Assembly (NCBI GenBank): GCA_022925895.1
Contig: JAKSYS010000124.1
Span: 1-64,000, forward strand
Length of the DNA stretch: 64,000 bases
Source of the DNA: Fragilaria crotonensis
Lineage: Eukaryota; Bacillariophyta; Fragilariophyceae; Fragilariales; Fragilariaceae
Reading direction: 5' to 3'
This document shows, one piece after another, positions 1-64,000 of the stretch. Each line of letters starts with the position of its first letter. Position 1 is the first letter of the stretch. The position numbers were made by a program, and so were the translations under genes. A model generated the notes under the pieces. It was not told the origin of the DNA. It did no database searches and saw only the letters and a list, made by a program, of their open reading frames with translations.

Positions 1-881
1 GGACAGACTTCCAGTATCGCCTACATATATTTTACATCTATCCCGATCCCTAACTGTCGCCCGTGTGCACAGTAAAACGTACATCCGTGCTCCAGTAACC
101 AGTGCGACACTGCACGACTGGAATCAAAACTCGTCGATTTGAATTTCATGTTCATCTCATCCCATGAGATTGAACACTCATTTTCAAACGAGACTCAACG
201 CCTCGTGTACCGACGACCACACCGCGGCACGAAACGACGTCTCCAGAAACGAGGAGTTCCTCATTGTTCCAGGAACACTCCCATCTATCAGACCTCATCC
301 CTTGCACCTCCCTCTTCTCTCACAATTGTCGAAATAATTCATTTTAGTGCCACTTACCTTTTCTGCACATACTGTGAATATCTGCACAACATGAATGAAA
401 TTGACCATGACGAATTTTTACCGCCGGTCGTCAAATTGTCAACCTCACCATACTGTACATATTTCAGTAGTCAGTACGACGGTACTCACTATTACGACAG
501 CACACAACACGGCAATCAGTACAGCAGTACTTTTGCACATCACTTCCTCTGCCCGGCCATAGTCCGTGCACGTCTGAGTCTATCGTTACCGTACATAACG
601 ATAAACTATTAGACAGTGCCCACTATGACCAAAGCGATATTACTAGTCAGTCCTCGCACATTTATGTAGCGATAGACCGACAGATAGTATACGTATCGTT
701 GTCTGTAGCGGTAGACAGCATTGTATTGCTGTACCGTTTATAGACACACTAAGCAGTAGTCAGTGTCGTACTAGACACTTACCTACTGGGGGCGTACCCC
801 GTAACGGTTACGTCCTGGTTCTTAACCCGAACCTTACGCCGACCTGCGCGTCGACAGGTTCCGTTAACCCGAACCATATCA
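1..881 (+). repeat. 5' LTR of fossil A
   Basis: Matches 5046-5937 almost throughout and ends with the same ...ACCATATCA terminus. It also matches the LTRs at 12553-13450, 23592-24473 and (inverted) 50995-52004 over long stretches, so all belong to one family. Confidence 0.85.
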
Positions 882-3795
882 TGGTTGCTCGCCAGGTTGC
901 TATCCTGGTAGCTCACCTGGTTGCTCGCGACGAAACTCCGAGCCTATTCAATTTAAATTTGGTGCCTAGCACCGATTTAAATTGTTCTAACCTTTGTTCT
1001 TTTCCCTTCCAGCTCAACTTTCATACCAGCAGTACATGTTCCTACTGCCTGAGAATTGAAATTCTCATTCCTTGTGCTCACTTTTTTTGCAAAACTTGTC
1101 TAACCCAACTCACCCTTCATCCTCAACTTTGCAACTCTCACCATGGTCAACCCAGCACTAACCCATTTGCCTCCAACTGAGGCCAACTGCCCACCCACCC
1201 ATTGTGTCAAACCAACGAAACACATGGCGAACTATGTCGCCGCCGACGGCGCATTTTGCAGCTCCTTTGATGCACTCAAAAATGCTGCCCTACCTTTCAA
1301 GAAGCATTCCTTTTCCTATGTTGCAACAACTAACACTTCTTCCATTGCTGAATCTAACACCTACAGGCCCAAGAAGAGCCCCAAGCAAGCTCCAGGCCAT
1401 TTTCAGCGCACCGCAACGGCCCTGACTCCTGAGCAAGAGTCCGCCGTCATCTCGCGTTTTCTTGAAACCATCGATCAAGAACGCCTCCAAGGACAAGACA
1501 CCAACAACAGAGTTAACTACGCCTGCGAACTCTCCTACGAAGCAGGATCTACCGATATGGGTCGCTCCCATTCTCTTTCCATCAAACCAGGCGCCATCAA
1601 CGACAACGCAGCCGCCAAAATCCAAGACAACAACACGCGCAATACCTTCGCTTCCACCATCATCCCGCGCCAAGAAGACCTCCAACTTGCCTCCTACGAA
1701 AGGCCTATCAAGAACCAACGTGTCAGATTCAATTTTAACGTCGAAACCATCAAGATCAAGAACAACAATGAAGTCGCGAAATGCGACTCTTTCAAGATTC
1801 CGGCGACGAACGCCGAAGACCTCCACTACGACAAGAGGGGTATCATCCAAACCGCCTTGAAAAGGGCTCTCCAATGCATGTCCTCAATCAAAATTCCGAC
1901 GAATACTCGAGGAGAAATCGTCCGAACAGTGGACTGCATCAAAGAATTAGCGCAGAACGTACGTTTTACTACGCCGTGCAAGCGCGAAGCTCGCAAGAGC
2001 GATTCTGACGACGACATCACATCAAGCGAAGCCAGAGCTTCCCACAACATGTCTACTTACCTTCAGGCACCAAGAATTGGTGGAGAACAAGCAAAACAAT
2101 AATGGCAATAATGGACAAGTTCCAAGGCCAAAATTGCAAATTCTCCTCTGAGTGCCTCTCCAAGTCTCCAGAACTGCTGAATCCACCTACAAGTACTACA
2201 ATGATGCAGCTTCCTATGAGATTGGAAGAACTTCACAGAATTTCTTTCCCAACTTTACCTGAGAAGGTCATTCCATTTGTAAGGCACCATAACAAAGCAG
2301 TCATACAGCATGACAGCATCCTTATCTTGCCTGTGACCCCTCCGGTTACAACTTCCCATCAAACTGTCAGCACTTCAATTGCTACTCAGAATGATGAGAA
2401 CACCCCCGTCCACAGTGACGCCATCAATGGCCCCTTTCCGCACGACGGAATCGGTCCGATGTCCGAACGCGATCCCGGAATTGAAAATGCCGTTAACCCC
2501 AACTTCAACGACGACATTTCCGATAACGGCCTTGACTTAAGTAACATGTCATGCGGAATCCGATGGAAACGAACGATGACAGAAATTTTCATCAAGACTC
2601 CGGACGAGAAATCGAAATTCCCTACGTCGAATTCCTCCCACGCCGCCCTACAGACAAGACTCCCGCGGACACCACCTACGAATCTGCGGACATGCTGACG
2701 ACTACGATTCCAGCACAGCCACAGACAACGTCCGCCTTCCACCCGCCGGACACCAAGATCTACCGTGACTCAGACATCAAGCACAAGAAAACTACCCGAT
2801 TCTCAGTCACACTTCCACAATTTTTGAACAGAAAGCCTGCAGCTTTTGAAAGCTGCAATCCCTTCAGTTTTCTGTCAATTGCTGAGAACTCACAAGTTGC
2901 ATCCCACCACCGACAGCGCCTCCGATTGCCTACTATCTACGACTGCAGGCATCACCAACTTGATCAAGACAATGTCACAAATCCCCAGAATACCCATACA
3001 CAAACAAGACACCAGAGACACTCCTTCATGTCATTCCTGGTGAGTCTAGTTCTGTGTGTTCAAACAATGAAAACAAAGAAAAATCTATTACTTGCAACTC
3101 ACTTACTCCTCCTGGCCACAGACACAATGATGTGAATGTAGCAACAGAGGATTATTGCAATGTGATAAGATATGAATTGGACAACAAAGCCTTTGCAAAC
3201 ACAATGCCCTTGCTGTTCAAACTCCCAGATCATTAATTTTACCCAAAAAAATCCGAAAACAGACATCAACAACAAACGCTCCGTCAACAGAAAATGCACC
3301 TCCAGAAGGAGCAAATGCTCACCAAGAAGTGCACCACCCAATGTTTGCAAACACGCCAACTAATTGTGAAACATTTTTGATGACAATGAGCATGAAAACA
3401 ATGATGATGAACTGCCTCAAATTCCTTAACCTCCCCAGATGCCCTGACATCATCAACCAGAACCGACTTCACATATCCACCGATTGAAGACCTCACAAGG
3501 ACGCTCCTGAAATATGCCAAGATTGCAAACCTTCAGGAACTTAGCTTCCCAACTGACCTTCTCTCACGAAGACGACAATTCAATGCCTTCATGGATAACC
3601 TCCGAATCATATGCAGCATATCACCATGGACACGCCAAGTCTTTGACCTTTGGCCGAGACAAATCAATTACTCTCATCCATGTGTTGGTATTGCAATCTT
3701 CAATCTGATTTTCACCAACATCTGTGAGCCCTGCCAGACACATTATTGACTGTTCCCAGATGCCAGAACAGCCATTCTGACTCTAAGACGTCACT

Positions 3796-4812
3796 GTGCA
3801 CCGCTCACCCAAGATCACATTGAACGCACGCGAATCCTTCTACTCCATCAAGCAAGGACATCAAGAAGTTGCAACATCCTACTTGAATCGCATTCGGACA
3901 TTATCGCGCGACTGTTATCACGCCGGAATCACAAACACTGATGCTGATATAATCAAACGAGCCATTCATGGCGGCAGCAATCACCACTTTTATGCTGCTT
4001 CCTACCAACGCTTTGATGCCGACATCCGTCGAGCAGAATTACATGACAAAGAACTACCAACATTTGCGGAACTTGAGAGCCACTTATTGAATATTGATGA
4101 TTCCTGTGGACTTACTCTCCCTTCCCAAAACCAACACAATTACAACCAACATGCAAATTCTGCACACCAACCTTCATCAAGTCTGCCTTTTCAACATCAA
4201 GGCACAACTTATGATGATCTTCCACCACACCAACACCAAGCCTTCACCAGCTCTTCAATGATGCACCCAAATGCAGCCAAATACAATAACAGGCCACCAC
4301 ATCAAGAAGTTGAAAATCTAACAAACACTCTGGCCTCTGCACAGCATCCAAGAAGACAAAACAATGACAATGATTGCAGTATTGCAATGCAACAGCCTCA
4401 GCCTTTTCAAAAGCAACATCGCCACACAAGACCTCATTTCAGACAAAATTCTTCAAACAATGCAAATCAAAGGCGTCCTCCAGATAACTTCAGCTCACCC
4501 AATGCTGCAAATATTACATGCTACAATTGTGGACAACTTGGCCACTATGCTAATCGATGCATAACCGTCAACAGATCACAAAACAGCAACCACGGAGGAC
4601 TCCCAAACACAAATCCAAACAATGATGAAACCGCACCCCACAACCAACGTGCTTATTACATCACTGATTCAATTCCATCTCAATCACATGCTTTTTACCA
4701 TCAAGCATACATTGCATCCTGCAATGACCAGGGCAACTTCAACTGCCCAAAACCAGTTACTTCATGGCCTGATATTGACACACCTGAGCAGATGGCAATC
4801 AACAGAGTATAA
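3796..4812 (+). other. gag part of fossil A with zinc knuckle
   Basis: Contains a retroelement zinc knuckle of CCHC form (CYNCGQLGHYANRC) after a Gln/Asn/His-rich linker, the normal gag nucleocapsid arrangement. It is closely related to the gag part of the element at 12553-24473. A fossil coding part, not a host gene. Confidence 0.75.
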
Positions 4813-5045
4813 CTCAATGATTTCTAACCATCAGTTCCAATATCTCCATACAGGCCAACAACAAGACACACTACACATCAACTACACTGAAAACCTTGTG
4901 AATCACACTTCACAGACATTCCCAAAAAAAAAAATGCAAGTCTCACCAAAAACAAAAAAAACAATCTTCAGATCAAAAGATTCTGTATGTTTCCAAAGCA
5001 AATGCTACAACATCAGAAATCAACAGAGATTTGATTCAAGAGGGG

Positions 5046-5937
5046 TGACAGACTTCCAGTATCGCCCTACATATTTTTACATCTATCCCGATCCCTAACT
5101 GTCGCCCGTGTGCACAGTAAAACGTTACATCCGTGCTCCAGTAACCAGTGCGACACTGCACGACTGGAATCAAAACTCTCGTCGATTTCAATTTCATGTT
5201 CATCTCATCCCATGAGATTGAACACTCATTTTCAAACGAGACTCAACGCCTCGTACCGACGACCACACCGCGGCACGAAACGACGTCTCCGAGAAACGAG
5301 GAGTGTTCCTCATTGTTCCCAGGAACACTCCCCATCTATCAGACCTCTCATCCCTTGCACCTCTCCTTCTTCTCACAATTGTCGAAATAATTCATTTTTA
5401 GTGCCACTTACCTTTTCTGCACATACTGTGAAAATCTGCACAATCATGAATGAAATTGACCATGACGAATTTTTACCGCCGGTCGTCAAATTGTCAACCT
5501 CACCATACTGTACATATTTCAGTAGTCAGTACGACGGTACTCACTATTACGACAGCACACAACACGGCAATCAGTACAGCAGTACTTTTTGCACATCACT
5601 TCCTCTGCCCGGCCATAGTCCGTGCACGTCTGAGTCTATCGTTACCGTACATAACGATAAACTATTAGACAGTGCCCACTATGACCAAAGCGATATTATT
5701 ACTAGTCAGTCCTCGCACATTTATGTAGCGATAGACCGACAGATAGTATACGTATCGTTGTCTGTAGCGGTAGACAGCATTGTATTGCTGTACCGTTTAT
5801 AGACACACTAAGCAGTAGTCAGTGTCGTACTACACTTACCTACTGGGGCGTACCCCGTAACGGTTACGTCCTGGTTCTTAACCCGAACCTTACGCCGACC
5901 TGCGCGTCGACAGGTTCCGTTAACCCGAACCATATCA
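5046..5937 (+). repeat. 3' LTR of fossil A
   Basis: Direct copy of 1-881, beginning TGACAGAC and ending ATATCA, directly after a purine-rich tract. Confidence 0.88.
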
Positions 5938-7966
5938 GTGAGGTCTACTTCGACAGTACTCCGATTTGACAGTAGAAGCAGTAGTAGTACTTTGCAAGGC
6001 TGTCGAAAAGATTCGAAAAAGTGAATTAAAATGCATTTGAAAATTGAGCCAAAAACGAAGATAGGAGAATACGCTGGTTGGAGTACTGGATTACAGTACA
6101 TGTACCTCGTTCAGTTCTCAACCGTACTGCTACGATGTTACGATGCACCAAACAACATTTAGGTGTAGACTCTAGCAGAGTAGTAATCCCAGCGTGTTCA
6201 ACCCGACGGGGTGAATAGTTCCAGTGCAACGTGGTTGCGGCCGTTGTTATTCTCTGGAGCAACTATAATTTACTTGTTTGCTTCGAACTCTCTTCATACA
6301 GCTGCGACTTCTGCACATTTCAGGTGACATTCTGGGATACATAGGTCCAGGCACAGACATAGAGACTCGTTCTCCGCCACCAACGATAGAGTCTAATCAT
6401 ACGATCGTTGCGACTTCGCTAACGCTGACGTTGAAACATCCGCCTAGTATATGTCACAACATCCGCACCACCAAAAGCGACATCAAACATGCCTCATGCC
6501 GTAATCACAAGAACTGAAGGAGAGACGAGAATAGACAATAGACTTTACTGATCAGCTAGTTCTAGTGCTCAAGGGAAATAAAGGACCAAATTTGGAATAG
6601 GGTGCTCTCTAGACTCGTAATGACGTAATACCTGGTAGGACCTGGCATACGGAATGCTCTGCGTAAATTGTGCTAGCAATCTTGTAGTGTACTACTATTT
6701 GGGCATTAACTTCTTAGTGGCATGTAGCGTAGACCGAGCATGATGCCCTCTGCCAATACTGCATTCAGAGAGCTACTCAGTACTACCGGTAGTACAAGTA
6801 ATCAGACTGAGAGAAGGCATGTATTTTTATGTAGACATGGCAATAAGTTACAAGAACATGCAACTACAAGTACCAGGGAGTAGAGCATCTTGTGAACCCA
6901 AGTCCCAAGTCCTCTGGGTACTGGTACCAGCCATTTACTTTTGCTGGTACCAGTAGTCAGTACTAAAGAACTCCTACCGGTAGTAGTCTCCCATGGTACC
7001 GATACAAGAATACTACTACTGTCGTACCAGGAAAGGTGATATGCAGTAGTCGTATCACAGTGCAGAAACAGTGCACTACATCTGTTATCCTACTCCTTTA
7101 AATTTGCTTGGTGTGTGCGTGTGTGTGTGTGTGTGTCTGTTACGGCATGACCACTTGGGGTACTGTTGCACTGTTACGTGGAGTACATGTACTACAGGTC
7201 TACAGTACATAAATCGACAGTAATTTATGTTGAAACGATGTGTCTTACCTTACTGTAGTAATGTACTGTACGTATTCAAAGTTACTGGATGGAATAGTCA
7301 TATGAATTCGTCTTGTTAACAGGTTTGCTCACAGATGCTACTGTAAAACATACCGTGCGATGAACTGCAATACTGGGGCGGATACCACAACATTGGGGGT
7401 ACTGTACTGTACTTTCGTCATGTAGTAGCTTCCGCCGCTTGTAGTTGGTACCAGGGTACTGCATACTGTAGAACAAAAATGTATGCTACTGTAAATGGTG
7501 TGTTCTTACGTTCTACGGAGTATTGACAAGTTTGGGGTTTGGGGGTACTGTACTGCGCCTCCTTATCCTGCATCCTGTGGTATGTATCATACTACTTCGA
7601 TCAGTTGTGAGGAACCCACTAGTATTAGTTATTAGTGGTCCAAAAGAATCTGGAGGACGCAACAACTGTAGTCGTAGACTGTAGACACACGATATGCTGT
7701 TGGACAGGGCCATAGAAACCCTAGACTGCTAGGCCTTGATGTGCGCACACGTTCTCTGTGGCATCACTTTTGCATTTCAACTCGTCGTATATAATAACAC
7801 TATTGCGTATTGTAGTTGTTATTGGTAGTTGTTCTCTACTAGCATGTAAACTTTCTTTGCCCTGCAGTACGAGATTTCCGATCCGTTGTCCCATGACAGC
7901 CAGCAACGTTGGTCACTCGTAAGCTGCAGAATCCAGCAGCTCGAAGATGGGCAAATCCGGGTCGTT
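5938..7966. other. Intergenic, no gene seen
   Basis: About 2 kb between fossil A and the 3' end of the KAS II gene. It holds only short, unconvincing reading frames. It is rich in GTAC-containing words (GGTACCAG, AGTACT, TACCGGTA), notably 6890-7030, a style shared with other spacers in the window. Confidence 0.6.
7111..7136 (+). repeat. (GT)n microsatellite
   Basis: A 26-bp GT-dinucleotide tract with one interruption. Confidence 0.85.
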
Positions 7967-9582
7967 TTACTCTTCGTACTTGTCAAAGACCAAGGCACAG
8001 TTGGTTCCACCAAATCCAAAACTGTTAGACATGGCACGTTTGAATGGTCCATCCTTCCTTTTGGTCAAATGTTCATCCTCAGCTTCATCAACAAGTTCCT
8101 TAATGTTTGCCGATTCCGCCATGAAATCATTGTCCATCATGAGGATGGTGTAAATGGCTTCGTGGACGCCAGCAGCTCCCAAGGCATGTCCCGAGAGGGA
8201 CTTGGTCGAACCAACTTGCGGTTGGTATCCCTTCTCCGTGAACAAGTTCTTGATAGCACCGAGTTCCATGATATCTCCAACTGGCGTGGATGTTCCGTGC
8301 GTGTTGATGTACTCGACTGGTTTCTCACCTCCATTCGGTCGGCTTCTTCCATTGCGATCTGCATGCATCGCTGCCCTCCGACACCGGAGGTGCGACCATG
8401 TCGTAGCCATCTGAGTTGGCGCCGTATCCGACCAATTCGGCGTAAATTTTGGCTCCGCGGATTTGGCGTGTTCCATTTCTTCCAAAACGATGATGCCACC
8501 GCCCCGGCAATGACGAATCCGTCGCGAGTCTTGTCAAAAGGACGGGAGGCGGTCTGGGGGTGTCGTTATATTCGGTGGAGAGAGCTCCCATGCAGTCGAA
8601 CATACTGGTGAATTCCCAGCTGCAGTTTTCGCCTGAGTTGCAGCAGTAGTAGTAATGTTGTTTGGTGAGCTAACATCTTACACGGTGCCGAGCAAGCGTC
8701 CCAACACAAAACATGAAAAACGTACCTGCTCCACAAAACGCAATGTCACTCTTGCCCAATCTGCTCAAATCCAGTTCCAATGCAATGAGCTCCAGTACTG
8801 CATGCACTTGAAATACTGAAGGACGGTCCCTGCAACTTAAATGCCGTCGCCAAGACCGCACTGCATGTGGATCCCATGCTACGAGTAACTCGGAAGGGTC
8901 CGACCTTGTTTTTCCATCGCTTGCCTGCATTCTGAACAGCATCTACCGTTTCCACTATGTCTGGAATGGATGTACCCCGTCCAATGATCCCCGCCACGCG
9001 TGGATTCTCTTGGTACATTTCTGGTGTCAATCCCGAGTCCTGCACGGCTCGTTCCATGGCCACATAGGCGTATTTGGCGTTGTTTCCGCAGAATCGAAGG
9101 GAGGATTTTGGAATAAGCTCCTTGAAATCTTCGTCCGTGAGGGCCGGATGCCCCGCACTTGGGACTTGATTCCCAATTCTGACATTCTTCGAAAAGGTGA
9201 GTCCTGATTTGCATTCGTGGAGGGACGTCTTGACTCTTCGAGTGTATTTCCGAGGCAGAGACGATTCCCATGCCGGTGACTACAACGCGCTTCTGCCGGC
9301 AACGGCCATGTGGAGTTCTGTAGACGAAGATGGGGAGGCTGTGGATGACATTGTTTTGGATTTGGAATGTTGTGCTACTTAATGTGTTAGGGAATGTGAG
9401 TGCCAATGCGTGCGGGAGTGTGAATGAAATGATGGATTTCGAAAAGGAGACGTACCTGGAATGGTGGGGAGTCTTCCAAAGCCATTGACATTAGGTGCAA
9501 ACGCCGACACAGATGATTGAGTAGCTGCAACCGCTGCAATAAGCATGACAATGGACTTTGTTGTAGGAGTGTGAACCATCAT
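7967..9582 (-). CDS. fabF: Plastid 3-oxoacyl-ACP synthase, KAS I/II type
   Basis: Condensing enzyme that elongates acyl-ACP with malonyl-ACP in type II fatty-acid synthesis, acting in the plastid. Exon 1 (9582-9456, ATG start) encodes a hydrophobic signal peptide ending SSVSAFAPN, the diatom bipartite plastid signal. GT-AG introns are seen at 9455-~9385 and 8725-8633. The mature part starts KRVVVTGMGIVS. The catalytic triad is all present: Cys in SSACSTGAHCIG, His in NTHGTSTP, His in SLSGHALGAAG. The C-terminal SFGFGGTNCALVF is also classic KAS. The exon 2 and 3 coding is spread over several frames by single-base shifts (roughly 9290-9060 and 8520-8330) although protein similarity continues across them, so either sequence errors or a recent pseudogene. 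Its 5' end faces FabH 1.5 kb away. Family identity is certain; KAS I versus KAS II is not. Confidence 0.9.
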
Positions 9583-11055
9583 TGTAGTATACGACTGTTG
9601 TTGCTTGATGTTGACTTGGATGTTCTTAATTTCGATTGGTTTCGAATCGATTGGAAAGGACTGGATTGGATTGTGAACTGTCCTAAGGTGTTCAGATGAT
9701 GAGTTCGAATACAGGTGGCCTAAGATTTGATTAAATCAAGAAAGATTTAGTCGATCGTTGGATCGGCTTGGTGAATAACAAGGAGAATGAGAACGTGCGA
9801 TACGGTAAGGACAGTGGTCTTCAGGGTTCGTCGTCGTCGTTGTTTTGGATGTGGACCTAAACGGTGCGATGGCAACCTGAATCTGCGGACTATGAAGAGA
9901 TCAATCTAGAAGACTTCGGAGCACAAACGTAACACGCAACGAACGAGTAGTTACTAACTGTACTAGAGTAGTAAGCCTACTGATTACTGATAGCCATCAC
10001 CAACGAGCAGCTCGTAAACTGTCACCTGTCCCGATCGACATAGCACACGTCACCGACCGAAAGGCAATTCTAGTTTTCTTTAATGAAAAGGTCAATTGCA
10101 TATTCCTTCCCGTTCTTATTTTGGTATTCGTCGTTCAACGACGACGACATCGCGTTCGTCGTCGTCGGGCCCATGCAACGCGTACGTGTTCAGCGACAAA
10201 ATATCTTACCTGAAATCGTGACGTCAATGTGGGAAAGATATGAATTTCTGCAGTACAAAACACGATTATGCATCCGTAGTTTCTCGTATTGTTACGTACG
10301 TGGTACTTGTACTTCCTACCGGAGTGCGGGGCTCTGAGATGACAACATCCCAGCTATCATACATAGCAACCGGTAGAGTACGAGTTGGTGAAGCCCATCC
10401 ATGCACATACAATTACAAGAACCTGGTACAGTACGAGTACCTGGTATGCAGAGAAGTATGTCATACTACCTACTTGTACCTTGTACCTGGTACCCTATCA
10501 TGCTCTTCTATAGGCCATAGCGAATAACGTCTTATGCGTGACATACGATTATACGATTCGTATGCATCGTGTGCGTCGTTGTATGACATGCAAGGCACTG
10601 GAGTGCGACGTAACCAAAAGGACGACGACAGGCGTGATGGCACTGATGGATTCCTGACACCCAACCCCTATGCTTCGACAACCCACCGATTGATGGGTGG
10701 ATGTAGTCCTTGCTGTCGTTTGACTGTATGGTCAATGTTCAGTGGGCGTACAGCCTGTATGCATACTGTGTATTAGGTAGACCTACGTATTCAGATTCTC
10801 GCACTCTTGCAGAAATGAAAATATGATAGCAGCATTGTGCACGAGTACCAAGTAGCAGTCCTCTACTGCTACATGTACAGGTACTATTACCAGGCACCCA
10901 GCCACCATTCCCCCACTTGAACTCTGAAGATCTGAACACATCACGTATCACCAAAACGGAAGACATGGACGATGCCACAAAATTTGAACATCGTTTCTCG
11001 TCATCCGGTGCTTCAGCATAGTATTGACCTCTCCAAGCATAGCAAAACTCTCAAA
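9583..11055. promoter_or_regulatory. Shared 5' region between KAS II and FabH
   Basis: A 1.47-kb spacer between two divergently transcribed genes of one pathway, so it must contain both promoters. No convincing gene or TATA box was found. GTAC-rich words are dense at 10270-10520. Inference: possible co-regulation; nothing in the bases proves it. Confidence 0.45.
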
Positions 11056-12331
11056 ATGATGTTTTCCTCACTACTCACACTAGCAATACTCAGTGCAAGT
11101 CGCCTGTGCTGTCAATGCACCACTCATGCTTTCACCTTTGATTAGTCGACGTCATGGCCGTCACCACAGACTACAACACGAGCATCGCCAGCCGCAACAG
11201 CCACAAAGAAATCGCAAAACGCCAAGATTCCATCCTCGCAACAACTGGTCTCTTCATATGGCCAAATCTGGATCACTCGGATGTCGTCCCATCGGCATTG
11301 GGTCGGCCACACCTCCACAGTTGTCACCAACGTTGACCTCGAAGCCGTCGAAACGTCCGACGAGTGGATTTCTCTCGCACTGGCATTTCGCGTCGTCATC
11401 TGCTGCTCGAACACGAACGCTTGTCGGACTTGGCCATTCGCGCCGGTCGCTCTGCCCTTGATATGGCGAAAATCGACCCAACCCAGATCGATTTGTCGTC
11501 TGTGCCACGTCCACACCCGACGATCTATTTGAGATGCCGCCGCCGTGGCGGCGGCGTTGGGGTGCAAGGACGCCATGGCATTCGATGTTACGGCAGCGTG
11601 TAGTGGATTCTATTTGGGATTGTCACGGCAGGACAGTTTTTGAGTCATCCGAATGGGAGTGTCAAGAATGCTCGTGATTGGTGCGGATGCCCTCAGTCGG
11701 TGGGTGGATTGGGATGATCGTAATTCGTGTATCTTGTTTGGTGATGGAGCCGGTGCCATGGTACTCACGCAAGACTTGGAAACGTCGGGAGTGTTGGGGT
11801 ATGCAGCGCATTCCAATGGAGAAGGACACGAGGATTTGACCTTGTCGAGTTTTCAGACGCACACAACATGCCTGCTTGTTTTCCTCCTCACTAAAACTCA
11901 CACCCAAACTACATAACAGTTACTGCGAAGTCCTCGTTTGGTTGCCACTCCTGGAGACGGAACGGTGTTGAGTACTGGTTCCTACGCTCCGGTTGCCATG
12001 AATGGACGCGAAGTATACAAGTTTGCCACGCGCGAGGTTCCAAGGTGCTATTGGAACTCGATGCAGCCGGCATGACGGTGGACGATGTCGATTGGCTCTT
12101 GCTGCATCAGGCCAACATTCGCATCATGGAAGCTGTTGCCACCCGGTTGGGTATTCCCATGGAAAAGGTTATTGCCAATTTGGGTGACTACGGTAACACC
12201 AGTGCGGCTTCCATTCCGCTGGCTCTGGACGAAGCGGTGAGGTCCGGTAAGGTCAAGCCAGGAGATGTCATTGCCTGTGCTGATTTGGAGCTGGACTGTC
12301 GTGGGGTGCTTCCATTTTGAAGTGGGGATAA
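11056..12331 (+). CDS. fabH: 3-oxoacyl-ACP synthase III (KAS III)
   Basis: Starts fatty-acid synthesis by condensing acetyl-CoA with malonyl-ACP; expected in the plastid. An ATG at 11056 opens a hydrophobic N-terminus ([14 protein letters not shown]) that fits a signal peptide. Conserved blocks in order: ETSDEWI / RTGISRRH, the active-site Cys in [12 protein letters not shown] (about 11590), GDGAGAMVL, His in [10 protein letters not shown] and Asn in [12 protein letters not shown]: the complete Cys-His-Asn triad. The C-terminal [12 protein letters not shown] block, read in the conserved frame, ends at a TAA at 12331. An intron probably lies near 11850-11935. Several one-base shifts move the reading between frames, as in KAS II. 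Divergent partner of the KAS II gene. Confidence 0.9.
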
Positions 12332-12547
12332 GCAGTGAAAAGGATTGGCAAGAAATGAAATGAACCAATTGGAGCGCAATTTGTCATGAAAATGTTTTTC
12401 ATTCACTGTTCACCTGATACACCTGTGCGATACCTTTGGAATCCTCAGTCCTTTACTCGGAGTAATAACGTAAAGGAGACTAAATGCTACTTCTGTCTAT
12501 ATCGACTACCCAGTGTAGTACATGACGCCCATGATCGAAGACGGTAT

Positions 12548-12552
12548 CCGAT
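12548..12552 (+). repeat. Target-site duplication of fossil B, left copy
   Basis: CCGAT directly before the 5' LTR; the same five bases follow the 3' LTR at 24474-24478. Five bases is the usual Copia duplication length. Confidence 0.85.
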
Positions 12553-13450
12553 TGTTAAACATTCCGTATCGCCCTACATATTTTTCTATTATCCCTATCC
12601 CTAAACTGTCGCTCGCATGCACAGTAAAACATTACATCCGTGCTCCAGTAACCAGTGCGACACTGCACGACTGGAATCAAAACTCACGTCGATTCAAATC
12701 ATGTTCATCTCGTTCCTCGAGTTTGTACATTGATTTTCAAACGACGCTCAACGCCTCGTTTACGAAAAACAACGCAGCCGTACGCTGCTGACCGTGATTG
12801 ATATGAGGAGTGTTCCTGATTGTTCCAAGGAACACTCCCCTTCAATCAGACCTCTCATTTCGGTCGCCCTTCATTTCTTCCCACAATTGTCAATTTTTCA
12901 TATTTTAGTGTCACTCACCTTACTTTACTGCACATATTTTTCGCACGATGATGATGATCGACCATGACGCGTTTTTACCCGCCGTCGTCATGACATCATA
13001 CATACCGTGCTGTACAAATATACGTAGTGAGTACGACGGTACTCACTACAACAATAACGACAACACAACACAACACGGCGACCGGTACAACAGTACCTTT
13101 CGCACACAACTTCTCTGCCCGTCGATAGTACGCGCACGTCTGAGTTTACCGTTACTGTACATAACGATAAACTAATAGACAGTGCCCACTATACACACGC
13201 GATATTTATACTAGTCAGTCTCTCGCACATACGTGTAGCGATAGAACGACAGATAGTACATGTATCGTTATCTGTAGCGGTAGACAGCACTGCGTAGCTG
13301 TACCGTTTATAGATGAACTGAGCAGTAGTCAGTGTCGTACTAGACACTTACCTACTGGGGGCGTACCCCGTAACGGTTACGTCCTGGTTCTTAACCCGAA
13401 CCTTACGCCGACCTGCGCGTCGACAGGTTCCGTTAACCCGAACCATATCA
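12553..13450 (+). repeat. 5' LTR of fossil B
   Basis: Begins TGTTAAAC and ends ACCATATCA; direct copy of 23592-24473. Confidence 0.92.
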
Positions 13451-13571
13451 TGGTTGCTCGCCAGACCCCGTCCTGGCCCATATCCTGACCGGTCGCCGGG
13501 TTCCTCTCCCGAAACTCCGATCTGTCTCATTTAAATCTGGTGCCTAGCACCGATTTAAATTGCTCTAACCC

Positions 13572-16500
13572 TTGTTCTTTTCATTCCAGCCCTCACCCAA
13601 TACCAGCAGTACATGTCCCTACTGCTGGGAGAAAGAAATTCTCATTCCTTGCGCTCACTTTTTTTGCAAAACTGTTCTCACCCAACTAACACTTCATCCT
13701 CAACTTTTGCAACACTCACCATGGCCAACCCAGCGCCCACCCGTTCGCCTCCAACCAAGGCCAACCTCCCTCCGCCCATTGTGTGAAACCTACGAAGCAC
13801 ATGGCGAACTACGTCGCCGCCGACGGCGATTTTGCAGCTCCTTTGATGCACTCAAAATGCTGTTCTACCTTGCAACACTTCAAACATCTATGCTGCAACT
13901 TCTAACCACTTCACTAACACTTATCCTACAGCTGGAACTAACACCTTCACGCCCAAGAAGAGCACCAACAAGGCTCCAGGCGATTTTCAGCGCGCTCGCA
14001 CGGCCCTGACTCAGCAAGAGTCCGCCGAGATCTCGCGTTTCCTTGCAATCGTCGAGCAAGAACGCGCCCAAGACACCAAGACCAGGGTTACCTACGCCTG
14101 CAAACCTCCAACGAAGCAGGATCTACCGAAATGGGTCGCTCCCATTCTATTTCCAACGCAAACGGCGCCACCAACGACATCGAAGCCGCCGAACCCAAAA
14201 CGACAATGACGACGACGCGCGCAACACCTCCCACTCCCTCCCGCGCCAAGAAGACTCCCCACTCGCCTCCTACGAAAGGCCTATCAAGAAACAACGTGTT
14301 AGCTTTGATACCAACGTCGCAATCATCAAGAACAAGGACTACAATGAAGTCGCGAAATGCGACTCTTTCAAGATCCCGGCGTTCAACGCCGAAGACCTCT
14401 CCAACGACAAGAGGGGTACCATTCGAACCGTCTTGAAAGTGCTTTCCAATGCACTTCTCCATCCGCAATCCGACGATTACTCGTAGAGAAATCGTCGAAA
14501 CCGCGAAGCCCATCAAGTTATTTCACGAAAACGCACGTTTCACGACCGTTCCCCGAAGACGCTCTCCCCGAGAATTCTGACGACGCCATCCTCTCCGGCG
14601 ACGAAAGAGCTTCTCGAACAAGACCTCACTGACCTTAATCCGCCAGAAATTGGCGGAGAACGAGACGAAACAGTGACGGCAGAAATGGATGACAACCATT
14701 CCAAAACGCAATTCATGTATGGCGCCGACAACGAGTATACACCCGCGACGCCAGAACATGTGGTTTTTCCTCCTGGTACTGTTTTTACGGCGGTCTCACG
14801 ACAGACGAACAGTTCTTCCGCGAGTACTGCCCTTCTACGCCTGGGCACGCTACCCGTTTCTACCCACACCGCATCAATGCGGTCATACACCGCGGCAGAG
14901 TGTTCTTCCCTGGGACTCCGCCCAGCACAACCTCCGGCCGCACTCGCGGCATTTCAGTCACCAGTCTCCCGACGAGAACACCCCGTCCACGGTGACGCCA
15001 TCAATGGCCCTGGTCACAACGACGGCATTGGTCCGATGTCCGAGCGCGATCCCGGAATCGAAAATGCCGTTAACCCCAACTTCAACGACGACATTTGCGA
15101 AAATGTCCTTGCTGTAGTTAACATGTCAGCCAATACCTCTATCTACTCGCCGCCTGCGCTGAGTAGTAGACGTAGCGTGCATTTGTACATGCCTGAACTC
15201 ACACGTACGTCATGTACCCTCACACTGCCTTCACAGACGGAATCCGAACAAAACCAATGGACAGAAATATTCATCAAGACTCCTCCCAGGACGAGAAATC
15301 GAAATTCCCTACGTCGAATTTCCACGCCGCCCTACACTGACAAGACTCCCGCGGACACCACCCACGCGTCTGTGGACATGCTGACGTCTACGTTTCCAGC
15401 ACAGCCACACGCAATGTCCGCCTTCCATCGCCCGGACACCAAGATCTACGGTGAGACAGACACAACGAACAAGAAAACTACCCGCGTCAGTCACATATCA
15501 CAATTTTTCATCCAAGAAAACTGCAGCCCCTACAAACTGCAATCCTTTTATTTTCAACCCATCTCCGAAGACCCTCATATTTTTCATCCCATCGTCGACA
15601 GCGCGACTACGAGACATCATCTACCGCGTGCAACGCCTCACGTCTCATTCAAGACCCTGAAGCTTTAGGATTCCAACGCCCTTCAGCTTCGACAGACATC
15701 CATCTCCCTTCACGTTTGCATCCGAAACTTTTTCACCTTTATTCTCCCACTTCACCGCCACCGACGGCGCCTACGACTGCCTTTCTACGACTACAGGCAT
15801 CACCAACTTCGTGAAGCCATGTCAAGTGATCACCCTACGGATCCCTACCGACTTGACACCCGTGTCCCCTACCGACAGACAGCACATTGGACCCAATCCA
15901 CCATGTGCCCTTCCTGCAGCACTCCTCTGAGCTTGACTCAAGGACTAACCTCATGCTGCCCTTCTATATTACCCTGATGCAACTTTGCAGGATAATGTTA
16001 ATGGGCCAGTCACCATGCGCAATCTACCTGCATGCGTTGACGTTAGCATCACCGCTGCATCCTTCTGCCTCCGATACATCCAATCGACGCCGCGACCAAG
16101 AAATGTATCCGTGACCTCACTACGGACCACCTACGTCATTTCTTCCGCGAACTTCACCCCGTCCTAACTGTGGATCATACAACTATTGCTGACAATGATG
16201 ACAGCATTGAGTACATCCAATGTATGCAACACACTTTGAACAGGACAACCAACTTAGTCATGGACAATTTACCTGCTGAATTGCTCCAAACTAACTTCCC
16301 AGATGGCACCCCTGCCTCTTATCTGAGTCTCCTGACTGATCATGAGCCAGACACCCCAGGCCATGAATGTGCCTTGCCATTCTCTATGCCTTCAAGACAC
16401 TGCATCTTGTTCACTTTCTGACCTACCCTCAAGTCAAGATTCCACTTTCAAGTTCATGCCACATGACCTCTCTGATATCATCCGAATGTGCCATCCTTGC

Positions 16501-17400
16501 GACAGCACTGCGTTTATTTCCCAACCGAAGTAATTTCAGAGACGTCCTGCATTCATTCACACTTTCTTCCAAGACCAGCAAGTTGCTTCCAACCCTTCGA
16601 CAAGCGACAAGACAGCCAACGCTCATCCTACAATGAGCATCCTACCAACTTTGGCTCAACCTCACTATTTGCCTTCACTTATTCTCCGCTTGTGAACGGC
16701 TTTGGTGACCCATCTCCCAAATCCCACCTAGAAGCTCTCGCTGCTAGGTCCCTCATCTCAGCTGCCCTCCAACACCATGCATCTCTTCTACCAAGGTCAC
16801 CAATGGTGATGACCCAGATTTGCAACCCACCAACATCATTCTGGAGCCCTACCCCAGCTGACATGATCTTCAACTACCATTGCTCTGCCTTCCCAATGGC
16901 TACTCTACCTACAACTGAGCAGCTCCATGGCAACACTACCTATGCAATGAACCCTGCTACCACCCTAGCAGTGAACTTCGTGATTTGTCGAGATATTTCT
17001 CCAAATTACCTCCAAGAGATCGATATCCCCGCTGGAAACCATCAATATTCCTCGGACAAGTCCCATTTCATCCCGATCTCTACCAACACCTACAACTACT
17101 CGATCGACTTTCTACCAGATCATGAGTATCTACTCTTCCGTGTTGTCAAGACTTGATGTTATCGATCCCCAACGTGTGCTACCGCAGACCCCAGAACCAT
17201 CCAATGTTCTCATCTTCCAAGGTACACACTCAGAGAACCCATCCTACACCTCTGGATCTCAAGTTGAACTGCCTATTCCAAAGGAAGGAGCACACACCTT
17301 CCCTATCATCTATGATTCTGGCAATCTGCCCATCATTTTGATCACAGAAATGGCAATGTTGAACCCTACACTTCAACCACAGTTCAAGCCCTTTTTCAGA
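13572..17400 (+). other. Leader coding region of fossil B
   Basis: About 3.8 kb between the 5' LTR and gag that is coding-like and shared with fossils A (about 1000-3500) and C (about 47470-50880, inverted). It starts with a RING-like cluster of C-x2-C...C-x-H-x2-C form, followed by Ser/Thr/Pro-rich and acidic stretches. The function of this leader product is not known to me. Confidence 0.6.
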
Positions 17401-17929
17401 CTCAAGCTTGCATTCCTATGACTGCAAACTATGAAGCAAATCAATGGGCATGTCCTAACAATCCCAGTCAACTTTGGCGCCAGTCAAACCCTGTCCACCA
17501 TGTTGTTGATGATCCTCACACTGTTCCCTTGATCTTGCTATCAGACTTATCCAAGTTATCACCACGAAACGTGGATCCGACAATGTCTACCGCGCTTGGG
17601 CCTTGCCACATCTTCAAGACGCCCTCCAAAAGCCGGCTGATCAGATCAAACACAATCGCTTTTCATTTTTCTGGCAACAGCACAATCACCCAGAATACCC
17701 ACACAAACAAGACTCCAGAATTACTCCTTAATGTCATTCCTGGTGAGTCTAGTTCCTTGTGTTCTGACAATGAAAGCACAGCCAAATCTATTACTTGCAA
17801 CTCACTTATCCCTCCTGGCCACAGACACAATGATGTGAATGCAACAGAGGATAATTGCAATGTAATTAGATATGATTTGGAAAAACAACAATGTCCTCTT
17901 GAACAATGCATTAGTTGTTCTCACACGCA

Positions 17930-17980
17930 GATCATCGCTTCTACCGGAAAACAACCCGGGAATCGAACCTGCAACCCCAA
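17930..17980 (-). other. tRNA B-box-like word inside fossil B
   Basis: On the minus strand GGTTCGATTCCCGG resembles a tRNA TpsiC arm, but I could not fold matching acceptor, D and anticodon arms around it. Noted only as a possible tRNA-derived scrap. Confidence 0.15.
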
Positions 17981-18745
17981 TCCTGAAAATTCTGACAGTT
18001 CTACCGAAATTGACGAAACAGAACATGAAACGTCAGCAATTCCTGAAAACTCACCCATTCTGACACTCCTGCTCCCTTTATTGACACTTCACACAAAATC
18101 CGACAGAAAATCCGTCGAATCCCTTGCAGCGTCTGTCACGTGCAGTCGGACAAATTCTAACACCAAAAACCCCTTGTCCGACACAGCAGACCAAACCCAG
18201 CCTCCACCCGCTGAAATTGTTCCCAAAACACCAACGTCAAGACCAAACGCTCCGTTACCGACAAAACGCTCAGAAACTCACCCAACGCTCGCTTACCCGC
18301 CAAGACAAGAGACATCTCTTCGACAACGACGCACCAAGACGACTAACAAGAAGACGACAACGGACCGCCTCAGATTTCTTAGGTTCTCCTGATGCCCCAC
18401 TTCATCAACAAGAACCGACTTCATATCCTCCGATTGAAGATCTGACAAGAACGCTCCTGAAATACGCCAAGACTGCAAACCTTCGAAGCTGAACTATCCA
18501 AGTGATCTTCTCCAACGCGACGTCAGTTCAATGCCTTTATGGACAACCTTCAATTGTTTGCAACATATCTCCATGGACACGCAATGTCTTTGACCTCTGG
18601 CCAAAGCAAATCAGCTACTCCCATCCATGCATTGGCACAGCACTCTACAACCTGATCTTCACCAACATCAGTGATCCTTGCCAGAAGCACATCATTGACT
18701 GTCCACCTGATGCCAGAACTGCCATTCTGACTCTAAGACGTCATT

Positions 18746-19623
18746 GTGCTCCACTCACCCAAGATCACATTGAACGCGCGCGAATCCTTCTACTCGATCA
18801 AACAAGGTCACCAAGAAGTTGCGACATCATACTTGAATCGCATTCGGACTCTAACGCGCGACTGCTATCATGCCGGTATCCCTAACACCGATGCCGACAT
18901 TATCAAGCGAACCATCCGTGGCGGCAGCAATCACCACTTTTATGCTGCTTCCTACCAACGTTTTGACGCCGACATCCGTCGAGCTGAGTTGAATGACGAA
19001 GAACTACCCACTTTGCGGAACTTGAGAGCCATTTGCTGAACATCGACGACTCGCGTGGACTCACTCTCCCTTCCCAAAATCAACGCAATTACAACCAGCA
19101 TGCAAATTCTGCACGTCAACCGTTTTCAAACCAATCCTCTCGCCCTCGCCAAGGCACAACGCGCGTTTTCACACCACGCCAACAACATGCCTTCAGTTCT
19201 ATGATGCGACCGTACACTGCTTCAAACAACAGACCACCGCATCGACCAAACAATCGAGGACCGAATCAAGCTCCTGCACCACCAAGACAACATAACAACA
19301 ATGATCGCAGGAGCACACCACAACAATCTCGCCCTTTTCAACAACAGAATCGCGGCTCACGCCCTCCTCTCAGACCGATATCTTCAAACAATGGAAATCA
19401 ACGGCGCCCTCCAAACAACACACCAGCTGTGAGACGAAACCCTAACACATCCAATGCTGCAAATATTGTATGCAATAACTGTGGTAGACTTGGCCACTAT
19501 GCTAATCGATGCATAACCGCCAATCGCTCATCAACTAACCAGAACAACCGTGGAGGACCGCCGCCCAGAAATCCAAACAATGAAAATGCAGCACCCCAAC
19601 CAGCGTGCTTACTTCATTACTGA
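18746..19623 (+). other. gag part of fossil B with zinc knuckle
   Basis: Gag-like helical region, then an Asn/Gln/Arg-rich linker and a CCHC knuckle (CNNCGRLGHYANRC) near 19470-19510. Close relative of the gag part of fossil A. Confidence 0.75.
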
Positions 19624-19743
19624 CTCAACTGCTTCTAACTCCCATGCTTTTCACCATCAAGCATACATGGCCTCCTGTGACCTCCAGGCACCTTCAATGG
19701 CCCATCTGCAGTTACCTCATGGCCTGATGTCAATGCTCCTCAG

Positions 19744-22700
19744 ATGGAAATCAACAGAGCATTGCTCAACAATGATTTCTTACCATCAGCACCAAACTCT
19801 CCACCCAACACAGGCTCAACAGAACTCTTCCCTGAAGACCCCTTATCAACACATCAAAGATTTGGACCACCAAGTCTTGACAACTGGCTACCTGACAGTG
19901 GTGCCACATGTCATTATACACCCGTTTTCAGCGACCTTCGTGATGTTGAAGCCTGCCACATCCCTGTCTCTCTTGCTGACGGAACCACCAAGATCTCAAC
20001 ATTCAAAGGAACCACTGACTGCTACTTCACCTCTGATGAAGGACAAAAGTCTATCCTTGGCCTAACTGATGTTTATTATATTGAAGGTCTCAGCCACCGC
20101 CTTCTCCCTGACAACCATCTCTGCAACCCAGAATTTCACAGTCATCATCCAGAACAGAGCCACTACAATCCAGTTCCCAAACAATTCAAAATACACATGG
20201 CCCCTGCTCCTGCATGAACTCCCAACACAGAATGCCTTTTCTACCATGGCACAACCTGTGGACACCACACCTGATGAAACTTCCTTCTCCCCTGCATTTG
20301 ACCAACATGTTGATCCTACACAAGCTGACACCTCAAGACCAACAACTTCTTTGCCTCTTGAGACCATATCCGTCGCCTTGCGCACCGAAATTTCCGCAAT
20401 CTCATGACCGGATCCCTGCATCACGGAATGATCATACACTCTCGCCTGCGATTGACAAAAACACTTGGCCAATTCGTATCTCGATCAGCCAAAACACGCT
20501 CGCAGCAAAATTCCTCTCAGACAAGGCTCAGAACCGTTTCACCAACTTCACCTTGATCTCATGAGAAACCCTTTCGGTTTGGACTCACCACTGCAACAAA
20601 CTATTCAGCCTACCTCTTTATTGTCACAACACCTGGCAAGCTAACTGGCTGGATAGGACTTCCAACTGAAAGCACCACATCCATCATCACAGCCCTTAAG
20701 TCCTGGCTTACTCAGACAGAACTACTTGGCCGCACAAAGTCCGTCCGCTTCATCCGTACTGATGCCGGATCTGCCTTTACATCTGCAAAATTCATCACAG
20801 AATGCACCAACCTTGGAATCAAACTTGAAGCTGCTGCTCCAGAACACCAAGAAATGAATGGCATCTGTGAAGCCAAATGGAGAGAAGTTCACAACACTGC
20901 AAATGTACTTCTCAACACTGCCCGACTTGGCGGTGCCTTCTTCCATCATGCACATGCCTATGCTGTTAGCATTATTAATGCTTGTCCAGCCAAGAATGTG
21001 ACTGACCAACATGGCAACCCAACCACACCCTTCCAATACAGCTATGGCAGAAAACCAAGCCTTGCCAACTTCCGTGTATTTGGATGCCCTGTCTACTTCA
21101 AGCGCTACGAACCGACCTTCCGCAACAAGCTCATTACCTATAAGCAACAACTCCAACGTGCTTCCCGTGGTATCTTCATCGGTTTCCAGAGAACTCAGCC
21201 GGATGGCTAGTTTACTCTCCTGATCATCCGCAGCGCATCGTAATCACTCGCGACGCCTACTTTGATGAAGACTTCAGCTCTGCCCTTGCCTTCGATTCAA
21301 AGCCCTTTGCCGGAGCCATTCCCATCCGATCTCACTTGGATCCCAATGGACTCCAATCTTTGGACAACTCTGAACCATCAATTGTCCACCAAACCGGATC
21401 TGCTGCCAATCTAGGCATCACACCATCCACCTATCTTGAAGAACTCCATGACTCTGAACAACTTTTACAAGCACAAGACAATGGCCCTTCAAGCCTGCCC
21501 ATCCAGAAGATGATATTGATGACACTGATCCCATCACAGAATCTGACATCTCTCCTGGACCAACACCACCAACTCCTCAGCTGATCAACTGGACCTTTCA
21601 CCAACTGAGACACACCCCACTTCACAAGGAAATGACTTTATACTTCCAAGAGTGTGCTGAATCTCTGCCATCAGTTGATCCCATCCACACTGCCATGCTC
21701 GCCGTTGACGCATCCACAACTTCGCCCACCGACGATCCCGTGGACAAGTATCTCCCTGAACCGCAATCCTTCAAAGCCGTTCTCAAACTTGACGATGACG
21801 TCCGCAATGCCTGGCTACATGCTATTCGCATGGAAATCAAGAACTTAATCGACCACGATACCTTCATTCTGGGTGAACAACCCCGGAAAGATGAACTCAT
21901 CATCCCTGTCAAACTTGTCTTGAAAGCAAAACAAACTGCAACTGGTAAACTTGAAAAACTTAAAGCTCGCCTTGTCGCCCGTGGCGACTTGGAAAAACGA
22001 CGATTGAAGAAAACTAAAGCTGCTTACCAGCAATTTCTCCAACAACAAAAACAAGACAATGCTGAAAACAATCCTGAATCCAGCAAGACAACTAACACCA
22101 TCCCAATTGAGGTACCTCAACCTTTTGAGGACACATGGTCACCCTGTGCATCTTCAAGAGGGTCAAGTTACTTCTCTCAACAATCTGTGCATCCCACCGC
22201 ACTCTCAAAAGTGCCGACTTCATTGGCGCATATCTACAAGCCAAAGTCATCGGTCGCCACTTTGTCAGACTTCCACTTGAGTATGCATATTACTTCCCTG
22301 AATATGCTAAATACTTTGGAACTCCAGCCCTTTTGAACAAGGGAATCTATGGACTTGTTTACTCTGGAAAATATTGGAACATTGAATTCTCTGAATGGCT
22401 TTACTCAAAGGATTCATCCAATCCCAGTCTGAACCCTCCTATTTTGTCTTTTACAACAAACACAACCAATGGTTACGCCTTCTCTTCTTTGTCGACGACA
22501 TGCTCTACGCTGGCAGCAATGACGCCATCGAAAAAGAATTCGAAGAATCTGTCCGCAATCGCTTTGACGTCAAGTTCCTTGGACCTGCTCAATGGTTCTT
22601 GCAAATGCGTATCCATCAACACAAAGACAAAACCTACACTCGACCAACATCGCTACGTTCTCAACACTTTGCAACGTTACGATCCCAACTCCGAGTTCCC

Positions 22701-23517
22701 TGAACGTGAAACACCATTCCCACCGGATTACACCTTCAGTAAAGACAATCGACCTGTCACCGATCATGACAAACAAGTTGTCGAACAACACGAGAAACGC
22801 CTCCCATTCCGCTCCGCTGTATGTACGCTACTCTATCTTGCCTACAACACCCGTGCTGATATCCTCTTCGCAGTCTGCAAACTTGCAAAAGCCTGCGTCT
22901 GCCCTGGCGAACTCGACTTCCGTGCTCTTATCTGGCTGATTGGCTACCTACGCCGTCGCCCATATTATGCCATCAAGTTCTACCGGATGCCACGACCAAC
23001 CCTGTTTACGACATATGTCGTCAACACCGCATTCCCCATTCCGACTTAACCGTATTTTCCGACGCCAGCTGGCAAGATTGCCCTGACACTGGCCGCTCTA
23101 CTGTCGGTTATATGATCTTCCACAACGGTGCTCTCATCGAAGCCAACTCTACGATGCCAACACCAATTGCTATGTCAACGTCCGAGGCCGAATACATGGC
23201 CGCATGCTCTCCATGGCCACAGCTCACATTCGGATGCTACTCTACGACATGACATATCTCGGAACCAAACATTGGCGCGAATCTATGCAGCGTCTTCCAA
23301 CCATCCATCGATTCTCATGATCGACAACGAAGCCACTGTGCAGATCGCCAAGAACGGCAAATTAACCCGCAAGACTCGTCACATCGAACGACGTTTCCAC
23401 TATGTCCGTCAAGGCCAACAAGACGGTATACATCAACTACATTGGATACCTTGCGATTCTCAACTTGCCGACATCCTCACAAAAACACAAGTCTCTTCCA
23501 AAATTGATCAACATTGA
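19744..23517 (+). other. pol parts of fossil B (PR, IN, RT, RH)
   Basis: Aspartic protease signature LPDSGATCHY near 19890; integrase core with RTDAGSAF and PEHQEMNGICE at about 20750-20870; reverse transcriptase with FVDDMLYAGS near 22490; RNase H with STSEAEYMAAC near 23180 and a distal ADILTKT near 23470. The order is that of Copia elements. Broken fossil. Confidence 0.85.
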
Positions 23518-23591
23518 CAAAGTCTTCTGTACACTTCCTGATCACATGCTACAATCTACAAGTGAATCTACAGAGATTTGATTCAAGAGGG

Positions 23592-24473
23592 TGTTAAACA
23601 TTCCGTATCGCCCTACATATTTTCTATTATCCCTATCCTAAACTGTCGCTCGCATGCACAGTAAAACATTACATCCGTGCTCCAGTAACCAGTGCGACAC
23701 TGCACGACTGGAATCAAAACTCACGTCGATTCAAATCATGTTCATCTCATTCCTCGAGTTTGAACATTGATTTTCAAACGACGCTCAACGCCTCGTTTAC
23801 GCAACGCAGCCGTACGCTGCTGACCGTGATTGATATGAGTGTTCCTCATTGTTCCAAGGAACACTCCCTTCATCAGACCTCTCATGGTCGCCTTCATTTC
23901 TTCCCACAATTGTCAATTTTTCATATTTTAGTGTCACTCACCTTTTTACTTACTGCACATATTTTTCGCACGATGATGATGATCGACCATGACGCGTTTT
24001 ACCCGCCGTCGTCATGACATCATATATACCGTGCTGTACAAATATACGTAGTGAGTACGACGGTACTCACTACAACAATAACGACAACACAACACAACGG
24101 CGACCGGTACAACAGTACCTTTCGCACACAACTTCCTCTGCCCGTCGATAGTACGCGCACGTCTGAGTTTACGTTACTGTACATAACGATAAACTAATAG
24201 ACAGTGCCCACTATACGACACGCGATATTTATACTAGTCAGTCTCTCGCACATACGTGTAGCGATAGAACGACAGATAGTACATGTATCGTTATCTGTAG
24301 CGGTAGACAGCACTGCGTAGCTGTACCGTTTATAGATGAACTGAGCAGTAGTCAGTGTCGTACTAGACACTTACCTACTGGGGGCGTACTCCGTAACGGT
24401 TACGTCCTGGTTCTTAACCCGAACCCTATGCCGACCTGCGCGTCGCTAGGTTCCGTTAACCCGAACCATATCA
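23592..24473 (+). repeat. 3' LTR of fossil B
   Basis: Starts TGTTAAAC after the purine-rich tract and ends ATATCA, followed by the target duplication CCGAT (24474-24478). Confidence 0.92.
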
Positions 24474-24478
24474 CCGAT
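24474..24478 (+). repeat. Target-site duplication of fossil B, right copy
   Basis: CCGAT, identical to 12548-12552. Confidence 0.85.
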
Positions 24479-25059
24479 AGTCGATCCTCGAGTACTTGTA
24501 GTCTACCGGTAGTCCACAGGCGCAAGTAGCCTTCGTACGTGTCGTACCAGGTACTGTCTACTCCAGTATCTGATGTAGTACCGGCGCTCCCTGTGGCCGT
24601 GGACGTTGAATAATGTAGTAGTAGGTGCGACAGTAGACGCACTGGTTTTTTGTTTCGTGAAATGCAGTGCAGTAGCAAGTACCAGTACATGTATGCAGTG
24701 GAGAACGCAACGTCAATCCCGTTGGCAAACTCTTGGTCTACTTGTGTACCATGTACCAGTAGCAAGACCTACTGTATTGGTAATGGAACTGGTACCACAG
24801 TCCACAGGTACTGAGCATGTGCTTCGTTTTCTTTCTTTCTCCGTTCGCCATATCTGACCGTCAGTCGCCCGACCCGTCAGGACTGGATGATAGTTGGATG
24901 CCATGATCCGCATGTCCGCATGACATGTGGCCGTCGTGCATCGCCAACCGCAAAAACGAGAATACATCACCGTAACACAAACGACGTTGTTGCCCATCTC
25001 GTTCGTTGTTGATACAGTAATCCCGTCTCATTTTCCATCCATAACCACCCATTTCACGA
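24479..25059. other. Intergenic, upstream of cyclophilin gene
   Basis: No gene seen. GTAC-rich words (GTACCAGGTAC type) at 24480-24810, then a less biased stretch that should hold the promoter of the gene starting at 25060. Because fossil B inserted upstream, the ancestral spacer between FabH and this gene was only about 0.8 kb. Confidence 0.5.
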
Positions 25060-26032
25060 ATGGCCGCTACCATGACGTTACGGACCATGAAACTAGCGAC
25101 GTTGCCATTATCATCGTCGTCATCGTCAACATCCTACACAGTGTTGTCATCAATGTCATCCAACATGTCTGCCGTAGTAGTAGGGCTTGCACAAAAACAA
25201 CGACACCAAGGACGACAACAAATCCGTTTCTTCGGGACTGGTGCTCGAGGAGCTCGAGGATTGGGATGGTATCAAAAGTATCGTGAAGGTCGAGGAGGTC
25301 GTCACTTGCAGGGACCCCAATTTGATCGCGAATCTCGCGATGTTCTGGCCGAAATGAATGATACCATCTTTCGTATGGGATCCATGTGGTATACGATTCG
25401 ATTGTGTGAAATGGCGAGCAGCACCAGCAGCAACACTAGCAGCGATAGCGATGCCAGTGTAACCACTGGTACTACGACGAGTGACACGGATGAGTTTACA
25501 AACGAAGCCATCACGAACGACAACCCCTTGACGTTTCATGACTTGCATTTGGAGTTGGCCACAGCTGCCATGCCGCTCACGACCACCAACTTTGCTCTTT
25601 TGGGACCGCAGTATAAGAATACGATTGTGCATCGGATTGAAAAGAAGGTGGGTTTGTGCCTCGGCGATGTCAAGATGAATTTGGGTCGATCGGGATATTG
25701 TCACGAGTCCTTGTCTTCGACCGGAAAATTGCCGACAACAGAGCCACTTGTATTGAGCCATTTGGCGGGCGTTGTTACTATGGTATCGTCTGGTGTCGAT
25801 AAGGTGGATTCCCGATTCATGTTGTGTACTGCAGATGCCTATCAATTGGATGGCCGATTCGTGGCCTTTGGAAGACTATCACCAGCATCCTTGGCCATAT
25901 GTCAAGAAATCGAGAAATCGCACTATACAACGCGGGTTGCCCAATGTGGAAATCAAAGTCGTGTCCTGTGAGCCACTTGTGGAGAATACTTCAAGTGCTG
26001 TCAGCGAAGTCAGCGACGATCAATCAGCATAG
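25060..26032 (+). CDS. Divergent cyclophilin-type peptidyl-prolyl isomerase-like protein
   Basis: The ATG at 25060 opens a Ser/Thr-rich N-terminus with a basic, aromatic stretch (RQQIRFFGTGARGARG) that could be an organelle presequence. From about residue 160 the sequence follows the cyclophilin fold: HLELATAAMPLTTTNFALL (beta1-alpha1), YKNTIVHRIEK (compare the FHR strand), LSHLAGVVTMV, then DSRFMLCTADAYQLDGRFVAFG, matching the usual SQFFICT...LDGKHVVFG. The HR pair is kept, but the canonical GGD and active-site Trp positions are replaced, so isomerase activity is doubtful. Near 25925 the coding shifts frame, giving a C-terminus ending SEVSDDQSA with stop at 26032; without the shift it stops at 25971. 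Family assignment fairly sure, role unknown. Confidence 0.65.
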
Positions 26033-26111
26033 GCGATTTGTACTTAGAACTTTTGAAGGAAGTTGCCATTCTTGTTCAGCAAATAACATACGAGCACACG
26101 TCTATTTTAAA

Positions 26112-26363
26112 TCACTCAACATCTACCTGCAGGGGCTGACTTTCCCTAGTGGGGGAGCGTGTCGTTGCATTTACATCTTGCTCGAGGTGCAGGTGGTGGA
26201 ACGCGCGAGCCAGTGGTTCTGCAGCGAGTTGTCGCTGCTCTTGCTCCTGTCCCATGACGGTCACATCGCCATGCACTTCTGCCAGAAGACCCTTTCGATA
26301 GTTGTCAAGTTCGGAGTCACTCATACGGGAGAGTCGATATTGGAGGGACGTGTCGTGAAGCAT
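26112..26363 (-). CDS. Unidentified small or terminal exon
   Basis: An 83-codon frame, Glu/Gln-rich and open further upstream (a possible splice acceptor TTTTTAGTAG lies before it). It ends 80 bp from the convergent cyclophilin gene. I do not recognise it. It may be the last exon of a gene that also uses 26603-26842. Could be chance. Confidence 0.3.
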   Translation of the reverse strand: MLHDTSLQYRLSRMSDSELDNYRKGLLAEVHGDVTVMGQEQEQRQLAAEPLARAFHHLHLEQDVNATTRSPTRESQPLQVDVE

Positions 26364-26602
26364 TGTGCATCTACTAAAAAGGATCGTTTGATTGGATGCG
26401 GTGTAGCAAACAATCTGGTTCCTGGACTGTTGTGGTGGCTGGCGGTGAGATCTCCATCGACGGGGTGGTCGATCCTATGCAAGACTCAAAGTTTCACGAA
26501 TCAACAACAACCAGACAGTCACGAGATTAATCGAATGGGAGGAACATTCATACGAAAGCCCATTATAGGTTGAGTCCCACAAGTAACACAATGATTGCCA
26601 TC

Positions 26603-26842
26603 CTAAAGCCTAACGACGAGTAATCCAGTGCAATTAGGAAATGACTTGCCAACCAATGGTTCAAACATTCGACGAGCAAGACGGTCTTCCCTTCTGCGCT
26701 TGACGCGAACGAGTACGTTTGATCTCGCTGACATGTACTCCATCACCCATCGTCCAATGTGCAATCCATACTCTCGTGATTCCTCCATGTTGGAGCAGCA
26801 ATTTTGGTCGTCAGGTGATTCCACGATGTCTGTACCATACAA
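26603..26842 (-). CDS. Unidentified possible exon
   Basis: A 79-codon frame with an Arg-rich stretch (VKRRREDRLARRMFEPL). Same strand as 26112-26363 and lies between it and the STAND gene. No family recognised. Confidence 0.25.
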   Translation of the reverse strand: MYGTDIVESPDDQNCCSNMEESREYGLHIGRWVMEYMSARSNVLVRVKRRREDRLARRMFEPLVGKSFPNCTGLLVVRL

Positions 26843-26976
26843 GAGCAGTTTTCAGGTTTTCGCAATGGAAGCAGAACTAACACCTAATCTGTAGATGAGG
26901 ATGCGTTCGTCAAGACATCATGTCGCTAAGATGTTCAACAATTCAGAACTGGCAATGATGTGCAACAGTTAGGACC

Positions 26977-29900
26977 TCACAAACTATGGGATCCACCTAA
27001 ACGATCATCAACGCCAATAACGCTTCCGACAACAGCCGTTGGCAATGAGCTTTCCAAGTCACCTCTTCCACCAATAAACTGATCACTTTGTTCGAGTAAC
27101 CATTCATACTTCGCGAGTGCTCCCCATTTACATCGGTACAAGTACATCGCTCGATCAAAATACTTACTGGCACAAACCAAATCGCCAACGCGCACCATGT
27201 GGAAACAAGTTTCTCGTTTGCCAAGCCTTCCATGTGCGCCCAACCTGTCGCTTCCATGTCGCCAATAGCTCGGCTGTATGCAGCAACAACCTCCTCCAGC
27301 TGGCCTTTCCTCTAGCTGCCATCTCTTCAGCTTCCAGCAATGCCAAAAGGAGTGCTGTTGGGTGAAAACCGAATTCTCTTTAAGGCTTTGTGGTTCTTTC
27401 GAGCTGCCTTAAGGTGAGCACGTTTTTCAGATGGAAAACGATGATAGAGTTCATAATGAATACTGGCCGCGAGATAGTACCAAAGTGAAACACTGAAGTA
27501 TGTTTGTGCGGACTGTCCAACCCTTTCGAGGTCTGGAAGAAAGCGTTCTGCCACATGGTATACACCGAAGTGATATGCCAACTGCATCTTGAAAAACCAC
27601 ACGGTCAACATAGGCAGTTCATTGCTTCCCTCACAAGCGAATTTGCAAAATTCGTCCTCATCCATGACATCGCCATTCAACGTCAGCAAATCTCGCCAGT
27701 TACATGAGCAGCATTGAAGATTGAGCACGTATTGCATCGACGGTTCCGACATTCGCAGTAACGCATGCCCGAATTGTGCAGATCTCTGATATTGCTCCCG
27801 CTGGAACTCTTCAACCGCCGCGAGATTTTGTCCGATCATACATCTGCTTTCCACGCAGACGGAAAGCGTGTAAACACCCCATGTAATGTCACCACATTCC
27901 AACCCAACATCCATGGCACGGTCAAACGATCCTATCAATCCGTCGACTGGTTCTTGGAAGTGCGAAGCGAGGGATTTGCTGGTTATGAGAGTTGCACACT
28001 CCACCTCTTTGCACTTCATTTGTTCCAACATCGCCAGCGCTAAGTTCCCAAACCTGCACCCTCGCATGTGATTTCCAAGGAAGACTTCAATCATACCAAA
28101 CGATGCAAAAGCAGGCGCACTGTAAGGGGACAATCCATATCTGAGTGTAAGCTCCACAGCCAATAGAGAATAGAATACTGTCTCGTTTTCGGCATTCTTC
28201 AGAACGCAGTATGCGCTGGCGTTGAAAAGTAACACGATTGCGGATGCCATCAATTGGTTTTCAATCAACGGAAGGGCGAGAATGCGTTGGTCAGACTTCC
28301 TCCCAAGCATTCTTTTCACTTTAAGCAACTTCAACACTACATGCAACATAGTGATTTTGGATGGCACTTTCACCCCAAGAATATTCAGCGATTCGTTTGC
28401 TACAGCAATCGATTCGTCAACGTCATTTTCTGCTATTCGAACCTCCATGTTGATCGACAACAAATTCAGATTTTGATGAACCGATTTGCTTCTCAACATG
28501 ACATCCCTGGTGACCGCCTTGCACGCGGTAAAGTCGCCAACAATCAACTCCGTCTTGGCAAGCAACTCCATCAACTCGAACGCAAGGTCAAAGTGTTCCT
28601 CCCACTTTGACTCGCCGTCAATAAGCTCAAGGCCACGGCGCAAGCAGTGCACAGCATCGATGAAAGCGGACTTCTCTTTGCAGTACTTCGCTGCTGCAAG
28701 ATTTAATCGAGCAAGCTCAACTCGTTGTGTGCCGTTTGGGCGGATATCGAACGCCTGATTCAAATGGTTGGCAGCTTGGTGTAACGATTCGGGATCCCCT
28801 CGCTGAAGGAACACATCCTCGATCAAACGATGCAATCTTTCTTTTTCGTCATCCTGAACCATCGACTGAAAGCACGCCTGAATCTTGTCGTGGCTAAACT
28901 GAAAGCCTTCTTTTGTCCGCTCCAGAAATCCTGCATTGATGGCTGCAAGAAGAAGAACGGATGCACTATCCAAAGAAAAAGCCTGTGACGCGCCCTCGTG
29001 TTTCCTGCTGTCATGTTCAAGAAATGCGTAAAAGACAACGTCACGGAGAATATCTTCTGCCATGCGAAAACCTACAAGGGAGGCAATCATGCAAGTTTTC
29101 TGCGCGCGTGGCGAAAGGCGCTGGACTTTATGCAACAGGAGATCGGCGAGACTATCAGACACCTGGGTTTGTCGACGAATCTTATCGATGTCAAAATGCC
29201 ACTTGTTTTTTGAGGAACATGTTAGCAAACCGTCGATCTGAATCGATTCAAACAATTGAAGAATGTGGAATGGGTTACCCGCTGTCTTTTGCCAGAGTAG
29301 CTCACTCAATTCACGGATGTCGTCGACTGAGTCTGGACCTAATTGAGAAGAAACCAACTGGTGCACAGCCGCACAGTCGAGGTTCTCAAGTCGAATGTCG
29401 AGGACATTGTCCTTGTCGACATGCCCGGACACAGAATCAGCAACGGTATTGGCATCCTCCTCACGATACGCGAAAATCAGCATCACATTTTGCCAGTGCT
29501 TATAATCCAAAAGCATGGCCAGCAGTTGTTTGGATCCCTCATCCATCCACTGAATGTCGTCAATGAAGAGGACGATTGGGTGTTTCTCCGACGATGCGCT
29601 GTGAAGGAAGCGCTTGCATGCTACTTTGAATTTGACAACGGCTGACTCGTTCTTGGTCTCGACATGAATCACTTCATGCTTTTCGCCATCGAGTCCTAAT
29701 GCTGAAAGACCGGAAATTGCTTTCGAAAGCAAGTAGAAATCAGGACCCATTGCTTGCTGAATTCTCGTTCGATCCTCGTCGAAGTCGGAAGACTGGCAAA
29801 TGAGGTCGCACAGGTCAGACAAGGCATCCATGAAGGCGGAGTATGGAGTGTGCACTCCAGGATTCTGGAAGAACTTTCCTGCGCAGAAATATGCACTGTC

Positions 29901-30383
29901 GCCATTGCAAATCTTCTCTCTCAGTGATTCGACTAAGGCTGTTTTACCTGATCCACTTGCGCCGTGAACAAATACGACCTTGGAGCTCTTTGCCTTGGTG
30001 GTCGCGACAAATGCGTCGAGGAGCTGCGAGGATTCCTCAGTACGTCCCCACAAGGAACGAGCTATTGGATTTTGCTCCCATTCTGACGCGTGATCATCGT
30101 TCGCCGTTGTTACGGTGCCAGTCAATGTAGACAAGTCATGCAAATCATCGATACGGTGTGGACAACTGTGCGTGGCCATGTTGTGTAGCTTCCTGTCAAA
30201 TCTGAGTTGAGGTTGTCCTGCGTTTTCTCCGTTATTCCTTCCGCAACAATTGGGCGGATTCAGCCATCTGGGAATGTCCCTGTCTATGGAGCTACACCAA
30301 GGTGGAGTAAAATCGTCTGTGACGTAGAAACCACTTTGGCATGGACCTTGGACATTGACAGTCTGGACGCTCGAACGTGCCAT
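26977..30383 (-). CDS. STAND/AAA-type ATPase with helical-repeat C-terminus
   Basis: A large P-loop protein. The ATG at 30383 starts an uninterrupted 1018-codon frame to 27327. Walker A is GASGSGKTAL (residues ~141-150); Walker B is LFIDDIQWMDEGS (~270-285), followed by LIFAYREED, the arrangement of AAA_16/STAND ATPases such as those fused to signalling kinases and cyclases. The rest (from ~residue 500) is alpha-helical with TPR-like spacing. Beyond 27327 clear continuation (LALLEAEEMAA, QLEEVVAAYSRAIGDM, VRVGDLVCASKYFDRAMYLY) runs in the other two frames to about 26977, so the natural protein is roughly 1130 residues and two or three one-base shifts separate its end. No kinase or cyclase domain is seen, so its output partner is unknown. 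Confidence 0.75.
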
Positions 30384-31193
30384 CTAATGATATCTACAGG
30401 AATATGTCAAAGAGGAAGTCGGACTTAAATCCATACGATTTATTGTGGTATCCAAGTCTTACATGGTGAAGGATGGAAGACTGCTTACAGCTATATATGA
30501 TTACGATTGGAAATCAGTTGAGTTCTACTATTCTACGTTTTCTGGACATACGAGAAAGCATGTTTTACATCTGCATCAAGAATGCCACGTAAACTGAGTA
30601 CTATTTGTTTTGATTCGGTATGCACGTGCGTACATGTACATAGAAAATGTTAATTTCGCTATGTCCTCGGAGTACTCGTACTATGACATATGGGTCCGAT
30701 TAGGTTTCACCAATTTGACGTCAGCATTTTTTAGCACTTTAGTTGTGGAATTTAACTTGCACGGAATCTTTCTCTTTGACTTTATCACCGCCCTCTTTTC
30801 AAACCAACTCTTGTGCAAAACTACGTTCTAGATAAGGAACATAAATCTGCTCCACATTTGTTTGAATAGAAATAAAAATGATCGTGTCTAGATGTGTATA
30901 AAACATGGTACCAGTAGTGGATTTGAGTTTACTCGCACAAAACTCATCATTTTGATATTTTACGACCACGATGGTATGGCACTTTGTCTCCCTGTCATTA
31001 TTGTTTCTCTTGTTGTTCTTGCTCTCCTTGCTGCTTTTGTTTCTCTTGTTGCCCTTGTTCTGTTTTCGCTCTTGTTTGCTCTCTATCTGTTGTCATTTTG
31101 CTTGCATTACTATAGCAACCACCTACCGATTAATTTGTTGCCAACCCCATGTTTCGGTCTCTTTAGGATCATCCACAACAAGAAGTACCATTG
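30384..31193. other. Intergenic with T-rich tract
   Basis: No gene supported. Contains the STAND gene promoter (reading left) and the upstream part of the MULE transposase unit. 30985-31110 is a T/C-rich low-complexity tract whose hydrophobic translation is an artefact of composition; it could be the polypyrimidine tract of an intron preceding 31194. Confidence 0.5.
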
Positions 31194-34100
31194 ATGCAGG
31201 ATCCCCATGCTGTGGACCAGACTCTATCTGCTCTCAAGGCTATGTCATGGACTGCTTCTTTGCCTTTCAAAGGTCATTTTTGTCATGCAACCGATGATTT
31301 CAATGCATCATTGGAAACGGAGTACGACCTCTTTCAGTACACTACCTCCATGTACAAGGGTTCCAAGCATATTATTCGGTTCAGTCCATCTCTTTATCCC
31401 ATCAATGGTGGATTTGAAAGGATTCAGGAGGCCATAGTCTTATCACTGACTTACTCCAAGCTGCCAAATCTGTTGGGAATTGTGCCCTTGTTTCCAATGG
31501 TTATGGTTTGCGTTCCCAACCAATGTCACAGATGTACTACTGACTGACCAACGCGTATTGAAATGCAGTAATTTCCGCCAGTATTCATCAGAAGAAGGAG
31601 GAATGTCCTGCACACCGAACCAAAGTACTGGAACCGATTCTTATCGTGTTACCACCTACACTGGTGATAAGAAGAATGCCCGTGGGTGCAAGAGTTCTGG
31701 CATCGGATTGAAACGTCGCAATTCAACTCTACGTGGTAACTCCTGCACTTGTCGTGTCAAATTCACACTCCGAATTGACCATAATAGCTTTTCCTTGTTT
31801 GCGGAATTGGAAACAATCAGCACACTGGCCATCCTCCTCTTCTTTCCAATGAAATAAGGAATCGTAAACGCTTTCTTGACATTACAACCCTGGAAACTGT
31901 TGCTGCAATGAGTGTTGCCAACATCCAGCCTGCCCAAGCGGCTCTGTTTACTAAAACCCGTACGGGTCAGATTTTTACTCGTGGTCAGATGGCATATGTG
32001 CAAGGATTTACAAAAATGGCAAAAGACTTCATGGCTTCCCCAAATGTTCATGCTACCACAACAGCATCGGAGTCTTCACCCTGTGAGAATATGTTGAGTT
32101 ACTTACAAAAAAGTGGTGCCTCGTATGTCTGTCTGTATCATCATGGCAAATCAAAAGAACTACGTGGTAACAGTGTAAAGGCTGCACGTACTGAAGCCAT
32201 TCCTCATGATTTATCAGGTGAACTAACCAGCCTTTCTGTTATCCCAACTGATGATGACACTGATGACACTTCACCTATTCACGAGAAGCCAGTACCTCTG
32301 GAGGTGGCAGAGACATCCACTTTTAAGAAATATGCTTTGGAAAGCAGACTTGCGGTTGGTGCAAGGGAAGACCAGGATATACTCATTGCCTGTTGTTGGG
32401 TTTTACCAGAAGGCAGGCGCCTGTTCCACGCTTTTCCTGAAGTTGTATGCGTTGACGGCACTCATGAGACGAACAATGAAAGCAGACCATTGCTGACACT
32501 CTCTGTGAAAGATTCAAATGGAAAGGTGACTGTGGTTGTTAGGTGCATTGCCCCGAATGAACGATCTTGGTTCTTCCGTTGGCTATTCCAAGAAGCCATT
32601 CCTGTTCTTCTTGGTGCACAATCACTACATGCTGTGAAACTTATCATGACTGACGGTGATTCCCAAGAAATGACACAAGTTGACTATGCCATCTCCACAC
32701 ATTTTGTCAATGCGTACTCGATGTGGGTGGCACCTTGTTGATCAAGGCTGGCGACGAAATTGTAAAGGCTTGGGTTATCGGAGAGGCAAGGATGATGCCG
32801 CCAAGAGGCAGGTAAGAGTAATAAAAACCTGGATCTACAGCTGGATGCGCCGAGGGATACTTTTCCAAGACGAGTACGAAATGTGAGTACACCTACATGT
32901 TTATTCTGTGTGTTATCTGTGATACCATTTTTCTAAAAGAATCGTCAACATCAAAGAAGTTACGCCCTTTTACATATGTACTTGAAATCAGACACTATTA
33001 AGGCAATTTTTGGGGAGGACGGTGGAGAAAAGATATTGCACTTTATCCGCAATTACATAATTCCACAAGAGCAGAGTTATTGCTTTTATCTGAGGAAGGG
33101 TGAGACACTTGAGACCAACACAAATTCTGGGCACGAAGGTACAAATAATGCTATCAAAGCTGGTCCTTCCTGTGCTTCCACAGCATGGTGTTGACAAATC
33201 TGTCAAAATTCAAGTTGACACCGATTCCAACAAATTTGACCTATACCAACGATATATGGCTAGTGCCCTGTTTGGAAGAGCAACCTGGAGTAACTCTCCC
33301 ACCGTCAATGATGTCACCCTTCCTGCAGAGTTCATGTTGAAATTCGCTCTTGATCAATGCGAGAGCTATGCTTCTTGGAGAGCAAGCCCTTTCAAATGGC
33401 TTGTTGTTCGGTCAGTTGACCGTGATGTCCATTCTTTGATTCCATGCTTCCACAGAGTGTACACTGTCACCTCACAAGACTTTGACAACAGGGTTTGTCT
33501 GATGTGTGACTGCAACTACTACGAATGCAATGGTGTCATCTGCCCACACATGATGCATGTGAAGAAGTATTATGCAAGCAATCAAACATCAGTCACCACG
33601 ACATTTCAGTACGTTGGTGGAAATCATATATTTATTTCTCAATGAAGAAGGAGAGTGATTGCTCACTAACTGAGAAAGAGATAAAGCAGAAGCTGGAATC
33701 AATACGTGAGAATGATTGCAAAGGCCCAAACTTTATTCCAAAGAATGACGATCATACTTTCTCTCCATTCCATCGTGTCTACAAGTGTGGGAAGAATTCA
33801 AATGAGCAATTCAGAAATGCCACTGAAAGTACCATTGACTCCCTTTCCAAAAACCCTCAAAACTGGACAGTGTCGTAAACTACACCAGGGATGAGGTTGA
33901 GATTGCCCTGAAGAATGCCAAAAATACTGTTCCCGTATCAATGTCGCAAGAGATCCACTTGCCTGAGGAACCACTCATCGACGCTGGTCATGAAACTGAG
34001 CACACGAATACTCATCTTGACGACAATGACGACATCCTCATGGAATCTGAGTTTAGAAACTGACTGCATTGATTTTGGATCACGTGCTCTTCACCATGAA

Positions 34101-34349
34101 GACGTATCCGAATTGGAACGTTACAATGCGTACGACAGCATTATGCCAAGAGCAAAGGAACTAGTTAGTCTTGTTGATGCCTCAAAAGCCCACAAGAGAG
34201 GTCTTCTTGTTGAGGAGGCACTCGACAAGATTATCTTCACCGAGAAAGCCAACATGGCTTCTGAGAAACCACCACCCAAAGGGTCCCTAGTTTCAGGGTG
34301 TCCTGTTGGCAAGGTGTGCAAAACATATGTCTCATCATGGAGTTTTTAA
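31194..34349 (+). CDS. MULE-superfamily transposase (copy 1), frame-broken
   Basis: Cut-and-paste transposase of the Mutator-like type. Parts in order: FAR1/WRKY-GCM1-like zinc region with NSCTCRVKFTLRID and GNNQHTGHPPL (31740-31840); MULE catalytic core with VCVDGTHETNNESRPLL (about 32445), a strand through ERSWFFRWLFQEAIP and LIMTDGDSQEM (about 32640); a CGWHLVDQGW block (about 32710-32760); GHEGTNNAIK (about 33135), likely the catalytic Glu; and a SWIM zinc finger CDCNYYECNGVICPH at 33505-33555. A 57-bp GT-AG intron fits at 32883-32939. A C-terminal tail runs to 34349. Similarity passes between frames at least five times, so the copy is damaged or the sequence has length errors. ATG at 31194 chosen; an upstream exon is possible. 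It points toward the 34424-35575 array. Confidence 0.85.
32883..32939 (+). other. Probable intron in MULE copy 1
   Basis: GTGAGT donor and TTCTAAAAG acceptor, 57 bp, separating two stretches that both match MULE transposases. Confidence 0.55.
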
Positions 34350-34423
34350 AAGTAGTACATTTAGAATTAATAACAATGTTGACTTAGACTTTCGTTCTTG
34401 TTCGACATCATGACTAGGATGGG

Positions 34424-35575
34424 GACTATTTGGTGATCGAAATTGATCTTCAAATAGTCATCACAGTACGAGTATCACAAGTACAGTCGAAGGTGACTAT
34501 TTGGTGATCGAAATTCGATCTTCAAATAGTCATCACAGTACAGTATCACCAGTACAGTACAATGGCGACTATTTGGTGATCGAAATTCGATCTTCAAATA
34601 GTCGTCACAATACAGTATCACCAGTACAGTACAATGGCGACTATTTGGTGATCGAAATTCGATCTTCAAATAGTCATCACAGTACGAGTACCACCAGTAC
34701 AGTACGACGGTGACTATTTGGTGATCGAGTTCGATCTTCAAATAGTCGTCACAGTCTGATATCACCAGTACAGTACAATGGCGACTATTTGGTGATCGAA
34801 ATTCGATCTTCAAATAGTCGTCACAGTCTGAGTATCACCAGTACAGTACAATGGCGACTATTTGGTGATCGAAATCGATCTTCAAATAGTCGTCTGTCTA
34901 GTATCACCAGTACAGTACAATGGCGACTATTTGGTGATCGAAATTCGATCTTCAAATAGTCATCACATACCACCAGTACAGTACAACGGTGACTATTTGG
35001 TGATCGAAATTCGATCTTCAAATAGTCATCACAGTACAGTATCACCAGTACAGTACGAAGGTGACTATTTGGTGATCGAAATTCGATCTTCAAATAGTCA
35101 TCACAGTACAGTATCACCAGTACAGTACAATGGCGACTATTTGGTGATCGAAATTCGATCTTCAAATAGTCGTCACAGTACAGTATCACCAGTACAGTAC
35201 AATGGCGACTATTTGGTGATCGAAATTCGATCTTCAAATAGTCATCACAGTCGATACCACCAGTACAGTACGACGGTGACTATTTGGTGATCGAAATCGA
35301 TCTTCAAATAGTCGTCACAGTACAAGTATCACCAGTACAGTACAATGGCGACTATTTGGTGATCGAAATTCGATCTTCAAATAGTCGTCACAGTACGAGT
35401 ATCACCAGTACAGTACGACGGTGACTATTTGGTGATCGAAATTCGATCTTCAAATAGTCATCACAGTCTGAGTACCACCAGTACAGTACAATGGCGACTA
35501 TTTGGTGATCGAAATTCGATCTTCAAATAGTCGTCACAGTCATATCACCAGTACAGTACGACGGCGACTATTTGG
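34424..35575 (+). repeat. Tandem array 1 of palindromic ~72-bp unit
   Basis: About 16-17 head-to-tail copies of a ~72-bp unit. Half of each unit is a near-perfect 37-bp palindrome bounded by GACTATTTG and CAAATAGTC; the other half is a GTAC-rich linker (CACCAGTACAGTACAATGG). Copies differ by a few bases. Relative to the arrays at 37070-38841 and 42612-43297 the unit is inverted (GGTG to the left and CTTC to the right of the palindrome centre here, the reverse there). Confidence 0.93.
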
Positions 35576-36898
35576 TATTATTGTTTCCTCCAACAACTGC
35601 TGTCTTCAGGTATAACGACACACAAAACACATCTTTCTCTTGATATTGCAATGTGCGGGATGTCAAACAGTGCTGATACAATGGATTGAAAAGTAACATA
35701 TCTCCCGGCCTCAGTGCCACGGCAACCCTTGTTCTGCAAATGCAAAGTAGTTCGTTACGTCGGCATCCAATCGGTATTTATCAAACCGACCCGGTTGCAA
35801 TCCATGTTGCGAAATAATGGTTGTCAAGGAATAGAAAAAATCCTCATCGGTATGCGAATTCAAACAATAGTTTTGCCACAGGCAAGACTACCCCAAATTG
35901 GTTCAGATGGCATACCTACCATACTTGGCCAATCGGCAAACCATTGGGCACTACGGAGTCCTCGAAGATCATTCCCTGGAATGAATCCTTTGCAACTTCA
36001 TGACACCTCTTCATTAAGTCACGGATTTGTGTCTTGCTCCAGTCACTTAATGTTTTCGCCAAGACTCGATAATACCAGTTGAACCACGGTTTGGCTTTAA
36101 CCCAACAGTGGTGTATTTGCCATTATCTTCCGCAACAGGTACTCGTTTAATTCCACGCACTTCTGCTTTGGATTCTGCATCCTCAAGTGCATGAAGTGCC
36201 TCGATGGTTTGGTTAACCCTTGTAAGTTTTTCAACAACATACGGACGTGGGATCAAAGTGAATACGTTATCCCCACTCGGTAAAATCAAACGGGCACCAG
36301 ACATAGTGTCAATGACTTTAAGATCATTGATTGCAAACAGCATGTGCGCATCACCTATGCATTTGCGAAGTCTCGTTGAGTTTTCCATATCGGCTCCACT
36401 ATAGAATAATGGTTTACAACTGTTCTGCAACAGTGTTTTGCCCAGTGAATGCTCATGGGACGACGAAACTTGCATCAAACTATCTAGCCTTTTCTTCTTC
36501 AAATAATTGCGCTTCTTTGCATAAACACTCTTTGGCTTGCCATTTTCTATTGCCTTCTTGTATGCTTCCTGCGTCGTGATGCTTGACTTTTTCCTTGATT
36601 TATATACATGTTGAAAACCTCGTTTTCCAGTCTTGCCAATGTTCTCACTTGTGGTATCATTCTGTACAACCGTACTCCTCATCATGCTTTTTGTGACGTC
36701 AAGGTTGGAACTGCTGTTACTGTGCCCCGAGTCACAGATAACAGTGACCTGTTTTGACGTCCTCATGATGGTTTCCTCGTTGCTACATTTGCATTCCACA
36801 ACCGTACTCCTCATCATGCTTTTTGTGACGTCAAGGTTGGAACTGCTGTTACTGTGCCCCGAGTCACAGATAACAGTGACCTGTTTTGACGTCCTCAT
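35568..36898 (-). CDS. Putative 2-oxoglutarate/Fe(II) oxygenase-like protein (copy 1), frame-broken
   Basis: An unrecognised family seen twice in the window (also 54181-55486). Layout: two copies of a Cys/Ser-rich motif (TVICDSGHSNSSSNLD) at the N-terminus; a basic linker (GKRGFQHVYKS, KPKSVYAKKRNYLKKKR); a conserved core (LKVIDTMSGARLILPSGD; VAEDNGKY.TVGLKP.RGSTG); then SHTDEDFFYSL with an HxD pair at 35854-35846, LRPGDMLLFNPLYQHCL with a distal His at 35672-35670, and an Arg five residues on. HxD plus distal His after a GD-loop is the iron-binding pattern of 2OG/Fe(II) oxygenases; that assignment is inference. The frame is open from 36898 (first ATG) to 36047 and continues after at least two shifts to a TAG at 35570-35568, which lies inside the last palindrome of array 1. 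Confidence 0.5.
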
Positions 36899-36908
36899 GA
36901 TGGTTTCC
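36668..36908 (-). repeat. Tandem duplication inside copy-1 oxygenase-like gene
   Basis: Two almost identical 109-bp copies (36668-36776 and 36800-36908) with a 132-bp period, i.e. exactly 44 codons, so the duplication keeps the frame and doubles the N-terminal motif. Confidence 0.9.
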
Positions 36909-37069
36909 AAGTTGCTTCTGCCGTTTGATAACCATTCGCAACAGCGTTGGGCAAGGAATCGAAGGAGGAAAAATGTGATCAGAGTTTATACTTTCTGTCA
37001 CGTCGCATGTGTCAGAAGTACGTCAGTGCTCAAGGGCGACATCACTCAGAACACTCGTCAAAGAACAAA

Positions 37070-38841
37070 ATTCGTACACCAAATAGTCGTCATCGTACTG
37101 TCATACTGTTACTTGTTCATTCGTGACTATTTGAAGAACAAAATTCGTACACCAAATAGTCGTCATCGTACTGTCATAGTGTTACTTGTTCATTCGTGAC
37201 TATTTGAAGATCGAAATTCGTACACCAAATAGTCGTCATCGTACTGACATACTGTTACTTGTCCATTCGTGACTATTTGAAGATCGAAATTCGTACACCA
37301 AATAGTCGTCATCGTACTGACATACTGTTACTTGTCCATTTGAGACTATTTGAAGATCGAAATTCGTACACCAAATAGTCGTCTTCGTACCGTCATACTG
37401 TTACTTGTCCATTCGTGACTATTTGAAGATCAAAATTGTACACAAAATAGTCGTCATCGTACCGTCATACTGTTACTTGTCCATTCGTGACTATTTGAAG
37501 ATCGAAATTCGTACACCAAATAGTCGTCATCGTACTGACATACTGTTACTTGTCCATTTGAGACTATTTGAAGATCGAAATTCGTACACCAAATAGTCGT
37601 CTTCGTACCGTCATACTGTTACTTGTCCATTCGTGACTATTTGAAGATCAAAATTCGTACACCAAATAGTCGTCATCGTACCGTCATACTGTTACTTGTC
37701 CATTCGCGACTATTTGAAGATCGAAATTCGTACACCAAATAGTCGTCATCGTACTGACATACTGTTACTTGTCCATTCGTGACTATTTGAAGATCAAAAT
37801 TCGTACACCAAATAGTCGTCTTCGTATCATACTGTTACTTGTCCATTCGCGACTATTTGAAGATCGAAATTCGTACACCAAATAGTCGTCTTCGTACTGA
37901 TCATACTGTTACTTGTCCATTCGTGACTATTTGAAGATCAAAATTCGTACACAAATAGTCGTCATCACGTCATACTGTTACTTGTCCATTCGCGACTATT
38001 TGAAGATCGAAATTCGTACACCAAATAGTCGTCATCGTACTGACATACTGTTACTTGTCCATTCGTGACTATTTGAAGATCAAAATTCGTACACCAAATA
38101 GTCGTCTTCGTACTGACATACTGTTACTTGTCCATTCGTGACTATTTGAAGATCAAAATTCGTACACCAAATAGTCGTCATCGTACTGACATACTGTTAC
38201 TTGTCCATTCGTGACTATTTGAAGATCGAAATTCGTACGCAAATAGTCGTCATCGTACTGACATACTGTTACTTGTCCATTCGTGACTATTTGAAGATCA
38301 AATTCGTACACCAAATAGTCGTCATCGTACCGTCATACTGTTACTTGTCCATTCGCGACTATTTGAAGATCGAAATTCGTACACAAATAGTCGTCATCGT
38401 CTGACTACTGTTACTTGTCCATTCGTGACTATTTGAAGATCAAAATTCGTACACCAAATAGTCGTCTTCGTACTGACATACTGTTACTTGTCCATTCGCG
38501 ACTATTTGAAGATCGAAATTGTACACAAATAGTCGTCATCGTACTGACATACTGTTACTTGTCCATTCGTGACTATTTGAAGATCGAAATTCGTACACCA
38601 AATAGTCGTCATCGTACTGACATACTGTTACTTGTCCATTCGTGACTATTTGAAGATCAAAATTCGTACACCAAATAGTCGTCTTCGTACCGTCATACTG
38701 TTACTTGTCCATTCGCGACTATTTGAAGATCGAAATTCGTACACCAAATAGTCGTCTTCGTCTGTCATACTGTTACTTGTCCATTCGTGACTATTTGAAG
38801 ATCGAAATTACGGGTTACTTCGTCTAAGAAGACTATTTGAA
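37070..38841 (-). repeat. Tandem array 2 of palindromic ~71-bp unit
   Basis: About 24-25 copies of a ~71-bp unit with the same GACTATTTG...CAAATAGTC palindrome as array 1 but a different linker (CATACTGTTACTTGTCCATT). Orientation is opposite to array 1, so the two arrays form long inverted ends around the oxygenase-like gene. In parts, units with CGTGAC and CGCGAC alternate, a two-unit higher-order repeat. Confidence 0.93.
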
Positions 38842-39022
38842 GATCAGAATCTGTACACAATTAGTGCAATCGACACTGTGAGCATCTGCACCTGATTTGT
38901 ATATGTTGAAGGTCGTCAAGTCTTAAACAACTCATCTCCCTCAGTATGCCCCGAAGACAAAGAGCGCCGAAGGCAACCAGTACGCATGACGATGATCCAT
39001 TTGACGGATGTGAACCCCAGTA

Positions 39023-39778
39023 ATGAAGACGATGATTGAGATGATGAAATGGCACCACCGCATTCCACGTGATCAATTACCAACGTTCCTACAGGAATAT
39101 CGTATTCTTCACTTTGTTGGAAGAGAAGATGAATACAATGCGAGTGATACTGTTTATGAATTGTATCATGTTATATTCGACGACCATTCAGATCGGAAGT
39201 CACTGTCATCTTGCCTTGGTAAGGGCGAGACACTTAGTATATGGGAAAAGGAGAAACCCACTGCTATATGCGCTATAACGTTTGTACAACGAGAGAACGC
39301 TGTTTTGGTTCTTTTTTTGGCAACAAAGGTTGACTATCAGGCCAACGGAATGGCAACTTTTTTGCTTTCGATTATGCATCAAGTTGTAAGGTGTAGGGTG
39401 GGTGTTGATGAAGTAAATGTTTATTTGAAAGCAAATCCGACCGCGAACAAAGTGGCATGGGGTTATTATTCAAGACGCAACTTTGCCGAAATGGCTGAAG
39501 GGACTGAAGCATTTCCTAAAGTTTTGAGAGACTGTTTTGTCAATGAGGTTGATGATAGTCCACTCAAGGACTATCTCGGATTCAGCAACGATTTGAAGTG
39601 GTTGACGATTTGCCTTACACGTGAATATTTTGCCTTCCCACAAGAATCCAGAAACCAGATAGTATTGAAAAGGTTGTTCAACAATCCCAATGACAACACC
39701 ATTGATTGTCCATCCGTGTATGCCTTCTTCCCGAAACTTAACATACGAAGAGGCAACATTTTGTACACCAACTTATGA
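39023..39778 (+). CDS. GNAT acetyltransferase-like protein
   Basis: An intact 251-codon frame from ATG 39023. The segment AVLVLFLATKVDYQANGMATFLLSIM matches GNAT motif A: a beta strand then Q-x-x-G-x-A, the acetyl-CoA pyrophosphate loop. After it, VYLKANPTANKVAWGYYSRRNF matches the later GNAT helix-strand (N...A..FY...GF). It lies between array 2 and array 3, overlaps the start of the next frame by 89 bp, and may be joined to it in one protein (next gene in another frame). Acetylated substrate unknown. Confidence 0.6.
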   Translation: MKTMIEMMKWHHRIPRDQLPTFLQEYRILHFVGREDEYNASDTVYELYHVIFDDHSDRKSLSSCLGKGETLSIWEKEKPTAICAITFVQRENAVLVLFLATKVDYQANGMATFLLSIMHQVVRCRVGVDEVNVYLKANPTANKVAWGYYSRRNFAEMAEGTEAFPKVLRDCFVNEVDDSPLKDYLGFSNDLKWLTICLTREYFAFPQESRNQIVLKRLFNNPNDNTIDCPSVYAFFPKLNIRRGNILYTNL

Positions 39779-40972
39779 TTGTTACTCGGGTGAATTTTGG
39801 GATGACAAGGCCTTCCATCCGAAGAACTCGATAATGGAAAAATACCTATTCCAAGGTCCAAGTGCTCGTCTGACTTGGATAGATCGTTGCCTTACGCGCA
39901 AAGGTGACGCTCTTTCTCCAGACTTTGTGGACATTGCTCTGGGATGGCTGCAGCGGTATTGTAAAGCTGAAATTTGGTCGACCCTGACCATCATTCCTTG
40001 TAAGATCATGACTGAGGTGTCAACAATGGAGAGCCTTTTTACATCCTTCATTGAAGGACGGAACGTTGCATCTTCGGTTCGCGACCTAAAAACCGATACA
40101 GAGAGAAGACAGTTTGTAAACCACATCTTTCATTACGAGATTGACCAAAAGAGGTTTATGGAGGCAACAATTCTGGTGGTGGAGTTCATTATACAACACA
40201 AGGATCTCCTCACGAAGCCGTTTATTGTCATTCCTGCACAAGAGGATGAAGATTGTTCATGGACTGTTTTCGTAGCGGTGAATTGTGGAAAAACTGGGAA
40301 CAATGATAACGATACAAAATGTGGATATTTTTTGTTTGATCCAACTGGAAAACGTCGCCGTTCTGACCCACCGCCAATTTGCCGGTTCTTCCTCAAATTG
40401 GTGCACTTCATACTCAGTCCTGAGAATGATCCAAATGCAAAAGCACGAAAACCAAAAGAAGAAAAGAAAAGGGAAAGCTCACCATGGAAAGACAAGGTTG
40501 TTGCACCATGGTTTTTCAACATGCATTCGTTTTACGTCGGTTTCACACGGCAAAGCGTTAATTTTGGTTGTGTCGTCACTGACAAGAACAATGAGACATG
40601 TGACATCGAGAAGGGCGCTTCCGACCGTTGAGTTTACCGCCAGATTACATTCTAATTCAGGAAACGTCAAAGGATGTGGCGCAAAGTGGTTTAAAATCAT
40701 TGATTTTCATCCGCGATTTTTGTGTCATGGTGCACGACGTCACATTCGACACGAGTGGGAATGTGAAAGGTGACATCACTTTTGACAGGAATGACAATGT
40801 CAAGGGCATGGGCAGGAACATTCCCACATCAACACGAAAATTTGCTCACTATTTGCATGACGTGTACGTGAGCTTGTTTCAACTGATTGACAGAATAGCA
40901 AGCAGCAACTTTGGGTCGGTTCGAGAAGAAGCTCATGAGTACAAAAATATCTTCGTCCCAGCAAGGGGATAG
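39690..40972 (+). CDS. C48 (Ulp1)-like peptidase-fold protein
   Basis: Main frame 39690-40631 (313 codons), with apparent continuation in another frame to 40972. The pattern WLQRYC...IIP, PFIVIPAQEDEDCSWTVFVAVN, then GYFLFDPTGKR resembles the Ulp1/C48 core (strand, HW, strand, D-S/T-G). The catalytic His position appears to be Ser (CSW instead of HW), while the Asp is kept; a late NFGCVV could hold the Cys. So the fold is suggested and activity doubtful. Ulp1-type proteases accompany some plant MULEs (Kaonashi type), which makes its place near a MULE interesting. Alternative: unknown family. Confidence 0.4.
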
Positions 40973-41238
40973 AACGGTCGCTTTCGTTGGAAACTAACGA
41001 TGCCCGGACCACGACATGCGTTTCCTGATTTAGCCAAGATATTGCAGTGGCAACCTTTGTCGAAAGAAAGAGTGTTGCTTGGCAGGGAAACAGATTTGTG
41101 CCAGATGAATAATGATGATGTAGCGAAGCGGTTGCGAAAGACTTCGCGAAAGCCTCGACAAACAAAGAAAAAGGGAAGACGGATAGTGGTGAAGAGCAGT
41201 CGGGTGGTCTAGGCCAGCGAAAGCAGGATGATCCATCG

Positions 41239-41862
41239 TTGACGAAGTCGCCAGCACGAAAGGGTGAAGCAGAGGCAGTACAGGAACAAGATCATACATC
41301 ACCAGAAAGATTCAAGACACCGAAAAGATGCCTGATGGAGCACATACGACCACGGCGCCTCGCAGGAAGTGAATTTGTGCCATTGTCTATACAGCATATT
41401 GCTACATTTATTTCAAGTTTAAAGAAGGACTTGAATATGCTGCATCAGAAGATGAGAAGAAGAATCTGTGTTGGCAAATCCTTGCTCTTTCACGAGAAGT
41501 CTCCATTGCCATTTGTCGAAAATGCGTTGAAGTTTATACGCGATAATTTTGAAAAGGAAAATGAAAGTGTTTCGATAATCGCCAAACCTGGGAAAAAGGA
41601 TGTACTGTGTGGGAAGGGGCACCGCAAATGCATTCCGTACCTTGATCGCACATTGGACTTCAAGAAAATGCACTTGTCAGCAGCTAATCAGGCAGAAAAA
41701 TATGAGGTGCAGCGTACCATTTACACAACTCTAAAAGGAGGGATTTCGTTTCCTCGAGATGACAGAAAAAAAGGGTGGAAGGAAAAAACATACGATGGTG
41801 GAATGGCGTATATTAGATCGCGAATGAAACGTGTGTGTAACGAAAAGAAGGGGAGGGCATGA
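41239..41862 (+). CDS. DUF6824-like domain protein 1
   Basis: The frame has no ATG at its left edge; the first in-frame ATG is at about 41335 (MEHIRPRRL). KKDVLCGKGHRKC followed by a Leu/Lys-rich helix region and GWKEKTYD...RSRMKR resembles DUF6824, a domain common in diatoms that opens DVLCGRG. Its TGA overlaps the ATG of the next frame (ATGA, 41859-41862). Role unknown; DNA binding has been suggested for the domain only by its basic character. Confidence 0.55.
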   Translation: MTKSPARKGEAEAVQEQDHTSPERFKTPKRCLMEHIRPRRLAGSEFVPLSIQHIATFISSLKKDLNMLHQKMRRRICVGKSLLFHEKSPLPFVENALKFIRDNFEKENESVSIIAKPGKKDVLCGKGHRKCIPYLDRTLDFKKMHLSAANQAEKYEVQRTIYTTLKGGISFPRDDRKKGWKEKTYDGGMAYIRSRMKRVCNEKKGRA

Positions 41863-42584
41863 CGCCGTCAATAAATGAATTGGAGGCCGGACCAGGTCCA
41901 TTTGAAAGTACATCTCTACCGCCAAATGGTATTGTAGTACGTAAACGCGATGAACCAAAGGGACATCCACCAAACATGGCTTTCCGTCGGATAATCCGAA
42001 GAGCTGCAGATGCCACGTTTGAAAGTCGAACAGAAAGCGCTAAGGACAATATTGCAGGTGAAGTGCTAGAGGAGATGCGGAAAAAAGGTTACATCTTTGT
42101 CAATAAAGAGGAAAACGTTTGGAAAGGTGTCAACACAGAAAAAGTAAGGAAAGAGGTTCGGGATCGTCTAAGGAAATCAGTGTACTTTGGGAAACAAAGT
42201 ACGGTGACGGGAAAGAGGAAAGCTGGTGACGACAATGATGCTGGCATTGAATGCAAGCAACCTTCAAAACAGCGGATGACAGGAAGTTTGAAAGCTGGTG
42301 AGAAGGATGATGCTTGTATTGAATGCAATAAGCCTTCAAAAGAGCGGATGACAGGAAGTAAGAAAGCTGGTGACGAGGATGATGCTTGTATTGAATGCAA
42401 TAAGCCTTCAAAGCACTCGTGTCGGAAATGTAAGAAGCATGTATGTTCCATGTGTTGCAATGAAAAGAGAAAGCTCGAAAACACTTGGTGGTGCAACGTG
42501 TGTTTCAATAGACAAAGTGTTTGGAAGCAAACATTAATTCGGGACGGCAATTACAGTACTTCGGATGAAGAATGCAAGAAATGA
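41859..42584 (+). CDS. DUF6824-like domain plus Cys-rich zinc cluster protein
   Basis: An intact 241-codon frame from ATG 41859. Residues ~35-105 (GHPPNMAFRRIIRRA, then a helix, GYIFVNKEENVWKGV and KVRKEVRDRLRK) match the NHPGN...FR to LR portion of DUF6824. Residues ~121-190 are three 24-residue repeats (KAG..DDACIECNKPSK..). Then CRKCKKHVCSMCC...WWCNVC forms a compact Cys-rich cluster, reminiscent of the C-terminal zinc cluster of piggyBac-like transposases. The combination is not one I know. Likely a DNA- or chromatin-binding cargo protein of the island. Confidence 0.55.
   Translation: MTPSINELEAGPGPFESTSLPPNGIVVRKRDEPKGHPPNMAFRRIIRRAADATFESRTESAKDNIAGEVLEEMRKKGYIFVNKEENVWKGVNTEKVRKEVRDRLRKSVYFGKQSTVTGKRKAGDDNDAGIECKQPSKQRMTGSLKAGEKDDACIECNKPSKERMTGSKKAGDEDDACIECNKPSKHSCRKCKKHVCSMCCNEKRKLENTWWCNVCFNRQSVWKQTLIRDGNYSTSDEECKK
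42219..42420 (+). repeat. In-frame 72-bp tandem repeat (x3) in coding sequence
   Basis: Three 24-codon units, each supplying an I-E-C-[NK] pair site; the last runs into the terminal Cys cluster. Confidence 0.85.
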
Positions 42585-42611
42585 GTTCATCGTAGTCGTA
42601 CATGCTGTATG

Positions 42612-43297
42612 TAGTAGCCTATTTGAAGGTCAAAATTTGTACACCAAATAGTCGTCTTCTTACTGTCATAGTGTTACTTGTTCATTCGTGACTATTTGAA
42701 GAACAAAATTCGTACACCAAATAGTCGTCATCGTACTGTCATAGTGTTACTTGTTCATTCGTGACTATTTGAAGATCGAAATTCGTACACCATATAGTCG
42801 TCATCGTACTGTCATACTGTTACTTGTTCATTCGTGACTATTTGAAGATCGAAATTCGTACACCAAATAGTCGTCTTCTTACTGTCATACTGTTACTTGT
42901 CCATTCGCGACTATTTGAAGATCGAAATTTGTACACCAAATAGTCGCATCGTACTGACATACTGTTACTTGTTCATTCGTGACTATTTGAAGATCGAAAT
43001 TCGTACACCAAATAGTCGTCTTCTTACTGGCATACTGTTACTTGTCCATTCGCGACTATTTGAAGATCGAAATTTGTACACCAAATAGTCGCATCGTACT
43101 GACATACTGTTACTTGTTCATTCGTGACTATTTGAAGATCGAAATTCGTACACCAAATAGTCGTCTTCTTACTGGCATACTGTTACTTGTTCATTCGTGA
43201 CTATTTGAAGATCGAAATTCGTACACAAAATAGTCGTCATCATACTGACACACTGTTACTTGTCCATTCGAGACTATTTGAAGATCGAAATTCGTAC
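42612..43297 (-). repeat. Tandem array 3 of palindromic ~71-bp unit
   Basis: About ten copies of the array 2 unit in the same orientation as array 2, with a TCTTCTTACTG linker variant. Together with array 2 it makes direct arrays around the GNAT/C48/DUF6824 genes. Confidence 0.92.
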
Positions 43298-43998
43298 AGA
43301 AAGAAAGTTCTGTTGGTGTTGATTAAGAAGAAAAGTGTACTTGTATTCAAGGAGATTTGCAACCCTACTAGGTTGTAATCGAATACAAAGTAATGTAAGT
43401 TCGAGTGATTCAAAACAAGGGAAACACATGAATCACTGATAGAAGGAGATATGTAGCAGTTATCTTTCTGGCATGACAAAGGGTTGACATGCGCGTTAGG
43501 AAAAGCGCCGACAGAAGTCAACAACAAAGATTCCGTGTTTTGTCAGCCATTCAAATTTCCGATGTCTTCAAAAATCTTCTACAGGAGGACTCACTGTAGT
43601 TTATTACTGTGACGTGGGTGCTGACGTCAAATTGGTGAAACCTAATCGGATCTTATTTGTAAACCTTCCTACAGTAATATTCTTACGGTACAACGTACTA
43701 CATCCTACGATTAGAGTAACATCTCCGGTGGCAGTCTCAAGTGGACTGTGTACTCCTCTAGTAGAGTAGTACTAAAGTGCCAGGTGGCAGTTACAGTATG
43801 CCGTATTCATACGACTGCACTTGTACTCCGATTTTTAGCACGATACTACCAGGTACCAAGTTTTTCGTACTTGGTTAAAAAATGGTGAAAAAACCAAGGC
43901 CGACGTGGTTGCGTTATTTAGTACCAGGTACTGTATGTCACAGTACTCGTATCTCGTATCTCGAATTTCACTGTACATCCGAAATTTGAACAACCACG
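43298..43998. other. Intergenic, upstream of GST gene
   Basis: No gene. GTAC-rich words at 43690-43960. The promoter of the gene at 43999 should be here; no TATA box picked out. Confidence 0.5.
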
Positions 43999-44709
43999 AT
44001 GTCATTGAATCCACCTTGCAAGCTCCTTCTCTTGGGTTCTGCCCACTTTCGATCCTTTCGGTGTCTGTGGATGCTCGAAGAATTGCAGGTGCCTTTCGAT
44101 CATGAATTTGTCAAGGCCCGTCCTGGTTCTGCCATGGCACTCCAGCACCATCCCTTGGGCAAAGTTCCTTCGCTCATCGTCCACGACGGATCTCCAACAA
44201 AATCTTGGACCGTCTATGAAAGTACCGTCATAAACACCTATCTCGCCGACACGTACGGTCATGGCAAATTCATTCCACCTCCGGGCACTCGTGCACGTGT
44301 CCAATACGACCAGACAGTCGCGTTTCTACTTTCCGAAGTCGATTCCCAGGCCCTTTGGATCCATCGAAAGCACGATAGTTTGCGATCCGTCTTTGGAGAG
44401 GCATCGGATGCCGTCTTGGTGGAAGCCAAGAGACAGTATCATGCCGCCAACCGGGTGTTGCTGCAACAACTCTCACCCTATTTGTTGGGCAATGACTTTA
44501 CCGCCGCCGATATTCTGTACGTGCATTGTTTGGATTGGGCCGAGAGTATTGGTTGGCATGTGGACTATGGCGATGATGACAATCGTAAGCGCCGGGCGTA
44601 TCTTGAGAAATGTCGAACAAGGGAGGGATACCGTCGAGCGGTAGCACGGCGCTTGCAGGAAGACAAGCTCAAGGAAGAATATCGAAAACGCAAAGCATCA
44701 AGTTTATAG
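43999..44709 (+). CDS. Glutathione S-transferase family protein
   Basis: An uninterrupted 236-codon frame from ATG 43999. An N-terminal thioredoxin-like domain (residues ~8-85) has SFRCLWMLEEL on helix 1, cis-Pro in GKVPSLIV and the glutathione-binding Glu-Ser in VYESTVINTYL. The C-terminal helical domain carries LLGNDFTAADILYVHCL, the conserved N-capping box of GST helix 6 (FTAADI). Length is typical. It probably conjugates glutathione or acts as a peroxidase/isomerase in the cytosol; no targeting signal seen. One of the few genes in the window with no frame break. Convergent with the dioxygenase gene. Confidence 0.88.
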   Translation: MSLNPPCKLLLLGSAHFRSFRCLWMLEELQVPFDHEFVKARPGSAMALQHHPLGKVPSLIVHDGSPTKSWTVYESTVINTYLADTYGHGKFIPPPGTRARVQYDQTVAFLLSEVDSQALWIHRKHDSLRSVFGEASDAVLVEAKRQYHAANRVLLQQLSPYLLGNDFTAADILYVHCLDWAESIGWHVDYGDDDNRKRRAYLEKCRTREGYRRAVARRLQEDKLKEEYRKRKASSL

Positions 44710-45122
44710 GACGAGCCTACGTCGTGTGGGTAATCTTGCTATGAAAAAGGTCAATGACTGTTTCATTGCACTAACGCTCGACTGCAATATCGTGTAAGGC
44801 TAATAACTATTGATTCGAAGGAAGGTACATGACTCATGGTTTCAACGGTGACAACAGAATGCTCCTCTCGGTAAGGACTCGAGGTCCATGCGTCTGGTAA
44901 TAGACCCCGTCCCAGGTGTGCAGTGATCACTTCTGAGTCCGTGATCAGCTTTCTTATGATGCAACGTGTAGGCATAGTGGCTACAAAAAAAGAGTAATCT
45001 GCAGCGTACCCGAAGCCTGAGAATAGTACTCGAGCATGGTGTAGGGTAAAAGAAATACTTTAATCTGAGATGGAAGGGGCAAAATAGCTTGAATACAAAC
45101 ACGGCGTTCCATGCAATGATCA
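44710..45122. other. Intergenic between convergent genes
   Basis: 413 bp shared 3' region of the GST and thiol dioxygenase genes; no gene seen. Confidence 0.5.
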
Positions 45123-46221
45123 TTAAGCGCTTTCATCGATAGGGTCATCACTCTCCTCTTCATGCCCTAAATTGCGGTATTCGCCGGATAGGCAATGGAA
45201 GTCTTCGGGTTGGCCTGTGGGCACGATCCAGCAAGCTCGAGGATCACTGTTACCGACATCGTCTTCGATGGAATAGAAGGTGCAATCCCTCTCGTAGCCA
45301 TCGTACGGTGGCAAGAGTACATCGAGGACTGCGGCTCCATATGGGCCGGCCTTGAATTCGTGCAAATTTCCTTCATAGGGGTATAACATGGTGACAGCGG
45401 GAGCGCACAACACTTCTGTTTCCGTCTTTAGAGCACGGCGGGCATTGGGCTTGCTGTAGGTCATTGATCGATTGCTGGAACTAGAGGGCCACATCAAGTT
45501 TGACAACCACGACCCGCGCGATTGTGGCGCTGTCTCGTAATCTGGATGTCGTATCAAGTCCAGTGATATTTTGGTGACCTCACCGTACAAGACACGGGAG
45601 AGGACACACATGTTGGGGTGGTCATGAAGGGGAATGGTTGCGTTCGGGGGAAAGACGAAAATTCCAACGCTATAGCTTCCTGCCAACTCAGCGATGTGAA
45701 GATATCGAACACACGAGCCGCCATTCTGTCCATGCTTTGGTGGCATTACTTCATCGTGAATCGGATGCACGCAATACCTGTGACGGCGCATCAGTATCAC
45801 ATTCTTCAAGTTATCTCAGGTGTTACAATACTTACCCATTTCCCAACTGTGCTCCTCCACGGTTCACGCGCTCCAAGCTGAGAAGATCCTCCGCATCGAT
45901 TGAAGTAAGGCAGTCGTAGATTGGGGCTACATATGAAAGCAAGGTCTTATTGTCCAAGCTACCCATTCCTCCTGGCAGGTGAGATTGCAAGCCTTGGACC
46001 CGAAGGGGCATTTCGCTTACATCCGATTCCTCGGTGTTCAAAGTGATAACTTTGGAATGTTTTATCGTGTTATCATCGTGGTCGCTAATTGGATGGCACA
46101 AATCCGAACCTTCACAATTTGACGTTGAACAAAAACCGGTCACTGACGACACTTCTCTCAGAAGCCTGACAAGCGAAGGATGTCGACTCTTCTGGGTAGT
46201 TATATTCGATTTCTCGGCCAT
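45123..46221 (-). CDS. Thiol dioxygenase (plant cysteine oxidase / ADO family)
   Basis: Two exons, 46221-45836 and 45777-45123, joined across a 58-bp GTAAG...CACAG intron give an unbroken 346-residue protein. It is a cupin: PPNATIPLHDHPNMCVLSRVLYGEV supplies the first two iron His residues (HDH), and YPYEGNLHEF supplies the third. This is the PCO/ADO family, which oxidises N-terminal Cys of proteins (the oxygen-sensing Cys/Arg N-degron route) or cysteamine. C-terminal end acidic (EEESDDPIDESA). N-terminal exon has no targeting motif, so cytosol or nucleus is expected. Which of the two substrates applies cannot be told from sequence. Confidence 0.9.
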
Positions 46222-47449
46222 TGCGAGATCAATTTAAATGTCTATAGCAGACTCGAATGGTGGGGAACGAACTAATGCAACATGGCTTCTACCGATGAAC
46301 TGAAAACGTTGCCGATAACAACAACGGCGAACACCAACCATTGTTGCAAGTGTGCGTCACAGCTCACCCCGTCATCTATAGGACACGTCCTATGCGACGC
46401 TATATATATATAGAAGCTGGTTACAAAATCACACTCATTAAAATCTCTTCGGCGTCAGATGTCAGATGTGAAGGTGACGGTTTGAGATATGACGCGATTG
46501 GTTCGCATTTGTTACCTCATACTGACTGAACGTGCGTCTTGCGTAGGAGTACAAATTCTATGTGTTGTTCCCGCGTGTACCTGGGACTCCGGTTTGAAAT
46601 ATGTGACGACGCACGACGCCCCCATACCCACACGTCTTCATTCTGTCGAACATTTGCTGGACATGGACGTGCTAAGGTCGTGTGGTCTGTGGTCTGTGGA
46701 GCATGATCCCAACGCATTCCGTTTCAAGTAGGCCCGTAGATGTACTGCATGCTGCACCCTGCGCATATGCCATGCATACATGGCCGTACAAGCTACGTCA
46801 GCAATTATTGCTGTATAGCCAGTATAGTAGCCAGCATAGTTGCAGTTCCAACACCGACAAAACGAACAAGAAAATGCGGCCCAGCCCTGAGGGAATCTTC
46901 ATTCCATTCTGATTCATGCTGGCTTAAAACTTAACATTCTGTAAGGTCTGACCCAAGCAGCTCATCTTGAGACTAAATTTTGATACCCTAAGGACGTGAG
47001 TGCCAGCCAATGACCAGCCTGTATTGTAAGGGCCAATGCCCTGATGAGTAGGGCTGACTGAGTACTGGTCAAGACTGGGGCTGACATAGGTCTTTAGTGA
47101 GTGCAAGTCTCACACTGCTTCACATGTTTGACTGGAGGCACCAAAAGCCCAGGACAATAGTATGACAGATGCCTCAAAAACATTGCTGATCTTTGCATCA
47201 ACAACTGGGCTAGAGAAGTGAGAATTCTCTCACAACAATGCCCCTCCCACACATTTTGGAGCTGTCTGAGGGATAAGTGATTGGATTGGTTTTTCCTTGT
47301 GCCCTGGAACAGCAGAAAGGAGAGCTTTCTAGGAACATTGTTGCATCACTTGAGTTGGTTCAGCAAATGTCAGCAAATTTGATTTTTGCCAGCAAATGTC
47401 AGCAGATTTGATTTACAGCAAAGAATGTCACTAGACGTCAGCCAGATTG
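46222..47449. other. Intergenic; unassigned sequence next to fossil C
   Basis: 46222-46900 is upstream DNA of the dioxygenase gene. 46900-47449 differs in style and has a repeated phrase (CAGCAAATGTCAGCA, two copies with ATTTGATTT between) at 47365-47420. It may be more of fossil C's interior or another element; I cannot assign it. Confidence 0.4.
46401..46412 (-). promoter_or_regulatory. Possible TATA box of dioxygenase gene
   Basis: An isolated TATATATATATA run about 180 bp before the ATG at 46221 (minus). Position fits a promoter with a short leader; a chance AT run is also possible. Confidence 0.3.
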
Positions 47450-49089
47450 TCTTTTGTGACTGACAAAAAGTGGGTAGTTTTCTTGTTTGTCATGTCTGTC
47501 TCACCGTAGATCTTGGTGTCCGGGCAATGGAAGGCGGACGTTGTGTGTGGCTGTGCTGGGATCGTAGTTGTCAGCATGTCCGCAGACGCGTAGGTGGTGT
47601 CTGCGGGAGTCTTGTCGGTGTAGGGCGGCGTGGGAGGGGAATTCAACGTAGGGAATTTTGATTTCTTGTCCTGGGGAGTCTTGATGAAAATTTCCGTCAT
47701 TGGTTTGTTCAGATTCCATCTGTAACGGCAGTGTGAGTGGTACATGTTGTACTTGAGAGTTCAGGCATGTACAAATGCATGCTACGTCTACTACTCAGCG
47801 CAGACAGCGAGCAGATAGAAGTAGTATTGGCTGACATGTTAACTACATCAGGACCATTGTCGCAAATGTCGTTGTTGAAGTTGGGGTTAAAGGCATTTTT
47901 GATTCCGGGATTGCGCTCGGACATCGGACCAATTTCGTCGTGTGGTACGGGGCCATTGATGGCGTCACCGTGGACGGGGGTGTTCTCGTCGGGGAGACTG
48001 GTGACTGAAATGCCGCGAGTGCGGCCGGAGTTTGTGCCCGGCTGAGTCGGCGGATAGATCACTGTGCCATCGTGTATGACCGCATTGATGGGATATGGGA
48101 AGAAACGCATGTCGTGTCCAGGCGTAGAAGGGCACTACATGCGGAAAAATTCTTCCGACGTCGTAGGGAGCTGCGTGAAAAAAGTACCAGGTGGGAAAAT
48201 CACAAGTTCTGGCGTCGCGAGAGAATACTCGTCATTCATTTCTGCCGTCACTATTTCCGCTTGTTCTCCGCCAATTTCTGGCGGATTGAAGTAATTGAGG
48301 TCTTGATCAAAAGCTTTGACTTTGCCTGAGAGGATGGCGTCGTCAGAATTTCGTGGAGTTCGTTTTTGTTGAGCACGGTAGTGGAATGTGCATTTTCGTT
48401 GAACAACTTGATAGGCTTCACAGTTTTGACGATTTCTCCATGAGTAATCGTCTGATTGTGAATTGGAGGAATGCATCAGAAAGCACTTTCCAAGGCGGTT
48501 CGAATGGTACCCCTCTTTTTGTTGTGAAGGTCTTCGGCGTCAATCGCCGGGTTCTTGAAAGAGTTGCGTTTCGCGACTTCATTGTTGTCCTTGTTCTTGA
48601 TGATTTCACCGTCAGTGTTGAATCTGACATGTTGCTTCTTGATAGGCCTTTTGTAGGAGGCAAGTAGGGGGTCTTCTTGGCGCAGGAGGAAGGTGGAAGA
48701 AGAGTTATTGCGCAGGTTGTTGTCATTGTTGCCTTGGAGTTTGGCGGCTGCGATGTCTTTGATGGCGCCATTTTTGTTGGGAAGAGAATGGGAGCTACCC
48801 ATTTTGGTAGCAGATCCTGCTTTGTAGGAGGGTTTGCAGGCGTAGTGAACCCTGGTGTTGGTGTCTTGAGAGCATTCTTGGTTGACAACAAGGGCAAGAA
48901 AATGGGAGATTTCGGCGGACTCTTGCTCGGGAGTCAGGGCCGTTCGAATGCGCTGAAAATTGCCTTGAGCTTTCTTAGGGCTCTTCTTGGGCGTGAAGGT
49001 GTGAGATTCAGCTGTAGAATACGACCTCCAAGGCGGCGGTTCGAGTGCACACGGTTTTTCAAGTCGTATTTTTTCTTCGATCCGTAGCT

Positions 49090-50640
49090 CCACTACTAGT
49101 GCTACGCTATTCGCACGTAGGTACTATACTGTACTTATTGCCATCAAACGCACTTCATTTGTGAAAGTTTATCAGCATATCCGTAGTCTCGATCCCTGCT
49201 TTCTTTTTCCTGCCCATCACCAAGAAGTAGATAACAATCATGTAAGTATTTGACATAACTACTACATTGTTACCTCGTTACTATGACATCGGCCTTCTTC
49301 GCTACACCATCAGGAGTATCATCGGAGTTGGCTTGACCACAATATCCTGCTTCCAAGGCAAGGATAGCTGTCTTATTGATCTTGAAAATTGCATATAATT
49401 GCACCCACTTTCTTGATGTACGTAGCCACAATGAAGTGTTCGGGTTTGACTTCTCAGGCACAACGCCTTCCAACCATCCCCACTGGCAAAAAGTCTGATG
49501 CTGCATTGGAACCACGATAATTTGCTTTTTAGCAACAAGGGCATCATGAAGACTATGAAATCCTCTGGATCAGGAACGATTGGAACATAGGAGGGAGGAG
49601 GATTCGACATAGAGATTCGGAAGTTTAACGCAACCACATTGAATGCAAGAACCCTTCACTTAAAGTGTCGCACACAATTCATGAGACTGAGAGTCTGGTT
49701 TGTGAACTGGTGCCCGATTCAGAAATGGAAACATATAGTCGCTCCAGCCAGGCATAAAGAATACATTCCCAAAGGTCCTGAGGTTTTCAACCACACAGTC
49801 AAACTCCTTAGAGTTGCAGCAGATAACAAGAATCAGTTGAGTTGCTTATCACCGATACCGATGCTTGTGAATTGTTGCATGTTGTTTCCTTGTTTAGCGG
49901 TATTGTGTCATATCTGCAAAGGGCTCATCGTCGCCAATTGACTTTGAGTGGCGGAGGTGGAAAAACCTATTTGTTTCAATCTCCTCTTGCGCCAGAGATG
50001 GAGCAGCATCACACTCGAATGAGTCAATCTCTGCCAAGAGAATGTTCACTTCGACCACTTGGAATTCCACGGATTGCACATTTGGTGTGCACCCATAGGA
50101 CAATGACTGCTAATGATTTCTGCAGGAAAAGCACGCCTCTTTGCGTGCGCCAGGAATGTGGAACACACGTCGGGATCACTGATGTGATTAGCGACTTCTG
50201 GCACGGCTTTTTCAGGTTTGTCATCCTTCCATGATATAGAAGCATTCCGTGTTTCGTTTGTGAGAAAGTCCTTCTGGACAAAATTCACATGAACTTGCAT
50301 TGGCTCTATGAAAACGAAGCAGAAGCAGTAACAAGAGGAAGAAGAGAGGTGGAAATTGCTGGCACATCATGGTCAGTTCATCGTTCTCGGCGTCGTGTCA
50401 AAATGCTGTCGATCACCCTGTGTTTGCTTCCGATACAATTCCAAAAGATACGGCGTACAATTCATACCAGAAGCTACAGGTACGAGAAGTGAGTTTTCCT
50501 TCGTGGAAACTCCTTCAACCGGCCGTGTGCACTCGAACCGCCGCATTGGAGCTAGTAAGTGTTAGTCGCATGGTTGGAAGTTGCAACTTAGATGTTAGAA
50601 AGGTTGTAAGGGAGAACAGCATTTTTGAATGGATCAAAAG
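49090..50640 (-). other. Insertion of unidentified coding-like sequence in fossil C
   Basis: Fossil C sequence matching fossil A ends near 49090 and resumes near 50640. The DNA between matches neither A nor B. On the minus strand it holds disjoint coding-like blocks at about 50300-50046, 50103-49894 and 49640-49270. I recognise no family. Probably a remnant of another transposon inserted into the fossil. Confidence 0.45.
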
Positions 50641-50994
50641 GAGCTGCAATATTGCCGTCGGCGGCGACGTCTAGTTCGCCATGTGCTTTGTTGGCTTGAC
50701 ACAGTGGGCGGGAGGGTTGTCTGCCTTGGTTGGAGGCACAGGGGTGGGCGCTGGGTTGACCATGGTGAGAGTTGCAAAGTTGAAGGATGAAGGGTTAGTT
50801 GTGTGAGACAAGTTTTGCAAAAAAAAGTGAGCACAAGGAATGAGAATTTAAATTCTCTAGCATAGCTAAGGGACATGTACTGCTAGTATTGATTGAGGGC
50901 TGGAAGGGAAAAGAACAAAGGTTAGAGCAATTTAAATTGGTGCTAGGCACCAAATTTTAATTGAATAGGCTTGGAGTTTCCTGGCGGGCAACCA

Positions 50995-52004
50995 TGATAG
51001 AGTTCGGGTTAACGGAACCTGTCAACGCGCAGGTTGGCATAAGGTTCGGGTTAAGATCCAGGACGTAACCATTACGGGGTACGCCCCCAGTAGGTAACTG
51101 TCTAGTACGACACTGTATTTGCATAGTGTATCTACCGGTATATACGGTACTACTGCAATGCAATGCTGTCTACTGCTACAGATAACAATTTATGTACTAT
51201 CTGTTGTTCTATCGCTACATTAATGTGCAAGAGACTGACTAGTAGGGATATTGCTTGTTGCATAGTGGGCTCTGTCTAATGGTTTATCGTTATGTACAGT
51301 AACGGTAAACACAGACGTACACGTACCATTGACGGGCAGAGGAAGTGATGTGCAAGGAGTACTGTTGTACTGATTGCCGTGTTGTGTTGTGTTGTGTTGT
51401 GTTGTGTTGTGTTGTGTTGTGTTGTGTTGTGTTGTGTTGTGTTGTGTTGTGTTGTGTTGTGTTGTGTTGTGTTGTGTTGTGTTGTGTTGTCGTTGTCGTT
51501 GTCGTTGTAGTGAGTACTGTCGTACTGTCTACTAATATTTGTACAGCACTGTGTATGTGATGTCATGACAACGGTGGGTAAAAAGTAAAAATGCATCATG
51601 GTCAATCATCATCATCGCGTGCAAAAAATATGCAGAAGAACAAAAAGGGTAAGTGGCACTTAAATCTGTAAAACTGACAATTGTGAGAGGAATGGAAAAC
51701 AGAGGAGGGAGAAGTGAGGAGTGCGGCTTCCAAGGAACACTGAGGAACACTCCTCACATCTCTGAGGGTCAGCAGCGTACTGCTGCGTGGTTTTCCATAA
51801 ATGAGGCATTGCATTGAGCGTCGTTTGAAAATCAATGTATGCATATAAACTCGAGGAATAAGATGAACATGATTTGAATCGACGTGAGTTTTGATTCCAG
51901 TCGTGCAGTGTCGCACTGGTTACTGGAGCACGGATGTAAATGTTTTACTGTGCACACAGGTGACAATTTAGGGACAGGGATAATGTAGGGCGATACGCGT
52001 TACA
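50995..52004 (-). repeat. LTR of fossil C (5' LTR in its own orientation)
   Basis: Inverted relative to the other LTRs, beginning TGTAACGCGTATCG at 52004 and ending near 50995. Longer than the other LTRs (~1.01 kb) because of the pentanucleotide expansion inside it. Confidence 0.85.
51381..51490 (+). repeat. (GTTGT)22 microsatellite
   Basis: 110 bp of perfect pentanucleotide repeat, read as AACAC repeats on the LTR strand. The other LTRs have only two or three units at the same place, so it expanded after insertion. Confidence 0.95.
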
Positions 52005-52590
52005 GCGATACTGGATGTTTAACAGGATGACAGGGTACTGGTATGTAGTACAAGTACTGTGCTACGTACAATGTACAATACCTCCATTTCAACCATCGGG
52101 GGCACAGAATGCGAAACTCAATTTCAATTGGTCGAAGATCGCTCATGTACTGTACCTGCAAATTTCAGTATATCACGTTCCGTACTCCAAATACAGTGTA
52201 GGAGTACAGTACATCTCATCATGATCTTATATGTGTTTTTATGTTTTATGTATGGAGTCCCCGTCTGTGTCCCCATTTCGAGCCGTCCATGCATTTCAAA
52301 GCGAACTTCATAGTGAAGGGATATATCTTATGATGTGAATGGAAAAAATATAGCACATGAATACTTTTATATTAATATATTTTAACGGCTAAATCACAGA
52401 TCGATCGATGTTGCGACAGCATAGGAATCTTGGTTTCCCTTTTTTTGAAAAAAAATGTGCTGTTCAAGTTCGAGGATGTTACTAGCATTTTTGTGTGTCC
52501 TTCACACAAAACACACACAAATTTCAAACCAGCCCCATTACCATTCTTGTCCCTCCTACTCTTCTCCTTTGTTCCCCACTTTGCATTTTG
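52005..52590. other. Intergenic
   Basis: No gene. AT-rich stretch at 52320-52450, then the start of the tandem units. Confidence 0.5.
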
Positions 52591-53096
52591 TTTCTGTAAC
52601 GCTCACAGTTCACAGAGGAGTCAGGTAAGTTGGGCAATGATGTTGTTGCGGTGTTTGTGATGGATGGTTGTTACTGTTTTTTGACGCTTGTTATTTCATT
52701 TCATTTTGGCGCGGCTTGTTGTACTGTATGGGACTGCCGCTTGTTTCTGCAACGCTCACAGTTCACAGAGGAGTCAGGTAAGTTGTGCAATGATGTTGTT
52801 GCAGTGTTTGTGATGGATGTTTGTTACTGTTTTGTTGATGCTTGTTACTTCATTTCATTTTGGCGCGGCTTGTTGTACTACTGTGCCGCTTTTTGTACTG
52901 TATGGGACTGCCGTTTGTTTCTGCAACGCTCACAGTTCACAGAGGAGTCAGGTAAGTTGTGCAATGATGTTTTTGCGGTGTTTGTGATGGATGTTTGTTA
53001 CTGTTTTGTTGATGCTTGCTGTTACTTCATTTCATTTTGGCGCGGCTTGTTGTACTACTGTGCCGCTTTTGTACTGTATGGGACTACCGTTTGTTT
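52591..53096 (+). repeat. Three tandem 153-179-bp units with splice-like junctions
   Basis: Units begin at 52591, 52744 and 52918. Each opens with a pyrimidine-rich TTTCTGCAACGCTCACAG, a 16-base segment TTCACAGAGGAGTCAG, and GTAAGTT, i.e. a possible acceptor, micro-exon and donor. The rest of the unit is T/G-rich. This is the outer repeat block of the second accessory island. Confidence 0.85.
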
Positions 53097-53725
53097 CTTG
53101 TACTGTCTGGGATCTCGTACTACTGCTGCGTGGGATCTCATACTGCTGCGTGGGATCTTGTACTACCGTGCCGTTTCTCGTACTCGTACTGTATGGGATC
53201 TCGTACTACTGCTGCATGGGATCTCGTACTACCGTGTCATTTCTTGTACTGTATGGGATCTTGTACTACTGCTGCATGGGATCTTGTACTACCGTGCCGT
53301 TTCTCGTACTCGTACTGTATGGGATCTCGTACTACTGCTGCATGGGATCTCGTACTACCGTGTCATTTCTTGTACTGTATGGGATCTTGTACTACTGCTG
53401 CATGGGATCTTGTACTACCGTGCCGTTTCTCGTACTCGTACTGTATGGGATCTCGTACTACTGCTGCATGGGATCTCGTACTACCGTGTCATTTCTTGTA
53501 CTGTATGGGATCTTGTACTACCGTGCCGTTTCTCGTACTCGTACTGTATGGGATCTCGTACTACTGCTGCATGGGATCTCGTACTACCGTGTCATTTCTT
53601 GTACTGGTACTGGGATCTCGTACTACCGTGTCATTTCTTGTACTGTATGGGATCTTGTACTACCGCGTGGGATCTCGTACTACCGTGTCATTTCTTGTAC
53701 TGTGTGGGATCTCGTACCGCGTGGA
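53097..53725 (+). repeat. Tandem array of GGGATCTCGTACTAC units
   Basis: Many copies of a ~30-66-bp module (GGGATCTCGTACTACTGCTG / GGGATCTTGTACTACCGTG) arranged in a ~126-bp higher-order period. Translates without stops in several frames, which is a product of the repeat and not a gene. Confidence 0.92.
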
Positions 53726-53748
53726 ATCTCGTTCAAAACCAAACGGCC

Positions 53749-53874
53749 AACGCTCAATGGCGCACTCCAACGCTCGATGGTGCACTCAACCAGCACTCCT
53801 AACGTATCATTACTGCGCCATGTATGATTGTCTGATACGTTATGGGCTGGCGTTGGAGTGCGCCATTGAGCGTT
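53749..53874. repeat. Perfect 25-bp inverted repeat (hairpin)
   Basis: 53749-53773 and 53850-53874 are exact reverse complements over 25 bp; a nested 9-bp pair (AACGTATCA at 53801-53809 and TGATACGTT at 53833-53841) extends the potential stem. Lies between the outer array and the oxygenase-like gene. Confidence 0.85.
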
Positions 53875-54039
53875 GCACGGTTCGATGGATGATAGTATCC
53901 GACACCCGTTGCATACTCACAAGACCGCGTTGCATACTCACAAGACCGCTGCTGGGAAAGGTCCTCCATCCTCACTCAGTGACTTAAAGAGCTTCTCTCA
54001 TTAATTCAAATAGCTCCCATTTTTACTCATTGACATTGT

Positions 54040-54400
54040 ATGTGGCAGCAGTAGTGCCGCGACCAATGGTACTTGGACCATGTTGCAAGCTTCATCGTGA
54101 AAAGGTCACTGCTAGCCCCAGCACATTGTACCTGGTAGCAGTAGCGCCGAGATCATCGGGAGTGGGAACATGATTCGTAGTTGCGTTGTGAAAAGGTCAC
54201 TGCTAGCCATCATGGTAGCAGTAGCACCGAGATCAACGCGACAACAATCATGAGGCCTGCTACCGGTGTGAAAAAGGCCACTGCTAGCCATGACATTGTA
54301 CTTGGTGGCAGCAGTAGCACCGAGATCAATGCAAGTTTCAGCATGATGCCTCGTACTGTTGCAAAAAGGCCACTGCTAGCCATGACATTGTTATAAGTAC
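54040..54400 (+). repeat. Degenerate ~90-bp tandem repeats at N-terminus of copy-2 oxygenase-like gene
   Basis: Four to five copies of a unit containing GGTCACTGCTAGCC and GGTAGCAGTAGCACCGAGATC. Read in frame they give TASH..GSSSTEINA..MMR, which resembles the repeated N-terminal motif of copy 1 (DSGHSNSSSNLD...MMRST). Confidence 0.7.
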
Positions 54401-55486
54401 TAACAGGAGCACTGATGACATCGAATCAAAACGTGGCTTCGAATGCAAACGTGGCTTCCAACACCTGTACAAGTCAACAACTACAAACTCGAGCCGCAGA
54501 GTGAATGAGGCCTACAAGGCTACAGTTAGGAATGGTGCTCCAAAAAGCAAAAATGCCATGAGACGTGACAAAGCAAAAACGAGAAAGATTGCGTGCCTGA
54601 CGGAAGTTGTGTCATCAAGTGTTCATGCATTGGGAAGGGCATTTCTGAGCACTCGACCAGTGTTTTACAGTGGAACCAAAAATAGAACGCTTCCAAACCC
54701 AATTCCGAATGGGATTATGTTATCTGCAGTTGAGGATTTGCGTGTGATTGATACAATTTCTGGTGCTCGAATGTTGTCATCGACCGGAGATACCGTTTTT
54801 ATTTTGATTCCACGTCATGACGCAATCAAGGACAATACTTATGTGAAGAGGACATTGATGGCACTGTATGCTCTAGACAAAGGAAAAGGGTTTCCGAAGT
54901 GAGAGAAATCAAGAATCACAGTTGCGGAAGACAATGGGAAGTACGCAACTGTCGGCTTGAAACCAAGGAGAGGGTCGACAGGCGTATCCGAGTTTTGGCC
55001 TGAGAAGTTGGGTGAGACTGATAGAGAGGTGATTAGAAAAGTAATGAGTAGATGTCAGGAAGTTGCCAAAGGGTATCTACCATCAACTGAAGTCCGAGGA
55101 CTTCTTTTGCTCAATTGCTTGGGGGTGGCAGCAAATAAGTGGAGTGACATTGAATCCCTCTGGGGTAGCCTTGCATGGGAAGAATTACTATTTGAATTCT
55201 CATGTGGATGAAGACTTTTTCTATTCCTTGACAACTGTTGCTTCGAACAGGGAGTGCAAGACAATGATTGTTACATGATGGAAGCCGCCATTTGCAACTA
55301 CTTTACGTTTGCCGAACAAGGAATTGCTGTGGCGCTGAGGCCTGGTGACATGCTGATCTTCAATCCGCTTTATCATCACTGCTTGTCGTCACGACGGCAA
55401 GGTATGAAAACGATGATGTCTTCTGCTTGTCTTTGTATTTGAAAACTGCAGTTGTTGGACAGAATGACAATCGTTTACCTATGTAA
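54181..55486 (+). CDS. Putative 2-oxoglutarate/Fe(II) oxygenase-like protein (copy 2), frame-broken
   Basis: Homologue of 35568-36898, sharing the N-terminal repeats, KRGFQHLYKS, NEAYKATVRNGAPKSKNAMRR, LRVIDTISGARMLSSTGD, VAEDNGKYATVGLKPRRG, SHVDEDFFYSL (HxD at 55201-55209), FTFAEQGIAVALRPGD, MLIFNPLYHHCLSSR (distal His near 55377, Arg near 55391) and YLKTAVVGQND, with TAA at 55484-55486. About four one-base shifts separate these blocks (near 54365, 54915, 55200 and 55420). The start is uncertain because of the repeats. Flanked on both sides by GGGATCTCGTAC arrays. Function inferred only from the HxD...H pattern; DNA- or protein-directed hydroxylation are both possible. Confidence 0.5.
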
Positions 55487-55565
55487 TTTGTTTAATTGTG
55501 TTCTTGGTAGCTTGCGTTTGCTATCATCGTCGTCGCAGTTGTTGTCACTTTGGTTGCAGTCGTCC

Positions 55566-55808
55566 TGGGATCTCGTACCGCGTACCGCGTGGGATCTCGT
55601 ACTACCGTGCCGTTTCTCGTACTGTATGTGCCTATGGGATCTCGTACTATCGCGTGGGATCTCATACCGCGTTGGATCTCATACAACACCGTTTCTCGTA
55701 CTGCGTGGGATCGTATGGCGTGGGATCTCGTACTAGCAACCGCGTGGGATCTCGTACTGTGTGGGATCTCGTACTGTGTGGGATCTCGTACAGCGTGGGA
55801 TCTCGTAC
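55566..55808 (+). repeat. Inner array of GGGATCTCGTAC units
   Basis: About nine irregular copies of GTGGGATCTCGTAC-type modules, same orientation as 53097-53725, between the oxygenase-like gene and the end of the MULE/JmjC-like gene. Confidence 0.88.
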
Positions 55809-55834
55809 AATTGTAAATATGTGACCATGAGGAA

Positions 55835-57294
55835 CTACAACATGAGTTTGTAATTGATGTTTAATGCATTAAGTACTTCTACTAACTTTTTATTCATTTT
55901 CTTTTCTTTCGGGACGACACTAGCGTGAGTACTTCCAACTCTCTTCTTTCTTACCTTTCTAGTACTCTTTGTCATCTGTTGCGAAGCACCTTCACGAAAG
56001 TTTGCAACTGCCTCTAAGCGGGGAGAAACCTCGTCAAAGAAAGGAATCCTCTGCATCCCAACTATCTTCCTTGTTGCTGACAGCAGCTTAGACAACCCGT
56101 CATTGCTGAAGAAGCGTTGCTCGATCGAAAAAATTTGAGTGACATGTGCAACAGCATTCCTGCCCACCTGCGCACTTCGGGCACAGGTTTCCTTCATCAC
56201 AAGAACCCTTATGGGCAGTTGATGCACCAAAAGCTCCAGTGTGATTGAAAGCACTGTTCTGTGCATCAACATTGATGTTCATGACATGGAACCGACGATG
56301 CATTTCCAAGCCATAACACTGGCTGCACACGTTGAAATCCTTTTGTAGCAGCTGCTCACATCCCCAACAGTGCATATATGTGTTTGATAACTCATGATAG
56401 CAAAGACTGCAAGAGTATCCTGTGTTATCATATGGATCAACAGGAAACACAGACAGATTCTCAGATGTATTCGGCAATTTTTGTGGGAAAACCTCAGCAA
56501 CCACGCACATTTCATGCCTGATGACGAATTCCAATGATGGCAATAGACCTCGTAGTAAATTCCGATGGAATTCTGGATCCTCAGGCTTCCCAGCTGATAA
56601 ATGAGATTCACTTTGAGCACTTTGTTTGAGCAAACACAGTTTGGGGATGCCAAGAGACTGTTTTGGTGGTGCAAAGTTTCTGTTGCGAAACGCAGATTCC
56701 AGTGTCGACGTCATTTCTCTGTTGATGCCCTCTGCTGTGTGCCCCATGAAGCACCAGTCCCAGGCTATGGAGAAGTTCACCATGTTCTTGAACTCCAACA
56801 TCCCCCTTTTGCTTCTGACTTTCTTTTTCCTTAAAATTTCCTTCCTCAGATATGAATGGCAATCATCTTTTGCCAGTGCCTCCAACCCAAGCTTTCGAAA
56901 TGCGTGGAACCTACCCTTCCCGATGTGTAAATGTTCACCAGGTCCCAATACCAGAACAACTGGGCAATAGCTATGATAGACAAAAGTGTTAGTTGACACG
57001 CTGAAATGAGGAATGAGAAGTCATAAATACTTACTTTAGTGATTTCATTCGCATGATTTCATCGTTGTTGCCTGGCCACTTGCATAACTTCATTCCTTCC
57101 TGAGATGATAACCTCACGAACCCAAGAAAACTGAGGAGTGACTTTGTCAAACTTTGTAGAGGCAGAATTGGCATCACATTCCTCCACGCCAGGTGAGGAA
57201 TATCTCCTCTTGAGGAGGAAGGCGTCCGTAGAAATTTGTGACACCAAGTAACAGAGGCGTGCATTGTATTGATGTGCAAGCAGTTTGGACCCAT
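55835..57294 (-). CDS. Cupin/JmjC-like segment with ZZ-type zinc finger, 3' part of MULE copy 2 unit
   Basis: Coding continues from the transposase through an intron at about 57026-57000 (GTAAGT donor, TTTCAG acceptor) into the frame 56999-56100. It contains GPGEHLHIGKGRFHAFRK, similar to the last strands of JmjC/cupin domains with their distal His; then a basic helix region; then CSLCYHEL...MHCWGCEQ...NVCSQCYGLEMHRRFH, a ZZ-type zinc finger; then CPKCAGGQECCCTCH. A Lys-rich tail runs in a shifted frame to 55835. I do not see the paired HxD/E of an active JmjC enzyme, so the catalytic claim is weak. Could be one gene with the transposase or a separate downstream gene. Confidence 0.45.
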
Positions 57295-59392
57295 ATTCAG
57301 TTAGTACGTCACCAACAATTTGTGGACGCATACTTTTGTAGTCAAGCGCAGAAGCTGCATCAACCTCCCTCCGGCTCATCTGGCGTGATAAAATGGTAGA
57401 GAGAGCAACACAGGATCGATCTATACCATGGAACGGACGAGGACCCAAAGGATGTCTCTTGATTGTGCTTGACTCACTTTCCACATTCGAGGTGGTCCTC
57501 ATGTTGAAGCAGCGGACATGCAATTTATTGGAAAATGAAATGCTCATCTTCCTTGGCGCAATGGACGTCATCACAAAATTAGTCAAGGCCTCTGCCATCA
57601 CATTCCCCATGGCAGAAGGGTCAACAACCTCAGCACTTCCAAGATGTACAAAAGCTTCAATGAGATGTCAAACTCATCAGATGTTTCGGGATAGTCGGAC
57701 AAAGAGTACATCCATTGTTGAACAGCTTCAAATTGTGCCTTACCCAAGGCACTGAGTCTGCCATCACTCAGGTGCGAATGTTTGAGGCCTCGATTTATCA
57801 AATGCCACACAGCATATGCTTACTGTTCCGCCACGGACTACCACGGTCGCCAATAAGATCCACAAGGGGGAATACATCTGAAGATCGCCATCAGTCAAAA
57901 TAATTTGATTCCGCTCAACAGAGGTACTTCCATGGAGTTGCACAAATGCATCACGGAAGCACCAATCAAAAATCCAGCGGCATTGTGATGGTAGAAATGC
58001 CTGGAACACACGGACAATTCGGTTCTCAGAAGTCTTCGCTGTCATGACAAGCAAGGGCCGTTTCTCAGCATTGGTTCCCATGGTAACATCGGCACACAGT
58101 GTTTCCGGAAACATACCAAAGATTCGCTGCTGCTGTTTTGATGCCCAAGCTGCACCAAGGAGCAGCTTTGTATTCCCACTAAGACCAAGCGCTTTTCTCA
58201 CCGATTCAGCATAGGAAAGAGTTGAAGCATCAGTCTCACGTGAGCAATAATGATTGTGCTCAGAACTGGATCCCCTGTTCCTCCCAGTCCTGATTATAGT
58301 GAGAAGCCGGGTGGCTGTATTGTCGTGTACAAGAAGAATGTAATCAAGGCTTTCCTCATTGCGCAAGTAGTGCACAAGTCTTTCAGCTGGTGATTGACCT
58401 AAGTCCACTGCAGTACCGCCACCAGGACCGACCTGATTTCCTCGTGTGCCAGCACACCTCCTCAGCTGGTCAGAGGAAAGAGAGATGCCAGTTCGCTCCA
58501 CAATCAGAGCCTGCACAATTGCAGGCTCTGAATTCAGTGAAATGCATTGCCTAGATAACTCAAGTTCCAATTGCGGCACAGTGTGATACGACAATCGGAC
58601 ATCAGCAGGTTCCTTTTTTTGGTGACCTTCATGGGATTTACACCCTGTCCCATCCGCACAAAAGTACCAGCGTCCAGCAACGTTGTTGTTAAGGCCATCA
58701 TTTGGTTCCCAATATAGTGAGAATGCAAATGGACATATTGACTCCTTGTTTGCTGCTGAGGGGCGAATGCGTTTTGACGAACGACCGGAAGACTTGTACT
58801 GGTTGATGTTGTTGTCGTTGTTGTTGTCGTTATTATCATTGTCATTGTCGTTGTCATCAATCTTGTTCCTCAAAAGATCCTTCTTGTCGTCATGAGCTCG
58901 AGAGTGCTGACAAAAGAATCGCAGTTTATTCGATGCCTTCTCCCAACCTTTGGATGCCACTTTGAAACCTGCCTGGGCACATGCCACTGCAATAAATGGG
59001 ATCACATGCTCTTTTCGGGATGAGGGACTGTTGGAATTAAAGCGACGAGGCAGATATTGACGAAGGTGCTTGCAATTGTCATCCCGGTTGCTACGCATTC
59101 CGGTCCCAATGAAGTCAGCAAGATTAACAGTCCTGATGGACTCATCACCGTCGCCAACTTGAACTTCACTGTCACCAACCTGAACTTCACTGTCACCAAC
59201 CTGAACTTCACTGTCACCAACCTGAACTTCATCCTCACCAACAACCTGAACTTTGTCCTCACCAACAACCTGAACTTTGTCCTCACAAACCTGCCCTTCA
59301 ACAAGCTGAACTTCTATAGGAAGAAATTCAGTGACCCATTGTTTATTCACCTCAACAAGAGCAGTAATGCGACTGAGGACAAATGGATCCAT
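57059..59392 (-). CDS. MULE-superfamily transposase (copy 2), frame-broken
   Basis: ATG at 59392; an uninterrupted frame to 57764 (542 codons). Near the start are acidic VQVGDSE repeats (59150-59290). A FAR1/WRKY-GCM1-like zinc region follows: CPFAFSLYW...RWYFCADGTGCKSHEGHQKK. The catalytic core has CADVTMGTNAEKRPLL, CRWIFDWCFRDAF and NQIILTDGDLQM. After a shift, VWHLINRGLKHS (compare CGWHLVDQGW of copy 1) and the C-terminal helical region run to 57059 with at least two more shifts. An Asp-rich (GAC/AAC) triplet tract is at 58800-58860. Distant from copy 1 but same family and domain order. Confidence 0.8.
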
Positions 59393-60029
59393 TAGTAGTG
59401 AAGTAGCTCGTGTGCCCCTCCTTCACAATGGTTGCCCCGCAGTCGATCAATTGTTGTTGTGTGCTGTGTTGATCGTGATGTGTTGTTGTGTGTGCGTTGT
59501 GTTGCTTAGTTTGTTTGTTCTCAGTTTTGTGATGAGAGAACCCGCGCCAAAAAACAAATGACAACAAGAGCAGAGGATGATAGATCCAAGTCACAAAACT
59601 TTTTTGAATATCACATCATGCAAGATTCCATTGAGGCAGTTGTAACACATGTATTAAATAACGTCTCACAACCGTAAGTCAAATAGTCAAAAAAATGAAA
59701 CGGTAAAAAAACGGCAATTGTATGACATAGACCATATAGTACTTTAATAGTATTTAATTGTACAGTGTAAAATTAATTAGCTGGCTGGATGCGCTCGAAA
59801 TGGGGACACAGACGGGCTCTCCCTACTGTACGTGTATAAAGTGTAGTAGTAGATTGTAGAGGCAGTTTTTCGTGTGATGGACAGGCGACGTACGTGGTCT
59901 CCAAGCCCACTCATGAGGAGTCCAAGGGTGACGTGCGTAGTTAACATCCCTCTGTGGACTCCAGAGTCCGGAGTGTTGGCAATACTTCATCCTCTTAAAG
60001 CCGCAAGACCACAACGTCCAGCTGCGAAG
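59393..60029. other. Intergenic between MULE copy 2 and FNR
   Basis: No gene. AT-rich at 59600-59780. Holds both the upstream end of the MULE unit and the promoter/leader of the FNR gene; the exact element end was not found. Confidence 0.5.
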
Positions 60030-61199
60030 ATGAAGACTGCTTTCTGTGTTGCCACCTTGTTCGCCTCGGCTTCGGCCTTCTCGCCGGCCGCTAAGCCAGC
60101 TTTCAGGTAAGATTAAACAGGCGTCAGCTGTGGTGAGGTGGTATGGGTTCATTCCTTGTGGTGGGCCGCGTTTCTACCGACCTTTAAGATCTTTCAAGTG
60201 CTTCCGAATTTTTACCTTTCAGGTTGGTGCGTTAACCTCGCTCTTTCTTTCCTACTCTAAAGCACCGCCGCACGTGCCCAAGATTTTCTTGAGGCTGAGC
60301 CTTACTACGATCAGACCGATGTCCCTCTTAATGTGTGGAAGAACAAGGCTCCGTTCACTGGAAAGGTTGTCTCGACGAAGCGTATTGTCGGACCAAAAGC
60401 CACCGGAGAGACTTGCCATATCATCATCGACCATGAGGGAGATTTCCCGTACTGGGAAGGACAATCGTGGGGTGTCATCCCCCCAGGAGTCCGCGAAAAG
60501 GACGGCAAGCCGCACTCTGTCCGCCTTTACTCCATCGCCTCGTCCCGTTATGGTGACGACATGACTGGAAAGACCGGATCGCTGTGCGTTCGTCGTGCCA
60601 CCTACTGGTGCCCCGAACTCAAGGCTGATGATCCAGCCAAGAAGGGAATCTGCTCTAACTTTTTGTGCGACAGCACCTGGCACTGAAGTCGTCATGACTG
60701 GACCTGCCGGTAAGGTCATGCTCATGCCAGAGGAGGACCCAACGACTGACTACATCATGGTTGCCACTGGTACCGGTATTGCTCCATTCCGTGGTTTCGT
60801 CCGCCGCCTTTTGCTGAGGACACCCCTGCTGCCAGAGCTTACAAGGGTGAGGCTTGGTTGTTCCTCAGGTTGCCAACACGGATGCTCTCCTCTACGATGA
60901 CGAGTTCCAAGCTGCCAAGGCCAAGTTCCTGAAAACTTCCGCCTTGATTATGCCCTCTCCCGTGAACAGGAGAACAAGAAGGGAGGCAAGATGTACATCA
61001 AGACAAGGTTGAGGAGTACGCTGACGAGATCTTTGCCAAGCTTGAAAACGGTGCCCACATGTACTTCTGCGGTCTTAAGGGAATGATGCCTGGAATCCAG
61101 GACATGCTCAAGGGTGTTGCCGAGTCGAAGGGACTTGACTACGAAGAGTGGCTCAAGGGGCTCAAGGCGAAGAAGCAGTGGCATGTTGAGGTGTACTAA
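60030..61199 (+). CDS. petH: Plastid ferredoxin-NADP+ reductase
   Basis: FAD enzyme that passes electrons from ferredoxin to NADP+ on the stromal side of thylakoids. ATG at 60030 starts [20 protein letters not shown], a signal peptide with the diatom ASAF plastid motif. Exon 1 ends at 60106 (CAG|GTAAGA); exon 2 starts at 60263 (CTAAAG|C), keeping frame. FAD-binding [13 protein letters not shown] and YWCPELK, the pyrophosphate-binding GICSNFLCD, the NADP site [16 protein letters not shown] and the C-terminal ...[10 protein letters not shown] are all present, so the full family length is covered. At least five one-base shifts occur (near 60672, 60812, 60868, 60925 and 61000); all read as single-base losses or gains in a fully conserved protein. 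TAA at 61197-61199. Confidence 0.95.
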
Positions 61200-61237
61200 G
61201 CATGTTACTTGTTTGGTTAAACGTGGTTAGGCATATC

Positions 61238-61243
61238 AATAAA
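61238..61243 (+). terminator. Poly(A) signal of FNR gene
   Basis: AATAAA 39 bp after the stop codon, at the expected distance for 3'-end cleavage. Confidence 0.55.
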
Positions 61244-61352
61244 AAGCTAGAAAAGCGACAAAACTGTACGCTGCTTTCCTTTACGTACATTCCGCTAGCT
61301 ACAAAACTTTGATAATTAATTGAGAAGAATGTTTGCATGCGACGATCAAGGC

Positions 61353-62501
61353 TCAAAGCTCCTGAATGATTGATTCACTACGCAGCAAGATAGCTTCGGC
61401 CCATATTCTTGCTCCCTTCGCTGATGGATGTATACCATCTGGAAGCAAATCTTTTGGAACCCGGCCATTTTCATCCTGAAAGAGGAATGCAGGGTCAAAA
61501 TATTCCACTCCTTCCTGCCCTTCCGCATAGCAAGCCAGGCGCTCGTTGATCCACGTTACTGAAGCGTAGAATTTCGTGTCCTTCCACTCACGGCTGACCG
61601 GATTAGGTTTGGGCAATATCCCATTAATGACAAGCCGAACCCCGGGTCGTTGTTCTTGTAAGAAGTTGGCAATATTTATAATTCCAATTAGAATCGATTC
61701 CTTCGAACAATTGTCAGCCTGATCATTGGTACCTATGAGAAGCCAAATCACAAGGGGATGTAACGAGGTGGGTAATTCGCCATATCGAAGACGATAGAGC
61801 AACTGCGGACACTGTTATAATGCTCGTTAGAGCTAATGGCGCATGACAATGAAGGAATCTTTTTGACAAAATATACTCACTCGATCTCCCGCCAAACCCA
61901 AAACGACTGCTTGTCCATCAAACACTGCATCAAACTGCTTCTTCACAGACATGGTTTCTTGCGATGCAACTCCTAGATCAGTACCTCCCAAGTGCTCAAC
62001 AATAGAATCGCCATACAGGACAACGCGCGCCGATGTTGCTTGGGCCGCAACGTTTCGATTGCGTTGATGCGCTTGGTCCCATTTTTGAAAGTATTGAGGC
62101 GTCCCAGGGACACGGGCTATTGGCTCCAGGGGAGTCCTACAAGAGCACATACGGTGATCCTCGTTTCCACAAAATTCCGTGGCATGCTCGATTTGACGAT
62201 GCAGCTGGGCGAAAGAAATGTTGTAGTCGTGGGCACATTGCAATTTGTCGGATGGATAGTCAGGAATGTTGAAATGCGTTCGATGTACGTGTTGATAAAA
62301 CGAATACAGAAACGGCAGGATAAGAAGAAGCGCTAACCCCACTGACGCTATCATCCTCCAAAGACTTCCGAAACAATTAACGCGTTCATCGTGTTCGGGG
62401 CCAAAGTCGACGATCGTTTTGAATTGCCGACAATCACACCACGTCCATCGTTCAGAGAGGAGGAGATAGCGGCTTAAACTCATCGTGCTCCTGCTCATCA
62501 T
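61353..62501 (-). CDS. Membrane-anchored SGNH/GDSL hydrolase
   Basis: Two exons, 62501-61881 and 61811-61353, joined across a 70-bp GTGAGT...AACAG intron at phase 0 (359 residues). A single membrane segment lies at residues ~50-69, with the catalytic domain after it: block I VVLYGDSIVEH (Ser about 166), block II GLAGDR, block III LIGTND, block V DGIHPSAKG (Asp and His). This is the platelet-activating-factor-acetylhydrolase-like subgroup of SGNH esterases; substrate unknown. Topology suggests a lumenal or outer catalytic domain. An alternative start at 62562 (MNDSTSSVRHRF) gives 36 codons that merge with this frame after a one-base shift and may be the true N-terminus. Paralogous to the gene at 63510. 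Confidence 0.87.
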
Positions 62502-62562
62502 CCATCATGATTGTATCAACATCGGCGAAGCGATGCCGTACAGAAGATGTCGAATCGTTCAT

Positions 62563-63509
62563 AGTAAGGATAGAGATGACGACTATCGAACACGAATCAA
62601 TACACTGTTTAGTGTTTAGGGGTTAGGGGGGACGTCCACTTGGTGAGAACACAGAAAAGAAAAGTGATCCAGAGAAATGAACCCAACAGAAGACCTAAAA
62701 AAATATAACATGTTGCACGCGTGATAAAGAATTCTACTATGGCCATATACTGTACTCCACAGTACACGAGACCTCCACGCATGAGAGTGTAGTGTGTAGT
62801 ACTACGTCGTAGGCGTAAATTTCATGTTCGAGTCCTTCACACTGTACACTGTACTGCTCCCTGTGGCCTGTGGCTACTCTGCTTGACTTTTTTTTAAGAG
62901 TCGGGAGTTATCGAGTCTGTCCAAAACACTTCGGTCTTGGACGATGTAATGTGAGTGCCATCACAACACAGGGCACCAGGTCGACATTGAAACTCATCTG
63001 CCGGCGCCTATGTGCTATGTCCAACGAAGTCTAGTCGAACTGGAGCTGAACAAAAGAAAAGCAGTACCCACGTTTCTGCAACGTCCCAGAACCTGAACAG
63101 ATTAGTCAAGGCATCATGGACAACCCTCGGTACATGCTATAGTAGATGCTTATCATCCCTATACTCACAATCTAATTGCTGCACGTAGCTCTGTATAGGT
63201 GAAAGGTGCTCCTGATACATTACGCCTCTGTTGACCGCGGTTGCTGCCATTCAAAATCAAACATGGCAGTCGATAGAACGCGTTGCAGCGAAGTGGGGTT
63301 GTAGCTTCTACCCAGTTGTTGACGAAACCCAACCCTTTCTTCGCTGTTGTGCAGACACAGAAATAAATCATTTTGTCGATTGATCGACGCTCCGCCTTCA
63401 TGGCACGATCGAAGTCGAGGTATGTTTGAGGACACATCCATGCTGGTGCAGTGGAGCAACATTTTCGTCCTCATTTCGGTGGTAAACCCTCCTTGCCACC
63501 AATCGTCGT
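62563..63509. other. Intergenic between SGNH paralogues
   Basis: About 0.95 kb. No gene supported; short frames antisense or downstream of the second hydrolase look like chance. Contains the promoter of the first hydrolase and the 3' region of the second. Confidence 0.5.
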
Positions 63510-64000
63510 TCAAGCCCAAACTCCCAAAAGTTTCAGCCGTGCGATTATGGCCAGTCCCCACAAACGGCGCCCCTCGTACGACGGATGCAGATAGTCCGGC
63601 ATAAGAGTTTCGTTCACCAAGTCCTCGTCGTCGCGAAGGAAGATCGAGGTACCGTTGAAGAAGTCCAATTGTGGAAGTTCTGCGAGACACGCCAATCTCT
63701 CATTGATCCATTGAAAGTCTTTCCAAAGACTGGACTCGAGTAGATTTTCACGGCCGCGAGGTAGAAGGCCTTGAAGTACGACGAGCGCATTTGGCTTTCG
63801 TGTTTGAGTCTCATACAGAACGGCCAACTGGCCAACAAGAATGGCCTCTCGATTGCAACCGTCAGGATAATCATTCGTTCCAATCAAGATCCACCACACC
63901 ATGGGGTCGAGTGAATCCGGCATCTCGCCATTTTGCAGCCTGTAGAGAAGATTTCTGGAACGATCTGCTGATATGCCAAGAACAACTGCATGGTCCTGAA
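63510..64000 (-). CDS. SGNH/GDSL hydrolase, 3' part
   Basis: The C-terminal ~163 residues; the 5' part with the GDS block lies beyond the window edge. HAVVLGISADRSRNLLYRL matches block II of the neighbour, WWILIGTNDYPDG is block III and MPDYLHPSYEGRRLWG is block V with the catalytic Asp and His. The layout and linker sequences match the 61353-62501 gene (same strand), so the pair is a tandem duplication. No intron at the position where the neighbour has one. Confidence 0.85.
   Translation of the reverse strand, partial: QDHAVVLGISADRSRNLLYRLQNGEMPDSLDPMVWWILIGTNDYPDGCNREAILVGQLAVLYETQTRKPNALVVLQGLLPRGRENLLESSLWKDFQWINERLACLAELPQLDFFNGTSIFLRDDEDLVNETLMPDYLHPSYEGRRLWGLAIIARLKLLGVWA

Follow-up and report, generated by a model that had tools for sequence, protein, structure and literature searches.

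MULE-type DNA transposons of the diatom Fragilaria crotonensis carry a TET-like oxygenase gene together with tandem arrays

Fungal DNA transposons that bear TET/JBP genes are the closest described parallel to the elements reported here, and according to the accessible portion of PMC12730594 they include KDZ, hAT, Harbinger, IS3EU, EnSpm, ESTA, Plavaka and Helitron elements. The KDZ precedent invoked in the original prediction therefore exists, albeit as one case among several superfamilies. The same portion of PMC12730594 describes features also seen here, i.e. a TET/JBP-fold dioxygenase aboard the element, a coding region that is kept, and a proposed escape from methylation silencing. The present elements differ in their diatom host, their MULE-domain transposase, their arrays, the N-terminal peptide repeats of the oxygenase, and the lack of a Tet_JBP match over cut-off in the oxygenase. 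Neither MULE/MuDR elements nor diatoms were found among the TET carriers in that portion of PMC12730594, and a search of the literature found no published MULE or diatom case of a TET/JBP-bearing transposon.

A second parallel is formed by the VANDAL MULEs of Arabidopsis (PMC5735166, PMC10398659), which likewise combine a MULE-type transposase with an accessory gene, possess noncoding tandem repeats that differ among related elements, and encode an accessory protein that contains tandem peptide motifs. VANC of these elements is shown with DUF1985 and DUF287 domains and not as an oxygenase, whereas the diatom accessory protein is a predicted enzyme; the Pfam scan lists neither of these domains for any element ORF that it covered. 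The likeness to VANDAL/VANC is one of design only, and binding of the arrays by the diatom accessory protein is putative.

The window, i.e. the whole stretch of DNA analysed, comprises positions 1–64,000 (forward strand) of contig JAKSYS010000124.1 from F. crotonensis assembly GCA_022925895.1. It contains two TIR-bounded elements, at 30692–43653 (copy 1) and 52255–59821 (copy 2), each of which combines tandem arrays with a MULE-domain transposase gene and an oxygenase gene convergent to it. This composition had been proposed for both copies, and domains, homology, TRF arrays and TIRs agree on it. The ends of the two copies differ, and several families exist in place of the single one that had been claimed; the labels A–E used for element and oxygenase groups were assigned in the present analysis. 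The predicted element cores hold for both copies, but copy 1 is larger than proposed, as a third gene region and a third array had been missed, and the true span of copy 2 from TIR to TIR includes a further ORF. The oxygenase and transposase genes of both copies are distributed over several frames and interrupted by stops, which reflect either frameshifts or introns. The features are as follows.

30692–43653 (+): family A element, copy 1, about 12.96 kb from TIR to TIR; homology to C183 and C77 ends there
30692–30726 (+): left TIR, GGGTCCGATTAGGTTTCACCAATTTGACGTCAGCA (homology ends and TIR pattern search)
31167–34349 (+): MULE-type transposase gene in several frames (Pfam MULE, 1.9e-10; ZSWIM1-3_RNaseH-like, 5.3e-14; tblastn with the relative C860)
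34419–35576 (no strand): array a, 16 copies of a 72-bp unit (TRF), between the convergent 3' ends
35568–36985 (-): ox1, predicted TET-like 2OG-Fe(II) oxygenase gene with broken frame (ORFs, homology, tblastn; fold from a relative)
37061–38809 (no strand): array b, 24 copies of a 73-bp unit (TRF), between ox1 and gene 3 where their 5' ends diverge
39014–42584 (+): gene 3 region (ORFs and Pfam); its C-terminal ORF matches DUF6824 with 30.9 bits (cut-off 27)
42619–43298 (no strand): array c, 9 copies of a 73-bp unit resembling that of array b (TRF), separated from the right TIR by about 0.3 kb
43619–43653 (-): right TIR, minus-strand reading AGATCCGATTAGGTTTCACC... (homology ends)
52255–59821 (-): family B element, copy 2, 7.6 kb from TIR to TIR, with an internal deletion relative to C12
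52714–53732 (no strand): arrays on the upstream side of ox2, for which TRF gives several overlapping rows with units of 23 to 174 bp
54181–55486 (+): ox2, predicted TET-like oxygenase gene with broken frame (ORFs, homology, tblastn)
55566–55809 (no strand): array downstream of ox2, 17-bp unit TGGGATCTCGTACAGCG (TRF 55635–55809; wider extent by BLAST)
56100–57020 (-): gene 3' of family B, cysteine-rich, with a weak ADA2-type ZZ zinc finger (E 0.003, below cut-off); other copies exist
57059–59392 (-): MULE-type transposase gene (Pfam, homology, tblastn); the part corresponding to the SWIM-bearing segment of C12 has been lost by deletion

Sequences C183 and C77 are 98–99% identical to copy 1, and this homology breaks off at the element ends. 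About 1.7 kb of the sister copy C12 is absent from copy 2. The middle ORF of gene 3 has matches on 24 contigs. An identity of gene 3 as ULP1 protease or GNAT was considered and rejected, as its predicted model has a pLDDT of 35, only DUF6824 in the last ORF exceeds the Pfam cut-off, and the top PDB match is NAA60 (E 0.13). Likewise, a JmjC identity of gene 3' was dropped, since the likeness was seen by eye in the C203 relative only and a PDB search gave no relevant match.

The transposases of the two copies are homologous, as predicted (33–34% identity). In copy 1, the ORF at 31788–32741 (+) matches PF10551 with 41.5 bits (cut-off 27.6) and PF21056 with 52.7 bits (cut-off 27.2); in copy 2, the ORF at 57764–59422 (-) matches PF21056 with 29.9 bits and PF10551 with 19.1 bits, the latter below cut-off, and C12 reaches 28.4 bits for PF10551. 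The MULE domain PF10551 is found over cut-off in families A (window), B (C12) and C (C860). A SWIM zinc finger is present in C12 (19.9 bits, cut-off 19.6), and the Pfam scan of the other transposase copies lists none. With ordinary MULE/MuDR elements the diatom elements share the MULE RNase H-like domain, the SWIM zinc finger (in C12), TIRs of about 35 bp and short non-autonomous derivatives.

Ordinary MULEs differ in having a target-site duplication, typically of 8–11 bp. At exact ends, the best 8–11 bp match had at least four mismatches in each of 19 A copies and at least three at each of nine independent B sites. With ends shifted by up to two positions and up to one mismatch allowed, a duplication was found in none of the 19 A copies and at one of the nine B sites (C197; 8 bp, one mismatch, damaged end), compared with 14 of 1065 and 22 of 1596 mispaired controls. 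Families A and B are therefore without a convincing target-site duplication, which is unexpected for a MULE. An empty-site pattern for one short B-like element was unmatched; the left flank in that pattern presupposes an element end that the coordinates given here shift inward by about 22 bases. A KDZ model exists in Pfam, and no match to it is listed for the scanned element ORFs. The target-site duplication of Zisupton (KDZ) is 8 bp according to the accessible part of PMC12730594; no convincing 8-bp duplication of this kind occurs among the 19 A copies and nine B sites.

The prediction that a putative DNA-modifying oxygenase moves together with a MULE-type transposase, the two genes recurring in convergent order alongside arrays, holds genome-wide. 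A transposase lies within 6.5 kb of the oxygenase at 35 of 56 loci, where about 0.8 would be expected by chance, and 31 of these 35 are convergent. Pattern searches across the genome gave 189 matches for TIR-A and 45 for TIR-B, with none for the reversed patterns, and TIR-A and TIR-B pairs alike bracket transposase, oxygenase and third gene. These counts rule out a chance pairing and a chance element. Since capture of gene fragments by transposons is frequent, the oxygenase could still be passive cargo or a mere neighbour; no MULE was detected at 21 of the 56 oxygenase loci (including most or all of groups D and E), and 28 of the transposase matches listed have no oxygenase nearby. We consider this highly improbable, since the layout repeats across families with different TIRs and arrays, and the oxygenase shows conserved catalytic residues and purifying selection (see below).

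The two window oxygenases are 47% identical (E 6e-44), in line with their predicted homology, and the guess that they are 2OG oxygenases is borne out by the predicted fold. For a relative, AlphaFold predicts (pLDDT 94.8) a double-stranded beta-helix fold closest to TET/JBP: the best Z-scores among the PDB chains aligned are those of TET2 (19.5), CcTET (15.3), NgTet1 (15.3) and CMD1 (14.8), followed by AlkBH3 (11.5). Foldseek with this model finds CcTET at E 1e-9, although the comparison with TET enzymes yields modest TM-scores of about 0.33–0.46 by model length, and two of the six nearest models in a viral structure library carry JBP1/TET domain names. It is quite unlikely that RNA, a histone or some other protein is the substrate and that the resemblance to TET is one of fold only, as the best TET-family entries lie about 3 to 8 Z units above entries for enzymes of that kind and cover more of the model, and as named JBP1/TET domains appear near the top of the viral library.

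TET2, CcTET, NgTet1 and CMD1 share with the diatom oxygenase the fold (224–289 aligned residues) and the HxD...H metal triad, but at 9–14% identity and without a clear counterpart, by eye, of the 2OG-binding residues. Because no match to the Pfam Tet_JBP model exceeds the cut-off (best E 0.0026, in five of 50 distant relatives), the diatom oxygenase is here called TET-like by fold and is not filed as a TET/JBP member. In the whole genome the Tet_JBP model found nothing, but control genomes were equally silent, so that absence is not implied. Profile searches against PDB sequences gave no relevant match, none of 187 listed relatives has a precomputed Pfam domain, and no relatives were confirmed in viral and prokaryote contigs.

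Among these 187 relatives, counting only those that cover the motif in question, HxD is present in 118 of 120 (116 by pattern and two more by eye) and the distal His in 122 of 123. In TET, an Arg after the distal His binds 2-oxoglutarate. By eye this Arg is without a clear counterpart here; instead an Arg is found at H+5 in 107 of 122 relatives, and an S-x-Y-x-K motif follows this site in 113. Such an apparent difference in the 2OG site would suit an enzyme that writes a new mark, i.e. a hydroxymethylated or hypermodified base, for example to guide its own transposase or to control transcription ends, as JBP/CMD1 products do. CMD1 is among the fold relatives, and family precedents are given in the accessible portion of PMC12730594, where CMD1 makes 5gmC and JBP of the same family leads to base J. 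We nevertheless regard a new mark as unlikely, as no glycosyltransferase-type modifying partner is present among the Pfam matches of the scanned element ORFs.

The oxygenase is under purifying selection, with dN/dS values of 0.04–0.20 between long intact copies (C105/C305, 0.20; C388/C54, 0.19; three D pairs of 346 codons, 0.04–0.06). For B pairs the values are 0.15–1.04, and values of 0.4–1.3 from some pairs with a prematurely ending frame were not counted as evidence of neutrality. As relations among groups A, C and E are not settled in the oxygenase tree, no claim is made on exchange between elements. Of 28 relatives whose N-terminus is long, 23 have tandem peptide repeats beyond those of all 20 shuffles; in the window such repeats are encoded by 132-bp (44-residue) units at 36666–36916 in the N-terminal part of ox1 and by 93-bp units at 54213–54391 in ox2.

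Arrays adjoin 27 of 34 oxygenase loci examined, with units that differ between families. The array units, predicted to be unrelated, are indeed so between copy 1 and copy 2, but the arrays within copy 1 have a common core, CAAATAGTC / GACTATTTG. It could be argued that the arrays serve as binding sites for the transposase, or grew as neutral satellites, without connection to the oxygenase. Inverted repeats resembling protein-binding sites are found in the units of A (p 0.005–0.03) and C54 (p 0.01) and are borderline in C388 (p 0.055), array c of copy 1 is close to a TIR, and arrays are missing within 1.5 kb of the E loci. No inverted repeats were found in the B, C860 and D units tested, and hairpin-like units were rejected as a general rule. 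Moreover, seven elements of about 160 bp keep the same TIRs in different flanks and have no arrays, so that the arrays seem dispensable in cis for mobility, and arrays flank the oxygenase on both sides at nearly all A and all four C loci. That the arrays are unrelated to the oxygenase thus appears somewhat unlikely.

CpG ratios of the transposase ORFs are 0.54–0.74, compared with 0.91–1.05 for host genes, a low value being expected if the DNA is methylated. Codon use could also cause this depletion. With a ratio of 0.92, the LTR region of the window shows no such depletion. The array units themselves were rejected as CpG-enriched targets, as the ratio is high for whole arrays and a unit-level shuffle test was not significant. 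The assembly encodes C5-methyltransferase, with 13 matches on nine contigs. The accessible part of PMC9998398 describes another diatom in which methylation is depleted and young transposons are overexpressed, both in correlation with the loss of DNMT5a.

We consider it reasonably probable that these MULE-type DNA transposons carry their own TET/JBP-fold enzyme to lift methylation silencing, through recruitment at family-specific arrays. The present data establish where the elements end, the linkage of their genes, the fold as predicted, a conserved metal triad, purifying selection, the arrays and the presence of C5-methyltransferase genes in the assembly. Substrate, direction of effect and array binding are steps that we infer as follows. 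The second gene product, a 2-oxoglutarate/Fe(II) dioxygenase of TET/JBP fold, would most likely oxidise a methylated base of the element DNA, probably 5-methylcytosine, which would lift or weaken silencing by host methylation and allow expression of the transposase. The family-specific arrays next to the oxygenase gene would be the most likely place of recruitment, and the N-terminal tandem peptide repeats are the best candidate for array recognition, as in VANC of the plant VANDAL MULEs. Tentatively, and as a possibility short of probable, each family may pair a TET-like oxidase and its own peptide repeats with a private array and erase only its own methylation. Such self-targeted, sequence-specific demethylation would combine the strategies of fungal TET and plant VANC in an element moved by a MULE-type transposase without target-site duplication.

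With its 187 listed relatives, the oxygenase family represents an additional TET-fold branch. Capture of TET-like oxidases by transposons would be a convergent outcome, reached outside fungi and in another transposase lineage, and would point to methylation as a general front of the conflict between hosts and transposons, diatoms included. Should arrays and peptide repeats turn out to form matched pairs, the families would constitute a natural set of sequence-directed DNA-demethylating enzymes.

The oxygenase-like gene, which the original prediction had proposed to travel with a MULE transposase and tandem arrays, is indeed paired with this type of transposase, and the guess of an oxygenase was right in kind. 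After merging the matches of two oxygenase searches, 56 oxygenase loci could be identified in the 62-Mb assembly containing the window (its contigs are designated C plus a number). At 35 of these, a match to a transposase of the two query families is found no more than 6.5 kb away, compared to about 0.8 expected by chance, and the two genes are convergent in 31 of the 35 linked loci. Gene 3, a further element gene, has a match within 6.5 kb at 20 of the 56 loci; these linkage counts are lower bounds. Conversely, 28 transposase matches have no oxygenase nearby.

At least seven of the 21 oxygenase loci without transposase are no more than 2 kb from the start or end of their contig. By identity, the majority of the 21 belong to groups D (C411 with two genes, C121, C271, C269, C389, C578 and C592; less surely C588, C551 and C847) and E (C592, C258, C84 and perhaps C783), as we named them. 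A search with the PF21056 model around the transposase-less D and E loci gave no match nearby. Gene 3 adjoins the group E loci on C592, C258 and C84, where neither a MULE match nor a noncoding array within about 1.5 kb was found. Two distant oxygenase relatives, P0142 and P0126, have additional zinc-finger matches that are weak and fall below the cut-offs (Zn_clus N-terminal, Stc1 C-terminal).

Elements in the window and related loci
30692-43653: copy 1, family A; 35-bp terminal inverted repeat (TIR) at 30692, mirrored at 43653; ends common to C183 and C77
39014-42584: gene 3 (families A and C); also at L074:6423-9284 (another sequence)
52255-59821: copy 2, family B; TIR other than that of copy 1
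56100-57020: gene 3' of family B; also L006 (another sequence)
C592:8071-8907, C258:1998-2783 and C84:87702-88322: group E oxygenase loci

Copy 1 and copy 2 are separate insertions of two families. Homology of C183 and C77 to copy 1 (98-99%) ends at 30692 and 43653 in both contigs. The gene order is TIR, transposase (plus), array a, oxygenase (minus), array b, gene 3 (plus), array c, TIR in copy 1, and TIR, array, oxygenase (plus), array, gene 3' (minus), transposase (minus), TIR in copy 2; C12, of the family of copy 2, has about 1.7 kb extra between gene 3' and transposase, including another array. In both copies several frames are needed for the transposase and for the oxygenase. Gene 3, a 954-residue open frame in C860, is faintly GNAT-like (NAA60, E 0.13), with DUF6824 in the last ORF of its copy 1 region. 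Gene 3', which has a weak ADA2-type ZZ finger, is similar to part of a longer protein on C203; that protein is cysteine-rich and, by eye, shows JmjC-like HxD...H motifs. A host gene with a PCO_ADO domain (45123-45809, E 4e-32) separates the two copies, and a GTGTT pentanucleotide microsatellite of 25 copies lies at 51379-51508. LTR retrotransposons probably make up the region 1-24000, where GC skew is mostly negative and some ORFs look, by eye, CCHC-type or Copia-like.

The MULE domain exceeds the Pfam cut-off in families A (window), C (C860) and B (C12, which also has a SWIM zinc finger); the transposase of copy 2 is above cut-off for PF21056 alone. Genome-wide, allowing up to 3 mismatches, TIR-A has 189 and TIR-B 45 matches, while the reversed patterns have none. 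Among the matches listed, TIR-A pairs are spaced by about 12-13 kb (full elements), 2-3 kb or about 160 bp (MITE-like), a few pairs being spaced otherwise, and most A copies have unlike ends (GGGTCC at one, AGATCC at the other). MITE-like elements whose ends resemble TIR-A or TIR-B, about 160-215 bp long, are found on C34, C108, C143, C268, C297, C387, C437, C152, C173, C626, C704, C764 and C605; in that of C152 the terminal bases are repeated about 22 bases outside the left end.

Standard MULEs generate target-site duplications of 8-11 bp. When coordinates were used to fix the element ends, direct matches over 8-11 bp had at best 4-7 mismatches in all 19 A copies, with no convincing duplication, as in an earlier count over 17 A copies, and 3-7 mismatches at all nine independent B sites (C152, C173 and C626, with flanks in common, were counted as one; the right end is damaged in C197, C108 and C42). 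Shifting the ends by up to 2 bases gave no A copy with at most one mismatch (mispaired control 14/1065), two of 19 with two mismatches (control 87/1065 at two or fewer) and one of nine B sites with at most one (C197, 8 bp; control 22/1596), where a single duplication is possible. Since none is convincing, the A and B elements are MULE-domain elements, not standard MULEs. These counts have no bearing on the reading of the oxygenase.

Noncoding arrays no further than about 1.5 kb from the oxygenase match occur at 27 of the 34 loci examined (of 56): 16/16 in group A, 4/4 in C, 3/3 in B, 4/8 in D and 0/3 in E; a fifth D locus has short two- to three-copy repeats only. Array units measure 72-73 bp in A and about 52 bp in C, or multiples thereof, 17-177 bp in B and about 65 bp in D, with no apparent relation between families. 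The oxygenase N-terminus is often made up of tandem peptides of 31-46 residues, with repeats above all 20 shuffles in 23 of the 28 relatives having at least 70 residues N-terminal to the core. Family-specific arrays and N-terminal tandem peptides resemble the design of Arabidopsis VANDAL elements, in which the targets of VANC are tandem repeats, variable between related elements, and VANC itself contains tandem peptide motifs (PMC5735166, PMC10398659).

Among pairs with long intact frames, to which the dN/dS evidence is limited, values were 0.20 for C105/C305 (351 codons), 0.19 for C388/C54 (350 codons) and 0.04-0.06 for the group D pairs C411/C121, C411/C269 and C121/C269 (346 codons each); group D, with no MULE match nearby, is the most constrained of all. 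Values of 0.4-1.3, from some pairs with a broken-off frame, were set aside as evidence.

C5 DNA methyltransferases gave 13 matches on nine contigs, which may include bacterial contamination. CpG ratios are 0.54-0.74 in the transposase ORFs (A, B, C), 0.53-0.91 in the oxygenase genes and 0.93-0.96 in gene 3, compared to 0.91-1.05 in host genes of the window and 0.92 in the LTR region; arrays reach 0.96-1.94, an excess that is not significant when tested at unit level. In the diatom Phaeodactylum, methylation depletion and overexpression of young transposons correlate with DNMT5a loss (PMC9998398).

TET/JBP genes in DNA transposons are known from three fungal lineages (Kojima 2025, PMC12730594); a term search of that paper found MuDR only with reference to VANDAL and SET-bearing oomycete families. 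We found no report of TET/JBP with a MULE or in a diatom in the literature searched, which left out most subscription papers and is not proof. We consider element-encoded anti-silencing via DNA oxidation the most likely role of the predicted oxygenase, and a fairly probable one. That the arrays might guide it to its own element is an attractive reading, albeit a tentative and rather less probable one.
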